A DNA stretch of 64,000 nt, taken from Haliotis asinina (Eukaryota; Mollusca; Gastropoda; Lepetellida; Haliotidae). Positions 1 to 64,000 of this stretch are shown one piece after another. Each line of letters begins with the position of its first letter. Within the stretch, counting starts at the first letter, position 1. Under the pieces are notes generated by a model that saw nothing but the letters and a program-made list of their open reading frames with translations, was not told the origin of the DNA and did no database searches. Where the stretch lies: assembly GCF_037392515.1 (NCBI RefSeq), contig NC_090288.1, positions 12,158,969 to 12,222,968 of the forward strand, written 5' to 3'. The position numbers and the translations under genes were made by a program.

Positions 1-50
1 AGTTGCTAAAAGAGTGTTTAAAAATAAACTAAACTCACTCGCTCACTCCT
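1..50 (+). repeat. S1/S2-type SINE tail fragment
   Basis: The window opens inside a SINE tail: attgct-like sequence, then aaactaaactcactcgctcact. The rest of the copy lies left of the window. Confidence 0.6.
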
Positions 51-96
51 GCATCCATCCTTTACATTTTGCAGATTTCTGCTTCATATAAAAACA

Positions 97-191
97 GGGG
101 AGGTGGGGTAGCTTAGTGGTTCAAGCATTTGTTCATCACGTTGAAGACTCGGTTTCGACTCCCCACATGGGTACAATGTGTAAAACCCATA
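97..191 (+). repeat. S1 SINE head fragment (tRNA-like)
   Basis: ggtggggtagcttagtggtt (box A-like) and ggtttcgactccccacatgg (box B-like) mark the tRNA-derived head. The copy decays after the acccat block. It is probably intronic in the CTTNBP2-like gene. Confidence 0.7.
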
Positions 192-299
192 TTTTTCCTT
201 ATCCTGACTCATGTTTATTGCTTATCTCCTCTTCCCTGACGATAGTAGTGGAATACCTGAAATCCCATGAAGTTCCCTTCTAAAAAGAAGCGGTCATAA

Positions 300-1561
300 A
301 GCAGACTGTCAGCTGACCGACCATGCTTGTCACTCTCTTCTTATCGCCGGTCGAGGGCGGCTGGAGTTACCTGGAGTATCCACTACGGCGATAGGATTTT
401 CAACTATTTCGGTCCTTGAACTATATTTATGTCATATGTGGTATTTGGTTTATGTATATGTAGCACAATTTGTGTATTTGTGATTATTGTGTGTTGATAT
501 AGCATGTATTTCGTCCACCGAAACTTAGACTTTATTTACAATGTAAATAACGGCTGTCAGCGGTTGACCCGCTTTTAGTTTCTCCGGCGTGTAAGCCCTT
601 ATGTTCTTCCACTATTTGCTTTGAATTTTACAGAAATTTATCTGTTTCAGAATTTATTGGATAAATTTGTTCTTTTCACAGGCGTGCGAGGGACAGGCAA
701 CGTCGAATTACCTTAGTCATGTCTAACTAGATGATTTAGATTCGGGTAACTGTTTTTTCATTAACTGCTGAATTTCATGCAAGTTACCAATCAGGCGTGT
801 CCCTGAGGATATACCTTGGGTCCAGCGAGTCGTCCCCAAGACCACAGAAGAGTACTTCATCAGGAGCAGGGCCATCGCCATCGTCTAGATCACAATCGTC
901 ATCTGCAACGAAGTCGTCGCAGAATCAACATTCTTCGACGAAGAAGTCCTGTGGTGACGAGATCGTCCCTCTACAAGAATGACATATTTACGAAGAGCCG
1001 CCGTTGATGCTACACCTCGAGCAACGTAGCCCTCCATCAGAGCACCAGATGTAGACGAGGCATACAAGATCATCAGCAGTCACCGCAACAATCTTACAAG
1101 ATAGACGACATTCGGACGGGCTCGATTTAGAGCCATCAACGAGATTGTCATCTCAAGTTCAGCAATCCTGCGAAGGAGGAAGAGTGAATGATCCTGTCAA
1201 CTTTCGTCACTGAGAAGGATCAGCAGTTTATGTCCGAACACCTTGTCTCAACCACTGTGGGACTGAATCTACTTCCTCAACAAGATTGAAGGGGTAACAT
1301 GGATGATCGCCCAAGACTTCAGAGAAGTCATGATGATCAAGTCCATCGACACCTTGACAATGGTGCTCAAGCAGACAAGTCGGCATTACGCTAAATAGTC
1401 CAAGTTCTCCAGAATCCAGAGAATGAGAGATAAGAAGTTTAATACTGGAGCGTGCAGGAGGTACACATTGAAGATCAGGGTCGGAATGTCTGGAGTTTTC
1501 CACCCTCAGCCGTTTCCATACAACCGTCTCCAGTGGGTGAATGTCTTGAACTCTACTGGAA
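300..1561. other. Gene-free stretch, nothing assigned
   Basis: Probably intron of the CTTNBP2-like gene. Short open frames around 800-1,070 show no recognisable protein. The base composition is less AT-rich than in the neighbouring introns, which may mean an old unrecognised mobile element. Confidence 0.3.
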
Positions 1562-1655
1562 GAAGGGGCGGTGGGGTAGTGTAGTGGTTAAGGTGTTCAC
1601 TCGTCACGCCGAAGACCCGGGTTCGATTCCCCACATGGGTACAATGTGTGAGATG
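1562..1655 (+). repeat. S1 SINE head fragment (tRNA-like)
   Basis: Well-preserved head: ggcggtggggtagtgtagtg, then cgaagacccgggttcgattc and cccacatgggtacaatgtgt. It ends abruptly after tgtgtgaga, so the 3' half and tail are missing. Confidence 0.8.
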
Positions 1656-1659
1656 ACTT

Positions 1660-2900
1660 CGAGATGACTGCAACATACCACTGCAAACTACACCTCCGAT
1701 CACAAGAGATGACGGTATTATCTTTGGTGGAAAAATTCCAACACATTCGCGTTTCCCCCTCCAGTGCTGCTACAAAGATTCATCAAGAAAATCAGACAGC
1801 TGTTCAACATTATCTACATTCTACATACTTTGCAGGTCTTAGCTCAGTCGTCACCATGGAAACGGGAACCAGGCTGACCAAAGTACCCGAGCTACTTGCC
1901 TTACTACACTCCTTCAAGTTGGAGGATCAACAGCATGGGATCTAAACATCGTACTTCAACATCTCACAAGTGATGCGTGCAAACCGCTTGATCGGACCTC
2001 ATTTGAACTGCTAATTCAGAAGATGCTATTTTTTACTTGCCTTAGCTACAGCTGCATGCATGTCAGAAATTCATGCTCTAGACTTCAACCGCATGAGCTG
2101 TGAAGCAAATCGAAGTCAGAGCCTTGGCCTCTACACTAGTGCTACATGGGAATTGCTCACTATCAACTATGATTTGAAACTATGAACTATATTTTCAAAG
2201 TCAAACATGGTGTTTGCCAACCATTGTCTACGAGACACAGCCATGGAGGACGTCTCTGGCATTCACCAGTTTTGACCTCTTGTCGTTGAGTTGACGCTGA
2301 GTTCACTCACCCGTTTATCACGTGACTTGTGGAAGCCAGACGCTTTGTGGAGCATAATGGTGGAAAGTCAATGCGCACGTCTTAGACAGACTAGCATGAT
2401 TGATTAGGACCCTGTACTAGTAATGAAGATACTTGTACATGAAGAGGTATTGCAACTAGTCTTGATTACAACATCTTGACATTTAGTTGCATCAGAAACT
2501 AGCAGGACGCTAGTTACTTCGATGTCACCACATTCCAGTCAATGAAGTCTTCTGCTGAAGACAAGTTGGGCTGGATGTGATCCCCCCCAGAATCTACAAT
2601 GAATATTAGGAGAGCGGGACTGAATTATCGCCATTACAAGTTCCCATTTGGGAGGGTGGGGGTTGGGGTGGAGGAATTATTGGACATCATTTTGATAGCC
2701 AGCAGAATCCAGCATGGCCTGACACACCGCCATTCCATCGGATTCTGTAAGCAGTAAGCATGAGTCAGGATAGAGAAAAATATGTAATTTTCTGAATAAA
2801 GATGATATTTTATACTTTTACGTCCCTTTCTTTTAGAATGGAACTTCAAGGGATTTCAGGTGTTCCACTACCTTCACCAGGGAAGAGGAGATAAGCAATA
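1660..2900. other. Gene-free stretch, nothing assigned
   Basis: No exon, RNA gene or known repeat could be supported. Short frames lack recognisable motifs. Probably intronic. Confidence 0.3.
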
Positions 2901-2970
2901 AGCCCTGTCCCTGTCTGTGATATCGCTGGAATGTTGCTAAAAAGAGACGTAAAACTAAACTCACTCACTC
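2901..2970 (+). repeat. S1 SINE 3' fragment
   Basis: Contains gatatcgctggaatgttgct, then gacgtaaaactaaactcact: the 3' half of S1 with its (CTCA)n tail. It lies 60 bases upstream of the first CTTNBP2-like exon in the window. Confidence 0.7.
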
Positions 2971-3032
2971 AAACAGAACATCCATAAGATATGTTCTTTC
3001 TTGATCGTAATGTGTCTCTGTTGTTTTGGCAG

Positions 3033-6000
3033 GCAGTGAGGACACCTCTGTGTCTGTGGCGTTTGACACTCTGTACCCGCTCAGCACCATTAGGAACTAT
3101 CTTCGATTGGTAAGCTGTTCCTTTTGATTAGTTGGCTTTTTATTTCAAACTGACCTGTAAATAATTGAGTCATGATTATCAGTATATGAAATAAGGCTGT
3201 GTTGTAAACATTAAAGAACTTGTAAACCCATACCATATGTTACATAACCATCCAACTTCAAAATGCCCATCAAGCGTTTGATGTAAGTTATCTCCCCTGT
3301 TTCAGTTGGAGCAGTACAAAAGCGTTGTGTTCTACGGACCAGCAGGCAGTGGCAAATCCTACCTCACAGAACGACTGGCACAGTGCCTAGCGGTAAGCCG
3401 GGACTGACATCCTTTGTAAGTCAAGGATTGATCAAGGAATTCAGATACATGTATGCTTGTCTAAATGTGACACCTAGTGGAACTCAAGAAAATTCATGTC
3501 GCTTGACATCAAACCTCAGATGTTCACACACATGGGCAGCAAATCATTGGTTGAGGAATTCTAAGACTTGTTAGTGATATATGCAGACATACATGTGTAT
3601 CATTTGTTTCATGTGGGGACCCAGTCTCGAATGTGGTATAGAAGAAGAAGAAACAAAAATAATGAAAAGAAAATTATTTTGAGTAACAGTTTTTGAAATT
3701 CAAGGGGTCCTGGATCCACGGGTGATATAAAAACGAGTTCCGTCCATCCGTCTGTCACACTTTCTCCTAAACTATTAATGATAGCTTAACCAAACTTGGT
3801 AAACATGCCATGCATGATCCTTAGATGTCCTTTTAGGGGTTAGACCCAGGTATGAGGTGTATTTTGTGTTATTTCCATGAAATAATGACTTAGGCTGTGG
3901 CTATCAGGATGTTATCTTGTCCTGAGCACATCCCCCAAACGTGAGCTTTATCAAACTAGGTACACATGTTCACCATGATCCATAGATGTATCTTTTAGGG
4001 GTTACACCAGTGTATGGATTTTATTTTTTGTGGTGTCAATGACAAGAAGTTTGACTGAAATTGGTGATTGTTTTTCTTTTCTGGAGCAGAACTGTTTTAA
4101 TCTGAATTTGGCAGTAGTGTAAAACCTTACAATAGTATCCTTCCACTCTGCCTGAAACACACCAAGACATTAGACTTGCAATCATAACAAGTAGACATAT
4201 TCATGAAGGGTATTTTGCCATTGTGGGGATATTGATGACTTAGTCTACTTGTTTGTCTTTCTATTCCTACGGTAGTCTTAATACAAAAATCACTTGTGCA
4301 ATTGGGCCCAAAGATCCTCAAATATGTATCTGATATCTTACAGTAGTAACAGACTATGTGCTGACTCTAAGAGGGTGATAATTGCTAGAAGAATGTTTGG
4401 CAGTGGTGTAGCCTAGTGGTTGCCGTGTTAGCTTGTCACGAGAAAAAACAGGTTCAATTCCCCAAGTGTACATTGAGTGAAGCCCATGGTGTCCCTGTGA
4501 TTTTTCGGGAATATTGTTTACAGCGGGATAAAACTCAAGTAGTTTAATAGAAAAGCGTGAGTTGGCCGGTATCAAGTACATCAGGGATTATATATGCTGC
4601 TTGTCTTCCTCAGACTAGTGAACGTGCGGCTGGACGGGAACCACAGATCCTCTCACTGTCACTCCAGTCTGGATTTTCAAACGCAGACTTTATCTCATTT
4701 CTCAAACAATCAGGTATGTGAAACACAAGAAATCTGAGGGGTCATTGTAATTTTGGGGCAGTTGGATAGGCTAGTGGTGAAAGTGTTAGATCATGCTGAA
4801 GACCCGGGTTCAATTCCCCACATGGGTACTGTATGTGAAAACCATTTCTAATGTCCCCTGCCGTGATATTGCTGGAATGTTGCTAAAGCCGAGTAAAACA
4901 GTTCTGACTAATTATGAGTTTAGAACTAAGACAGTCATATGATGTCTAACAGCATTTAGAACATGTTGTATATGACCATGGTGTGTTATGGATAAATTTT
5001 AAAGAATTAAGAGATTTATCCATAAAAGATTTTGGTCATAAGACAGTCATAATTCAAAATTTTAACATCTGTCTGTCATGTGACTTTCCACAGCCATAGT
5101 TTGATACAATGGCATAATGAAAATTAGTGTGCCTGAGGAAACGTTTAAGTGTGTCTGTTATTCATGATATACCCAGTGCTATTCCTGCTAGTGGCAACAT
5201 TTACAGACTGCATTGTTAAAGTGGAATGATTTCAAATGCTATTTCCCGTGATATATCACTTCCAAATGGTGTACATGGCGCATGCCACAACAGGGAGTAA
5301 ACACTTGCTGAAAATAGTGTTTTTGTCAATATTCAAGGATGTCAGCTTGCCGAAATATTGCGAATGGTAACCATGTCATCAGAAAGCCCTAAGCATACAT
5401 ACAAGACAAATATCTGTTTTATGTGGATTTTCGGTTGTTGAGAAATTAGTGGTCAGTGACCAGGCAATGTTGCAAGTCTCGCCAAACCGTCAGAAAGCCC
5501 TAAGCATACATACAAGACAAATATCTGTTTTATGTGGATTTTCGGTTGTTGAGAAATCAGTGTCAGTGACCAGGCAATGTTGCAAGTCTCGCCAAACCGT
5601 AGACAGGTGTTTGTTAAATCCATTCAGCAGTCTTGCATTTGACGTTCATAGGTCACTCGAAGGTTAGCTGAAGTGACCTTTTACTGGTTTATTTTTAAGA
5701 AACGAGTAAGTATAGCAGTGTAAGAAATAAAACCTAGTCTAAGTTTACAAAGAGTGTTGAAAGATTTTCTTGAAATGATGTAACCTGAATAATGATCACA
5801 GCTGCTTGTTCAGAATTGTTCCAAGCCCATGTGTCCTGAATATGACCTGTATATTGCAGGTTGTATCCTGCCTGTCCAGCAGTCAACTGACAAGCACTCA
5901 CCCATCTTGCTGCTTGAGAACATGGAGAAAGTCAACATAGCTCAGCTGTTTGGGAAGCTCCTTGATCCTATAGAATACCGAGGGAAGGCATATGCGTTTA

Positions 6001-9000
6001 CACTTAAAGGTAGGTGTACCTGTGACGATGCTGGTTAGAATTGGTCTTCAGCAATCCATGCTTATTGTAAGAGCCAACAGAGGGTTCGTGTGGTTGACAC
6101 AAGACATCATATCTCTGTTGAGTAGATCGATGCTTGTGACCTTCATCATGATGTGACCCGTGAAGGTCCGGGGTAGCAACCCATGCTTGCCATAAAAGGG
6201 ACTATGCTTGTTGTAAGAGGCGAGTAGTAGGACCAGGTGGTCAGACTCGCTGACTTGGTTGACACATGTCATCAGTTCCCAATTGCGCTGGTCTCAACTT
6301 GATTATTTACAGACTGCAGCCATATTGCTGAGTGCAACGTAAAACTAAACTCACTCACTCATCATGATGTCCAGACTCGATTAATTACAGACCACCATCA
6401 TATAGCTGGAATATTGTAATTAAACAAACAAAATGGCAACTCTTAATGTTGTACCTTTACCTCCAAAACTACAATATTGTAGTGATTGTCACATGGATTT
6501 GCATTCAGTTTTAAGGAGATGAAAGGATTGGTTGGCTCAGAGTTAATACACAGGGACTTTGTTCAACATGGCTACACAGCTAGTGTCTGGACAGTGTACA
6601 TGCATGTACATTGTGATGTTAAAATGCTTTATTCTTAAATTTGACATTGAACTTTTTTTTCTCATCTCACTTCAAATTTTTACAATGTTTTAAGATGAGT
6701 TTTAAGTCATCTTAAAAGTTGACCGAAAATTCTGCCATTCGTCATTTCTTCTGATTTGTATTTTTGACACACTGTTTGGCTGTAGATGGCTCCATCAGTG
6801 ACATTGACGATGACAGTGACAGCTACTACTTGCCAGACAACTTCTACCTTCTTGCCACCATGAACAGAACAAGGTATCATCTTCTATATCATCAAAAAAA
6901 ACAATAACATAATCACTGTAACAAAAACATTGTGTTCTTCATAATAGAAAAATTGAAACATTCATGCAGAATTTCTGACTTCTGTCATCTGAATACAAAC
7001 ATATTTCCTGCCAAGTTGCATCCTAAGGTTGCAGTGATTGGAGTCTTGTCTTGAGGACTAGTCTGAACATTGTTTCAGAGAATGGAGCTAGTGTTGCTTA
7101 AACAGTACAAAATATTGTCTTCTTTATCTTTCAGTCAGTTTTGTTCTGTTTCAATTTGTGGCCAAATGGATCCTTTGAGAAGACATATAGCTCACACTTG
7201 GTTGTAGTCAATAGGGAGCACAATCATTAGACATTAGCTGTCCTCAGAACAGTGAAGTAGCCTCGGGCTTGTAGACAATTACAGATTTTGATGACTCCTC
7301 TTATCCGTTTGTCCTCAGATCAACTGGCCTTGAACTGTGCATTCAACAACGATTCCGCTGGATTCACTTTCGCCTAGACTCGGAGCCATTCCGCAACCAT
7401 CTTGCCCGTTACATTCACCGTCGCCTCCTCCACCTGTATGGGGGGCAGTTGCCCTCACCCGACAAGCCTGTCTTCCGCTGTGCTGAGTGGGTGATCTGCT
7501 TGTGGCAGAGACTCAATGACAGCCTCACCAAGCTGGGACTGCCTGATCTTGCCTTTGGTCCCTGTCTGTTCTTCAAGTGTCCGCTTGAGAAGCTGAGCCA
7601 GGAGGCTGTGCTGCAGTAAGTTCTTTCTGGCAAATGTTTTTATTGTGGTTGATGGGTAGCATAGAAATATTTATAATAGTCTGACCCATGAGGGTCCAAG
7701 TTAGAATTTGTCTTCAACAAGCCATGCTTGTCGTAAGAGGCAACTGACATTATTAGGTGATTAGGCTGACTATCTTGACTCACTCATGTCATTGTGTCCC
7801 AGTTGCATAGATCAGTGCTCATGCTGTAAATCACAAGATTGTCTGGTTTGACTTGATTATTAACACACCACCGTCATACAGCTGAACGAGTGCTTCATCA
7901 AACAAAGAAAAGCAAACAAAATGTTAACAATTATTGGAGGTTTGAGTGCAGTATGCACAAAGTAAATACAAGTAATTTATTGGAGATCCGTACTCATTAT
8001 CTGTCTACATTTGCAAAAATTAAACCCATGCTTATAACTTTTGTCATGGTGGTAAATAATATTAATAACAATAATAAGTTATTATTAACCTCCCACATCA
8101 AAAATGGGTAGCTTAGTGGTTAAATTGTTGGCACATCGTGCTGGAGCCCTGGGTACGATTCATGGGTATATAGTATGAAGCCCATTTGTGGTGTTCCCCG
8201 CCGTGACATTGCTAAAATATTGCTGAACACCACATAAAACCCAACTCACTCACTGAGACACCACTATGTGACATAAATCTGACATTGAGCACTGCCCTCC
8301 ACATCATATCAAGAATTATGTTTTTATGTAAAAGATTCTGCCTGCTCCTAGTTTTCTTGATATTGTCTAATGTTCTAGGTGGGTCAAGGACACATGGAAT
8401 GAGTTGATTGCGCCGCAGGTCCGCGATGCCGTCAAGCGAGGTACAGGCAGCGAGACAGCCTCTGATGGTCAGCAGAAAGTAGCCAATACAGCTCTCTACG
8501 TCCTTGTCCAGAGGTCAGTCGTCCTTGGCTGTCCCCTGACTGGAAAAGGTTAGAGTCTGAATCATGTTTATTAAAGATGTTATACATACATATATTTTGC
8601 ATTTTTAATGTGCCAGATCTGTCAAGGGCTCACGTTCAAAATCACATGTTATTATCTCCGTCTATGGATTTGTATCTGGTCAATATTTTTTCTCAGCGTT
8701 CTGAGGAGTATACAACCCAAGCTGCCTGAAAGGCACCATGGTCCTAATATACAAAGATTCTTGTAACATTTCTCTGAAAGCATGTAGCGTTTTTGTAAAC
8801 CCTTAAGTATATCATAAAATTATGAATGTCGTAGAGCTACAAACATTTTATGTATCAGGACCCAGAAGGTTTTAACATTACCACCCATCCCAAGAGGTAT
8901 CAGTTCCAAGCTACGCAAACAGAGGCATATCTTGAATGAAGTCATTTGGTGAGGGAGACAAATGTTCTTGTCTTCAGTTTTCATTAGAATCTCCCTGAGG

Positions 9001-11690
9001 AGTATACAACCCAGAGACTTGAAACATTCATATCTTATCCCACTCATTCACAGCTGGGGAAACACAGGCATGGTTTGGACCTGCGTTCTTATGCTGGTTG
9101 AAAATGATTGACTATTACTTAAGATTAAAATAAGCTTTTAGATTGCTATGTCTGTCTCTAATGTGAAGCTCATGACATTATGAAGCAGATTAGCCAGTTA
9201 GTACCAAAAGTTAATTTCAGAAGTGATTGAGGGATCAGTTTTACTGTATCCAGGCTGCATCAGTGTAGATAAAATATTGCCATTGGAGGTAATTTTCACT
9301 GGCAAGTTGCACCCAATGCATCAGGTAAGGCTAAATTTAAAAAAAGTGAAATGTTTCTCGTGCATCAGCACATCATTTTTATTTCTACATGTAACAATTT
9401 TTGTTGCCATTTTGGAAAAAATAGTTTTGATTTGGGAGTGTCCTGATCATTTGTCCTCTGTAAGAATGAACGTCTGTAAGAACGAGTTTGACTGAATCTA
9501 CTACTCATTATAATGTGCTAAACTTTCCAAGCTGTATTTCTGAGAAAAAAATGAAAATGTGTTCCTCCCACATCACAATATTTCTGTGAAAAATTTAAAA
9601 AAAGAAGGTTCGACAGACCTTGTCACTTTCGGAAAAAATGTGCCCAAGAAACATTTAATCTTTTTTATGCAGCCTAATATATTGACTGTAAGAGCAGGGA
9701 GAACAATTACTTGTCTGACTTGTCTATAAGCGGAATCAAATGAAGTCGAGGCGTTATGAGATTAATGACTCTCTTTCCAGACAAGGAGGTTTACATGAGC
9801 GGTTTCAGTGGCAGCAATGAGCTGGACATTCCTCTCAAGATTGAGAAAAGACGTTCCTTTGGGAGTCAAGTGAATGGCAAAGAACAGAAGCAAGGGGAAG
9901 ATAACTCTGCCAAGGACAAAGAGTCTCGTGTGGAGATTATTACAAGCACAGGGGTCCGGCTCCGGAACAAAAACAGGTCTGACATGTAAACTGATACTTA
10001 AGACCTCATTCACTACCTCCTACAGAGATGACTAATCCTACAATTTGATCAAAGTCTCCATGAAATTTAGCCTCAAACTGCTATAGGGCTACACTAGAAA
10101 CCCAGTGACGTATAAGAAATTTTTTTCAAATCGGATATACAGGTGTTGACATTTTTTGTCGATAAAATACATTTTCAGATTTCACTTACTTTCCATTCAT
10201 CAAATTTAATGACATGAACTGGGATCATTGCTAGTAACATACTTTAAACAAAATTGTCAACCAGAAATCTGATGCTGATTTCAATACCTTTGCAATTTGA
10301 CCCACTTATCGTATACTGGCGGAAAATGAGCATCCTGTTGGAGTGATTTAACCGTGTGATGTTTCCATAAGATTATACGAAACTGGTATGACTCAAATCA
10401 ACAGTGATTTTCACAGATAATAATTTAAATGATGTAGTTGAGTACTTACTAATTTTGTGGTCAAGCTACTAATTCTGATCCTTGAAACCACTATTTGCAA
10501 CCCTTTGGAGCATCTCTGCTCACAGACCATGAAGATCTGTGTGAGAACTAGTCCTCAGCAACCCATGTTAGTTGTACGAGGTGAGTAGCGTTGTTGGGCG
10601 GTCAGGCTCGCTGACTTGGATGATGTATGTTATTGTCGCAGTTGCACAGATTTATGCTTGTGGTGTCAGTCATTGGATTGTGTGGTCCAGAGTCAAGTAT
10701 TTTGACTCGCCAGTACATTCCATTGGTGGGTAATAATGGTTTATTTTTTTAACATTGCACTCAGCAATATTCCGGCTATGTAGCGGCAACATGTAAATAA
10801 TCAAGTCTGGACCAGACAATCTAGTGATCAAAATATGAGCATTGATCTACACAGTTAGGACATGATGACATGGCCATCTGAACCCATTAGTCACCGTTTT
10901 GCAACAAGCATGGGTTCCTGGAGACCAGATCTAACACAGATCTTCACAGGTCTGTATCTTATGTTGATTCATCTGTATTTAATTCACGTCCACCAAAAGA
11001 CCTCTACCTTTAATTGCTGATTGCTTATCACATTGACGTATTTGTCCTCAGAAAATATAAGACAAGGAAAATTCTTTTTACAGAAATGTTGAGGAATTGG
11101 TTGAGACTGGCCTCAGCAACAGCAAGCGACGGAGTCTTTCAGAATCATGTGTAGACCAAGCCTCACGTCTTGCAGAGGAGAGCCTTGAAGCAGACCCTCT
11201 CGCCTCACAACCTAAGATGCCCAAACTCGAGATCCGATCGCCGACCCTGATGGCGTTCTCACAGTCCAGTTCCTCACCCAGTTTTGACCACTCATCAAAC
11301 CATAGTTCAGGCAGGGTTAGCCCCCTTTTCTCTGGACAGAGACAGCAGTTCAGTTCCCCTATGGCATCCAAGAAGTCAAGATCATCTGAAAACATATCCT
11401 CCAATACTATTTATAGCTATGCAGCGAAACGACGATCAGCGAGTCCTTTCTCCTTTTCTCTTACTACGCCCACATCAAGTCTGAATTCCTTTAAATTTTT
11501 AGAAGTGACAAGTCCACGATCCCCATCAAGTCCATCTTTGGACTCGTCTCCAGAACCAGTTGTGTTTAGAGGAAATCGGAAAGAGAAAAGTTCCAAGGTC
11601 AAGAGTCCAAGCAAAACCAGAGACAGTAATACTGAAAAACACACAGGCAATGGCATCGCTCATTCAAAACATAAGAAACGTTCAAGTTGA
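3033..11690 (+). CDS. CTTNBP2: Cortactin-binding protein 2-like, 3' part (AAA P-loop domain), 9 exons
   Basis: Exons by splice-site reading: 3033-3109, 3306-3392, 4614-4713, 5860-6009, 6786-6873, 7319-7615, 8379-8548, 9781-9976, 11084-11690 (stop TGA 11688-11690). They join in frame to 589 residues. The 5' part, expected to hold the coiled coil and ankyrin repeats, lies left of the window. Visible: FDTLYPLSTIRNYLRL; Walker A GPAGSGKS; a Walker B-like strand PILLLENME in which the usual Asp-Glu is replaced by Glu-Asn; then LPDNFYLLATMNRTR, a sensor-1 type segment like McrB/NAV ATPases; then QRFRWIHFRLDSEPF and a helical region with conserved Trp (CAEWVICLWQRLN, WVKDTWNELIAPQVRDAV). This order fits the CTTNBP2 C-terminal region, a cortical-actin and synaptic scaffold in vertebrates. 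The last exon codes for a Ser-rich, Lys/Arg-rich, probably disordered tail. A neuron-navigator-like protein is the main alternative; the WNELIAPQV segment favours CTTNBP2. Confidence 0.72.
3788..4040. repeat. Diverged direct repeat, period about 160 bp
   Basis: Two units match: aaacttggtaaacatg...tgatccttagatgt...ttaggggttagacc and aaactaggtacacatg...tgatccatagatgt...ttaggggttacacc. Intronic in the CTTNBP2-like gene. Family unknown. Confidence 0.5.
4396..4536 (+). repeat. S1 SINE, degraded
   Basis: gtagcctagtggttgccgtg, then ggttcaattcccc and tttttcgggaatattg with gcgggataaaactca. The copy is full length but diverged, in the intron before the TSERAAG exon. Confidence 0.7.
4754..4899 (+). repeat. 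S1 SINE, near full length
   Basis: Head ggataggctagtggtgaaag, box B gggttcaattccccacatgg, and 3' part gtgatattgctggaatgttg ending cgagtaaaac. The (CTCA)n tail is lost. Confidence 0.75.
5380..5600. repeat. Near-identical tandem duplication, 110-111 bp unit, two copies
   Basis: Units 5380-5490 and 5491-5600 both start cagaaagccctaagcatac and end gtctcgccaaaccgt. I see only about two differences, so this is a very recent duplication. It is intronic in the CTTNBP2-like gene. Confidence 0.9.
6036..6140 (+). repeat. S2 SINE fragment, degraded
   Basis: ggtcttcagcaatccatgct ... gttgacacaagacatcat ... gtagatcgatgcttgtga matches the internal part of S2. A better S2 copy follows directly. Confidence 0.55.
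6155..6358 (+). repeat. S2 SINE
   Basis: Starts gacccgtgaaggtccggggt, runs through gtggtcagactcgctgactt and tgattatttacagactgcag, and ends gtaaaactaaactcactcac. It lacks part of the middle. Confidence 0.8.
7681..7895 (+). repeat. S2 SINE, degraded
   Basis: tgacccatgagggtccaagt ... gccatgcttgtcgtaagagg ... tgattattaacacaccaccg. The tail is lost. Intronic in the CTTNBP2-like gene. Confidence 0.65.
8104..8254 (+). repeat. S1 SINE, near full length
   Basis: gggtagcttagtggttaaat head, degraded box B, gccgtgacattgctaaaata, and tail acccaactcactcactga. Confidence 0.75.
9977..9989 (+). other. Possible intron-retention stop after exon 8 of the CTTNBP2-like gene
   Basis: If the donor at 9977-9978 is not used, the frame reads four more codons and stops (TAA 9987-9989). 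This would remove the 200-residue Ser-rich tail. It is a sequence-based possibility only; the spliced form joins cleanly to exon 9 (AG+A, Arg). Confidence 0.3.
10528..10720 (+). repeat. S2 SINE, degraded
   Basis: gaccatgaagatctgtgtga ... ggcggtcaggctcgctgact ... cattggattgtgtggtccag. The 3' tail is missing. An S2 copy in the opposite direction starts 26 bases further on, so the pair could fold back. Confidence 0.6.
10747..10951 (-). repeat. S2 SINE, degraded
   Basis: Read on plus: gcactcagcaatattccggc ... taatcaagtctggaccagac ... aagcatgggttcctggag ... gatcttcacaggtc. It is inverted relative to the neighbouring copy at 10,528. Confidence 0.7.
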
Positions 11691-12125
11691 AGGAGTAAAT
11701 ATTTATTTATTGGTTTTCTTTCCTGAAATTTTGATAATGAATGATAATTTATTGGCAAACTTGTTAAGTTTTATGTAATTATTAATTCAGAATTGGGCCC
11801 AGTTGCACAAAGCTAACTTAGCTTTAAACTGATCTTAAAGCATTGGAGTTAACATGGACTCATTACATTCATTGTGCTAAGATCCTTTTACATATTTGTT
11901 GTAACGTAACTGTAGGCCTGCCCACTTGTCCATATTAAAATTATTTAACATATTTAAAATATTTAACATTTATTAAAAGAATGATATTTAGGATTGATAA
12001 TTTTCTATGTAAAACGGCTGTAACATATTTCGAAGTTAGTGTGCTATGTTGTCACAAATCATTAAAATTTGTAAAATGTGCACTTTTTACAATCAGTAAA
12101 TAAAATGCAGAGACATTCCATTCAC
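11691..12125 (+). other. Probable 3' UTR of the CTTNBP2-like gene with polyadenylation signal
   Basis: AT-rich sequence follows the stop codon. A canonical AATAAA lies at 12099-12104, the first good signal downstream, so the transcript may end near 12,120. Later polyadenylation is possible. Confidence 0.5.
11796..11895. repeat. Possible end of a GGCCCAGTTGCACAAAG-type MITE
   Basis: gggcccagttgcacaaagc followed by ctaacttagc and later ctaagatcc resembles the terminal repeat of a short DNA element common in animal genomes. The partner terminus is not clear, so this may be a one-ended remnant within the 3' UTR. Confidence 0.3.
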
Positions 12126-12887
12126 CTTGAATACAGGTCGTAAAAGAATTCAGTTCTCTGCTTTTGTAACTTATGACAGTGATAGATTGACTAATGTAAC
12201 ATTAGATAACGACGATGCTTAATGATTCCAAAGTAGACATCCTTGAACGTATTTCCCATTTCCATTCGTTCCTGAAAACGATTTTGAGCTGTTCGGGAAC
12301 TTTTTCATGACATCATGGGAGGTGTATATGTCACTTTTTCGAAGCATTAAGCATATTCAAACATAGCATCAGTTTTGACGTCTCTACAAATCAGTCAGAT
12401 ACAGGACACTCTCTATATTCAAGACAATTTCATTTTAATGAGATATTCCTTGGCTGGTAATCAAGAGCATCTCTGTCTGAGGATGAAATATTCCATTCAT
12501 CACCAGAAACTGTGGTTACCATCTTCCTCAAACTGACAGATTACCTTTACTATATCTACAGAAAGGTAATTTAAAAAGGTAGGAACAGTTTGGGTGTGGC
12601 TTTTCATTGAAGAGCTTACAATGCATCTCATTTACCGTCTTCCCCATCTGTCTTCGCATTACACAGGACTATGTGTTCCTGAGGAACAGAAGGAGTTCTT
12701 GTTTCTGACAATCCTATTCCCCAGAAGCTTATTGGGGTATACTGTATCTGTGTTTGACCTTGTGATGGCTTTGCATCTGTGCGTGCATGTTGTTGTGTTT
12801 ATTGACTGGAGATCCTCATTCCTGGTTGCCTGAATTTCTTGGTTGTTGTCATTTTCACTTTGAGACCAGCCACTTCCGAGATCTGAC
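12126..12887. other. Gene-free stretch, nothing assigned
   Basis: AT-rich DNA beyond the probable 3' end of the CTTNBP2-like gene. No exon, RNA gene or clear repeat found. Confidence 0.3.
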
Positions 12888-13022
12888 CCATGGAGGTCTG
12901 GGTTAGAATTGGTCTTCATGAAACCTTGCATGTAGGTGACAAACAAGACTGGGTGGTTAGGTTCACAGACCTGGCAGATAGGCGTCATTGTATCCCAGTG
13001 CTCATTACAGTCACTGGACAAA
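12888..13022 (+). repeat. S2 SINE fragment
   Basis: tgacccatggaggtctgggt ... gactgggtggttaggttcac ... cccagtgctcattacagtca. A diverged and shortened S2. Confidence 0.5.
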
Positions 13023-13029
13023 CAAAGAC

Positions 13030-15875
13030 TCTAGCTCTGTGAGAACAAACAGGGGCAATGAGTTCAATCAAGTTCATGATTCTTACAAATTTACAAAAAA
13101 ACAAACAACACAGACTTAAACTAGGTGTGTTTCAAATTTCACGCAGCCTAATGTTATTTTAATTTTCAGGTGTCTGAAAAGTTAATTTGGTAAATTCTGG
13201 TTAATTTGTTGCAATATTCCTGCTACAGAACAGCAGTTTGTAAATATTTGAGACTCAGACATTTATCTACACAAATGGCATATCCTGATATGCATGGGTT
13301 GCTGAAGATCAATTCTAACCGAGGTTTGAGATTATGTGGGTATAGAGAAATTTTAGTAGATAACTATTGTAAACGGGGTAGCATATTGTTACTTTGATCT
13401 TGAATCAGTAAGGCTACTTTCTTGAATACTTGTTGTGATTAAAAGTGACAACTGAGAGAAAAATCGTGGGTTTTTTTTTTTATGTATTTGGGATGTCATG
13501 TCTGTATTGCAGGTTTCAGGAAACAAAAATGAAAGGGCTGTGATCACAATTTATACAAGTATATTTCTATTTTCAGTTTGTTTTATGCCCAGACAAGGTG
13601 TGGCTAGATGCACTCTCAGGTCACCTGGGGGTAATGTTTGTTTCTGATCTCTGAGTGTAAATGAATCCTGTGTTGTTGTGAATTTACTTGTGTGTTAGTG
13701 CTATTGTTTTACCTATCTGATTCCCATGTGTCTTACTATTGTAAAACTTCAGGCCCAGTGTAGTGAAACCTATTACGCTGGTTTTGTTTTAGTGCTTGAC
13801 TGTCTGAAGTGTGTGCTATGAAGTATGACTGGAGTTTCAGAGTGGGCAGAACCATTTACTGGTTTTGGTTTGTTTTGGGTTAAAAAAAAAAAATCTTAAT
13901 GTAATTTTTCAAATTTTCAAGAAACTTTTTCTGAGAATCAAGTAATTTGATTCAGTGGTGTTTTTTAATTTTTATTTCTATTGATAGTGATAACCATAAA
14001 TGAGTAATTTTCTTACTGCTGACTTTTTCCTTTGAAATATTTTGCCTGTTGGCTTTTAATGTTCAATATAAAAAAACATCTACCAAAGCAATGTGAAGGT
14101 TTATACTTTTAAACTGACTAAGGCAAGCTGGAATTATGATAACTGGGGTATTGTTTTGGTTGAGAATCTTCTTTTTAAGTTAATTATTGTTTCACAACAA
14201 AAATTAAATGCCTTTAAGAGATATCTTCCAAGTGTTCAAATGATCTTTATCCAGAACTCAGGAGCTACATGCACTAATGGTAGCAGGTGCATCAGGTTTT
14301 TTCCAAGTTTAATTTATTTTTACCAGAAATAAATACTAATTCTTGAATTATTTTTATACCCCTTAGCTTACCTTTTTAATATCAACCCTTTTTAATATGC
14401 TGTTTTCTATTTTGAATTTATAAAAAAGAAAGGAATAGAAATTTGAAGTCGATAGCCCTTGTATGTTGTGAATACCTCTTGCATATTACTGACTCAGCAA
14501 AAATTATTTCTCACTGACCATTTCTCTCACTACAGTTTAATTTGATAACAAAATCAGAAATGATACATAATTACATCTACATATTTGTTTTAGTTATGCA
14601 TTATTTGGCTTTGATCTCATGGTTGTCATTACAAGCAGTTTTTCTGAGCCAGTAGGATTGAATGTTGGATAAAGAAACTTTTTCGGTGTTTAGGCCAAAG
14701 CAATTATTTCTTTTTTTATGGATTTTTGTCCTCAAAAAACCAAAAGGCACAGGATTTCACTTGTGAACACTAAAAGCTTTTTCCTTTTGACAATTTATGA
14801 AATGTAAACAAGGGAGGAAAAATTTGTTTTTGAAAATTGTAAGTATATATTTTGGGTCAAAAACAACAATCCAAAACAACATTAGGCCTTTATTTTTGAG
14901 CAGGAAAAAAAAATGTTTTATTTTTTTCCCGTTGAAAAAATAAGACCGTCGGATTCTTAAAACAAGAAGTAAAATTAGTCTTGCCTTAATAAACTGTGTT
15001 CAAGGCATTGTTGCATTCAAATGGCAAGTTCGATTAAATTCGACACTGTTGTTAACATTCCTTTCCTGATCAATCCTGATTTTCTGTCAAGATTAACATG
15101 TACATCTTTTTGTTATTCAAAGTAAGTTGAATATGATTGGATTTCGTCTCATGTTTTAAATATACTCAAATGGTGTTTGTTTTTACATGGGTTAACTTTT
15201 GCTTCATATTTTTAAAATCTGTAGCTAGCATCACAATGTTTTTTAAATGGCAATTGCTAATGGCATTGTGTCTGTTTTTACAGAAGACACTGTTCTAGAT
15301 GTCATGCTTGTTTTCTTATGCATATTATGGTTTGAATAATGACTGAAAGGTCAAGGCATCTTGAAGTAGGGTTACCACAGACTGTTCTAGAGTTACCTAC
15401 CTTGGGTGTACCAGTAACCTGTGATACTGGGTGTGAATCTCAGATTAAGTTCCTGTCTTCATTACCACTATATCTTAGTCACAAACTGATACCAATGAAA
15501 TGCTTTTATAAGAAGCAATAACCAAATGGTGTCGAGTTTGAATTTGGCAGTTAGAACACTGAAATAGGCAGCAAGGTCATGTAATAGGGCTGGGATGATT
15601 CACCATACATTTAAGTTTGATACAAGTATAGTATCACCGACTGCTATATCGATACACAACTTTTCTTTTCAAGAACAGTATTATCTTAAACATGACAAAG
15701 TACTTATCTGGAGAAAAATACACAAGTGTAATAGAAATACTTGCTTGTTTACAACAATAGTGTTTTTGCTATCCACAAATACCTGGAAATAATTCATTTT
15801 GAATCTTAATACTGGGTCATTCTTTCAAGGTGTATGGTTCATGACATTTTGCAGGTAAGATATCGTGACAGTGCA
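13030..15875. other. Gene-free AT-rich stretch
   Basis: No conserved protein, RNA gene or named repeat is visible. There are many T and A runs. Open frames are short and have no recognisable motif. Confidence 0.3.
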
Positions 15876-15885
15876 TCATCTCAGC

Positions 15886-16117
15886 TCAGTCTAAGTAAAC
15901 TTATTTCCTTACACTCCACCACCACCACCACTCCGTCTAACAAAACCTAGTAGAAGGTCACATCCGGTAACCAATGACCATCCAATCAAACGTGAGACGG
16001 ATTTGACTGACTGATTGGTCAATCTCAAAGGTTACCTGACACGACCTCCCACTAGGTTTTGTTAGACTCAGTAGTGGAGTTTAGCGAAAAGTACTGAGGA
16101 TAAGTTTACTTAGACTG
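15886..16117. mobile_element. Foldback non-autonomous DNA transposon (MITE) with 9-bp target duplication
   Basis: Long terminal inverted repeats: the left end cagtctaagtaaacttat is matched by ataagtttacttagactg at the right end. Inner arm blocks tctaacaaaacctagt and actaggttttgttaga also pair. The element is about 232 bp and flanked by catctcagc at 15877-15885 and 16118-16126. No coding capacity. A 9-bp duplication is typical of Mutator-like elements; the superfamily is inferred from that alone. Confidence 0.8.
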
Positions 16118-16126
16118 CATCTCAGC

Positions 16127-19100
16127 CCTATCGCCAAGTGTCTTGCTGTTAGGTAAATACAGGTCATCTCCAAAGCCGCATAATGCAGCAACTTCAGAGT
16201 TGTTTTTTCAGCAGTTTTGGATGCTGAATTTGGCCTCTGACAGACCAAGATGAATCCCTGAAAACCTATTCACTAAACTGTTGTAGATACTTGTCAGTTT
16301 TGCAAGGAAGACTTTGATCTGCTGCCTGATTTGTGCAGTTAATGATGTGCCTAGTGAATGGGGCATAAAGTGCCAATGTCTTCCAAATGTTTACTGTGTA
16401 TATGAATCATTCTTGAAGGTGTGTTTTGACGTTTCTAGGTGGAACTCTTGTACATGTTTATGACTGCAAGACAGGAATTGCCATCAAATGGTTTGCATAA
16501 ACTAGTGGTTGTAATCTGAAGGCTACTGCTTTGAAGCAGACAGTTCTTGTGATTATGTGAAATGTTTTTGTGACTTATGCAAATATTTGTGCAAATATTT
16601 ATTCACATCTGTAGTAACACATTTCAGGTAACTTCTATAAATGAACATATTTAGCCTGTTGCACGATTTAAGCAGCTTCCTTGAATAATTTGCTCTAGCA
16701 AGATTTTGAAGCTGAAAGATTGAGACTTCATAGAAATTCAACAGTAACTACTATATTTAATTACAAGGTCTGCAATCATGTTTTTCTGACAAGGGCGTAA
16801 TGTTAACAGCGTTCCTTCTCATCAAGGCAACATGCACACCATTCATTCCTCCTTCAAATAATCTCAAGATGAATGTGCCTGGTACTTTACATACAGATTA
16901 TCAGTGCAGAGAGAATGGCGATATTAATTTATCTCCTCAATTTTAGGTTTGCATAATTCAGCTTAGTGAATTGTTTTAATCCATCCATCACCACCAGCTG
17001 TTCAAGGCCACGAACGTTTCGAGAAGAAGGGCCCTGCCACTTACCTCAGATTAAATGCTGAGTTTTTCACACTAAATGCATATTTATATCCAATACTGTT
17101 AAGGGGTGTTGTGTAAATGCGTGTTATATTCACTATCTTACCTCTGCTAGTAAGATCCTATTTATTGTATTCAATTTCTGAATGTTAATCTATGCATGAA
17201 GCCCATAGTGTGTCATCATTTGTGATATGTAAATATGTACATAGTCATTGTACAGACGTCTCCAGGAAACACAGAAACGTAGCTACACTGATAAGTGTGA
17301 AGTAAGGAACGAGTAGCTAAAGCAATATGAAAGAATCAGATGGCTTCTTTGAGTGGCATTATTTAGAGGTTGGAGAGTAATGTAAGAACAAACTTTATGG
17401 ACTCGAGTGGAATGTTAAAATCCACTCATATACTCCTGAGAAGTAGGGAAATTTATTTTTGTTTTACTATTGCAGAAATTGGGCGATTACCCAAGTCAGT
17501 GAGCGTTGATTAATGTTTTGAGTGTATCACAGCTTGCACCTCCTTACGACCATAGTTTGTACAGGAATTACTCTTGAAAGAAGATTTTTGTATGATGTGA
17601 AATTTCTATGAGAATGATTTACAAACAAACAGAAACAGCTATTAACAACCATGACTGATCAATCACTGTAGACCATTAATTTTGAAAATTGTTAAAGTCA
17701 AGAATGACATATATGGGGGATGCTACATTAAGATCCATGTACACAATCACTGTTTTCAGGGGTGGTGACAAGAGAAATCTTGGCGCGTTCATAAACTATG
17801 TGTTCGAAACTTAACACTTATGCTTTTAATGCAAATTGAAAGTTCATGTTCCCCTTTGTTTTTTTAATACCGACTCACCAAAGAAAGTTTTGTTGCATTT
17901 TGGAAAGTTGCCATTGTGGCCCATTTGGTGTCAGTTTTGTTCGTGACAAGTGTTAGATGAGCAAGCACTGAACGCGTTTGTGACAAGCAGGCGGGGCAAG
18001 TGATCTGGATGAATACGATTGGTTTTTGCACATGTAGATTGGTGATTAAGCGTGTGCAAAACATGCTGTCCATGGCATGAAATCAATACCACTACTATTG
18101 AACATGTGTCCTGTAGAGCAATTTAGTGCAGCAAAACACCATCATGACACAATTGGCATGAGGAACTTGAGCTTTGCAATATTTAGACAACCTGTTTCGG
18201 TCTTGTTTCAAATGGAATGTTCTGGAGGGCGTTCCTATATAAGCAAATTGGGGTCATTTGTCAGGTGGTGGCTTATCCAATACTTGCCAAGCAGTAGAGT
18301 TGGTGAACTGCATTGTTTGAGGGGACCGCATATTTCTTAGACTATAGGGGTTAAAAATGTTAATGATTGTGGGAAGATGCTGTTCATATTACTGGCGTAA
18401 CATAGGCTTGACAGGCATGTTTCTTTGTTGGATCAAGAAAACATCCATTAGCCTGAAGGTGTTGCTTGAGATGGTCTCGTCACCTGCAGATGTTGAATGA
18501 CAGAATGTCGATAAAAGGAAGTAATGAAAAATGAGTCTCAAGAAAAAGTCTGCATTAGTAATGTAATTAATATTAATGAATATCATAAGCACTACTTAAT
18601 TTTCTCTGAACCTAAGTTATTGAAAAATGATTTATTTATTCCAGTATGATACATGACAAAATGAACAGATCACAACACTATCATCTGCAATAACTGCATC
18701 AATTGTCTGAGCGTGTTTCATCCAATATCCTGAATAGTCAAGCTTTTCGGTCAGCCATTGTCCAAAAAGAAGCCAGGAATAACTTATGTGAAATAGTTTT
18801 CTTCAATAACTGGACATTTGAATTAGTTTTTGCAAATAAGTGGAGAAAATGATGTTTTTATTACTATCGGATAGGAAGTTAACTACTTGGAGAACATGAT
18901 GTTTTAGGTACAGGATATTTTATAAGAATTTTACTTTTTTTTGCCTATGACTTTCCCCGATCACAAGGTGGTCATGTAATTATCAGTGTTGTGTCAGTAG
19001 AAGCACTGGAGGTTATTTTGTGTATCTCCACCTAGGTAGCTGTGATATGAAATGTGTTGTATAGACAGACTGATTACATGTTAAAAGGATGTGAAATGTG

Positions 19101-20020
19101 TTTTTTTTGTAACAAGTTCAACCATACGGTATATATCCAAATGCAAAGCTGAAAAAGGTGTTGTAAATGTTTTCGTCAGTGGTGTGAAAGTAACGAAGGT
19201 TTGTGATCAGCAGGAGCACAAACCCAGCTGGGAATATCCAGAGCTGTATGGTGCCGGTCATGAGTGATGGTTGAATACTGAATGACAAGTGTTTGTTGAC
19301 ACTGGTGCTGAATTATGTGATTGGATTAACATTTGTGATCATGTCATTTTCACCCATGGAATAAAATATTGTAACAAGTAATGCATAGTTTGTTGAAAAA
19401 TAAGACATTCCGTTGAAAGCCTCTAAGGCGTATATTTTCTAAGCTGTTTTAGTTGGAGATAGTCGTAAGTGACACACGCTAACTTCCGATCATCTTAGCG
19501 CGAAGAGAACTTTGATAATCTGTGCCGGAAGCTCTCGTAGTGAGTTTAGTTTTACGCCATTATGCTCAATTTTGCCCCACATGTCTGCCAAGATTTATCA
19601 TGTGGTCACGTGATGTTAACAACCTTCTCAAATAATATAAATTGGATAGATTGTTGCGAATGGGTGGGATCCTTGCAATTGTGATTTTGTCAAATCGTGT
19701 GCCACAAATGGAGTCAACAGGAGCCGGACTTGTTGAATGCTATTTCGTCGGCATTGGAAGCCAGAAACACAAAGTAACTGTTAATTAGGAGAGGGGTTTA
19801 TTGTTTCAAAGAACTTACTATTAGATACTTATTTACAGTTGTATGATCATGTGAGTACAATTCACCATCAAATAGTGGTGAAAGCAGGGTTTTACTAAAG
19901 TTTCGCCGCACTTTTGAGATCCATGATGCACAACACATGGAAAAGTAAATTTATGGAACACTATAACAAATCAAGTTTTGAATCTGACATTTGCGACTTG
20001 GGTTTTACATCGCTTTGCAA
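16127..20020. other. Gene-free stretch, nothing assigned
   Basis: No exon, RNA gene or named repeat was identified. The 28-base block around 17,010-17,040 (cgaacgtttcgagaagaagg) recurs with changes near 47,865, so it is part of a dispersed repeat of unknown family. Confidence 0.3.
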
Positions 20021-20204
20021 GAGTGAGTTTAGTTTTATGCCGCACTCAGCAATATTCCAGCTATATGGCGGCGGTCTGTAAATAATCGAGTGTGGACCAG
20101 ACAATCCAGTGACCAACAACATGAGCATCGACCTGCGCAATTGGGAACGTGTCAACCAAGTCAGCAAACCTGACCACCCGATCCCGTTAGTCGCCTCTTG
20201 CGCC
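20021..20204 (-). repeat. S2 SINE, head truncated
   Basis: Plus-strand reading: gagtgagtttagttttatgc ... atggcggcggtctgtaaata ... cccgttagtcgcctcttgcg. The head-proximal segment is missing. Confidence 0.85.
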
Positions 20205-20429
20205 GGTTTGCAAGAACTGCAGTCATATCAACATCAACATATCAACTTTTAGTAAAACCCACTGATCTGATTCTGATAAATCCGGAAACAGTCTGGTGGA
20301 TCCCAGTACCACAGCATCCTGGCGTGCCCAGGGAACAAATCTGCTCCATGTCATTGCCACTTTCCTTGTCAATGTTAGATTGGACTTCGTGAAATATACT
20401 TCAACATACACTTACGAATAGAAAGCCAG

Positions 20430-20770
20430 AGTTAGGCATTGACTTGGGTCAGGTGGACACATCCAAAGGAAACAGACATGGTCCTATCCTCATAGCAGCT
20501 GCGTCTTGGCCACCTCTTCAAACACCTGTCTGTTCCACATTTCGTCTGTAGGCAGACACTTATGTTGAACTTGACCATCCATAACATGATTACGGTCCAA
20601 GAACCAGGCCATTTGCACCGCGAGCCCAGAACATTCAACATAACCTGAGCTGTTTCTGGAGATCAGTTGATGTCCTCTCCCACTTGAACAAAACGTCTTT
20701 AAACTTTGGCATCAAGGGCATGCAACTCTTCAACCTCGTCAACCCACGAATCTTTGCCAGGATGACCCGG
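20430..20770 (-). other. Decayed coding-like segment, copy 1 of a related pair
   Basis: Clearly related at DNA level to 21,472-21,610: both hold gcgtcttgg...ttcaaaacacctgt-type and ttgggtca(a/g)gtg blocks. On the minus strand the latter reads VHLTQ, a little like the DG(V/L)HL end motif of SGNH hydrolase-like domains. The frame is not intact. Identity unknown. Confidence 0.3.
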
Positions 20771-20910
20771 GATGACATTTTTGTGTTTTGTTTTTCATCA
20801 CTTGAAGATGGGGCTTACAACAGACGTTCCTTAAAACGGATCGCAGGTGTTTCTTTGTAACAAAGTGAGTGAGAGTGGATTAGAGGGAGGTGTAAGTCTG
20901 TTATTGATCA

Positions 20911-21130
20911 AGTGAGTGTAGTTTTACGCCGCACTCAGCAAATATTCCAGCCACATGGCGGCGGTCTGTAAATAAATGCGTCTGGACCAGACAATCCAGT
21001 GATCAATCTGCACAATTGGGAACCGATGACGTGTCAACCAAGTCACTAAGCTTGACCAACCCATCCCGTTAGTCGATTCTTCAGACAAGCATGGGTTGCT
21101 AGACATTCTACCCCAGATCTTTACGTGTCT
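20911..21130 (-). repeat. S2 SINE
   Basis: gtgagtgtagttttacgccg ... catggcggcggtctgtaaat ... gacaagcatgggttgctaga ... gatctttacgtgtc. Nearly full length with internal deletions. Confidence 0.85.
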
Positions 21131-21169
21131 TATTTAGTAAGTACAAGAAAGCAGAGACAATTATTGTAC

Positions 21170-21194
21170 CGCACGCACGCACGCACGCACACAT
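21170..21194. repeat. (GCAC)n microsatellite
   Basis: About five cgca units followed by acacata. Confidence 0.8.
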
Positions 21195-21429
21195 AAACGC
21201 GCACTCACCAGAGAAATGATGTATGCAACGGTCGCAGCGAGCGATGACCCGCACCATCCACACCAACAGCAAGTTCGAACAGCGAACCCCGTTGCTACTG
21301 CTGTACAAATACAACTTCAGGTCAAAACCACTACTACTATCGACTCTGGATTTACAGCAGCCAATCGCAAAGACCATGGACGTAACCAATCACGATTAAT
21401 CCATTAGCAATCATCCCACTTATGACCAT

Positions 21430-22018
21430 TTACACATGCATACACTGACGTATAAAGACAGAACCGGACATGGGCTTTTGGGTCAAGTGAAGACCATCAC
21501 CAGGTGGCAGTGCTGATAGTTGCAGGTTCTCAGGCTGGGTCGCATCCAGACGGCGTCTTGGCATCCCCTTAAAACACCTGTTCACTTCCATTACCTTGTG
21601 CCCGACATGCTTCTCGGTTTTACCCATATTTGTAGTCGGTTGATTTCACCGCGGGTTGTTAAGATCTAGCAAATCCTGAACCAAGTTCTAGCAATTGGTT
21701 GATGAGCACAGGCCATTTTCTCCTACAACCAATGCCTTGAAAACCTGCTTTAAGGGTATCCACCTCTTCTTTCACCCGAGCGATAGTTGCAGCACCCACG
21801 ACTGTGTTGTTGCTAGGGGTAGTTGAGTAGGCTTGTTTCATACCTCGAACGAAGCCACGCAAGTGGATGACAAGTGAAGCGACTGGAACACAAGGAGACT
21901 TCTAAATCACTGCCCTTGTCGACCATTTTCAGTAGTCGAGAAGATTTAGCAAATCCTAAACCAGGTTCTGGGAATTGGCTCACACACGCCAGTCTCATCT
22001 TGAAAAACATGCTTTGAA
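21430..22018 (-). other. Decayed coding-like segment, copy 2, with an internal direct repeat
   Basis: Related to 20,430-20,770. On the minus strand a stretch reads DGLHLTQ near 21,480-21,500. It also holds an internal direct repeat: agcaaatcctgaaccaagtt at about 21,668 and agcaaatcctaaaccaggtt at about 21,948. The second repeat is interrupted by an S2 insertion and resumes at 22,300. Minus-strand frames of 65-67 codons overlap here. I do not recognise the family. Confidence 0.3.
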
Positions 22019-22286
22019 TGAGTGAGTGAGTTTAGTTTTACGCCACACTCGGCAATATTACAGCTCTATAGCGGCGGTCCGTAAATAATCGAGTCTGGGC
22101 CAGACAATCCAGTGACCAACAATATCAGCATCGATCTGCGCAACTGGGAACCGATGACATGTGTCAACTAAGTCAGCGAGCCTGACCACCCGATCCCGTT
22201 CGTCGCCTCTTACGACAAGCATAGTCGCCTTTTAAGGCAAGCATGGGTTGCTGAAGGCCTATTCTACCCAGGGACCTTCACGGGTC
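22019..22286 (-). repeat. S2 SINE, full length, 13-bp target duplication
   Basis: This is a reference S2 copy: 268 bp from tgagtgagtgagtttagttt to ggaccttcacgggtc. It is flanked by aacatgctttgaa at 22006-22018 and 22287-22299. The duplication fixes both ends of the family. Confidence 0.95.
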
Positions 22287-22540
22287 AACATGCTTTGAAA
22301 ATCAGCATCAAGGACATCCACGTTTTCTTTCATCTTAAATTTTAACGATGGGGAAAGAATTTATATATTCAAGTAATATGATTAAACTGCCAGCATAAGC
22401 CAACGCTATTTGGGTAAGGTTTTATGTAGGATACGCGGACGGAAATCTTTCCACCTACACGAATAGCCAACATTCATTTTGAAGACTCCTAGTACCTAAC
22501 TCATTTTAATAACGCTGGTTTTCAATCTTGTTTTTAAGGA

Positions 22541-22907
22541 AAGTTCCACCCTTACCGCCCTCTTTTTACATAGAATATTTCCACCCTGGCCAGTGTAATA
22601 TTCCAACACTGAAATAACTTCATCGATTCATTTTTTATACCTGTCATAGTTTACTGAATGTATATTTTGTCAGATATGTTAGGTTGTAATTTTGACTTTT
22701 GAGGGTGGGGGTACTCTTTCTGTGTTGGAACACGCATCAGAACGATACTGACCAGTCTTCGTATATGCTAGCGAAGCACATACGAAGACTGGCCAGTTTC
22801 GTTCTGATGCGCAACCCATTTTGCGCTACACTTTGCCTGTGTTTGGAATATTACACCGGGGAAGGTGGAAATATTCTATGTAAAAAGAGGGGGTATGGGC
22901 GGAACTT
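22541..22907. mobile_element. Foldback MITE with about 68-bp inverted repeats, possibly TTAA-flanked
   Basis: The left arm 22541-22609 (aagttccacccttaccgccc ... taatattccaacac) pairs with the right arm 22839-22907 (gtgtttggaatattacaccg ... atgggcggaactt). TTAA occurs at 22534-22537 and 22906-22909, which would suit a piggyBac-type MITE, but the ends are not perfectly symmetrical. A strong hairpin lies inside, at 22,733-22,811. Confidence 0.75.
22733..22811. repeat. 79-bp near-perfect hairpin inside the MITE
   Basis: cgcatcagaacga...actg and ccagtcttcgta pair with tacgaagactgg and tcgttctgatgcg. The loop is only a few bases around tgctagcgaagca. Confidence 0.85.
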
Positions 22908-23099
22908 AAGTGCACACCCACCGCCCTGACTAGGCTCGGTATCACGGCTGCACTCTTGATTATTGCACTCTTGATTTGCGATTATAGTTCTATTTGGGTT
23001 TTTTTTGTCAGCAATGCATTTTATAAATCATGAATAAGTGATAACTATTTTCATTATGTTTGATTTTTTGGTTACATCTGGCCTTTAATAACGCATGTA

Positions 23100-23217
23100 T
23101 AGCGGCCATAACATTTTCAAGTCCCGTGCTGTGATTCGAACCACAGACTTTCTGATCCAAAGTAGGACGCCTTGTCCACATGACCAAAGAGGTTAATCCC
23201 GTCTGCAAGCTGACGAG
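23100..23217 (-). repeat. S3 SINE, tRNA-Arg-like head, broken by an S2 insertion
   Basis: On the minus strand it reads cctctttggtcatgtggaca, then aaggcgtcctactttggatc and ggttcgaatcac, a tRNA-Arg-like head. An S2 copy is inserted at 23,218 within a 13-bp duplicated site. Confidence 0.7.
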
Positions 23218-23485
23218 TGAGTGAGTGAGTTTAGTTTTACGTCGCACTCGGCACTATTCCAGCTATATGACGGCAGTTTGTAAATAATCGAGTCTGGACC
23301 AGACAATCCAGTGATCAACAACAGGAGCATCGACCTGCGCAATTAGGAACCGATGACAGGTGTCAACCAAGTCAGCGAGCCTGACCACCCGATACCGTTA
23401 GTCGCCTCTTACGACAAGCATAGTCGCCTTTTATGGCAAGCATGGGTTGCTGAAGGCCTATTCTACCCCGGGACCTTCACGGGTC
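23218..23485 (-). repeat. S2 SINE, full length, 13-bp target duplication
   Basis: A 268-bp copy flanked by gcaagctgacgag at 23205-23217 and 23486-23498. It has the same length and ends as the copy at 22,019. It sits in S3-associated sequence. Confidence 0.95.
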
Positions 23486-23644
23486 GCAAGCTGACGAGGT
23501 AAGGATGTCATGTGTGGGATGACTCCACGAACCGTTAATTACTCCAACCTTCAACAGAAGCCACCTCCCAGGCCGCCTAATGGGATACTGAGACTTATTT
23601 TATTCAAATTGTATATGGACGTGCTCAGTTCCACGTTGAGCCTA

Positions 23645-23762
23645 AATGTAGCGGACATAAAATGTCCCACTCTTGCGTCGGGATTCGAACCATGGACTTT
23701 CTGATCCGAAGTAGGACGCCTTGTCCACACGACCAAAGAGGTTAACCCCGTCAGGAAGCCGA
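23645..23762 (-). repeat. S3 SINE, tRNA-Arg(UCG)-like head
   Basis: On the minus strand: gtcgtgtggacaaggcgtcc (box A region), tacttcggatcagaaagtcc with a TCG anticodon position, then atggttcgaatcccgacg (box B). The layout follows tRNA-Arg-UCG. No CCA or intact acceptor stem is seen, so this is a SINE head and not a tRNA gene. Confidence 0.75.
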
Positions 23763-23765
23763 CAT

Positions 23766-24912
23766 ACTTCATTTCACTTCAGTTTTGATGGCCATTTAAA
23801 AATAAATAAATAAATAAAAAATCAAGAAAATTGTTGGAATAGTGCCTTGTTTATTGATCCAGTTATTGAAATGCATTATGTCCATGTTGATGGGCCTAAT
23901 TTGAGCAAATCATTCCCATGACCAATAAAGAACAATACATAACGTTTCTTTGACGGTACCAAGTCAAACGAACGTTTCAGTATATGAACAGCGTCTGCCC
24001 GGTGGTCCGCTGCTTGCTAGTTATACGCCGAGCTCACGACTTTATTTTATAACCAGCGCTGTGGGCCAATACCCTTTCAAAGGCTACATATTTGACTATG
24101 GCACTGACTACGTGCAATATTTTGAAAATCATTTACAGTTGTGGTAGCTTGACGACGTCTGTATAGTTCATGATCAATCAAACCATAACTGCACAGATCA
24201 ACCTACCCATTTATCTAACACTAAATATGACTGGTCTAGAGAATCCTTTCAGCCAATGAATAATGCTGTTCTTTTCCACTTTTCTGATTCAGGTGGCAGT
24301 GACACTGAATGAATCAGCACTGACCACCAAGTGATGGTTTTATTGAATTTGCTTTTGCGCATGTTTAAGTTTACCTCAATAACACATGGTTGGTTACATA
24401 TAAATAGGGCTGGCAACATTGTTTAGTAATCAGTCCTTTGGGCTTCGTGGCTTTGCTAGGAATTTCATACACTGATACAATGCATAAAAACGCGAAACAT
24501 CTGCTTAAAACATACTGTTGTGAAAAATTATAGGGAAATGTGCTTACCTTAATTTAAAGGGATGAATGAGCAAGTAAACCTTGGTTTAGATTCGATTCTG
24601 TTTGCTCCTTGCTTCTTTTCTGATCGACGTCTTGTCTTGCTCTGTAACCAGATTTGGCGGGCAAGCTGATCATGTGCCTCGATCATGCGTGAGTTTTAAG
24701 TGCATCGCGAACGAGGTGCTTGATATTCTTGCCACGCACGTGATTTTCAGGCAACATCACCCAGCACTCCCAGCATTTCATTCTTTCTTTCTTCTCCTAA
24801 GTACGAAGATATATTGTTTCATAATTCACCTGGGCTACCCAAGAAACTGAAATCTTGGAGTGTTATCCCGTGTTCCGACTGTGTCCATCGACCTGTCAGC
24901 TCTAAAGCTGTG
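23766..24912. other. Gene-free stretch, nothing assigned
   Basis: AT-rich DNA with a short (AAAT)n run near 23,800. Open frames are short and unrecognised. Confidence 0.3.
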
Positions 24913-24913
24913 T

Positions 24914-25358
24914 TGACCCGTGAAGGTCCGGGGTAGAATAGGCCTTGCCATGAAAGGCGATTATGCTTGTCGTAAGAAACGGCTAACGGGATCGGGTGGT
25001 CAGGCTCGCTGATTCGGTTGACATGTCATCGGTTCCGAACTGCGCAGATCGATGTTCATGCTGTTGATCACTGGATTGTCTGGTCCAGTGAGTGAGTGAG
25101 TGAGTGAGTGAGTTTGGTTTTACGCCGCATTTAGCAATATTCCAGCGATATCACGGCGGGGGACACCAGAAAATGGGCCTCACACACTGTACCCATGTGG
25201 GGAATCGAACCCGGGTCTTCGGCGTGACGAGCGAACACTTTAACCACTAGGCTACCCCACCGCCCTGTCTGGTCCAGACTCGAGTATTTACAGACCGCCG
25301 CCATATTGTTGGAATACATGTATTGCTGAGTGCTGCCTAAACCAAACTCGCTCACTCA
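24914..25358 (+). repeat. S2 SINE split by an S1 insertion
   Basis: The S2 head part 24914-25088 (gacccgtgaaggtccggggt ... ggattgtctggtccag) continues at 25278 (actcgagtatttacagaccg ... ctcgctcactcac). The interruption is an S1 copy with a 12-bp target duplication. Confidence 0.92.
25089..25265 (-). repeat. S1 SINE, full length, nested in S2, 12-bp target duplication
   Basis: A 177-bp copy from the (TGAG)n tail end to gctaccccaccgccc. It is flanked by tgtctggtccag at 25077-25088 and 25266-25277. Minus-strand box B is gggttcgattccccacatgg. Confidence 0.95.
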
Positions 25359-25477
25359 CTGACCTTCACGGGTCAGACAAATTATGAAAAAACGACATAT
25401 AAAGGCAAAATTGTGAAGTGAATTGTCTTAGATGCTTTTTTCTTTTTAAAACACTTTGTTAGAATGGAGCTTCAGTT

Positions 25478-25610
25478 TGTGAGAGGCGACTAAGGGGACA
25501 GGGTGGTCAGACTCGCTGACTGGGCTGGCGTATGTCATCATATACCACTGACGTAGATCGATGCTCATGCTTTTGATGACTGAGTTGTCTGGTCCAAGCA
25601 CGATTCGCTA
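25478..25610 (+). repeat. S2 SINE fragment, degraded
   Basis: gaggcgactaaggggacagg ... ggtcagactcgctgactggg ... gtctggtccaagcacgattc. Confidence 0.6.
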
Positions 25611-26175
25611 TACGCCGCGACCACACAGCGGGAATAGTGGAGAGGTGTCAGCTAAGATAGGTTAATCAATAGAAACATCCTACTGTGGGCAGTACGTGCA
25701 TTTCATGCTTGAATCCACAGTCCCTCGTCATACCTTGCTGAGTGACCAAACTGCCACCTACTATTGTCTTATCTATTATTTACATCAACTATTCGTTTGG
25801 TTCGATTTTACAAGTAAACATGCTGTACTGGATATCCTATTACGCGTTCCGCTTAAGGCCCAGTTAGACCAACGTGGGTTATTTCAACATATGCATTTCG
25901 CAATTGCGTCAATTTTGGCGACACAGATATTTTAGGACGGCAACTTTTTTCTACTTCCGACAGTACTTTAGCTGTTATCTCTCGATATGAAGTTCACTTA
26001 CAAACGTGACTTAACTATTTTATAGGTCAGGCACATTCACAAAGTGTTCTGTTTGACCCTGATGACCTTCGCTTTGACCAACTCTGTTGTGTTTTCATTA
26101 AAGACTCATTTCATGAAGCACGAGTTTATTCTTAACTCTATTCACCCACGATTTATTAGTAATATCGTTGGAACG

Positions 26176-26310
26176 ATTGGGTAGCCTTGTGGTCAGGGGA
26201 GGGGGTTCATTCCGAAGGCCCGGGTTCGAATCACCACAAGGGCATAGCTCATTTCTGATGTCACTAATACTGCTGGAAAAGCGGCGTAAAACTGCACTCA
26301 CACACTCATT
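26176..26310 (+). repeat. S1 SINE, diverged
   Basis: tgggtagccttgtggtcagg, cgggttcgaatcaccacaag, then actgctggaaaagcggcgta and a cactcacacactca tail. The 3' half is shortened. Confidence 0.75.
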
Positions 26311-26464
26311 CAGGAGTAATATCGTCCTGAATGACCAAGCTGGATAAGCTACAAAGAGTAAGGAAGTAAACATGGCTTCAAGGTTGACAAAAGGAAACAA
26401 ACAATGTGTTTGAGATGTATGATGTCGTGCAAACATGAATGGGTGAATGAAATGCCTTGACCTC

Positions 26465-26682
26465 GCGGGCCCGTGAAGTTCCGGGGTAGAACAGGTCTTC
26501 ATATGCTTGCGATAAAAGGCGACTGTGCTTGTGGTAAGAGGCGACTAACGGGATCGGGTGGTTAGACTCAGTTACTTGGCTGACACGTCCCAGTTGTGAA
26601 GATCGATGATCATGCTGTTGATTAGTGGATTGTCTGGTATTGCTGAGTGCGGTGTAAAACTAAAGTCATTCACTCACTAGCG
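26465..26682 (+). repeat. S2 SINE
   Basis: cccgtgaagttccggggtag ... ggcgactaacgggatcgggt ... ggattgtctggtattgctga, tail aaactaaagtcattcactca. The segment with the gattatttacagaccgcc block is deleted. Confidence 0.85.
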
Positions 26683-27094
26683 CCGATCAAGGGTTGAGAT
26701 CAGGTATAACATATCATTGCACTTCCACCAGGACATGCGTCAGCGTATTAATCGGATTGTACCACTACTCTGAACATCCCGTTGCTATCTGGCAGTCCAT
26801 CCATCAGTATAAGATGGACACCCCTCCTAGACCCAGTAAAGTGTTAATCCCCTAAAGCCCAACTGTAAGGAAGGGTAACAACAAGTACCATATTGTATTG
26901 TCTTACAAGATCGACCCACGTACGGTTAGCTTTCCGGGCAAACGCTCTAACCACTGACCTCAGTCTCTCATGATCACAATTAACATGTGCATTGTTTGAG
27001 TGTTGTAACGAGTCCAATACGCAATTTATCGAAGGTAACTCGGTACACAAAACACTGTATAAAAAATCGGTACATGAAACAACGCGAAGGTTCG

Positions 27095-27255
27095 AACTTC
27101 AGCAACCTTCGCTTGTTGTAAACGATGACAAATGGGATCGGGAGTTCAGGATCGATGACTTGGTTGACGCATGTATCCCAACGTATCCTAGTTGCGTAGG
27201 TCGATGCACAGGCTCTTAAGCACTGGATTGTATAGTCCAGACTCGATTAGTAATG
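27095..27255 (+). repeat. S2 SINE fragment, degraded
   Basis: aaccttcgcttgttgtaaac ... tgggatcgggagttcagg ... ggattgtatagtccagactc. It lies about 450 bp upstream of BHMT gene 1. Confidence 0.55.
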
Positions 27256-27526
27256 CCTTGTTCACATCTGGCCTGCGATGGTTCTACGGTGTCCACTAAA
27301 CCGCTCGTAGCTCCATTTCCGTGCGTTTGTCTTGCGGAGGCAGGTGGTTACCGTATGATTATCGTAAGATTCCACGGGCGCCGTAGCCTCTACGATTTTG
27401 TCAAAAAGTGAAGTGGCTGCATGTTGATAGCGCGATAAACGCATGTTTTAAAAGGATCGTCATTCTCTTCCCACAGAGGCTACACCATTCATATCTTCCT
27501 ACGTTACGTGGGAAGGCATGACTTGA

Positions 27527-27563
27527 ACAAATAGACCCTTGACAATCAGAGATAAGTATGCAT
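27527..27563 (+). promoter_or_regulatory. Conserved upstream block of A-type BHMT genes with GATAAG site (gene 1)
   Basis: aacaaatagaccc and cagagataagtatgcat are shared with the block at 43,343-43,381 upstream of gene 3. Spacing to the start codon is nearly the same (148 and 150 bases). GATAAG at 27551-27556 matches the GATA-factor consensus. Confidence 0.5.
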
Positions 27564-27616
27564 ATCATGAGAACTAGACCACCTGCTAAGATTTTATCAG
27601 GCCCAAGTCTACAACC

Positions 27617-27624
27617 TATAAAAA
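27617..27624 (+). promoter_or_regulatory. Candidate TATA box of BHMT gene 1
   Basis: TATAAAAA lies 94 bases upstream of the start codon, which would place transcription start near 27,650 and give a 5' UTR of about 60 bases. It is not conserved in gene 3. Confidence 0.4.
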
Positions 27625-27710
27625 CCGCCAAAAAACACTTTTCTCTGACACTGAGGACTGAAGAGGCTTTGTTATTTAGTTTACATACATTACCAACACT
27701 TTCCACTACA

Positions 27711-30700
27711 ATGCCGACGAAAGGTATGTGTATATGTAATGAGTCTTTTGTGTTATTTTCATTTCTATAAAAGCGAACTTTCTAATTTGACGGTATGTTT
27801 TCTGTACAAATGAGCAATGCAGTCTTTTTTCTGTATCCAGAAAATGAACTAAATCCACTGTTTCTGAATGCAAAGAAAATATGTCGAATCATTGCATTGT
27901 TGTGGAGATATTGTCGACAATGAACCTTCGGTGTGGCATAGAACTAAAGCTATTTGGAGCCATTAAAGAAATATATACTGAGGGGAAAAATTAAGGGTTC
28001 ACATGAAAACACAAGTGTTCTCTTATGTTTTCCCAAGGTTTCTTCACATACTGTACGATACAATGCCTGTGAAGAAACCTGGAAAAAAAAATAAAGGAAC
28101 ACTTTTGCTTTCATGCGATCCCTTATTATCTTCCCTCAGTATATTTGCAGATTTTCTCTTGTAAATATAGACTTCGTGGGGATAATGAAATCCTGTTTTT
28201 TGAGAAGGTTTATGTATGTCTGAAGAATACAACACAAAAACTCGAGAGAATATTCAGTGTCGATTATCTTCCGAAACAGATTTAATTAAGCCTAAAAGCC
28301 ATAATATTGGCACAAACTATGCGACTGGATCTTTGCAAGTAATGAGAATAAGCATGTGTTGCTTTCTTGCTGTACCGGTATCATCAAAGCTTACACAATG
28401 TGTCTTAAAATGTTCAAGAGAGTTTTGTGGGTTTTTTTCTTTTTTCTTCTTTTACTTTTTGGGGTGTGGTGTGGGGGTGTTGCCTTTCAAGAGCAAGAGC
28501 AATATAGCAATATTCCTGTCATACAGAACGGTGAAGATTGCTGTTGCTGACTGACGCAACTTCAGACTTGCATGACGCAACCTTTCATCTTTGTGCCAGA
28601 GAGGTTTCGTTTCTACGCGAAAGATATCCCCGAAGGAACAGACTGAATATCTGATACGGGACTGACCGAAAATTTCAGTTTGATCTCATCTGGTACACGA
28701 AGACAAAATCATAGACCAGGATGGATACGTGTTTGTGGCTACAGTCGAATTTGGCTTTTTGGTATTGTGTGTTAGGGATGTTGGAAAAACTAAAGACATT
28801 TTCAAAAATCAGATTTAGGTGCCATAGACCTAGTAATACTATTAATGTAGGAATAGTGAGTGAATGTTGTTTTGTGCCCTCTTAAGCAGTATCCCAACCA
28901 TTCCAGGGTAGAGGTCACTAATGTTCTACAAATGGCACATGTTGACATTGACTTCTTATCAGTTGCTTTCTCTCAAAGGTCTGCTTCAGCGTCTACAAGA
29001 CAAAGAGGATGTTGTTGTGGCGGAGGGATATGTGTTTGAATTTGAGAGAAGAGGCTTATTGAAAGCCGGAGCATTTGTACCGGAAGTGGTCATTGAAAGA
29101 CCGGATCTGGTGAAAGGTCTCCACGAAGAGTTTGTCAACGCCGGAAGTGACGTCTGTTTAGCTTTCACGGTAGGTAAATGATTTGCTTTTCACGATTGAG
29201 ATGTATCGTTAATCATGGCCGCCGATCGTTTATTCTTCATGCAGATCCTCTATCTACTACTATGGAGGTAGAAATACAAAAGCAGATGTTTAATTGCTAT
29301 TGTCCAACAGGAGACAAGTAATAACGTTTCCTCGTTCATACAGTACTATGGACACAGGGAGAAATTGAGAGTTATCGGCCGTGAAGGTGACCTTGAGAAG
29401 TTGAACAGAGATGCTTTGCGGATCGCGAAACAGGTGGCAGACGACACCGGGACGTTAATGGCGGGAAATCTCTCCAACACGACTGTGTACAGGAGGGATG
29501 ACAAGGACGCCATTGAGACTACGGAAGCCATGTTTAAAGTGAGTGCGCGAAAATTTCTTCCATTTCAAACGGTAGTAATTAACCTTACAACACTGAAGTC
29601 TTGCGAACATTGACAAATTAGGGTCCTTGAACAAGGTCTTCGTGATCACTTCTGTAAGTCCTCGAGATGGGTTTAGCTTTGGTTCGACCCGTAATACTAA
29701 CCAACTGTAAGACTTGTCAGCTGCAAACATCACAGCTCGGAACACCAGAAATAGGCATCACACATTGCACTGCACCCATGTGGGGAATCGAACCCGGGTG
29801 GTGTGGTCGGCTTAAAGAGCGAACACTTTAACCACAAGGCTACCCCACCGACCGACATTATTAGCACCATTCTGGGATTCAAGAGAATTTATATCTGAGA
29901 GACGAACTCTCTGACGTTTGGAGATACAAGAGTTATAACCCGTCACGGCATGTGACTTATTAAATTACATTATACTGCTAGATGTAAAATGCCACTTAAG
30001 ATATATATTGGGATGGTGGAAAGTGTGTATAATATTCTCTTCCACCAGGAACAAATCGAGTGGGCGGTGGAAGAAGGCGCCGACTACATTGTTGGAGAAA
30101 CATTCAGCGAACTCGGAGAGGCCATGCTTGCCCTCGAGTGTATTAACAAATATGGGAACGGTAAGATTACGCAGAATTTGGTGCTAATCAGATAAAATTC
30201 TGAATAATCACACTGCGTCACGAATATTCAGCAGACCTTAGGTAGTGAATCTGAAATAAAGAGTCTACTTCATTCCAGGACTACCAGCGGCCATTAGCTT
30301 TAATTGCCATACAGTGGACCAAACGTCAGACGGTTTGGCTTTGGGTGTCGCCTGCCGCAGACTGGAGGATGCTGGAGCGGCGGCAGTTGGATTAAACTGT
30401 GGGCGTGGACCCAGGACGATGCTGCCCCTCGTGAAGGAGGTCAGACAGGCTTGCAAGGTAACCCTGGCTTTAATAAATAAGTGTGTGAATGTGTGAGTTT
30501 CACGCCTCCACCAACTGTACTTCATTGATATCACGGTGAGCCAACTAAATATAGCTTGAGAAATGTAGCCAGTAACTTCTTTGGAGAAACCTTAGAGCAT
30601 GAGTATCATGCAAACCAAGAACTGGAATGACATCAGGCCGAATATGGAACTTGAGCCAAGGATCATATGATTCTGGCAGATCCAAGGTGAGGATCTCAGA

Positions 30701-31820
30701 TGAGGAAATGTACCACAACTGGATCTGACCGTTCGTGATCCTTGTTATATTGTGCAAAATGATAGCAAAGGGATGGTAACACTGGCCCACGTAAGACCGC
30801 ACTTCAGAGCCATGTTCGATACATGGATATACGCAATGTGTGCTTCATTTGTCAAGTTTTTATTCACATTTATATCCCTTTGCGGTTTATAGGGGCCAAT
30901 TATTGCATTGCCCGTGACGTACCGGACATGTCCAGATCATCCTACTTTCCAGTCGCTCAAAGAGCCACTGACCGGTACGTGATTTGAACACTCTGAATGT
31001 TTACAAACGGGTTTCCGGCCCGCGATTTGCATGCTCTGAATATTTTACAAATACCTTGCAGTACATTGTTGTGAATGTTTCGTGACTGTGGCTGTTGGGA
31101 CTGTTAGGTGAGTGAGTGAGTGGGTGAGTTTAGGTTTACGCCGCACTTAGCAATATTCCAGCTATATGGAGGCAGTCTGTAAATATTGAGCCTGGACCAG
31201 ACAATTCAGTGATCAACAACATGAGCATCGATCTGCGCAATTGGGAACTGATGACATGTGTCAACCAAGTCAGCGAGCCTGACCACCCGATCCTGTTAGT
31301 TGCCTCTTACGACAAGCATAGTCGCCTTTTATGGCAAGCATGGGTTGCTGAAGGCCTGTTCTACTCCGGGACCATCACGGGTCGAATTGTGAGGTTGTTA
31401 AAATAAACTTTAATAATATTTCATGAAATGAAATCGTCTTTTGCGAAAGATCCTCAATAAGTTTTGAAAAGTATGTACATGAAGCACAGAAATCCTGTGA
31501 ATATAACCCATAGGTGTTTCAATGTGTCTGTTGAAGGTGCCAGGGCGTTTCCGGTTGACCTTCCTGGGCAAACCTGTGGACGAACTGAAATTGCCAACTT
31601 TGCCCGAGAAGCCAAATCACTGGGCGTACAGTACGTGGGACTATGTTGTGGAAACGCTTCTCACTACATCCGAGTGGTGGCGGAGGAATACGGGCGTCGA
31701 CCTCCTGCCAGTAGATACTCCCCGGATATGTCCCAGCACTTTCTTTTTGGGAAGAACAAAAGCAGCGAGGACCCCTACCAGAAGGCGCTCAAGAAGAAAC
31801 TTGAAGGCATAACAGACTGA
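27711..31820 (+). CDS. BHMT: Betaine-homocysteine S-methyltransferase-like, gene 1 (type A), complete
   Basis: Exons 27711-27723, 28979-29169, 29344-29538, 30049-30160, 30279-30457, 30893-30974, 31537-31820; 351 aa; intron phases 1,0,0,1,0,1. Predicted cytosolic zinc enzyme moving a methyl group from betaine to homocysteine, giving methionine and dimethylglycine. Visible: N-terminal barrel start [15 protein letters not shown] (residues 16-30); VGETFSE with E150 matching the human homocysteine-binding Glu159; GLNCGRGP with C211; GLCCGN with C294-C295. These cysteines match zinc ligands 217, 299 and 300 of human BHMT. Human Asp26 and Trp44 align with E20 and F37. The C-terminus is about 55 residues shorter than human BHMT (406 aa) and lacks its dimerisation arm. 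The start MPTK-G is chosen because all five copies begin with MP..K at this splice junction. Intron 1 carries a MITE, intron 3 an S1 SINE, intron 6 an S2. Another homocysteine methyl donor cannot be excluded. Confidence 0.93.
27978..28139. mobile_element. Hairpin MITE, Tc1/mariner-like, TA-flanked
   Basis: An almost complete palindrome: left ctgagggg...gggttcacatgaaaaca...aggtttcttcaca, right tgtgaagaaacct...tgctttcatgcgatccc...ccctcag. TA lies at both ends (27976-27977, 28140-28141). The loop is tactgtacgatacaatgcc. It has no coding capacity and lies in intron 1 of BHMT gene 1 only. Confidence 0.75.
29729..29853 (-). repeat. S1 SINE, tail truncated
   Basis: Plus reading: acaccagaaataggcatcac, tgtggggaatcgaacccggg, cacaaggctaccccaccgac. 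It lies in intron 3 of BHMT gene 1 and is absent from the matching intron of gene 3. Confidence 0.85.
31109..31384 (-). repeat. S2 SINE, near full length
   Basis: (TGAG)n, then tttaggtttacgccgcactt ... gacaagcatagtcgcctttt ... gaccatcacgggtc. In intron 6 of BHMT gene 1; not present at this place in gene 3. Confidence 0.92.
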
Positions 31821-31829
31821 TGGAAGAGA

Positions 31830-32750
31830 AACAAACTATCACAATTCTGTAACTAAATTAACTTCACAATAGACTGCCTTGCTTGTTATTTTTAACATAG
31901 ATTTGATTTTTAGTTGATATCAGCTTACGGTAGTGACATTATACTCCTCATAAAATTACGCAGCATGCATTCTCAGTGTAAGATCTTTGCCAGTCTCGAT
32001 AGCGATTTTTCTTGATACGTTACTGAAAGGTAAATATCAAATGAATGCATATTATTAACCTTTAGTGACTGTCAGATTCATTCATCTGATAACAGTGACA
32101 TCACCCGAACAAAATCACACATATGGACTGGCCTGCGAGGTCACCTGGTCTTAATTCCACAAACATGCCTCGGACATCAAGAGTCGTGTTTGCGGTCACG
32201 ATGTTCTCCCCAAGACTCTGGATGAACTTGTACAGGTGTTACAGAAAGAATGGTAGAACATTCCACAACAGCAACTTTAGAGGCTCATTTCGTCAATGCA
32301 AAGACGTGCCGAGGCTTGCATTCTTGCTCATGGTGGTCAAAAGCGCTACTGAACACTGCTTCGCCGTCCAAAACTCAATTGAAGTTTAATGTTAACATTT
32401 TGCTCCATCAGTACGACACATTTCGCAAGACTGTTTCACGGGTACGCGGTTTTCAAGATAGATAAGCCTATTATTGTTCAATACCATTTCATTTCGTTTT
32501 GTTAATAGCGTGTACAGATGTTTCATCTTTTCATTGCATCATTCCGTGATTTGCAATTTGCACAAATCTTCATTTCAACCACAGAAATAGTTCCGAATTC
32601 ATTTTGCGTTTCGCAAAATACCCAGCCACAGATTACAAATCACAAACACGAATTTGAGAAGGCTAAATAGGAAGAATCAGTTCTTTCAATCTCCATATTT
32701 GTAAATAGCAACGCGGAATAACTTAATGAAACACTTACATACATGGTCAC
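31830..32750. other. Intergenic stretch between BHMT genes 1 and 2
   Basis: The first 100 bases resemble the 3' flank of gene 3 (ttgcttgttatttttaacat versus atgcttgtttataacat) and are probably 3' UTR. No clear AATAAA was found. The rest is unassigned. Confidence 0.4.
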
Positions 32751-33305
32751 CTAGCTCCCGGGCTAGACAGATGTACTCTGGACTAGTACCTTGACTAGTG
32801 ACTAGTGTCTGGATCTCCATCTCCGGGCCAGACAGACATATCCTGGACTAGCAGCCTGACCATCTGGATCTCCATCTCCGGACCAGACAGACATATCCTG
32901 GACTAGTACCCTAACCGTCTGGATCTCCATTTCCGGGCCAGATACATATATCCTGGACTAGTAGCCTAATATGTGGACCTCCGCCACGGGCTAGACGGAT
33001 ATACACTGGACTAGTATCCTGACAGCCCCAGGCTTGAGGGATATATCCAGGACTAGTATCCTGACCGCCTAGATCCCAGCTCCTGGGCCAGAGATATACC
33101 CTGGACTAGTACCCCGGACATCTGGATCTTCAGACCTGTACAGATATATCCTGTACTAGTACCCTGACATATGGATCTCTAGTCCGTGGGCTCGACTCGA
33201 AAAAATCTCGTGCTAGTACTCTGATATCTGGATTCCAACTCCAGGGGCCAGACAGATATACCCTGGACTAGTATCCTGACTCTGTATCTCCAGCCTCGGA
33301 CTCGA
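32750..33305. repeat. Minisatellite, about 55-bp period, about 10 diverged units
   Basis: Units contain ctggatctccatctccgggc, cagacagacatatcc and tggactagtaccctgac. The ggactag core recurs near 32780, 32845, 32900, 32955, 33008, 33050, 33103, 33153, 33210 and 33265. It is located between BHMT genes 1 and 2 only. Confidence 0.9.
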
Positions 33306-33943
33306 TTATTGCCGAATGTCGTGTTCGTCACACGCATTTCAAATATTATACACAAGCCACATTCGTTACACCCGTTAGTTCGTTATAAGCATGTTCTGTA
33401 TAAAAGTAGTTTGCTGTATGAGCGTTTAGATGCTTACAAAATACACGGACAGGGAGGAACAAAGGCACCGATAGAAACCTGACCCGATCAAACAGAGAAC
33501 GAGACCCACACTGATGCACTACAACGTCGACAGTTTCTGGGCCGTATACAAGGTCATCCACACACGTGGGGCGCGGTCGACCTCAATCAAGCTGTCACCC
33601 ATCGACACGAGAATCAGTGGGTAAACAGGTAGTGTCAGGCTAACATGTCACATGGTTTTACCTCGACCTACAAAACTAACGGTACAGACATGCAGGAGGG
33701 TAGGTTACAACTGCCGTGTACATAATTTCTGTTGCATGCCTACGTTACCTGTCAGACATTACACCAATGGAACCCATGCCTATATTTGTAGAATGAGTTG
33801 ATCAAAACAATCACGAAAATATAATGATAGTTATGAACGTATTCTTGCAATAGGCGACGACCGTGACATTAAAAATAGGTCCTTGTTAAGTCCCGGAGAC
33901 GAATAACAAAGAAACGATATTTGCAAAAAATGCAGTCTTAAAG

Positions 33944-34193
33944 TGAGTTTAGTTTTGCTCCGCACTCAGCAATATTCCAGCTATATGGCAGCAGTATGTA
34001 AATAATCGAGTCTGGACCAGACAATCCAGTGATCAACAACATGAGCATCAATTGGGAACCGATGGCATGTGTCAACCAAGTCAGCGAGCCTGACCATCCG
34101 ATCCCGTTAGTCGCCTCTTACGATAAGCATAGTCGCCTTTTATGGCAAGCATGGGTTGCTGAAGGCCTATTCTACCCCGCACCTTCACGGGTC
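33944..34193 (-). repeat. S2 SINE, near full length
   Basis: gtgagtttagttttgctccg ... tatggcagcagtatgtaaat ... ccgcaccttcacgggtc. It lies 350 bp upstream of BHMT gene 2. Confidence 0.9.
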
Positions 34194-34372
34194 CTCGCTA
34201 GATTGACAGAATATAGCAGGAAGTATACCTTGAATCCTAAAAAGAGGTGCAGTTGTTACAAGCTTAAACGTTTGGCTGAACACACAACAAACGTTTAGTT
34301 AAACAAGAAATAAACAAAAACTGTCTTGATTGGAAGTCCATGAGCGAGAGGTCAATGTGTAATGCACTATAT

Positions 34373-34406
34373 GATTGACAGTGGTCCGGGAGGACTGGTT
34401 GTCAAC
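34373..34406. promoter_or_regulatory. Conserved dyad upstream of type-B BHMT gene 2
   Basis: gattgacagtggtcc - ggga - ggactggttgtcaac: an imperfect inverted repeat kept in all three B genes (see 50,163 and 59,149), 119-133 bases before the start codon. It may lie in the promoter or the 5' UTR. The binding factor is unknown. Confidence 0.55.
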
Positions 34407-34538
34407 CGGACCTATTTTCACGCATCTTTAACCCCCTCAAATAACGCCGCGTCCCTCCAATTTGTGCAGAGCGACCACCAACTGCTGGAACTACCTCCAC
34501 AACTGCTGTGACACCAACAGCACCGACGACAAGACATC

Positions 34539-37500
34539 ATGCCAGTCAAAGGTGACTTTGTCTTCACAGGAATGAATAATGTAGTCTGTTGTCTGGTGCA
34601 GTCATTCCATGGTATCTAATTACATGGTCTGTCTCACAGTCCCTGAACCATATTTTGAGCGAATATGTTCTCATTTGTCCAGCCCTGAATGGAACTAGTC
34701 TAAATCTTCCACCGCTCTGATCCGTTTGAATATATACGACTCAATTTGTTTGGTTGATTATCACAGACCAAGCGGTAGCATTTTAGTTTGTTTGTGTGTT
34801 GACTTTTTTTAACGCTGCATTCAGCAATATTGTGGCTAAATGGCGTCTGCGTGGACATAATCGGGTCACAAGCATCAACGCACTAGGGATATGTCTATTA
34901 ATATCGGGTCACGTGTCTGTGAGCTGAACCTTTGAGACTGCAGTTTTTACAAATATCTTTTTTGTTATTCGTTCTAATTAAACGTATTTACATGCACATG
35001 CCCCTGTCAAAAGTAGTCGTCGTTTGACCTCATTTCCATGCATGCTATTTCTGTGCAGCATAAATAATTTTCACTAAATGAGATCAGGATGGATCTTTGT
35101 CAAATTTGACAGGCAAATTTGAAATTATCTCTGCTCTGCGCACATTACTTCAGCTCAGGTTTCCAACCAATATTTAACTAATGACATACACTTATCAACT
35201 TATGTATGGTTCCACAATACACGATCCCATAGGCCGCCGTGTTAAAGGAGATCACGACACTGAACATATGTTGATTAAGTTGTCATTCCATAAATAAGCA
35301 AAGGACAATCAGACAGAAATTGTGATTGAAGGCAAGATAATTGCTCACATATATGCAAAATTTGACTTGGATCTTACGAAATTCAAATGCTAGAAAACTA
35401 TCTATGCTAAACAAAATTAACATGTAAGTCTATGGCAATGATGTCAACTGACGAATACTTTGCACGGTTCTGCACCTTCGTGTGTCTCCGTGACTTAACA
35501 GGAACCAATCTTTAATGTCACGGTGATGTTGTTACCTATGCAACTATCATTTATAATTTATTTTTCATTTTCAATCAACTTCTCTTTCAAAGGTCTGCTT
35601 CAGCGTCTACAAGACAAAGAGGATGTTATTGTGGCGGAGGGATATGTGTTTGAATTTGAGAGAAGAGGCTTGTTGAAAGCCGGAGCATTTGTACCGGAAG
35701 TGGTCATTGAAAGACCGGATCTGGTGAAAGGTCTCCACGAAGAGTTTGTCAATGCCGGAAGTGACGTTTGTTTGGCATTTACGGTAATATTCTGTATACA
35801 GCTCGAATCTAGTTAGTGTTGTCTTGCCTGAAACTGAATATCAGTAACTGATCCGATTCTGCTAGATCGAACACATATGGATAGGTTCCTGTTAAACTGT
35901 CATCATTTTAAATTACTTTCAACTAAAACATGAAACTATATGAGTGTTGTATATGCAAAAGCGTTATAATACTTTGAGCGAGCAAGATGGGTAATACGAC
36001 GCTTATACACATTTTTTTTATTCATTTTCAAATTTTGTTAAATATATTGACTAACGTTTACAACAAACATTTTTAACCCAGCGAATATATGACATCCGAA
36101 GTTCTAGACAAGCGAAGTGGGTATAATGCTGATACAGGTGGTATCGTGCATCGATGTCAACTGTATATGGATTTGATAAGTTTTATGCTTTGTACTAAAG
36201 GCTGATTTCTTGCCTTCTATTGGTACTTGTGAATGGTAAGTTTAAACACAAGACATGTAGTGTATAGGTCTCAGATGTTCCATATGTCGCTAGAGAGGCA
36301 GACTATGTCTCAAACATTTCATACCCCACAGGACGAAGACGTTCATTGGTCGATAGATCATGGTGCTCGTCTTGTACGAACCGTGTCCAGAAAGTTTAGA
36401 TCGTTGCTCATTCTTTCAACCACAAGATTGCCAGTATCCGACCTGATTATTTACAGGTTATTTCCGTAACTGCAACACAGGACAGCGAATAATTATCTAT
36501 TTCTTCATGAAAGTCTACTTGGATTTTTGGGAAGATACGCATCGTTATCGTTTGCAGTACTACGGTCACAGAGAGAAACTGAGAGTTATCGGCCGTGAAG
36601 GTGACCTTGAGAAGTTGAACAGAGACGCGTTGCGGATCGCGAGGAAGGTGGCAGACGACACCGGGACACTGATGGCGGGAAATCTCTCCAACACGACGTC
36701 GTACAGGAGGGATAACAAAGAAGCGATTGAGGCGACTGAAGCCATGTTTAAAGTGAGCGTTCTGATTTCTAAAAAATTCTTTACTGCAATTTGTGGGGTT
36801 TTTTTTATTCAGTGCAATGTAGTTGCGTCGATGAATAATGGTAATAATCGTGTCGTTACCATGCAATGTCATTTTGAAAAAATAATCGGTCATAGCATAT
36901 TTTTTAGCACTGTGTAAATGTAAACAAAAGATAGGGATCATTTAGTAATGATGATGATGATGATGATGACGAAGATGGTGATGATGATAATGATATAACG
37001 TTATATTTAAATATAACTGAAGTTGACGACATATTTCAGTAACATAGCTTTGAAAAAAGCGTTGAAATATGGTGAGTTGGTTTTTACGCTACCTTTAGCA
37101 ATATTCCAGCAATATCAAGGCGGGGGACACCAGAATTGGGCTTAACACATCGTACGCATGTGAGGAATCGAGGAGTCTTCGGTGTGACAAGCGACAGCTT
37201 TAACCACAAGGCTACCTAGTCGCCCCCTGCTGGAATACAAGGCCTGAATCAATTGCCGAAGTTACACATTGTGTCAAGTGACATCCGGATCTGTTTCGCA
37301 TATTGACCTCTCATATCCAGAAACCAAGATCAACCTTTGTTTAACGTCAAGCAAGGGTTTTTCGAGCGAGTTCCAATGGCATCTATCTGAAGAGTTTATT
37401 GACCTAATTACCCGCTTGCTGACTACTTTTGCATTTTAAATAATTTTCTGATTATACTATACATTACCAAAACTGATTTTACAGAGCTGTAATTTTCCAT

Positions 37501-40500
37501 TATTGTCATACATGATCATCATATTATGACATTTCTTCGGTATTCTCTATGAAGGCATATCTAAAAGTTTTAACGGACGTATTGCAACACTTATTCTGCT
37601 CCGTTTTTCATATGAGATACAACGGGAAAATAAGATGCATCTGATAGAGAGCAAAAATTTTGCGCTCAGTGCAAGACGATATTTACATCTTTAGATCCTC
37701 AGTCGTCGTGCGTGGAGTGTATCGTTAGGAAAAATAGGAAAATGGGAAAATAAGATTCATCTGAGAGAGAGCAAAAAAATGTTATGCTCAGTGCAAGACG
37801 ATATTTTCGTCTTTAGATGCCCACTTTAGATGTGGAGTGTATCGTTGCGATAAATGTTCCTCACTAACTCAACACGTTTTCAAAGCATATAAATGCGTCT
37901 GTTCCCATCGAGTGGCTAACTGGGCATGCAATGCTTCCACAGAACATGTCCATCCCATGTAAAAGAATCTCGCATTCAACGACCCGTATATTGACGGAAG
38001 AAGATGTCGAATAGCCCTACCTTTGGTGGAGAAGATTTTATGGACGCTTCGTTGGACTCGTAACCATGTGAGGGTCCAAGGACATTTTCATTGTGGTATC
38101 GCTCCCGCACTCCCGCGTCTTCGATCTAGTCCTGGGTTGCGATTGTGTTCGGCAGCATCAAGACCTGAGAACGATGCTACCATCGTCATGGGGCGAGCCA
38201 GGCTTTAACCAGTTAGTCAGAGCTGACTCCCGCGTCTTCCAAACTGGGTTCTTACCGCTTCACCGAATCACTCTCTTTGCAAATATGTTTCAGTGTTGAA
38301 AGTTGTTCATCCTTTAGCTTAAAGTTTATGTTCAAATTGCGCTTTGTGTAGTTAGCGAAGTTTCGCCATTTTCATGTATCATGTTTTACTACGCGCGATT
38401 TGATTGGTTTGCCACTTGGAAGTGATGGTGTACGAGAACGGTACGAGTCTTCTTGTAGGTCACGGAAAGAGACGAGTAGTTACTAATGACAGCGAGATCT
38501 GACCAACGGAAACCTGGAAATCGTGGAAATCTCAAAACGAGGCTCTGCCGCTAGAAAGGTTTAGCGGACTGGTACATAATTGAAATCAGTCTCACTGTAC
38601 GTGGCAGAACTACATTGAATATGCCTGGGTGTATCCACTGAGCCGGATGCATTGTGAATCATTTTACGACCTCATCAAACAGGGACAGTCTGTGAGGTCT
38701 TAGTTAAGGTCATGTTGCCTATACCTCGCCATAAGATATAAAAATACGATGCTATTAAAGTTTAAAATTAAAACTCAGTTCTAAATACCATATTCTTATG
38801 AAGCAAGGAATTGGGATTCAGTGTAACCAGAGTTGTTTGTGATGTCTATTTTCACTTTCGCACGAGAAGATTCGGATCGACTGAAAAGTAGGTCATTGTC
38901 TGAATTGGTTATTGACTCACGTTTCGGTTGGTCGCGGCTATGATTTTCATGTAAACAAAAATTGCGATAGCCACGCAATAAAATATACAAATTGCCAGAT
39001 TCTTTCTGAACATGAAACGCCCGTTTTGTTTCTCATTTATATTTACGATTAATTAATCTTATAATTAAGGACAGGTGCAGTTTGGGATTCCCTTGTTACG
39101 CCCATGTTACAGTGCATTTAAACTGTTGAAAGCGTCGTAAACTCTGTCACTAATTCTTTTCTCAGGAACAAATCGAGTGGGCGGTGGAAGAAAGTGCGGA
39201 CTACATTGTTGGGGAAACCTTCTGTGAGTTGGGGGAGGCCATGCTCGCTCTCGAATGTATGAAGAAATATGGAAATGGTGAGCATAAACAATCTCTCCTG
39301 AATTTGTTGGATAGTCATGTTTCATGTCGCGTTTGTGTGTGCGTGCGTATGTGCGCCTTCAGTCCGGCACTTCTGTTCAAGTGAGTGAGTGAGTTTTACG
39401 CCGCTTGTAGCAATATTCCAGCAATATCTCGGCTAGGGACTCTAGAAAATGGGCTTCAGACAATTTAGCCACTTTTGTTCAAGATATATCAGGTACATCT
39501 GTACATAATCCTGCCTAGACTATATAAACCAGTGACTGACATCATGAGCTTTGATGGACGTAACTGGAATAAGAGAACATGTGTTAGCCAAGTCAGCAAA
39601 CCTGATCATCCGATCCCGTTAGTCGCTTCTTACGACAAGCATTAGTTGTTGGATTCTAGCATGGATCGTGACGAGTCTTCAGGCTGAATTACGTTTTGAT
39701 TTCCATTCTTCAGGACTTCCTGCGGTGGTCAGTTTACTCGCCCTGGAAAAAGACGAAACATTAGAAGGTTTGGCGTTTGATGTCGCCTGCCGCAAGCTGG
39801 AAGAAGCAGGAGCGGCGGCAGTTGGATTAAACTGTGGCCGTGGTCCTAAGACGATGCTGCCTCTCCTTAAAGACATCAGACATACATGCAAGGTAGATGA
39901 ACCATAAGTGGGAATCCTAAAAGGTAAAATCGCTGAAACACGTAACAGCAATAAACGATGATGGTTATGACGACGACGACGACGACGATGATGATGATGA
40001 TGATGATTATCGCTTTAAGCGCCTGAATGGCTTCGGACAGTGAGTTTCAGATCGGAATGGGTCATAAGCTATCATTGCTGAAACAAGTAACAACTTGTCA
40101 ATAAAACAATAATAGTAATTATGTCAACACCTACGACGATAATAGCGTCGATGCTGTTGATGCTCTGATGATTGCTTTCATTGACAGGATGACGTCTGAC
40201 AGTGAGATTCAGATCTAAATGTTCTAAGAGATTTTTTATTGTTGTTGCCAGGGGCCTATCATGGCACTTCCGGTAACGTATCGCACCTGCGCAGAATATC
40301 CTTCGTTCCATTCCCTTCAAGATCCAGTTACAGGTAAAAGACACTCTTTTGACGAATATTTAGTGTGTATATGTCTGTTTGTCGTCCCTTACCACAAGCA
40401 GGATTTGGTGAAGACAAATTCCAACTCGGACCTTGTGTCCTGTGCATGAATTATGTTTGCTTGATTTGAAGCGTAGACCATTTGTTTCTTGAACCCCGTA

Positions 40501-41369
40501 TCTAATTTTCCTCTAAATTAATTTCAGATGATATGAAATTATAATGAGAAGTGTGTATCGCCAGCGGGATTCGAACCCAAGACCACCTGAGACGTCTTGT
40601 GCCGTTTCTCGAGCATTGCTAAAAGCGGCGGAAAACCATAATCACTCTTCCACGTCACTGTTGTCAATCTGTCATGGCAGTGACCAAAGCGCTGAAAGAA
40701 TCGGATTTTCGTTAACGTTTTGTGAGTGGTATATATTTAGGACAGTAATTCTTTCCAGGGGCGACATTGTTCCCGCTTCACCACTGGTAGTGAGTTTAAC
40801 GTTTAGTGAGTAAATGAGTTTGGTTCTGCGCCGCTTTCAGCAATAGTCCGGCAATATCACATTCGGGGACACCAGAAATGGGCCTCACGCATCGGACCTA
40901 TGTTGGGAATCGATCCCAGGTTTTCGACATAATGAGGAAACGCTTTAACCACTATGCTGCCCCACCGCCCCCTATAAGGTTTAGACCTTAACGCCTGCAA
41001 TTAACCTGAACGGTGATAAATTTTGACCACAATACAATAACCATGTAATATTAATTCCTCCAGTACTTAGCGTCAATATATCTTAGCGTCAATATATCTC
41101 TTTAAGGACAGAGGGCTTTCCCGGCTGACCTTCCTGGGCAAGCCTGTGGACGAAGTGAAATTGCCAACTTTGCCCGAGACGCCAAATCCCTGGGGGTGCA
41201 GTACGTGGGACTATGTTGTGGCAACGCTTCTCACTACATCCGGGTGGTGGCGGAGGTATACGGTCGTCGACCTCCCGCGAGTAGATACTCCCCCGATATG
41301 TCCCAACACTTTCTTTTCGGGAAGAACAAAAGCAGCGAGGACCCTTACGTAAAGAAGTTGTTAGTTTAA
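34539..41369 (+). CDS. BHMT: Betaine-homocysteine S-methyltransferase-like, gene 2 (type B), complete
   Basis: Exons 34539-34551, 35593-35783, 36558-36752, 39166-39277, 39714-39892, 40252-40333, 41107-41369 (TAA 41367-41369); 344 aa, no internal stop, same intron phases as gene 1. Zinc cysteines in GLNCGRGP and GLCCGN, and the Glu of VGETF, are present. Type-B marks: exon 5 reads [23 protein letters not shown] where type A reads [23 protein letters not shown], and the C-terminus ends [12 protein letters not shown] instead of [14 protein letters not shown]. It differs from the other copies at several sites usually kept ([34 protein letters not shown]), so it may be under weaker constraint. It is the longest gene of the array (6.8 kb), mainly through intron 3 (2.4 kb). 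Confidence 0.92.
34800..34905 (-). repeat. S2 SINE, degraded, in intron 1 of gene 2
   Basis: cgctgcattcagcaatattg ... aaatggcgtctgcg ... cataatcgggtcacaagcat. It sits after the same gaccaagcggta-like flank as the S2 remnants in intron 1 of genes 4 and 5, so it is probably one ancestral insertion. Confidence 0.55.
36945..36995. repeat. (GAT)n microsatellite
   Basis: gatgatgatgatgatgatga with a few changes; intron 3 of BHMT gene 2. Confidence 0.85.
37071..37226 (-). repeat. S1 SINE, near full length
   Basis: ggtgagttggtttttacgct, gcaatatcaaggcgggggac, then gaatcgaggagtcttcggtg (box B decayed) and cacaaggctacctagtcgcc. Intron 3 of BHMT gene 2. Confidence 0.85.
37623..37860. repeat. Direct tandem duplication, about 120-bp unit
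   Basis: gggaaaataagatgcatctg at 37,623 and gggaaaataagattcatctg at 37,743. Both continue through agagcaaaaa, ctcagtgcaagacgatattt and tggagtgtatcgtt. Intron 3 of BHMT gene 2. Confidence 0.8.
38515..38560. repeat. Short dispersed repeat shared with 48,125
   Basis: gaaatctcaaaacgaggc followed by ccgctagaaa occurs here and at 48,126-48,158. Family unknown. Confidence 0.4.
39381..39655 (-). repeat. S1 tail joined to S2 remnant in intron 4 of gene 2
   Basis: 39381-39467 is the 3' half of S1 (gtgagtgagtgagttttacg, caatatctcggctagggact). From about 39,488 the sequence is S2 (gcctagactatataaaccag ... cccgttagtcgcttcttacg). The S2 part is shared with intron 4 of genes 4 and 5. Confidence 0.65.
39964..40010. 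repeat. (GAC)n(GAT)n microsatellite
   Basis: gacgacgacgacgacgac then gatgatgatgatgatgat; intron 5 of BHMT gene 2. A related tract is present in intron 5 of gene 4. Confidence 0.85.
40806..40970 (-). repeat. S1 SINE, near full length
   Basis: gtgagtaaatgagtttggtt, gcaatatcacattcggggac, gggaatcgatcccaggtttt, accactatgctgccccaccg. Intron 6 of BHMT gene 2. Confidence 0.88.
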
Positions 41370-41631
41370 TCAGCATTCGGAAATTTATCAAAGAATAGTC
41401 AGTGTGCAAGTTTCTTGTAAACCTTCAATATCATCCAAAGAATACTATAACCTGCTCTAAAAGAACATGTATTATGACTGCATATAGCAAATTATGCTAA
41501 GTTTATATGAAATGTCAGTACTTGCTCAAAGGCCAGTAGCACGGTTGCTAGGTAACAATCCAGTGCTAAAAGTACTTTAAAAGTCCTTTGCCAGTAAAGG
41601 TTTTTTGTCATCTGTTACGCAAGTGACTCAG

Positions 41632-41815
41632 TGCGTGAGTTTAGTTTTACGCCGCACTCAGCAATATTCCGTTTATATGACGGCGGTGTATAAATAATCA
41701 CGTCTTGACCACACAATCAAGAGACAATCATCTTGAACATCGATCTATGCAACTGAGATTCGAGGACATGTGTCAACCAAGTCAGCGTGCCAGAAAATGT
41801 GATCCCCTTATTCGT
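41632..41815 (-). repeat. S2 SINE, head truncated
   Basis: gcgtgagtttagttttacgc ... atatgacggcggtgtataaa ... catgtgtcaaccaagtcagc. Between BHMT genes 2 and 3. Confidence 0.8.
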
Positions 41816-42097
41816 CTCAGTTAATCAGTTGATAATACTTTAGTTTGAGAAGGGGCCGTTATTCACGTTTTTTTTAATCATGAAAATAAGTCACCCACAA
41901 TGGCTAACTCTTAAGGCTCAACATCGAAAATCATAAAAAATCATATACCAAACACAAATATTATGTGTTCGATTGTTATTGTGTATAGAAGGAAAAACAT
42001 TTTAATTATTTTAAATGTGCATAGCCTTAGACACATACGCACGGAGAGAGAGAGAGATAAACAAACACACAAGAAAGGACAGATATGCACACACAGA

Positions 42098-42215
42098 GTG
42101 AGTGAGCTCAGCAGCACCCCAGCTGTATGGCGACGGTCTGTTCTTGTTCGAGTCTGGACAAGACAATCCTGTGATCAACAACATGAGCATCGTTCTGTGC
42201 AATTATCTCGGACCT
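42098..42215 (-). repeat. S2 SINE fragment
   Basis: gagtgagtgagctcagcagc ... tatggcgacggtctgttctt ... caacaacatgagcatcgttc. The head half is missing. Confidence 0.7.
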
Positions 42216-42606
42216 TTAACCTCGACTTGGGTGCCAGAGGTAATAGAACCCTCATTACTGATAATAGGGAAGGAAATAAAGCAGGACATTTCAGGTGAAA
42301 TTGTGAATTATACTAAACCTTTAACCTTTATACTTATCACAACAGTATTGAACATATTTGCCGATATGTCTATGACTTTCACGAGAAAAAACGTCTTTTG
42401 AATCGCCCGAGTTAGGCTGTACACTCAACTAACCAGTGATTCACTCAAATCCATGCCCCTTACTACAACATAAGTAGCACCGCTCCTGAGATACCGATCA
42501 ATACATAAATTGAGCCATTCATCAGCAATCACAACATGACGCAGATGCAATAAATAACTTGTAATGGGTAAAACCTTCCACATTTGCGATGGAACTAAAC
42601 ATAGTA

Positions 42607-42660
42607 CTGAGTGGGTTTAGTTATACGCCACCCTTTGCTATATTCCTGCAATATCACGTT
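42607..42660 (-). repeat. S1 SINE 3' fragment
   Basis: gagtgggtttagttatacgc and ctgcaatatcacg: only the tail-proximal end remains. Confidence 0.55.
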
Positions 42661-43342
42661 AAACACATTAAACTGCACATATTGCAAGAAACGAAGCACT
42701 TAGCTTATGGTCTCGCGTCTCTGTTGAAATGTGGCTGGATTGTGTTGTTAGGCTAGAAATGACCCAAAAAATCCAAACAAACGAAAAAACCGAACGGGGG
42801 GCTCGTTTCTTGTTAACGCGATATCTCATGAACTGTCGTACCCAGCCTCTTCACATTTAGTGACAGCCTACATTGGGGGAATGCGCAGACACCTATTGCT
42901 TTACTTGACCTTCACCTTATCTTCGGGGTGACTCCCGACTCTTTTACCACTTTTCAAACTGTTCTTAGCGTGACATCAATACAAACAACGGAAGCAACTC
43001 TTGATATTATGTGGTTGCTAGGGACGCGACCAGTGGCCGATATTGATGTGGCTCATCGCTAGACTACTGTTGCGTGCGGTGGTAATTTAAAACACCAAAC
43101 GCGCTACTGACGTTACAATATCCATCAGACAATCCCTTTCGCTAATGCATGGTGTCGGATGAGATGACCAGTTTAGTAGCCCCTCATTCGAATCGGCTCT
43201 AAAACGTAGCTATAGCCCACTAAATCGTATTATGTTTGGAGTTATCCCCCTTTATTCATGAAGCAACGGGAAGCAACGTCAAACGTGACGCCATTACACA
43301 CATCTCTAAATTACAATGTGGATCTGAATGAATGCATGGAAT

Positions 43343-43381
43343 AAACAAATAGACCCAGAATAATCGCAGATAAGTATGCAT
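43343..43381 (+). promoter_or_regulatory. Conserved upstream block of A-type BHMT genes with GATAAG site (gene 3)
   Basis: aaacaaatagaccc and cgcagataagtatgcat match the block upstream of gene 1. GATAAG is at 43369-43374. It lies 150 bases upstream of the start codon. Most sequence between the block and the start is much less alike. Confidence 0.5.
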
Positions 43382-43530
43382 GTGTCCACACTGGTGTGAT
43401 GAGATCTGTAACACCTGGAAAGATCTTATCACAGTCGTGTCTCTAACCCCTTTCCAAAAACATTCAAGCACCGCGAACAGGAGAGGCTTTGTTCCCTACT
43501 TTGAGTGCATAAACAACACTTGCAGTTACA

Positions 43531-46500
43531 ATGCCAGCAAAAGGTATTTGCATATTTTATCATATATCCACTGTTCGTTGTACCTTGTTATTTCTATATA
43601 AGTGAACTTTCTATTTTTCCAGTAAGTTTTCTAGACGAGTGATAGTGACTAGTATGACCAGTGTATGTTTTCTCTGTATCCAGAAAATGAACTAAACCGA
43701 CATTTTCCAAATGTATATAAAAATGTCACATTATTGTATTGTGGATAGAATAAGGTTTCAGTGTGCCATAGAATCTAAGAGAAACAATGGAAGGAATATA
43801 TTTTGCAGATTTTCTGTTGAACACATTAACGTAAAAAATCTTAAAGTTTATGTCTGGATGGGTGAAGAGAAAGAAAAAAAACCAGAGGGAATAATGACGA
43901 TTATCTTAGGAATAAGACTCCTTTGAAAATCTTAAGAATAAGCACGTCTTGCTTTACTGGTAGCAACATAACGTAAACAATATGTCATAAAAATGTTTGT
44001 TGCTTATTAAGAGGCAAATCAGAAATTCCTGTCATATAGTATAGTGAAGATTGGAAGTTCAATGTCCGGTCAGGGTGCATGACGCAATCTTTAATAAGGG
44101 AGTCCTGCTCCAAACGCAGAGAGCTCTCGTGTCGAAGCCGAAGAATTTAAAAAAAACCAATGATAAGTGAATCACAAAAGGAACGAGCTGAAGATATGTG
44201 CCGCCGTGGATATGTTTTAAGCGACATATATATGATAATATGGTTAATATACGAATAGAGAGTGTTGTTTTACGTCGCCTTTAGCTGTATTCTAGCCACA
44301 TCACGGGTCTGTACCTTAACTCACATTTAAACCTATCAGCTGCTTTCTCTCAAAGGTCTGCTTCAGCGTCTACAAGACAAAGAGGATGTTGTTGTGGCGG
44401 AGGGATATGTGTTTGAATTTGAGAGAAGAGGCTTGTTGAAAGCCGGAGCTTTTGTACCGGAAGTGGTCATCGAGAGACCGGATCTGGTGAAAGTTCTCCA
44501 CGAAGAGTTTGTGGACGCCGGAAGTGACGTCTGTTTAGCTTTCACGGTAGGAAAATTATTTGCTATTCACGATTTTGATCTTGGAAACTCACAGTCTCAT
44601 TTCTATGTATTGTCTTACCTGATTAGAGGCAATAAGATCCACTATAGAATTATTGCACTTACATAGTGAATGCGCGAGTGTGGCTGCATGTGTAAGTCTT
44701 GACTTCATGACGGCTTTTCACTCGTCAAGCCGAAAACCTTGGTTTGATTCCCGAAATGAGTACATTTTGTGAAGTCTGTTTCACCGCCGTGATGTTGCAG
44801 GAATATTGCTGAAGGCGACGTAAAACGAGAGTCCCTCACTTTCTCTCAGAATGGTCTTCTGTCATCTATGCAATAAAAGGCGACTAAAGGCATCTGGTGA
44901 TCGGGCTCGATGAGCTGATTCGTGGATGTTATCGTATTCCAAATGTATCAGTGGTCATGACAACCAGATATGCGAGTGTTGACCTTCCGGCTTGCAGGCA
45001 AAAGTTGTATCCACTTTACAATGTGGTCGTATGTTTCACGAAAAAGCTTCATCTAAAAGAGTATGGAGGTAGATGTACAAATGTGATGTCCAAAGTGATA
45101 TTGTTCTAAGCTAATAAGAAAATATACACTTTAACTATTCTTCAACAGTTTAAACAATAATGCATTTGCCCAACAGTACTACGGACACAGGGAGAAACTG
45201 AGAGTTATCGGCCGTGAAGGTGACCTTGAGAAGTTGAATAGAGATGCTCTGCGGATCGCCAGGAAGGTAGCAGACGACACCGGGACGTTAATGGCGGGAA
45301 ATCTCTGCAACACGACTGTGTACAGGAGGGATGACAAGGACGCCATTGAGACTACGGAAGCCATGTTTAAAGTGAGTGTGCGACACTTCTTCCATTTCGG
45401 ACGGTAATAATGTAACATACAACACTGAAAATCTTGCGAATATTGACAAATTAGCGTTCTTGAACAAAGTCGTAGTTGTTGATTCTATAAGTTCTCGAGT
45501 TGAGTTTAACATAAGTTAGACCCAGACCCGTGATACTCAGCACCTGCAAGACTTGCTCGCTGTGGAATAAATAATAAATAATAATTTATTATAAGGCTTA
45601 TTAAAGGAACACAGATGCGGATATGATACGGGTAGCCTAGTGGTAAAAGCTTTCGCTGGTTTCGCCGAAAGCCCGGGTTCGATTCCCCACATGGATTTGA
45701 AGTCCACTCTGGTGTCCCTATCCAAAAACAATACTCGCTCAATCGCTCATAAAATGGAACCAGCGTGGGATGCAAATGAATTTACACCTGAGGATGTGTA
45801 ATGTTCTCTTCCACCAGGAACAAATCGAGTGGGCGGTGGAAGAAGGCGCCGACTACATTGTTGGAGAAACATTCAGCGAGTTCGGAGAGGCCATGCTTGC
45901 CCTTGAGTGTATTAACAAATATGGAAACGGTAAGATTATGAAGAAATTGCAGTTGATAAGATGACATTCTGAATAATCACATTCCAATTGCGTCATGAAT
46001 CTTCTTCAGCAAACTTTTGTTCGTGAATCTGAAAAGGAATCCTACTTCATTCCAGGAGTACCAGCGGCCATCAGCTTTATTCCCCATGCAGTGGACCAAA
46101 CGGCTGACGGTTTGGCTTTGGGCGTCGCCTGCCGCAGGCTGGAGGATGCAGGAGCAGCAGCAGTTGGATTAAACTGTGGGCGTGGTCCCAAAACAATGCT
46201 GCCTCTCATTAGAGAGATCAGACAGGCCTGCAAGGTAACCCTGGCTTTTATGAGTGTGTGAGTGAGTGAGTGATAGTTTAACAGCTTGACCTGGCGTGAC
46301 AACTACACGTAGCTTTCAAAAGAGAGCCGTTAACTTGTATTTGGAAACTGTAAAGCAGGAACTGGAATGAGATCAGGCCGAATATGAAACTTGAGCTAAC
46401 GATCATAAGGTTCTGACAGATCCAAGGGTCGTAACTAGAAGATTGGACCAAACCTGATCCTGTTTATATTTAGCAAACCGACAGCAATGCTGTCTTTCGC

Positions 46501-47339
46501 CACAGTAAGACCGCATAGCTGAGCCATTTTCGATACATGACTATAGCCAATGTCTGCTTCATCTATTAACTGCCATGTTCATTCACATGTATTTTACGTT
46601 TGTATCACAAAATCGCCTTACTGTTTATAGGGACCACTTATAGCTTTGCCCGTGACGTACCGGACATGCCCAGAACATCCTACGTTCCAGTCGCTCAAAG
46701 ATCCACTGACCGGTACGTGGTTTGAATGTTCTGAATGTTTACAAACGTGTTTCCGGTACGTGGCTGTCATGCTGTGATTGGTTACGCTCGTGTTTCCGGT
46801 ACGTGGCTGTCATGCCGTGATTGGTTACGCACGTGTTTCCGGTACGTGGATTGCATGATCTGAGTGATTGCAATCTTTCCCGTACGGTGCTGAATGTTTA
46901 CACACGTATTTCCGGTACATGTTTTGCATGAACTGCATGTTTACAAACACAGCTGTATGATGATGAATGTTTACACACGTGTTTCTGATGCGTGGTTTTC
47001 TTGTCCTGAAATCCTGTGAATATAGCCCATACATGTTTTAATGTGTCTGTTGAAGGCGCCAGGGCGTTTCCGGTTGACCTTCCTGCGCAAGCCTGTGGAC
47101 GAACCGAAATTGCCGAATTTGCCCGAGAAGCCAAATCCCTGGGCGTGCAGTACGTGGGACTGTGTTGTGGCAACGCTTCTCACTACATCCGGGTGGTGGC
47201 GGAGGAATACGGGCGTCGACCTCTCTCAAGTAGATACTCCCCCGACATGTCCCAGCACTTTATTTTCGGGAAGAACAAAAGCAGCGAGGATCCTTACCAG
47301 CAGGCGCTCAAGAAGAAAGTTGAAGGCATAACAGACTGA
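43531..47339 (+). CDS. BHMT: Betaine-homocysteine S-methyltransferase-like, gene 3 (type A), complete
   Basis: Exons 43531-43543, 44356-44546, 45177-45371, 45818-45929, 46056-46234, 46631-46712, 47056-47339 (TGA 47337-47339); 351 aa, uninterrupted. It shares with gene 1 the type-A exon 5 ([21 protein letters not shown]), the ending [11 protein letters not shown], the upstream GATAAG block, and a 43-bp repeat starting at the exon-6 donor. Zinc cysteines ([14 protein letters not shown]) and the homocysteine-site Glu (VGETF) are present. Changes from gene 1 include [38 protein letters not shown] and RRPLSSRY. At 3.8 kb it is the shortest complete gene of the array. Intron 2 carries an S1 remnant, and intron 3 another. 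Confidence 0.93.
44690..44830 (+). repeat. S1 SINE, degraded
   Basis: cactcgtcaagccgaaaacc, ttggtttgattcccgaaatg, gccgtgatgttgcaggaata, then gaaggcgacgtaaaac. Intron 2 of BHMT gene 3. Confidence 0.7.
45630..45725 (+). repeat. S1 SINE, 3' truncated
   Basis: gggtagcctagtggtaaaag, cgaaagcccgggttcgattc, cccacatgg, then ctctggtgtccc. Intron 3 of BHMT gene 3. Confidence 0.8.
46709..46925. repeat. 43-bp minisatellite seeded on the exon-6 splice donor of gene 3
   Basis: ccggtacgt recurs at 46710, 46753, 46796 and 46839, exactly 43 bases apart, with decayed units at about 46,880 and 46,912. The first unit starts in the last bases of exon 6 and includes the donor. Gene 1 has only two units (30972 and 31015), with the second decayed. 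Confidence 0.88.
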
Positions 47340-47479
47340 TGGAATAGAGAAAACAAACAATCACCACTCTGTTACTACGTAAATTTGAATTGAACCTTCA
47401 TGCTTGTTTATAACATAGCCATGTTTGTTCATATCATAGTATGTGTACAACAGAAAATGTCACACGTTAGTCATATCAG

Positions 47480-47572
47480 ATGGGCAGTGAGCTCGCCTAT
47501 TGGTTAAAGCATTCGTTCGGTATGCTGAAGACCCAGGTTCGATTCAACACATGGGTACATGCCTTGTGTCAC
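47480..47572 (+). repeat. S1 SINE fragment
   Basis: gggcagtgagctcgcctatt, ggttaaagcattcgttcggt, acccaggttcgattcaacac, atgggtac. Head only; 140 bp downstream of BHMT gene 3. Confidence 0.7.
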
Positions 47573-47599
47573 CACCGTTTCTTACCTTTTCGAATGGTT

Positions 47600-49170
47600 T
47601 CATGCTTGTCAGTTGCAAGTAAGGAAGCGATAAGCCCTGCAGGAAAAACAAATTTCCGATAAAACCATCCTCATCTATTACGACTGTCAGTTACTGTAAC
47701 TGTGAAACATGGCTGCACAGTTGGCCGGGGCTAGTACTGTCTATATGTGGTAGTCGCGCAAACTGGAACCAGAACTGGCTAGCTATTCTCCCATACGTTC
47801 GAAGCCCTACGAACTTCTTAAGCCCACTCTTAACACATTGGCTACGATCAAAGTTACAAATTCTTAGGGCTACGAACGTTTCGAGAATAAGGGTACAGTA
47901 CCCTCATCGCATATCACAAGCTGGCGTGCGCAAATGACCTGGGAACCAGGTTAGTACCGGAAGAAGCGTATCGCGACAAAGGCCCTGTTGCTGAAAGTAT
48001 TTATAAGAGCGGCATAAAACCACACTCAGACATTCACCGACATTATAGATAAGTACTTAAATTTTCAAGTCAAAACATTGAGGACATAACAGTCTCATTT
48101 CCTACGATTTGTGTCCAACATATTTGAAATCTCAAAACGAGGCCAGTCCGCTAGAAAAAAATGGCGGTTTTGAACGACCTTGAATTATATCACATCGTAC
48201 TTACACAATTACGAAAATACACTCATAAAAGATAAAACAGGTGTTTCGTAATACACTCATAAAAGATAGAACAGGTGTAACAAGTCAGCCAGATGACCTG
48301 TGAAGCATGGCGAAGTGGCGAACTGATTTCTTTTACCCGTCTAGTTTTACACAAAGCCAAGCCATAGATTACTATTCACAAACCACTGTAGGATAACGAC
48401 CGAATACGAAATAAAGAGAATCTGTTGTTTCCATTACAGATGAAATAAACCAGGAATGCCTTGATTTATAAACACCCATTGACAATTAATCCCTAGATTA
48501 GTACCACGACCATATGGATCTAGTGCTACAACGATGCATCGAACAGTCGATGGATTGCAATTGTTGAGTCTCCGATACCAATTAATCGATTGTAGAAACG
48601 AAAACAAACTATCGACGCATCGATAGTATGTGTGATTATCAACAGTTGAGTCATTGACTTCCATTGAAAACTGCGCAGCGCAAAATACAGGAAGTACCAG
48701 ATTCGTTAACTTTGATTTAGAGTTATCCGTCCCATGAAAAATCATGGCTGCAAACACGGCCTGCCTGTTTGAAATTGCGAATAACAATAAGTTTGTGTTT
48801 TAACTGTTTAGTTGATCTGGGTTTCAAGTTTCTTGTCAGTTACTGAAAGACTGAAACTACTTCAGCTTATTTTTTTTTTCACTTGGCTTCAAGAGAGAGA
48901 ATTTATGGTGAAGAAAATAACGCAATACATGTATATGCAATAGTTGGTCCCAACAGACTAGCACTATCGCAATGGGTGTTTCCTGGTCAAAGGTCACCCC
49001 TAATCTCAGCTGTCCAGGCCAGATAAACCCATTGCTTGTACTCTGCCCCAAATGCAAAACCTGATAAAAACTGTGAGAAAACTAAACTATCAAACCTCCA
49101 TGGAGCGTGTACCCCGAAGGCGTACCAAAGGTCGTTACAAAACAGTGCTTGTTGTCACCCTGTCTGGAAC
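47600..49170. other. Intergenic stretch between BHMT genes 3 and 4
   Basis: No gene seen. It contains a fragment of the dispersed block gctacgaacgtttcgagaat (47,869) shared with 17,010. It also holds a 34-bp direct repeat near 48,216-48,285 (aatacactcataaaagata twice). Confidence 0.4.
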
Positions 49171-49173
49171 TAG

Positions 49174-49176
<3 letters not shown>

Positions 49177-49244
<68 letters not shown>
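49177..49244. repeat. Compound (GT)n(GA)n microsatellite at an S2 tail
   Basis: About 17 GT units pass into about 17 GA units, which run directly into the S2 tail sequence gagtttagttttacgtcgca. The array has apparently grown from the (TGAG)n SINE tail. Confidence 0.92.
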
Positions 49245-49248
<4 letters not shown>

Positions 49249-49501
49249 AGTTTTACGTCGCACTTAGCAATATTCCAGCTATATGGCGACGATCTGTAAA
49301 ATAATAGAGTCTGGACCAGACAATCCAGTGATCAACAACATTAGCATCGATCTGCACAATTGGGAACCGATGACATGTGTCAACCAAGTCAGCTAGTCTG
49401 ACCACTCGATCCCGTTAGTCGCCTCTTACGACAAGCATAGTCACCTTTTATGGCAAGCATGGGTTGCTGAAGGCCTATTCTACCCTGGGACCTTCACGGG
49501 T
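49245..49501 (-). repeat. S2 SINE, full length
   Basis: gtttagttttacgtcgcact ... tatggcgacgatctgtaaaa ... cctgggaccttcacggg. Confidence 0.93.
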
Positions 49502-50162
49502 GAGGCAGTGTGGGGATAAAACAAGGCTGTCCTGGCCCGAGTCAATAAATGCATGAGTTGGTGTGTATATTGGTGACTGAGGTTGGCAGCTTAACTCATG
49601 AGAGTTTCTAAGGAATTCAGTCATGTCCCACAACGAAACACATGTGATGCATGTCGTGTCACCTCAGGGAAGTGAGTTTGTTCAAAATTGCTTTCGTTCA
49701 CCCAGCTGAAAATGGGTACCCGGTGGAAGAAGTCATGTGACTATAATCCTGCGCCTAACAGGCAGCTTTGGTTATTCGGTGTAATAATGGGGGACACCTC
49801 ATTGTTCCCACTGCTTTCGTTTTTGTTACTATTGCAGCCAATCATGGTTAACAGGCAGGCATTAGATGCACGTGACGATAACAGCGTAAATCCAGACTAT
49901 AACAATTATGTACGTGCAAACTGACTTCGTATCACGATCCGATGAATATGTAAATGAGATCATTCTAGTCACCTCGTTAAAGTACTTCTTGAATCCAATA
50001 CATGTGTGCAGTTTTCGCTTGATTAATTAATTACAAGCTTAAACGATTAGATCAACAAAAAACAAACATAGATAGATGTTATAGATAAATAAACAACAAG
50101 AAAATATGTACACATTGGAAATCTGTGAGCAAGAGTCCGAGAGGACAATGTGGTACAACAGA

Positions 50163-50195
50163 GTTGACAATGGTCCCGGAGGACTGGTTGTCAAC
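50163..50195. promoter_or_regulatory. Conserved dyad upstream of type-B BHMT gene 4
   Basis: gttgacaatggtcc - cgga - ggactggttgtcaac, 122 bases before the start codon. The same dyad lies upstream of genes 2 and 5. The flank tggac(t/c)tattt(t/c)c is also kept. Confidence 0.6.
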
Positions 50196-50316
50196 TGGAC
50201 TTATTTCCACGCATCTCCATCTCACGTAAGCATCACTGCGTGTCTAGAGTTCAGTTTGTGCAGAGCGACCTCAACAACCACAGTGACCAGACGAACAGCG
50301 TCGACGACCAAACACC

Positions 50317-53300
50317 ATGCCCGCAGTGAAAGGTAGGTTTGTCTCCACAAGAACATCATGTTCTATATCCTGGTGATGATACACTCTGGTACAAACACTC
50401 CGGTGTATTTAATCACAAGATTTATCTCATAGTCCCCGAACTATATTTTCTCTTCTCCCCAGTCCCTTCCCTTCAAATAAGCCCTGAATGAAAATCTTCC
50501 ACCACAATGTCCCGTTTCAATACATAAGTAGTAATTTGTCTGTATAATTTTCATAGACCATGCGGTAATATATTTTGATTGTATGTTGGTTAATTCTGGA
50601 AATAATTCAAGTCGCGAGCATCTCCGCAAATTTGATACGATTACGTGCGTCAGCGAGCCTTACAACCCGCTGCCATGAGCCACCTCTAACAAAGGTTGCT
50701 GAAATGAAAACAAATTCTATCCCGGACCTTCACGGAGCGTTAGTCGTTTAAGAATTTGGATCTATTAATAGTAACCCACAGATTCTGGTGCCAGAACATT
50801 ATGCAGAAAAATGGATATCAGTAATTTTAACAAGACTAAATACATTCACATGTAGTTGTTTTGGAAATGCAACAAATGGAATTTGGGCTGACAGTCCATA
50901 TAAGTATCTATGCCCGTGAGGATCCGAAATTGATCGTCAGTAACCGATGCTTGTTGTCAGAAGAGACAGACGGGATCAGGTAGCCAGACTCTCTCATGTG
51001 GTTGATGCACGTCATCGTATCCCAACTGCGTAGATTGATGCTCATATTGTTGATCACTGGGTTGACTTTTCCAGATTCGATTATTAACAAATTGCTCCCA
51101 TACTGCTGGAATATAGCTGTGTGCGGCATAACACTAAGCACACTCATTTATGCATTCACATCTGGGGCACAAACATCTGTCAGTGATTCAGATGGTCTCG
51201 ACGTGAATATCATGGCCATTATATATGCGTTATCGCATGTCATTTGACACGTTTCATGGGTGAGGACATGCTGATGGGAATAAGTAAGGGGACCTATACT
51301 ACTTATGTATACAATACAAAGTAATTTCTCTATATTAGCGGAATATTAGCGTTCCGTCAACTTTTATCAGCATCCATTGATATAATTTCTACTAACTCTG
51401 CATACAGCGACGAAAACGACACCTCTGCACATCTGACTGCTGAATCAACAATTTCTCTTTCAAAGGTCTGCTTCAGCGTCTACAAGACAAAGAGGATGTT
51501 GTTGTGGCGGAGGGATATGTGTTTGAATTTGAAAGAAGAGGCTTGTTGAGAGCCGGTGCATTTGTACCGGAAGTGGTCATTGAAAGACCGGATCTGGTGA
51601 AAGGTCTCCACGAAGAGTTTGTCAATTCCGGAAGTGACGTTTGTTTGGCATTTACGGTAATATTCTGTATACAGTTCGAATCTGTTAGTGTTGCCTGCTT
51701 GACGTATCTGAAACTGAATAATGTTTGTTAATGATCTGATTCAGCCTATTTGAACCGTTCACACAAAGAAGTTAAACTCGTATACTTGCATTATTATAAT
51801 TAAACATTACATGCCATGTACACTATATGGTCTCAAATGTTCCATGTGTGTCACAAGAGAAGACGAATAGGTTAAAATATGTAGATATTATCACCCTCCT
51901 TACTCATATCTTGTCCGTATCTCTCCGAGACGTCCACATCTCACCGTTATTAGGGCGAGGTCCGATATCGGTCGAGGGATGATACGAGGCAAGATACTGA
52001 AAAGGGAAGGTCATAATATATTCTATCACCTAAGACTAACCGAGCAATAATCTATCATTTTTAAAAACCGTTAAAATCTCAAAAATATTTCACTCAAACA
52101 CTCCAAAAAAGACGCGACAAATCTATATTCAACATTAATTCAACAACTGTAGAATGCCATTTGCACACGTTGGTTCATCGCCGCTGTCGATTATCGGGCG
52201 TGGGATACGTTTGTGTCGTTTATCTTCATTAACAAGCGACAATAGAAACGATCACCTGCCATTTTTATTAACATTCGAAATTTCCATTAAATTTTACCGC
52301 AACGAAATCTGACGTAATTTTTACGACGTCAAGGGTCATTCTTTTGTGTTACGTTTCATGATGTCGCACACAAAAGTTAGGGGTCAGGTATCGGTTAGCT
52401 TCCCGCTCGAAGCAGGGATGATATGGGTTATCTTGCCGGGTTCAGATGTAGACCGAACGATTTCGCCAATATCGTTGAAGTAAAAAACGCATACACGGGG
52501 AATTTATTATCGTACTATTAAAATGGTAAACAGAAAAGCTAGAGAAGCAGAAATATGTATCCCATATTCCACTCAGCGAAGATGTTCATTTGTCGGTTGA
52601 TCACCTTGTTGGACTTGCATGAATCGAGTGCAGAAGTTTTAGATCGATTACCCGACTTGATTATTTACATTTTTATGTAACTGATGCACATAATGTTATA
52701 CTTATAAGGGCAGCGAAAATTTATCTACTTCTTCCAAAAAGTCTACTATTTCTATCGAATATTTTCTTCAAAGTTCACAACTTTTTACGTTTTACAGTAC
52801 TATGGCCACAGAGAAAAGCTCAGAGTTATTGGCCGTGAAGGTGACATTGAGAAGTTGAACAGGGATGCGTTGCGGATCGCCAAGCAGGTGGCAGACGACA
52901 CCGGGACGTTAATGGCGGGAAATCTTTGCAACACGACGGTGTACAGGAGGGATAACAAGGACGCCATTGAGACGACGGAAGCCATGTTTAAGGTGAGCGT
53001 TTGGACGTTCTTAAGCTGAACTCAGTCAAATTGTTATTTTATCTTTAGAGGGGCGGTGGTGTAGCCTAGTGGTTAAACCGTTCGCTCGTCACGCCGAAGA
53101 CCCGCGTTCGATTACCCACATGGGTACAATGTGTGAAGCCCATTTTCTGGTGTCCCCCACCGTGATATCGCTGGAATATTGCTGAAAGCGGAGTAAAACT
53201 AACCTCACTCACTCACTCACTATTTTATCTTTAGAAGGAAACACCGACAAAGTGAGTTTTTTCTAGCATACAGGGTGAGTGCGTGAGCTGACGAAGCTTC

Positions 53301-56027
53301 ATAGCAACATTCCAGCAATATCACGGCAGGGGACACCAGGAATGGGCTTAACACGGTGTACCCACATGGGAGTGAGTGAGTTTAGTTTTACGCCGCAATC
53401 AGCAATATTTCAACTATGTGGCGGCGGTCTGTAAATAATCGAGTGTGGACCAGACAATCCAGTGACCAACAACATGAGCATCGACCTGCGCAACTGGGAA
53501 CAGATGACATGTGCTAACCATGTCAGCGAGCCTGACCACCCGATCTCATTACTCGCCTCTTACGACAAGCATAGTCGCCTTTTATGGCAAGCATGGGTTG
53601 CTGAAGGACTGTTCTACTCCAGACCGTCACGAGTTGTACCACATGAGAATCGAACCCGAGACTTAATGGTTTAACCACAAGGCTACGCCGCCGCCGCTTA
53701 GCATACACGGACTGACTGAATCACACATGTACTGTGAAACTGTGCCATACTGCATGTAACAAGAGATTTTGTCACCACCCTTAAAGCATTAACAATGGTT
53801 ATATAAGTTAGTCGGAAAATCGACAAAGGACTGTTACACGAATGTTTAAATAATGCCGGCTAATTAATTACCAGATTCAGCTGTCATGTTTATAGAGGTG
53901 GCTTTCAATTGTAGTAGTATCCCTGATTTGTATATTCGTCACAACTCTGTTGAAGTGCATTTCAATACCAAAGCGTCGTAAACCGAACTCTGTCACCGAT
54001 TCTTTTCTCAGGAACAAATCGAGTGGGCGGTGGAGGGAGGTGCGGACTACATTGTTGGGGAAACCTTCAGCGAGTTGGGGGAGGCCATGCTCGCTCTTGA
54101 GTGTATTAACAAATATGGAAACGGTGAGGATGAATATGCTCAACATGGTATTTTATCAGAGTCAAGTGGACCAATCAGAACTCGACATTCTTGAGGCTAG
54201 ATAATCATGTTTCAGACTGATTGTGCGTGTGTTTGCGTGCGTCCCTTGTCCAGCGACGCGCCTATATTCCAGCCAAATGGCGGCGGTCTGTATATTCACT
54301 AGTCAGGACCAGTTAATCCAGCGATTCATGAGATAATCTATGCAGTTGGGATACGATGACGTGTATCAATTGGGATACGATGACGTGTATGTATCCAGTC
54401 AACCAGCCTGACCATCCCTGTAGTTGCCTCTTACCACAGTCATGGACTGATGGCAATCATGTCTAACATGGATCTCGAACATTGCATTTCAATTCTTCAG
54501 GACTACCTGCAGCGATCAGCTTTATCCCTTTGGAGAAAGACGAGACGGTAGATGGTTTGGCGTTTGGCGTCGCCTGCCGCAAGCTAGAGGAAGCAGGAGC
54601 GGCGGCAGTTGGATTAAACTGCGGGCGTGGTCCCAAGACGATGCTGCCTCTCCTCAGAGAGATCAGACAGGCTTGTAAGGTAGACCCTCATGAACCATAA
54701 GTGGCAATCCTAAAAGCTATCATAGTTGAACCACGTGACAACAATTACAATAAAAATAATGGCAGTGATATAGAGGACGACGACGATGATGATAATAGCT
54801 CAAACAACATATCAATGAAAATAACAATAATAGTAAAGATGTCGACACCAACGACGACGACGGCGATGATGATCATAATGAAGACGACTTTGACGATAAT
54901 GACTGATGATAAATATCTGATGATTGTCTGAAATGCCAGGGTGGCGTCGGACAGAGAGATTCAGGTCTGAATGTTTTAAGCGATTCTTTATTGTCTGTTA
55001 ACAGGGGCCTATCATTGCACTTCCGGTAACGTATCGTACGTGCACAGAACATCCTTCGTTCCTTTCGCTCCAAGATCCCGTTACAGGTAAAAGAAATTCT
55101 TTCTGACAAGTATTCAGTGTACATATTTGTCTGTCTTATTCTTTGTATGTTTGTCACCTCTTACGAAATTAATTTGAAATTATATGAAATTGTAATGGGA
55201 CTTTCGTATCTCATGTTTCCTGTCTGGATGTTACTTAACCCCGGTGCATATTCTTTATTATATTTAGCTTAATAACAAGAATGCTAAAACTGACGTAAGT
55301 ACGCTCCAGTGCAATGAACCCACAACGCTGACTCGTGGCCTTGAAACCAGTCGTTAACATTCGTTATGAACGAGTTTTTACACATAACATGTCATTGCTA
55401 ATTCAGATCACACTTGTAAATGCCCCTTGGATAAGAATAAAAGTTTCATTAAATAGTAGCCGGTTGAGGCAATGGATGTACCAGTACAGTACACTATATT
55501 TAGAGAGAAATATATTTCGTTGGTTCGGGAACGAACACTTTATAATAATCAATATTTACAGATATTTACTGAAATATAATGCTCCAAATATATTTTGAGA
55601 ATTTGTAAGTTAAAATGGTGGTTTTACAGCTTCAACTGATGAAATATTTTGTCTGATAATTTCTCCCCAATACAAAGTCGTACCTCGACGTAATAACAAA
55701 TATGAACCCTTAAGGTAGTTCATATATTTAATCTACCTGTGTGTGAATATATGTTTTTAAGGACAGAGGGCTTTCCCGGTTGACCTTCCTAGCCAAACGT
55801 GTGGACGAAGTGAAATTGCCGAATTTGCACGAGAAGCCAACTCCCTTGGCGTGCAGTACGTGGGACTATGTTGTGGCAACGCTTCTCACTACATCCGGGT
55901 GGTGGCGGAGGAATACGGGCGTCGACCTCCTGCCAGTAGATACTCCCCCAACATGTCCCAGCACTTTCTTTTCGGGAAGAACAAAAGCAGCGAGGACCCT
56001 TACGTTAAGAGGATGTTAATTAGATAA
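50317..56027 (+). CDS. BHMT: Betaine-homocysteine S-methyltransferase-like, gene 4 (type B), complete
   Basis: Exons 50317-50332, 51466-51656, 52798-52992, 54012-54123, 54501-54679, 55005-55086, 55762-56027 (TAA 56025-56027); 346 aa, open throughout. Exon 1 has one more codon than the other copies (MPAVK). Type-B exon 5 ([23 protein letters not shown]) and C-terminus ([11 protein letters not shown]). Zinc cysteines ([14 protein letters not shown]) and the Glu of VGETF are present. Private changes include [21 protein letters not shown] and EGGADY. Introns 1, 3 and 4 carry SINEs, some shared with gene 5. An AATAAA lies at 56112-56117, 85 bases after the stop, and the 3' flank aligns with that of gene 2 (aaatttatcaaagaat), supporting a short 3' UTR. 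Confidence 0.93.
50570..50740 (-). repeat. S2 remnant shared with intron 1 of gene 5
   Basis: gcgagcatctccgca ... gcgtcagcgagccttacaac ... cccggaccttcacgg. The following flank (gttagtcgtttaagaattt...ggatct) matches that after the S2 at 59,855 in gene 5. Confidence 0.6.
50915..51150 (+). repeat. S2 SINE shared with intron 1 of gene 5
   Basis: cccgtgaggatccgaaattg ... gatcaggtagccagactctc ... ggaatatagctgtgtgcggc, tail cacactcatttatgcattca. The downstream flank (tatcgcatgtca, tgacacgttt) is the same as after the S2 at 60,241. Confidence 0.8.
53050..53220 (+). repeat. S1 SINE, full length, 15-bp target duplication
   Basis: Reference S1 copy of 171 bp: gggcggtggtgtagcctagt, cgttcgattacccacatggg, ctggaatattgctgaaagcg, tail (CTCA)n. 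It is flanked by tattttatctttaga at 53035-53049 and 53221-53235. Absent from gene 5 intron 3. Confidence 0.96.
53275..53698 (-). repeat. S1 SINE split by an S2 insertion
   Basis: S1 parts 53275-53370 (gcaatatcacggcaggggac ... gtacccacatggg) and 53636-53698 (gtaccacatgagaatcgaac ... caaggctacgccgccgcc). The same S1 is uninterrupted in gene 5 at 62,208. Confidence 0.88.
53371..53635 (-). repeat. S2 SINE nested in S1
   Basis: agtgagtgagtttagtttta ... atgtggcggcggtctgtaaa ... ccgtcacgag. It is bordered by gtaccCacatg and gtaccacatg, an imperfect target duplication of the S1 box-B region. Confidence 0.9.
54248..54475 (-). repeat. S2 SINE remnant in intron 4 of gene 4
   Basis: atattccagccaaatggcgg, cactagtcaggaccagttaa, ctgaccatccctgtagttgc. 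A 24-bp direct repeat (tgggatacgatgacgtgtat twice) lies inside. Remnants at the same intron position occur in genes 2 and 5. Confidence 0.65.
54765..54915. repeat. Trinucleotide-rich tract (GAC/GAT/ATA)
   Basis: Imperfect gacgacgacgatgatgat and aacaataatag stretches in intron 5 of gene 4. The related tract in gene 2 is at 39,964. Confidence 0.7.
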
Positions 56028-56111
56028 GCATCCTGAAATTTATCAAAGAATGGTCAGTGAACAGGTTTCTTGTAAACCTTTAATATAATCCGAAGAAAAA
56101 AAGTGAAGTGT

Positions 56112-56117
56112 AATAAA
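56112..56117 (+). terminator. Candidate polyadenylation signal of BHMT gene 4
   Basis: AATAAA, 85 bases after the stop codon. Confidence 0.5.
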
Positions 56118-56267
56118 TGTAATAATTACATTTTTGGTAACTGTATGCAAAGATTAGTCAGTTCTCCGTGCTTGTTAAATTGCCATGGGCGCTCCACGTG
56201 ATGTTTTGCTAGGTAATAAATCTAGTGCTAAACGTACTTTCTAGTCTTTTACCAGATTTTTGTTGTT

Positions 56268-56475
56268 TGTTTTTGGACGCCACACTAAGCAATATTCTAA
56301 CTATATCACGGCGGTCTGTAAGTACTCAAGTCCTGACGACAGAATCCAGTGATTGACAACATGAGCATTGATCTACGCTAATGGAGTAGGATTTCATGTG
56401 TCAAATTAGTCAAGAAATCCGTCCATGCGAGCAAGTTAGTCGCCTCATACGACGAGCATGAGTTCTGACGGCCAA
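56268..56475 (-). repeat. S2 SINE, degraded
   Basis: cgccacactaagcaatattc, tcacggcggtctgtaagtac, gattgacaacatgagcattg, gttagtcgcctcatacgacg. About 240 bp downstream of BHMT gene 4. Confidence 0.75.
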
Positions 56476-56649
56476 GTTATTGCGGCGCTAAGGTAACTTT
56501 ATATAATAAGACCCAAGCAGGCATGGACACTACTTTGACGACAAATGACGTCGACGTTAACACACCTCAAGAGCAGGATGGGTCGCTTGATTGGTTGCTC
56601 ATTGATGAAATCCTGGAAAAATTGTTTGAAACAGTATTTTTCAGACCAA

Positions 56650-58915
56650 CAAACTGACATCAGCGGAGAGCAACCAACCATGGAAAATGCCAAATCAAAC
56701 CAAAGTTTCTGTCATTTCAAATTCTGTATGCTTTGCATTATCGAATTTTCAAGTTCTTTCCAGAAAGTTTGGATTACTTTACATTCTCAATACACATGAC
56801 ATTAAGTTTTGCTATCAACATTATAATGGCTACATGCTACATTGTCAACAAGTTTCATTTTCAAAAGCTCTTTTTTGCATAAACAATTCTGTCCAAAATA
56901 TTCAACTGAAAATCTAAAAGTTAAAATTCTTTCTGCAAATATACAAAATCATACACAAATCAAAACTGAATCATAAATAGTTTTTTCCATTTAAGTCAAT
57001 AATACTCTCTCAAGGAAAACCAAATGATACCTTCTTCAGGTGGGTAAAGAATTGTAAATGTGAACCAATTTTGAAAGAGCCAATGTAATAATTACAGTGA
57101 TTTTTGCCCATCAATGCAGGTGTCTTCTTCTCCTTGTTGCCAGTTATCAATATATTTCTTCTCTCTCCTAAAGCCTTTTTCTTATGTTGATTACACATAC
57201 ATCATTCAAACCAGGCATGAATGTAATACTCAAAACTTTGAATTTCTTTCTGTGCCATTATGTATTCAAATCTTGACAAATTATACCCCTGCTACCTGTA
57301 TATGAGGCTATCCAGATTATCTGCACATCATTATTTATCCTTAACCTTGATATATTGTAAAGTTATTAACGGTATCAATAGTAGTATACAAACTGGGCCA
57401 TCCAAAAATAATTCAGTATCATCAGTATATTGTCCTAATTTGTGTGACCCGTGAAGGTTCCGGGGTAGAATAGGTCTTCAGCACTATGCTTGTCGTAAGA
57501 GGCGACTAACCGGATCGAGTGGTCAGGCTCGCTGACTTGGTTAACACATGTCATCGGTTCCCACCCAATTGCGCAGATCGATGCTCATGTTGTTGATCAC
57601 TGGATTGTCTGGTCCAGCCTCGATTATTTACAGACCGCCACCACATAGCTGGAATATTGCTAAGTGCGGCGTAAAACTAAACTCACTCACTCACTCACCA
57701 AATTTATGTTCCTGAACATCAATCACAATACCGTTTATATCACCATTTTGTCATACATCCAAGCTACCGCTACAAAAGGACACAATTGCGGTGATATTGG
57801 ATCACCTTGCCTGCCACCCCGCCCATTAGGGAGGAAATCAGAGAAATGTCCCTTGTGACATCAAATGTTAGCAAAACAGAGTTGATGAAACCTTAAGAAA
57901 CTCTGGCAAGTGCTCGTCCGAAGTCAATATACAATCAACAGGCCAGGGATATCTCTTCTCTGAGATCATATAAAAACTTGCATTTTCACTAAGTGTTCTA
58001 CCCGGTATGAATTCAGTCTGGGTATTTTCTGTCAAAGAATCTATGATGGTTTTTAACTGGTTAGAGATACATGCACCAATTAATTTATGCAAAGCATTTA
58101 ATGATAGTCTATAGTTCTTTAATAGTCTTACATTTATTGGCTTTAGTTGTACAAGTGAAAACAAGAGATGTCTTGTTTTTTTCTAAAACATCTTTGTCAA
58201 ATCTAAAAATACAAATCTTTAGTTCTTTACAGAAGAACTTGAAGAAATCTGTAGGAAATCCACCAATGTCCAGGGCTTTTGTTGTTCTTCATGCTTTTTT
58301 TTGCCAGAGATATTTCATTCATGTCTCTTTGCTTTTCCAATATCTCCAAGTTGGTCAGTGACGATTGGAGCTATTGCATTGGCTAAATTTGTTTCAGTTC
58401 ATTTAGAGTGATTTACTGTAAGTAATTTACCGTAGTAATACCGTTTATTGATTTACTGACATTTCTGTTTTCTAAATGGCAAAAGACTTTGTAGCTTTAT
58501 TTCCTTCTTCGTACCATAAGATTCTGTTTCTGAGCTGAATGTCCCCTATCGCTTCTTCCTTAATGTAGTTCCAGATTTCATTTTGTAAGCTCTCGTACGC
58601 GTGTTGTAGGAATTCATTAATGTTTTGAAAATCTTTGCTATCTTCACACTGATTTTCATTTCCAGTTCACTGGCATTATTAATTAGTGTTTTCTTTTTAA
58701 GAAAAGATGAAAAAGACATGGATTTTCCCCTGACTTTCATCAGAAAAGTTTCCAAGAATAAGCTATCATCAATCTTCATTTTAACATCAGAATCATCAAC
58801 ATTTTCACCATTAGGTTTAGTATCTAAGTAAATCAACTTCGCCAGCATCTAATATTAAGGAAGTATTAAATTTCCAAGAGCCGCTTCCTCTTTTCTGGTT
58901 ATTAGTGTTTCGTTT
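56650..58915 (-). mobile_element. L1/Tx1-type LINE, 5'-truncated, decayed, with an S2 inserted
   Basis: Minus-strand reading, in order: GSGSWKFNTSLILDAGEVDLL (end of endonuclease, near 58,890), NEIWNYIKEEAIGDIQLRNR and ILWYEEGNKATKSF (linker), LNALHKLIGACISNQLK with TQTEFIPGRTLSENASF (reverse transcriptase start), GRQGDPISP (near 57,810), NGIVIDVQEHKFG, then after the S2 insert HKLGQYTDDTELFLDG with the catalytic Asp pair, GLRINND...IIWI, KITVIITLALSKLVHIY, and near 56,760 ECKVIQTFWKELENS. These match the L1/Tx1 reverse transcriptase group. Several frame shifts and stops are present, so the copy is dead. The endonuclease N-terminus and ORF1 are missing. Confidence 0.88.
57445..57698 (+). repeat. 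S2 SINE, full length, inside the LINE reverse transcriptase
   Basis: tgacccgtgaaggttccggg ... ggctcgctgacttggttaac ... aaactaaactcactcactca. Flanking cctaatttgtg (57434-57444) and ccaaatttatg (57698-57708) form an imperfect 11-bp target duplication, which doubles the LINE codons for HK(L/F)G. Confidence 0.94.
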
Positions 58916-59148
58916 TGCTACGAAGCCTTGTGAACCCTGAAATCACAATCCGATGAATATGAGGTCATTCCAATCACTTAGGAGAAAGCACTTCTTGAAT
59001 CATATATGTGGATGCAGTTTTTGCTTCATTGATAAATTAAAAGCTTAGGCGTTTAGATAAACAAACATAAACATAAAACGAACACAAAATTATTGATTGG
59101 AAATCGCTGATCAATAGTCCGGGAGGACAATATATAACTGACTACATA

Positions 59149-59181
59149 GTTGACAATAGTCCCGGGGGACTTGTTGTCAAC
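59149..59181. promoter_or_regulatory. Conserved dyad upstream of type-B BHMT gene 5
   Basis: gttgacaatagtcc - cggg - ggacttgttgtcaac, 119 bases before the start codon, matching genes 2 and 4. The following ttcagtttgt.cagagcgacc stretch is also kept with gene 4. Confidence 0.6.
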
Positions 59182-59299
59182 TGGACCTATTTCGCATGTC
59201 TTCCTACTCAAGTGTCAGACTTCAGTTTGTTCAGAGCGACCGACTAGTGCAACACTATCAACACGTTACTGAACCAACAGACACCGACGACTAAACAGC

Positions 59300-62200
59300 A
59301 TGCCAGTGAAAGGTTAGTTCGTCTGCACATAAAATAACACTATGTTCTGTCTGGTGCAGTCATTCCGTTGTATTTACTCACATGATCTGTCTCGCGGTCC
59401 CTTAACTATATTTTCTCTTCAGTCCAGTCCTTTTCTGCAAGTGCGGAAGTCCAGAAACTAGTCTAAATCTCTCATCTCACTGGTTCGTTTCAATAAATGA
59501 GAAGTAATTTGTTTGCATATTTTCAAAGACCGTTAGTCTTTGAGTTTGTTTGGTTATACTCAGAATACACCATCGTGTCATTTACAAAAACGATAGCAAC
59601 AACATGATTTGGATAACTGTTACAGTAGCACTTATCTCTGGCAATATGGCAGATTGGTCGCATGTGACGTCACACACGGATAGGTCACGTGAAAACAAGC
59701 GGAATATGCTTGGTGGCAGAAACCCAGACAACAGATTCTGATAATGCGATTAAAAAATAAATAACCATAATTTTAAATAATAAATAAATGGTGTATAAGT
59801 GCCTGATTACTTATTTTTCACCCAGCAAATTATTACAATTTTTTAGTTTACACCTTTACCGTTGCGCTCAGCAATATTCCAGCTATATGGCGGCGGTCTG
59901 GAAATAATCGAACCACGAGCATCTACCCAACTGGGATACGAATACATGTGTCAACCTGCTTGAAAACCCAATCCCGCAAGTCGCCTCTTACGACAAGCAT
60001 AGGTTGCTGAAGGCCATTCTGACTCGGATCTTCCTAAATCGTTAGTCCTTTAAGTATTGGATTCCATTAAGAACAACCCACGCTCTGCTGCAAGAACAAT
60101 ATCCAGGAAAATGGTTGTCAGTAATTTTGACACTGATAAATGCATTCCACGAATATGATTTTAAAATGCGACATAAGAAGTTTTGGTTGACAGCTTGTTT
60201 TATGAAGCATTTCGTAATGCAGTGTGTGTTTAGTGCATTCAAACCCGTGAAGATCCAGGTTACAGCTGGTGTTCAGTAACCTATGCTTGTCGTTAGAGGC
60301 ATGATCGGGTGGCCAGGCTCGGGTTGTCATTGTATCTCTTTTTCGTAAATCGATGCCGATGCTGTTGATCGGTGGATTGTCTGGCCCTCGAATATTGACA
60401 GAGCGCCACAATACAAGCAGAATACTGCTGAGTGCGCTTACCTATACTCACTCATTCATGCATTCATATTTGAGGTCAATAACACTTGTCTAGGATTTAG
60501 ATAAGTAGGGCACTCGCCATGAGTACCAGCAGTCATTATATCTACGCTATCGCATGTCAGATGACACGTTTATAGGTGCAGATATACTGATGGTAATAAG
60601 TAAGGGAACATACAAATATATATATCGACTACTTAGGTCTACAATACTACTTACACAACAGTTGCTATATATTAGAGAAATATTAGCGCTCCTGATGGGT
60701 TTTTATCAGTATTTATTTTTATTATCATTTCTATCAACAATGATGAAACCGACACCACTGCACATCTGACTGCTGAATCAACAATTTCTCTTTCAAAGGT
60801 CTGCTTCAGCGTCTACAAGACAAAGAGGATGTTGTTGTGGCGGAGGGATATGTGTTTGAATTTGAGAGAAGAGGCTTGTTGAAAGCCGGTGCATTTGTAC
60901 CGGAAGTGGTCATTGAAAGACCGGATCTGGTGAAGGGTCTCCACGAAGAGTTTGTCAATGCCGGAAGTGACGTTTGTTTGGCATTTACGGTAAAATGCTG
61001 TATAGAGTTCGATTCTACTAGTGTGAACAATTCATATGTGAAACTGAATAATATTAATAAAAAAATGAAATAATCCGATTCAGGTGGATCGAACCATTGT
61101 CACAAAGACAATACTGATGCGTTTCTTATAGAATCCCAGCATTTTAATTTGCTTTCAACTGTTTCATCATCACTGTTTCAACAAACATGAAAGTGTGTAA
61201 ATTGTAAAATTGTTATGCAAAGGTGTTGTAATGCTTTGAGCAAAGGTTCATTTCTGCTATATTATTTCATTTTCAAACTATGAAATACCTTGACTAACGT
61301 TTACAGCGAAACATTTTTACCCAGCGAATATATGGCACCCGTAGTTCGAGACAAGTGAAGTGGGCATAATGTTGACAGGCAGTATGATGCATCGATGTCA
61401 ACTATATATGGATTTGACGAAGTTTTATGCTTTGCACTAACGACCATTTTCTTGCCACCTGTGTTGGGAATCATAAGTTTAAACACACGTCATGTACGGT
61501 ATAGGGGTATATGAGTGTTCCATGTGAGTGAGTAAGTACGATAGTGAGTGAGTTTAGTTTTACGCCGCACAAACGTTCCATGCGTCTTACAAGATACGCG
61601 GAATAGATATGAACTATCTACCCCCACACGTATCGCTAGAGAAGCAGAATAGGTCTCCAATATTCAATTTCCCACCGGGCGAAGGTATTGATTGATGGGT
61701 TCATCACATTGTTAAACTTGTACGAAACTTGTCCAGAAGGTTTAGCTCGTTGCTCATTTTTAACCCCACGTTTGCCAACCCCCATCCGGATTATTTGCGC
61801 ACCTACAGGAGATATTTTGAGGACATTGAGCAATTATCTTCTACTTTCAAAATTTCTATTAAAAAAAATCAAATCATTTTTTTTCAAAGTACATGTCTTT
61901 TTTTTTACAGTACTACGGTCACAGAGAAAAGCTGAGAGTTATCGGACGTGAAGGTGACCTTGAGAGGTTGAACAGGGACGCGTTACGGATCGCGAGGAAG
62001 GTAGCAGACGACACCGAGACGTTAATGGCGGGAAATCTCTCCAACACGACGGTGTACAGGAGGGATAACAAGGACGCCATTGAGACGACGGAAGCCATGT
62101 TTAAAGTGAGAATTTGGACATTCGGAAGCTAAATGAAATCAGTCAGTTGTTTCATCTTTCACACTGACATTTGATCAAGTTATATGGTTTCTTCCTGGCA

Positions 62201-64000
62201 TTCAGGGTGAATGAGTGCGTTTGGATTTACGCCGCTTTTTAACTATATTCCAGCAATATCACGGCGTGGGCACCAGAAACGGGTCGGCTCCACATCTTGT
62301 ACCCATGTGGGGAATCGAACCCGAGTCTTCGGCGTGACGAGCGAACGCTGAAACAGAATCACACAGCGAGTGTGTGGTATGTGGATTTGTGCCATATTGC
62401 ATGTAACAAGAGAGTTTGTCACTACTCATAATGCATTAACAGTAGTTATATTAGTCACTCGGAAAATTGGCCCTGGAGGGAAAATCGACAAAGGACTGTT
62501 ACATGAATGATAAATAATACCGGTTAATTAGTTGGCTTTCAACTGTAGTCTTATACCTTTGTATATTTCGTTTCATTTGTATAAGAGGCCTCTGAGACAA
62601 CGGAAGCCATGTTTAAAGTGAGGTCTTAGACATTCTCATTTCGCAAGAAAATTGGTACAATTTTTGTTACTTATACCATGCATGCGATGATGGTTATTCG
62701 ATGCTGGATAAATAAAAATAATAATATAGTCTATGATATGCAGTTATCATGAAATTCCATTTTACAACAACAACAAACGTTTAAGACATATTTTAAGCAT
62801 TAAGTAAATGAAGGTAGCAATCATGTGTTTATTTATCGGTTACCAGTTCGTATAATCGAATCTATGATATGATTAAGTTTCCTCTTTTACGTTTAACCTG
62901 AGACACCGGACGTATGTTGTCTTGTATATTCCAGCAATATTCCAGCAATATCACGACCAGAAATATTACATTGTAACCATCTGGGGATTCGACCCCGGGT
63001 CTTCGGCATGACGAGCGAACGCTTTAACCACTGGGTTACCCACCGTCTGACACATATGGGTCGTTTTAAAGTATAATTTAATGCTGAAATATATTAACAG
63101 CGTGTGTCCATGATTCATATGTTTCGTTTCCGGATTACGCGGGCATAATTTTTACACAAACCAAAATGGCGACGACCGTGCTATAAAATTTACAAAATGA
63201 CCCATTTTCTCCGAAACAAACACGATTTGTGCATAATTCTCAGTTATTTGATTCTCAAAGTATAACGACAGATAGAGTTTTGGATTCCTTTGTGACGTCT
63301 TCGCATCAACACAGTGAAGAGAATACTTTTCATAGCTTACACCCATAAATCCTGCTTTCCTTATGCGTTCCACTTCTAGGTACCCTTCAAAGATTTGCTC
63401 ACAGTGTCGTAAACCAAACTATTTCTTTTCTCAGGAACAAATCGAGTGGGCGGTGGAGGAAGGTGCGGACTACATTGTTGGGGAGTCCTTCAGCGAGTTG
63501 GGGGAGGCCATGCTCGCTCTTGAATGCATTAATAAATATGGAAACGGTGAGCGTGAAGAATGTGTTCTGAATGTGCTGAATACTCCAGTTTTAGACTAAT
63601 GATGTACGTCCGTGCCTCTCCAGTTTGTTTGTTGTTCATAACCTATGTGCAAGCAATATGAAGACAGTCTTTGTTTAATTGTGTCAATGCCATAAGTGAC
63701 TGAGATCATGAGAGCACTGACTACGAACATGTCTACCAAGTCAGCGAACCTGACCTCCCGATCCCGTTAGTCGCTTCTTACAAGCATGGGGTGCTGAAGA
63801 TGAGATCTAACATTCAGACGTGATTGATATTTTATTAACAATCAAGTCTTTGGACACTACATTTCTTTTCTTTAGGACTACCTGCAGCAATCAGTCTTAT
63901 CAGCCTGGAGAAAGACCAAACGTCAGACGGTTTGGCGTTTGACGTCGCCTGCCGCAAGGTGGAGGAAGCAGGAGCGGCGGCAGTTGGATTGAACTGTGGG
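59300..64000 (+). CDS. BHMT: Betaine-homocysteine S-methyltransferase-like, gene 5 (type B), cut by window edge
   Basis: Exons 59300-59312, 60799-60989, 61911-62105, 63435-63546 and 63876 to the window end within exon 5 (last residues [10 protein letters not shown]). The visible 206 residues are open, and the first zinc cysteine is present; the CC pair lies outside. Type B by promoter dyad, introns and exon 5 ([23 protein letters not shown]). Private changes: LERLNRD, DDTETLM, and GESFSE, where the homocysteine-site Glu is kept but the next Thr is Ser. Intron 3 contains a stray piece of exon 3 at 62,590-62,625. Introns 1 and 4 share S2 remnants with genes 2 and 4, and intron 3 shares an S1 with gene 4. 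Confidence 0.9.
59855..60045 (-). repeat. S2 SINE in intron 1 of gene 5
   Basis: ttgcgctcagcaatattcca, tatggcggcggtctggaaat, gtcgcctcttacgacaagca, gactcggatcttcc. The counterpart in gene 4 is the remnant at 50,570. Confidence 0.82.
60241..60460 (+). repeat. S2 SINE in intron 1 of gene 5, shared with gene 4
   Basis: cccgtgaagatccaggttac ... ggtggccaggctcgggttgt ... gaatactgctgagtgcgctt, tail tactcactcattcatgcatt. Confidence 0.8.
62208..62352 (-). repeat. S1 SINE, uninterrupted counterpart of 53,275
   Basis: gaatgagtgcgtttggattt, gcaatatcacggcgtgggca, cttgtacccatgtggggaat, cgaacccgagtcttcggcgt. It is followed by tcacac...atattgcatgtaacaagag, as after the S1 in gene 4. This is the pre-insertion state of the S1 that carries an S2 in gene 4. 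Confidence 0.88.
62590..62625 (+). pseudogene. Stray duplicate of the end of BHMT exon 3 with its donor
   Basis: gagacaacggaagccatg then tttaaagtgag repeats the last 24 or so coding bases of exon 3 and its donor. The next bases (tcttagacattc) resemble the start of intron 3 (aatttggacattc). No exon 3 sequence precedes it, so it is a non-functional relic in intron 3 of gene 5. Confidence 0.85.
62928..63050 (-). repeat. S1 SINE fragment
   Basis: ttccagcaatattccagcaa, ggggattcgaccccgggtct, ggcatgacgagcgaacgctt, accactgggttacccaccg. Intron 3 of gene 5. Confidence 0.88.
63640..63820 (-). repeat. S2 SINE remnant in intron 4 of gene 5
   Basis: gtgactgagatcatgag, taccaagtcagcgaacctga, cccgttagtcgcttcttaca. 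It sits at the same place relative to exon 5 as the remnants in genes 2 and 4. Confidence 0.65.

What the first reader, a model, noticed from the sequence alone, without database searches (positions are those of the whole stretch)
27711..64000. Five-gene tandem BHMT-like array in A-B-A-B-B order
Seen: five head-to-tail genes with identical exon lengths (apart from exon 1 of gene 4 and the 3' exon) and intron phases; four are complete and open. Types A and B alternate, which suggests that an A-B pair was duplicated as a block and that B was then copied once more. Known: vertebrates carry one or two BHMT-family genes. Inference: dosage or tissue specialisation for betaine (osmolyte) catabolism in a marine mollusc. 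The array may continue past 64,000.
Basis: partly seen in the sequence, partly recalled or inferred. Interest (0 to 1): 0.75.

Follow-up and report, generated by a model that had tools for sequence, protein, structure and literature searches.

The report
Six-gene tandem BHMT-like methyltransferase array
A chromosome, probably of a sea snail, carries six intact head-to-tail copies of a methionine-making enzyme gene that resembles bacterial betaine-using enzymes more than our own; the array is real but is mostly an ordinary gene-family expansion.

Summary
The window has five head-to-tail genes with identical internal exons (191/195/112/179/82 nt), all GT-AG. Types A and B are supported by introns and exon 5. 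The array continues: gene 5 ends at 65,694, and a sixth, A-like but separate gene lies at 77,009-85,673, giving A-B-A-B-B-A'. All six are open (exon 1 of gene 6 not found) and under purifying selection (dN/dS 0.09-0.22). dS of 0.22-0.52 argues against haplotype duplicates. Three searches found the same 16 such genes in the genome (6 on C9, 10 on C6).

The comparison with vertebrate BHMT needs correcting. The array proteins are 53-56% identical to their best bacterial relative and 33-35% to rat BHMT. They keep the three zinc cysteines and the homocysteine glutamate. They lack the GDGG motif, part of the betaine loop, two of three recalled betaine-cage residues and most of the oligomerisation tail. 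No vertebrate-type BHMT was found. A few bacterial relatives sit under B12 or SAM riboswitches, or beside glycine-betaine or sulfur-amino-acid genes. I infer a B12-independent homocysteine methyltransferase, probably using betaine.

A-B block duplication is possible but not shown; the B genes may be mosaics. Interest is moderate: a new member of a known kind.

The parts
27711..31820 (+). Gene 1, type A, 351 aa: exons 27711-27723, 28979-29169, 29344-29538, 30049-30160, 30279-30457, 30893-30974, 31537-31820
   Evidence: Spliced model, GT-AG, open; PF02574 E 1.4e-38
34539..41369 (+). Gene 2, type B, 344 aa: exons 34539-34551, 35593-35783, 36558-36752, 39166-39277, 39714-39892, 40252-40333, 41107-41369
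43531..47339 (+). Gene 3, type A, 351 aa: exons 43531-43543, 44356-44546, 45177-45371, 45818-45929, 46056-46234, 46631-46712, 47056-47339
50317..56027 (+). Gene 4, type B, 346 aa, exon 1 one codon longer: exons 50317-50332, 51466-51656, 52798-52992, 54012-54123, 54501-54679, 55005-55086, 55762-56027
59300..64000 (+). Gene 5, type B, 342 aa, runs to 65694 beyond the window: exons 59300-59312, 60799-60989, 61911-62105, 63435-63546, 63876-64054, then 64214-64295 and 65438-65694 outside. A sixth gene (A-like) follows at 77009-85673.
   Evidence: flanks fetched from the window's own genome

Best explanation
The array is a tandem expansion of genes for a bacterial-type (AEG-motif) betaine-homocysteine methyltransferase, a zinc-dependent (beta/alpha)8-barrel enzyme. 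It moves a methyl group from a small methylated donor, most likely glycine betaine (perhaps DMSP or other onium compounds), directly to homocysteine, giving methionine (and, from betaine, dimethylglycine) without cobalamin or folate. The copies arose by tandem duplication, probably from an A-like ancestor (gene 6 is placed outside the other five). They split into A and B types, and the B genes have probably exchanged sequence since. All six are kept by purifying selection. Shown: copy number in this assembly, gene structure, selection, conserved zinc and homocysteine residues, family membership. Inferred: activity, donor and physiological role.
For: Six open gene models. dN/dS 0.09-0.22 in 15 of 15 pairs over five exons. 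PF02574 matched in 11 of 11 members scanned, out of 16 genes. The positions aligned to rat C299, C300 and E159 are conserved in 16 of 16 genes of this genome and C217 in 15 of 16 (the 16th, c6f, has a frameshift in that exon and is a gap there); all four in 80 of 80 bacterial relatives. A model of a bacterial relative has pLDDT 91.4 and its best 14 PDB matches are BHMT chains, TMq 0.75-0.86. Context in the 80 bacterial loci: cobalamin riboswitch in 5 of 80, all upstream and on the same strand, four of them in one clade; SAM-V in 1 of 80, with 57 nt between it and the start codon. gbcA-gbcB-like genes just upstream in L080 and L086. DAO/sarcosine-oxidase-like genes in 13 of 80, gbcA-like in 4, fdhA-like in 3, metY-like in 3. 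The SAM-V-controlled bhmT of Pelagibacter is assigned to methionine synthesis from betaine in PMC5069961 and PMC3160333, passages seen. The oyster gene called BHMT has primers that translate to motifs of this type. Three PF16350 matches (a domain of dimethylglycine and sarcosine dehydrogenases, recalled) lie on C12.
Against: Two of three betaine-cage positions (recalled) differ: W44 to F and Y160 to T or S. Four of the nine residues at 86-94, a stretch reported as needed for activity with betaine, have no counterpart (PMC4516251, passages). The gbcAB and riboswitch contexts are a small minority of loci, and most of the 80 loci show none of the neighbours I counted. gbcA and gbcB score below NCBIfam's cut-offs. 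If they do oxidise betaine's methyl group, their neighbour could serve a different donor. There is no expression or enzyme evidence for these genes.
Confidence: 0.72

Rival explanations
1. The copies have split in methyl-donor use: some use betaine, others DMSP, S-methylmethionine or another algal onium compound.
For: Exon 5 has the highest dN of the five exons in 12 of 15 pairs (dN 0.05-0.22). Betaine-cage and loop residues differ from vertebrate BHMT. A marine bacterial Bmt uses both DMSP and betaine in vitro (PMC12366255, passages).
Against: The residues at the mapped active-site positions are the same in all six genes except T or S at 160. Overall selection is purifying. The exon-5 changes were not mapped onto a structure.
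Confidence: 0.2
2. The copies are redundant: a dosage expansion or near-neutral birth and death, with no difference in function.
For: Proteins of genes 2-6 are 85-92% identical to gene 1. Exon 2 looks homogenised among B genes.
Against: All six are intact although dS is 0.22-0.52, and the A and B 3' ends and most introns are distinct.
Confidence: 0.3
3. Some copies are assembly artefacts (uncollapsed haplotypes).
For: Tandem paralogues are prone to this. On C6 one near-identical pair (c6e/c6f, dS 0.013 without exon 5) could be such a case.
Against: Array pairs differ by dS 0.22-0.52 and most intron sequence is not alignable between types.
Confidence: 0.03

Closest known systems
Bacterial AEG-type BhmT (for example the L129 Pelagibacteraceae gene under SAM-V; gbcAB-linked copies L080 and L086)
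   Same: Array genes are 53-56% identical to their best match among 80 bacterial relatives; AEG motif; zinc cysteines; similar length
   Different: Nuclear genes with six introns, six tandem copies, 16 in the genome; no operon, and no riboswitch was looked for in the array
Vertebrate BHMT and BHMT2 (tandem pair in mammals, PMC4516251)
   Same: Homocysteine S-methyltransferase barrel, zinc site, tandem paralogues
   Different: 33-35% identity; GDGG, W44, Y160, residues 89-92 and most of the 319-406 tail not shared; six versus two tandem genes
Oyster 'BHMT' (Crassostrea hongkongensis, PMC11702833)
   Same: Its qPCR primers translate to VLAFTYC and MIEWAV, close to this family's VLAFTYY and QIEWAV
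   Different: Only primer letters and passages were seen; copy number and array unknown
Roseobacter Bmt (Phaeobacter inhibens, PMC12366255)
   Same: Direct methyl transfer from betaine or DMSP to homocysteine in vitro
   Different: Sequence not compared here; whether it is AEG-type is unknown

Membership tests
Homocysteine S-methyltransferase superfamily (PF02574) | Profile match over the curated cut-off | tested here: met
   11 of 11 members given (all six array genes, 5 of 10 C6 genes) match at E up to 0.001; gene 1 E 1.4e-38, 133.9 bits against cut-off 22
Homocysteine S-methyltransferase superfamily (PF02574) | Three zinc-ligand cysteines (217, 299, 300; roles recalled) | tested here: met
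   6 of 6 array genes
AEG-type bacterial BhmT branch | A-E-G in place of G-D-G-G; identity above that to vertebrate BHMT; grouping in a tree | tested here: met
   AEG in 16 of 16 genes of this genome; E at that position in 75 of 80 bacteria; identity 53-56% versus 33-35% for the array; tree. The 80 bacteria are the best-scoring kept rows of 439 confirmed, so they were chosen by similarity to this family
Vertebrate BHMT/BHMT2 | GDGG motif at 25-28 | tested here: not met
   the exact pairing of D26 depends on the alignment (D26 to E with one Gly lost, D26 to A)
Vertebrate BHMT/BHMT2 | Betaine-recognition stretch 86-94 | tested here: not met
   Residues 89-92 have no counterpart; role from PMC4516251 passage, which cites unpublished data. 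Some fish BHMT have seven of the nine
Vertebrate BHMT/BHMT2 | Betaine-cage residues W44, Y77, Y160 (recalled) | tested here: not met
   W44 to F 6/6, Y77 kept 6/6, Y160 to T 4/6 or S 2/6 in the array
Vertebrate BHMT/BHMT2 | Oligomerisation region 319-406 | tested here: not met
   Array proteins are 342-351 aa and end about 30-40 residues after the barrel; range from PMC4516251 passage
AEG-type bacterial BhmT branch | Methyl transfer from betaine to homocysteine | not testable with these tools
   Needs an enzyme assay

The most novel reading that the evidence does not exclude
An ancestor of this animal took up a bacterial AEG-type BhmT. It stands in for the vertebrate-type BHMT, which was not found here. 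It then grew to 16 copies, including the six-gene array, whose A and B types divide the dietary methyl donors (betaine, DMSP and other algal compounds) into a B12-independent methionine supply.
Probability: 0.12. Interest if true: 0.68.

Novelty: new member of a known kind. Interest (0 to 1): 0.4.

Why it matters
It suggests that a gene annotated 'BHMT' in some invertebrates may not be the vertebrate enzyme, so substrate and B12-independence should not be carried over without testing. The array with distinct A and B types gives a ready set of natural variants for testing donor choice. It also adds a case to the known link between methyl-osmolyte use and methionine supply in marine life.

Tried and rejected
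Tried and led nowhere or rejected. (1) A-B block duplication: intergenic DNA between genes 1-2 and 3-4 shows no match beyond dispersed repeats and the stretch round exon 1; the 800 bases after genes 1 and 3 do not match, those after genes 2 and 4 do in part; possible but not shown. (2) Vertebrate-type BHMT elsewhere in the genome: the rat query gave 33 matches, all at places of the 16 genes. The PF02574 hits on C8 look like methionine synthase and those on C4 like another homocysteine methyltransferase (my reading, not tested further). (3) Haplotype artefact for the array: rejected on dS. (4) Horizontal transfer: the 16 genes are one clade (100/99) among bacteria with a very long branch to rat, but no other eukaryotes could be added, so direction and time cannot be told. 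(5) Gene 6 exon 1 was not found by pattern. (6) Roles of residues 26, 44, 77, 159, 160, 217, 299 and 300 are recalled; one paper sought was not held, one look-up failed and one search found nothing. (7) Is 80 matches a display limit? A bacterial query with a looser E-value listed 84, all at the same 16 genes, four of them at the place of exon 6; so no 17th gene is hinted at. (8) Ten paper searches were answered. The listings of the five on molluscs, oysters or Haliotis show no title that reports this array; the library lacks most subscription journals.
Full report
Observation. The region holds five head-to-tail genes on the + strand. Full splice models give exon lengths 13 (16 in gene 4), 191, 195, 112, 179 and 82 nt and a type-specific 3' exon, with GT-AG at all modelled introns and no internal stop. 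The window lies at C9:12158969-12222968 of a 1.143-Gb genome in 159 contigs. I fetched 39 kb to the left and 160 kb to the right. Gene 5 ends at 65694, and a sixth gene has exons 2-7 at 77009-85673; no more copies were seen there (one 5-kb N run at 218001-223000). The order is therefore A-B-A-B-B-A'. Exon 1 of gene 6 was not found.

Types and history. Introns 4 and 5 align only inside {g1,g3} and, where they align at all, inside {g2,g4,g5}. Gene 6 introns align with neither, apart from short stretches of intron 2 with B genes. Introns 3 and 6 show some partial matches between A and B genes (for example g1/g2 intron 3, 23% of the shorter), perhaps dispersed repeats. A CDS tree of the six with three C6 genes gives B as one branch (97/99), g1+g3 at 89/99 and g6 outside these at 73/75. 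Holding g1+g3+g6 together is not rejected (p-AU 0.079), nor is g2+g4+g5+g6 (p-AU 0.207). In the protein tree the other five are set apart from g6 at 99/81. Single-exon trees are poorly resolved: g1+g3 appear together in exons 2, 3 and 4, 1+3+6 in exon 5, and exon 7 shows neither type as a group. Gene 6 shares the A-type exon 5 and 284-nt 3' exon, so A may be the older form. Inside B the order is unsettled: the DNA tree joins g4+g5 (69/69), the protein tree g2+g5 (100/81). Introns 1 and 3 are most shared by g4/g5, introns 2, 4 and 6 by g2/g5, and intron 5 is mixed. Exon 2 shows 1 of 28 variable fourfold sites in B genes against 29 of 92 in the other four exons (permutation p 0.0017, chosen after seeing the data). 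Together this points to exchange or conversion among copies. A-B block duplication is not visible in intergenic DNA.

Selection and artefact. dN/dS is 0.09-0.22 and dS 0.22-0.52 in 15 of 15 pairs over five exons (exons 1 and 6 and the variable 3' end not counted). This is far from haplotype-level divergence, so false duplication is unlikely, though read depth could not be checked.

Genome-wide family. Three protein queries find the same 16 genes, 6 on C9 and 10 on C6. Two of them list 80 matches (five exons of each gene), and a bacterial query with a looser E-value lists 84, four of them at the place of exon 6. The tool calls such counts lower bounds. A rat BHMT query gave 33 matches, all at places of these 16 genes, so no vertebrate-type BHMT was found. 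One C6 gene (c6f) has a frameshift in exon 5 and is nearly identical to c6e, about 211 kb away.

What kind of protein. All 11 members scanned (of 16 genes) match PF02574; the nearest solved structures are human and rat BHMT. Array proteins are 53-56% identical to their best bacterial relative and 33-35% to rat BHMT; C6 genes are 45-57% and 32-38%. In a 97-row tree the 16 genes form one clade (100/99) among bacteria, with rat on a very long branch, though a profile of the family still matches rat at 253 bits over most of the barrel. The bacteria were picked by similarity and no other eukaryote was available, so this does not show transfer. Zinc cysteines and E159 are conserved. D26 aligns with E (alignment-dependent), W44 with F (W in 2 of 10 C6 genes; F or Y in bacteria), Y160 with T or S, and residues 89-92 are absent. 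Y77 is kept in 16 of 16 here but is N in 19 of 80 bacteria. PMC4516251 (passages) says that deleting residues 86-94 abolishes activity with betaine and that 319-406 serve oligomerisation; the array proteins lack most of the latter. A model of bacterial L075 (pLDDT 91.4) matches BHMT chains best (TMq 0.75-0.86). The array proteins themselves were not folded.

Function from context. Over all 80 bacterial loci a cobalamin riboswitch occurs in 5 (L077, L080, L086, L087, L130), always upstream on the same strand; four of these are in one clade. In L080 and L086 it is followed by gbcA, gbcB and then the bhmT-like gene (gbcA and gbcB are the best matches but score below NCBIfam cut-offs). In L129 (Pelagibacteraceae) a SAM-V riboswitch ends 57 nt before the start codon, and an O-acetylhomoserine sulfhydrylase follows. 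Counts of neighbours: DAO/sarcosine-oxidase-like 13 (10 on the same strand), gbcA-like 4, gbcB 2, fdhA-like 3, metY-like 3, of 80 (an earlier looser clustering put 18 loci in the DAO group). Most loci show none of these within about 2.7 kb a side. PMC5069961 (passages) reports that Pelagibacter bhmT is under validated SAM riboswitches and rises when DMSP is limiting; PMC3160333 (passages) places it first in a predicted betaine pathway. Both say the gene is rare in bacteria; the 80 loci kept here, from several phyla, suggest that this branch is commoner than that. PMC12366255 (passages) shows direct use of DMSP and betaine by a marine bacterial Bmt, whose sequence I did not compare.

Animals. 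The oyster gene called BHMT in PMC11702833 (passages) has primers reading VLAFTYC and MIEWAV, close to the motifs of this branch. At DNA level the forward primer fits the array genes no better than shuffles of gene 1. That paper discusses its expression with salinity. In a coral, two BHMT homologues of unknown type rise under low salinity (PMC5557254, passages). The window genome has three PF16350 matches on C12, a domain of dimethylglycine and sarcosine dehydrogenases (recalled), which were not resolved further.

Verdict. The finding is real and slightly larger than described. The enzyme is best described as a bacterial-type betaine-homocysteine methyltransferase relative. It probably works like BHMT, but it is not a member of the vertebrate BHMT/BHMT2 branch. 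The donor is inferred.

Noticed in passing
G000 C6:25.243-25.247 Mb and 25.4545-25.458 Mb (L065-L074): Two nearly identical BHMT-like genes about 211 kb apart (dS 0.013 without exon 5), one with a frameshift in exon 5: a recent duplicate or an uncollapsed haplotype.
   Followed up: partly
G000 C6:2.905-3.114 Mb (c6a-c6d): Four BHMT-like genes, two on each strand, whose exon 5 encodes the same 60 residues in all four while other exons differ, suggesting local homogenisation.
   Followed up: partly
Window 35589-35783, 51462-51656 and 60795-60989 (exon 2 of B genes): Exon 2 is nearly free of change at fourfold sites among B genes (1 of 28) against 29 of 92 in the other exons.
   Followed up: partly
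Window 20021-63790, e.g. 22016-22286, 31113-31383, 53366-53636: A dispersed repeat of about 270 bases is scattered through introns and spacers of the array; not identified.
   Followed up: no
L077, L080, L086, L087, L130: Bacterial AEG-type bhmT genes downstream of cobalamin riboswitches, in two cases after gbcA-gbcB-like genes: a possible B12-replaceable methionine route joined to betaine breakdown.
   Followed up: partly
L129:1510-1575: SAM-V riboswitch 57 nt before a bhmT-like gene in a Pelagibacteraceae genome, as already known for Pelagibacter bhmT.
   Followed up: yes
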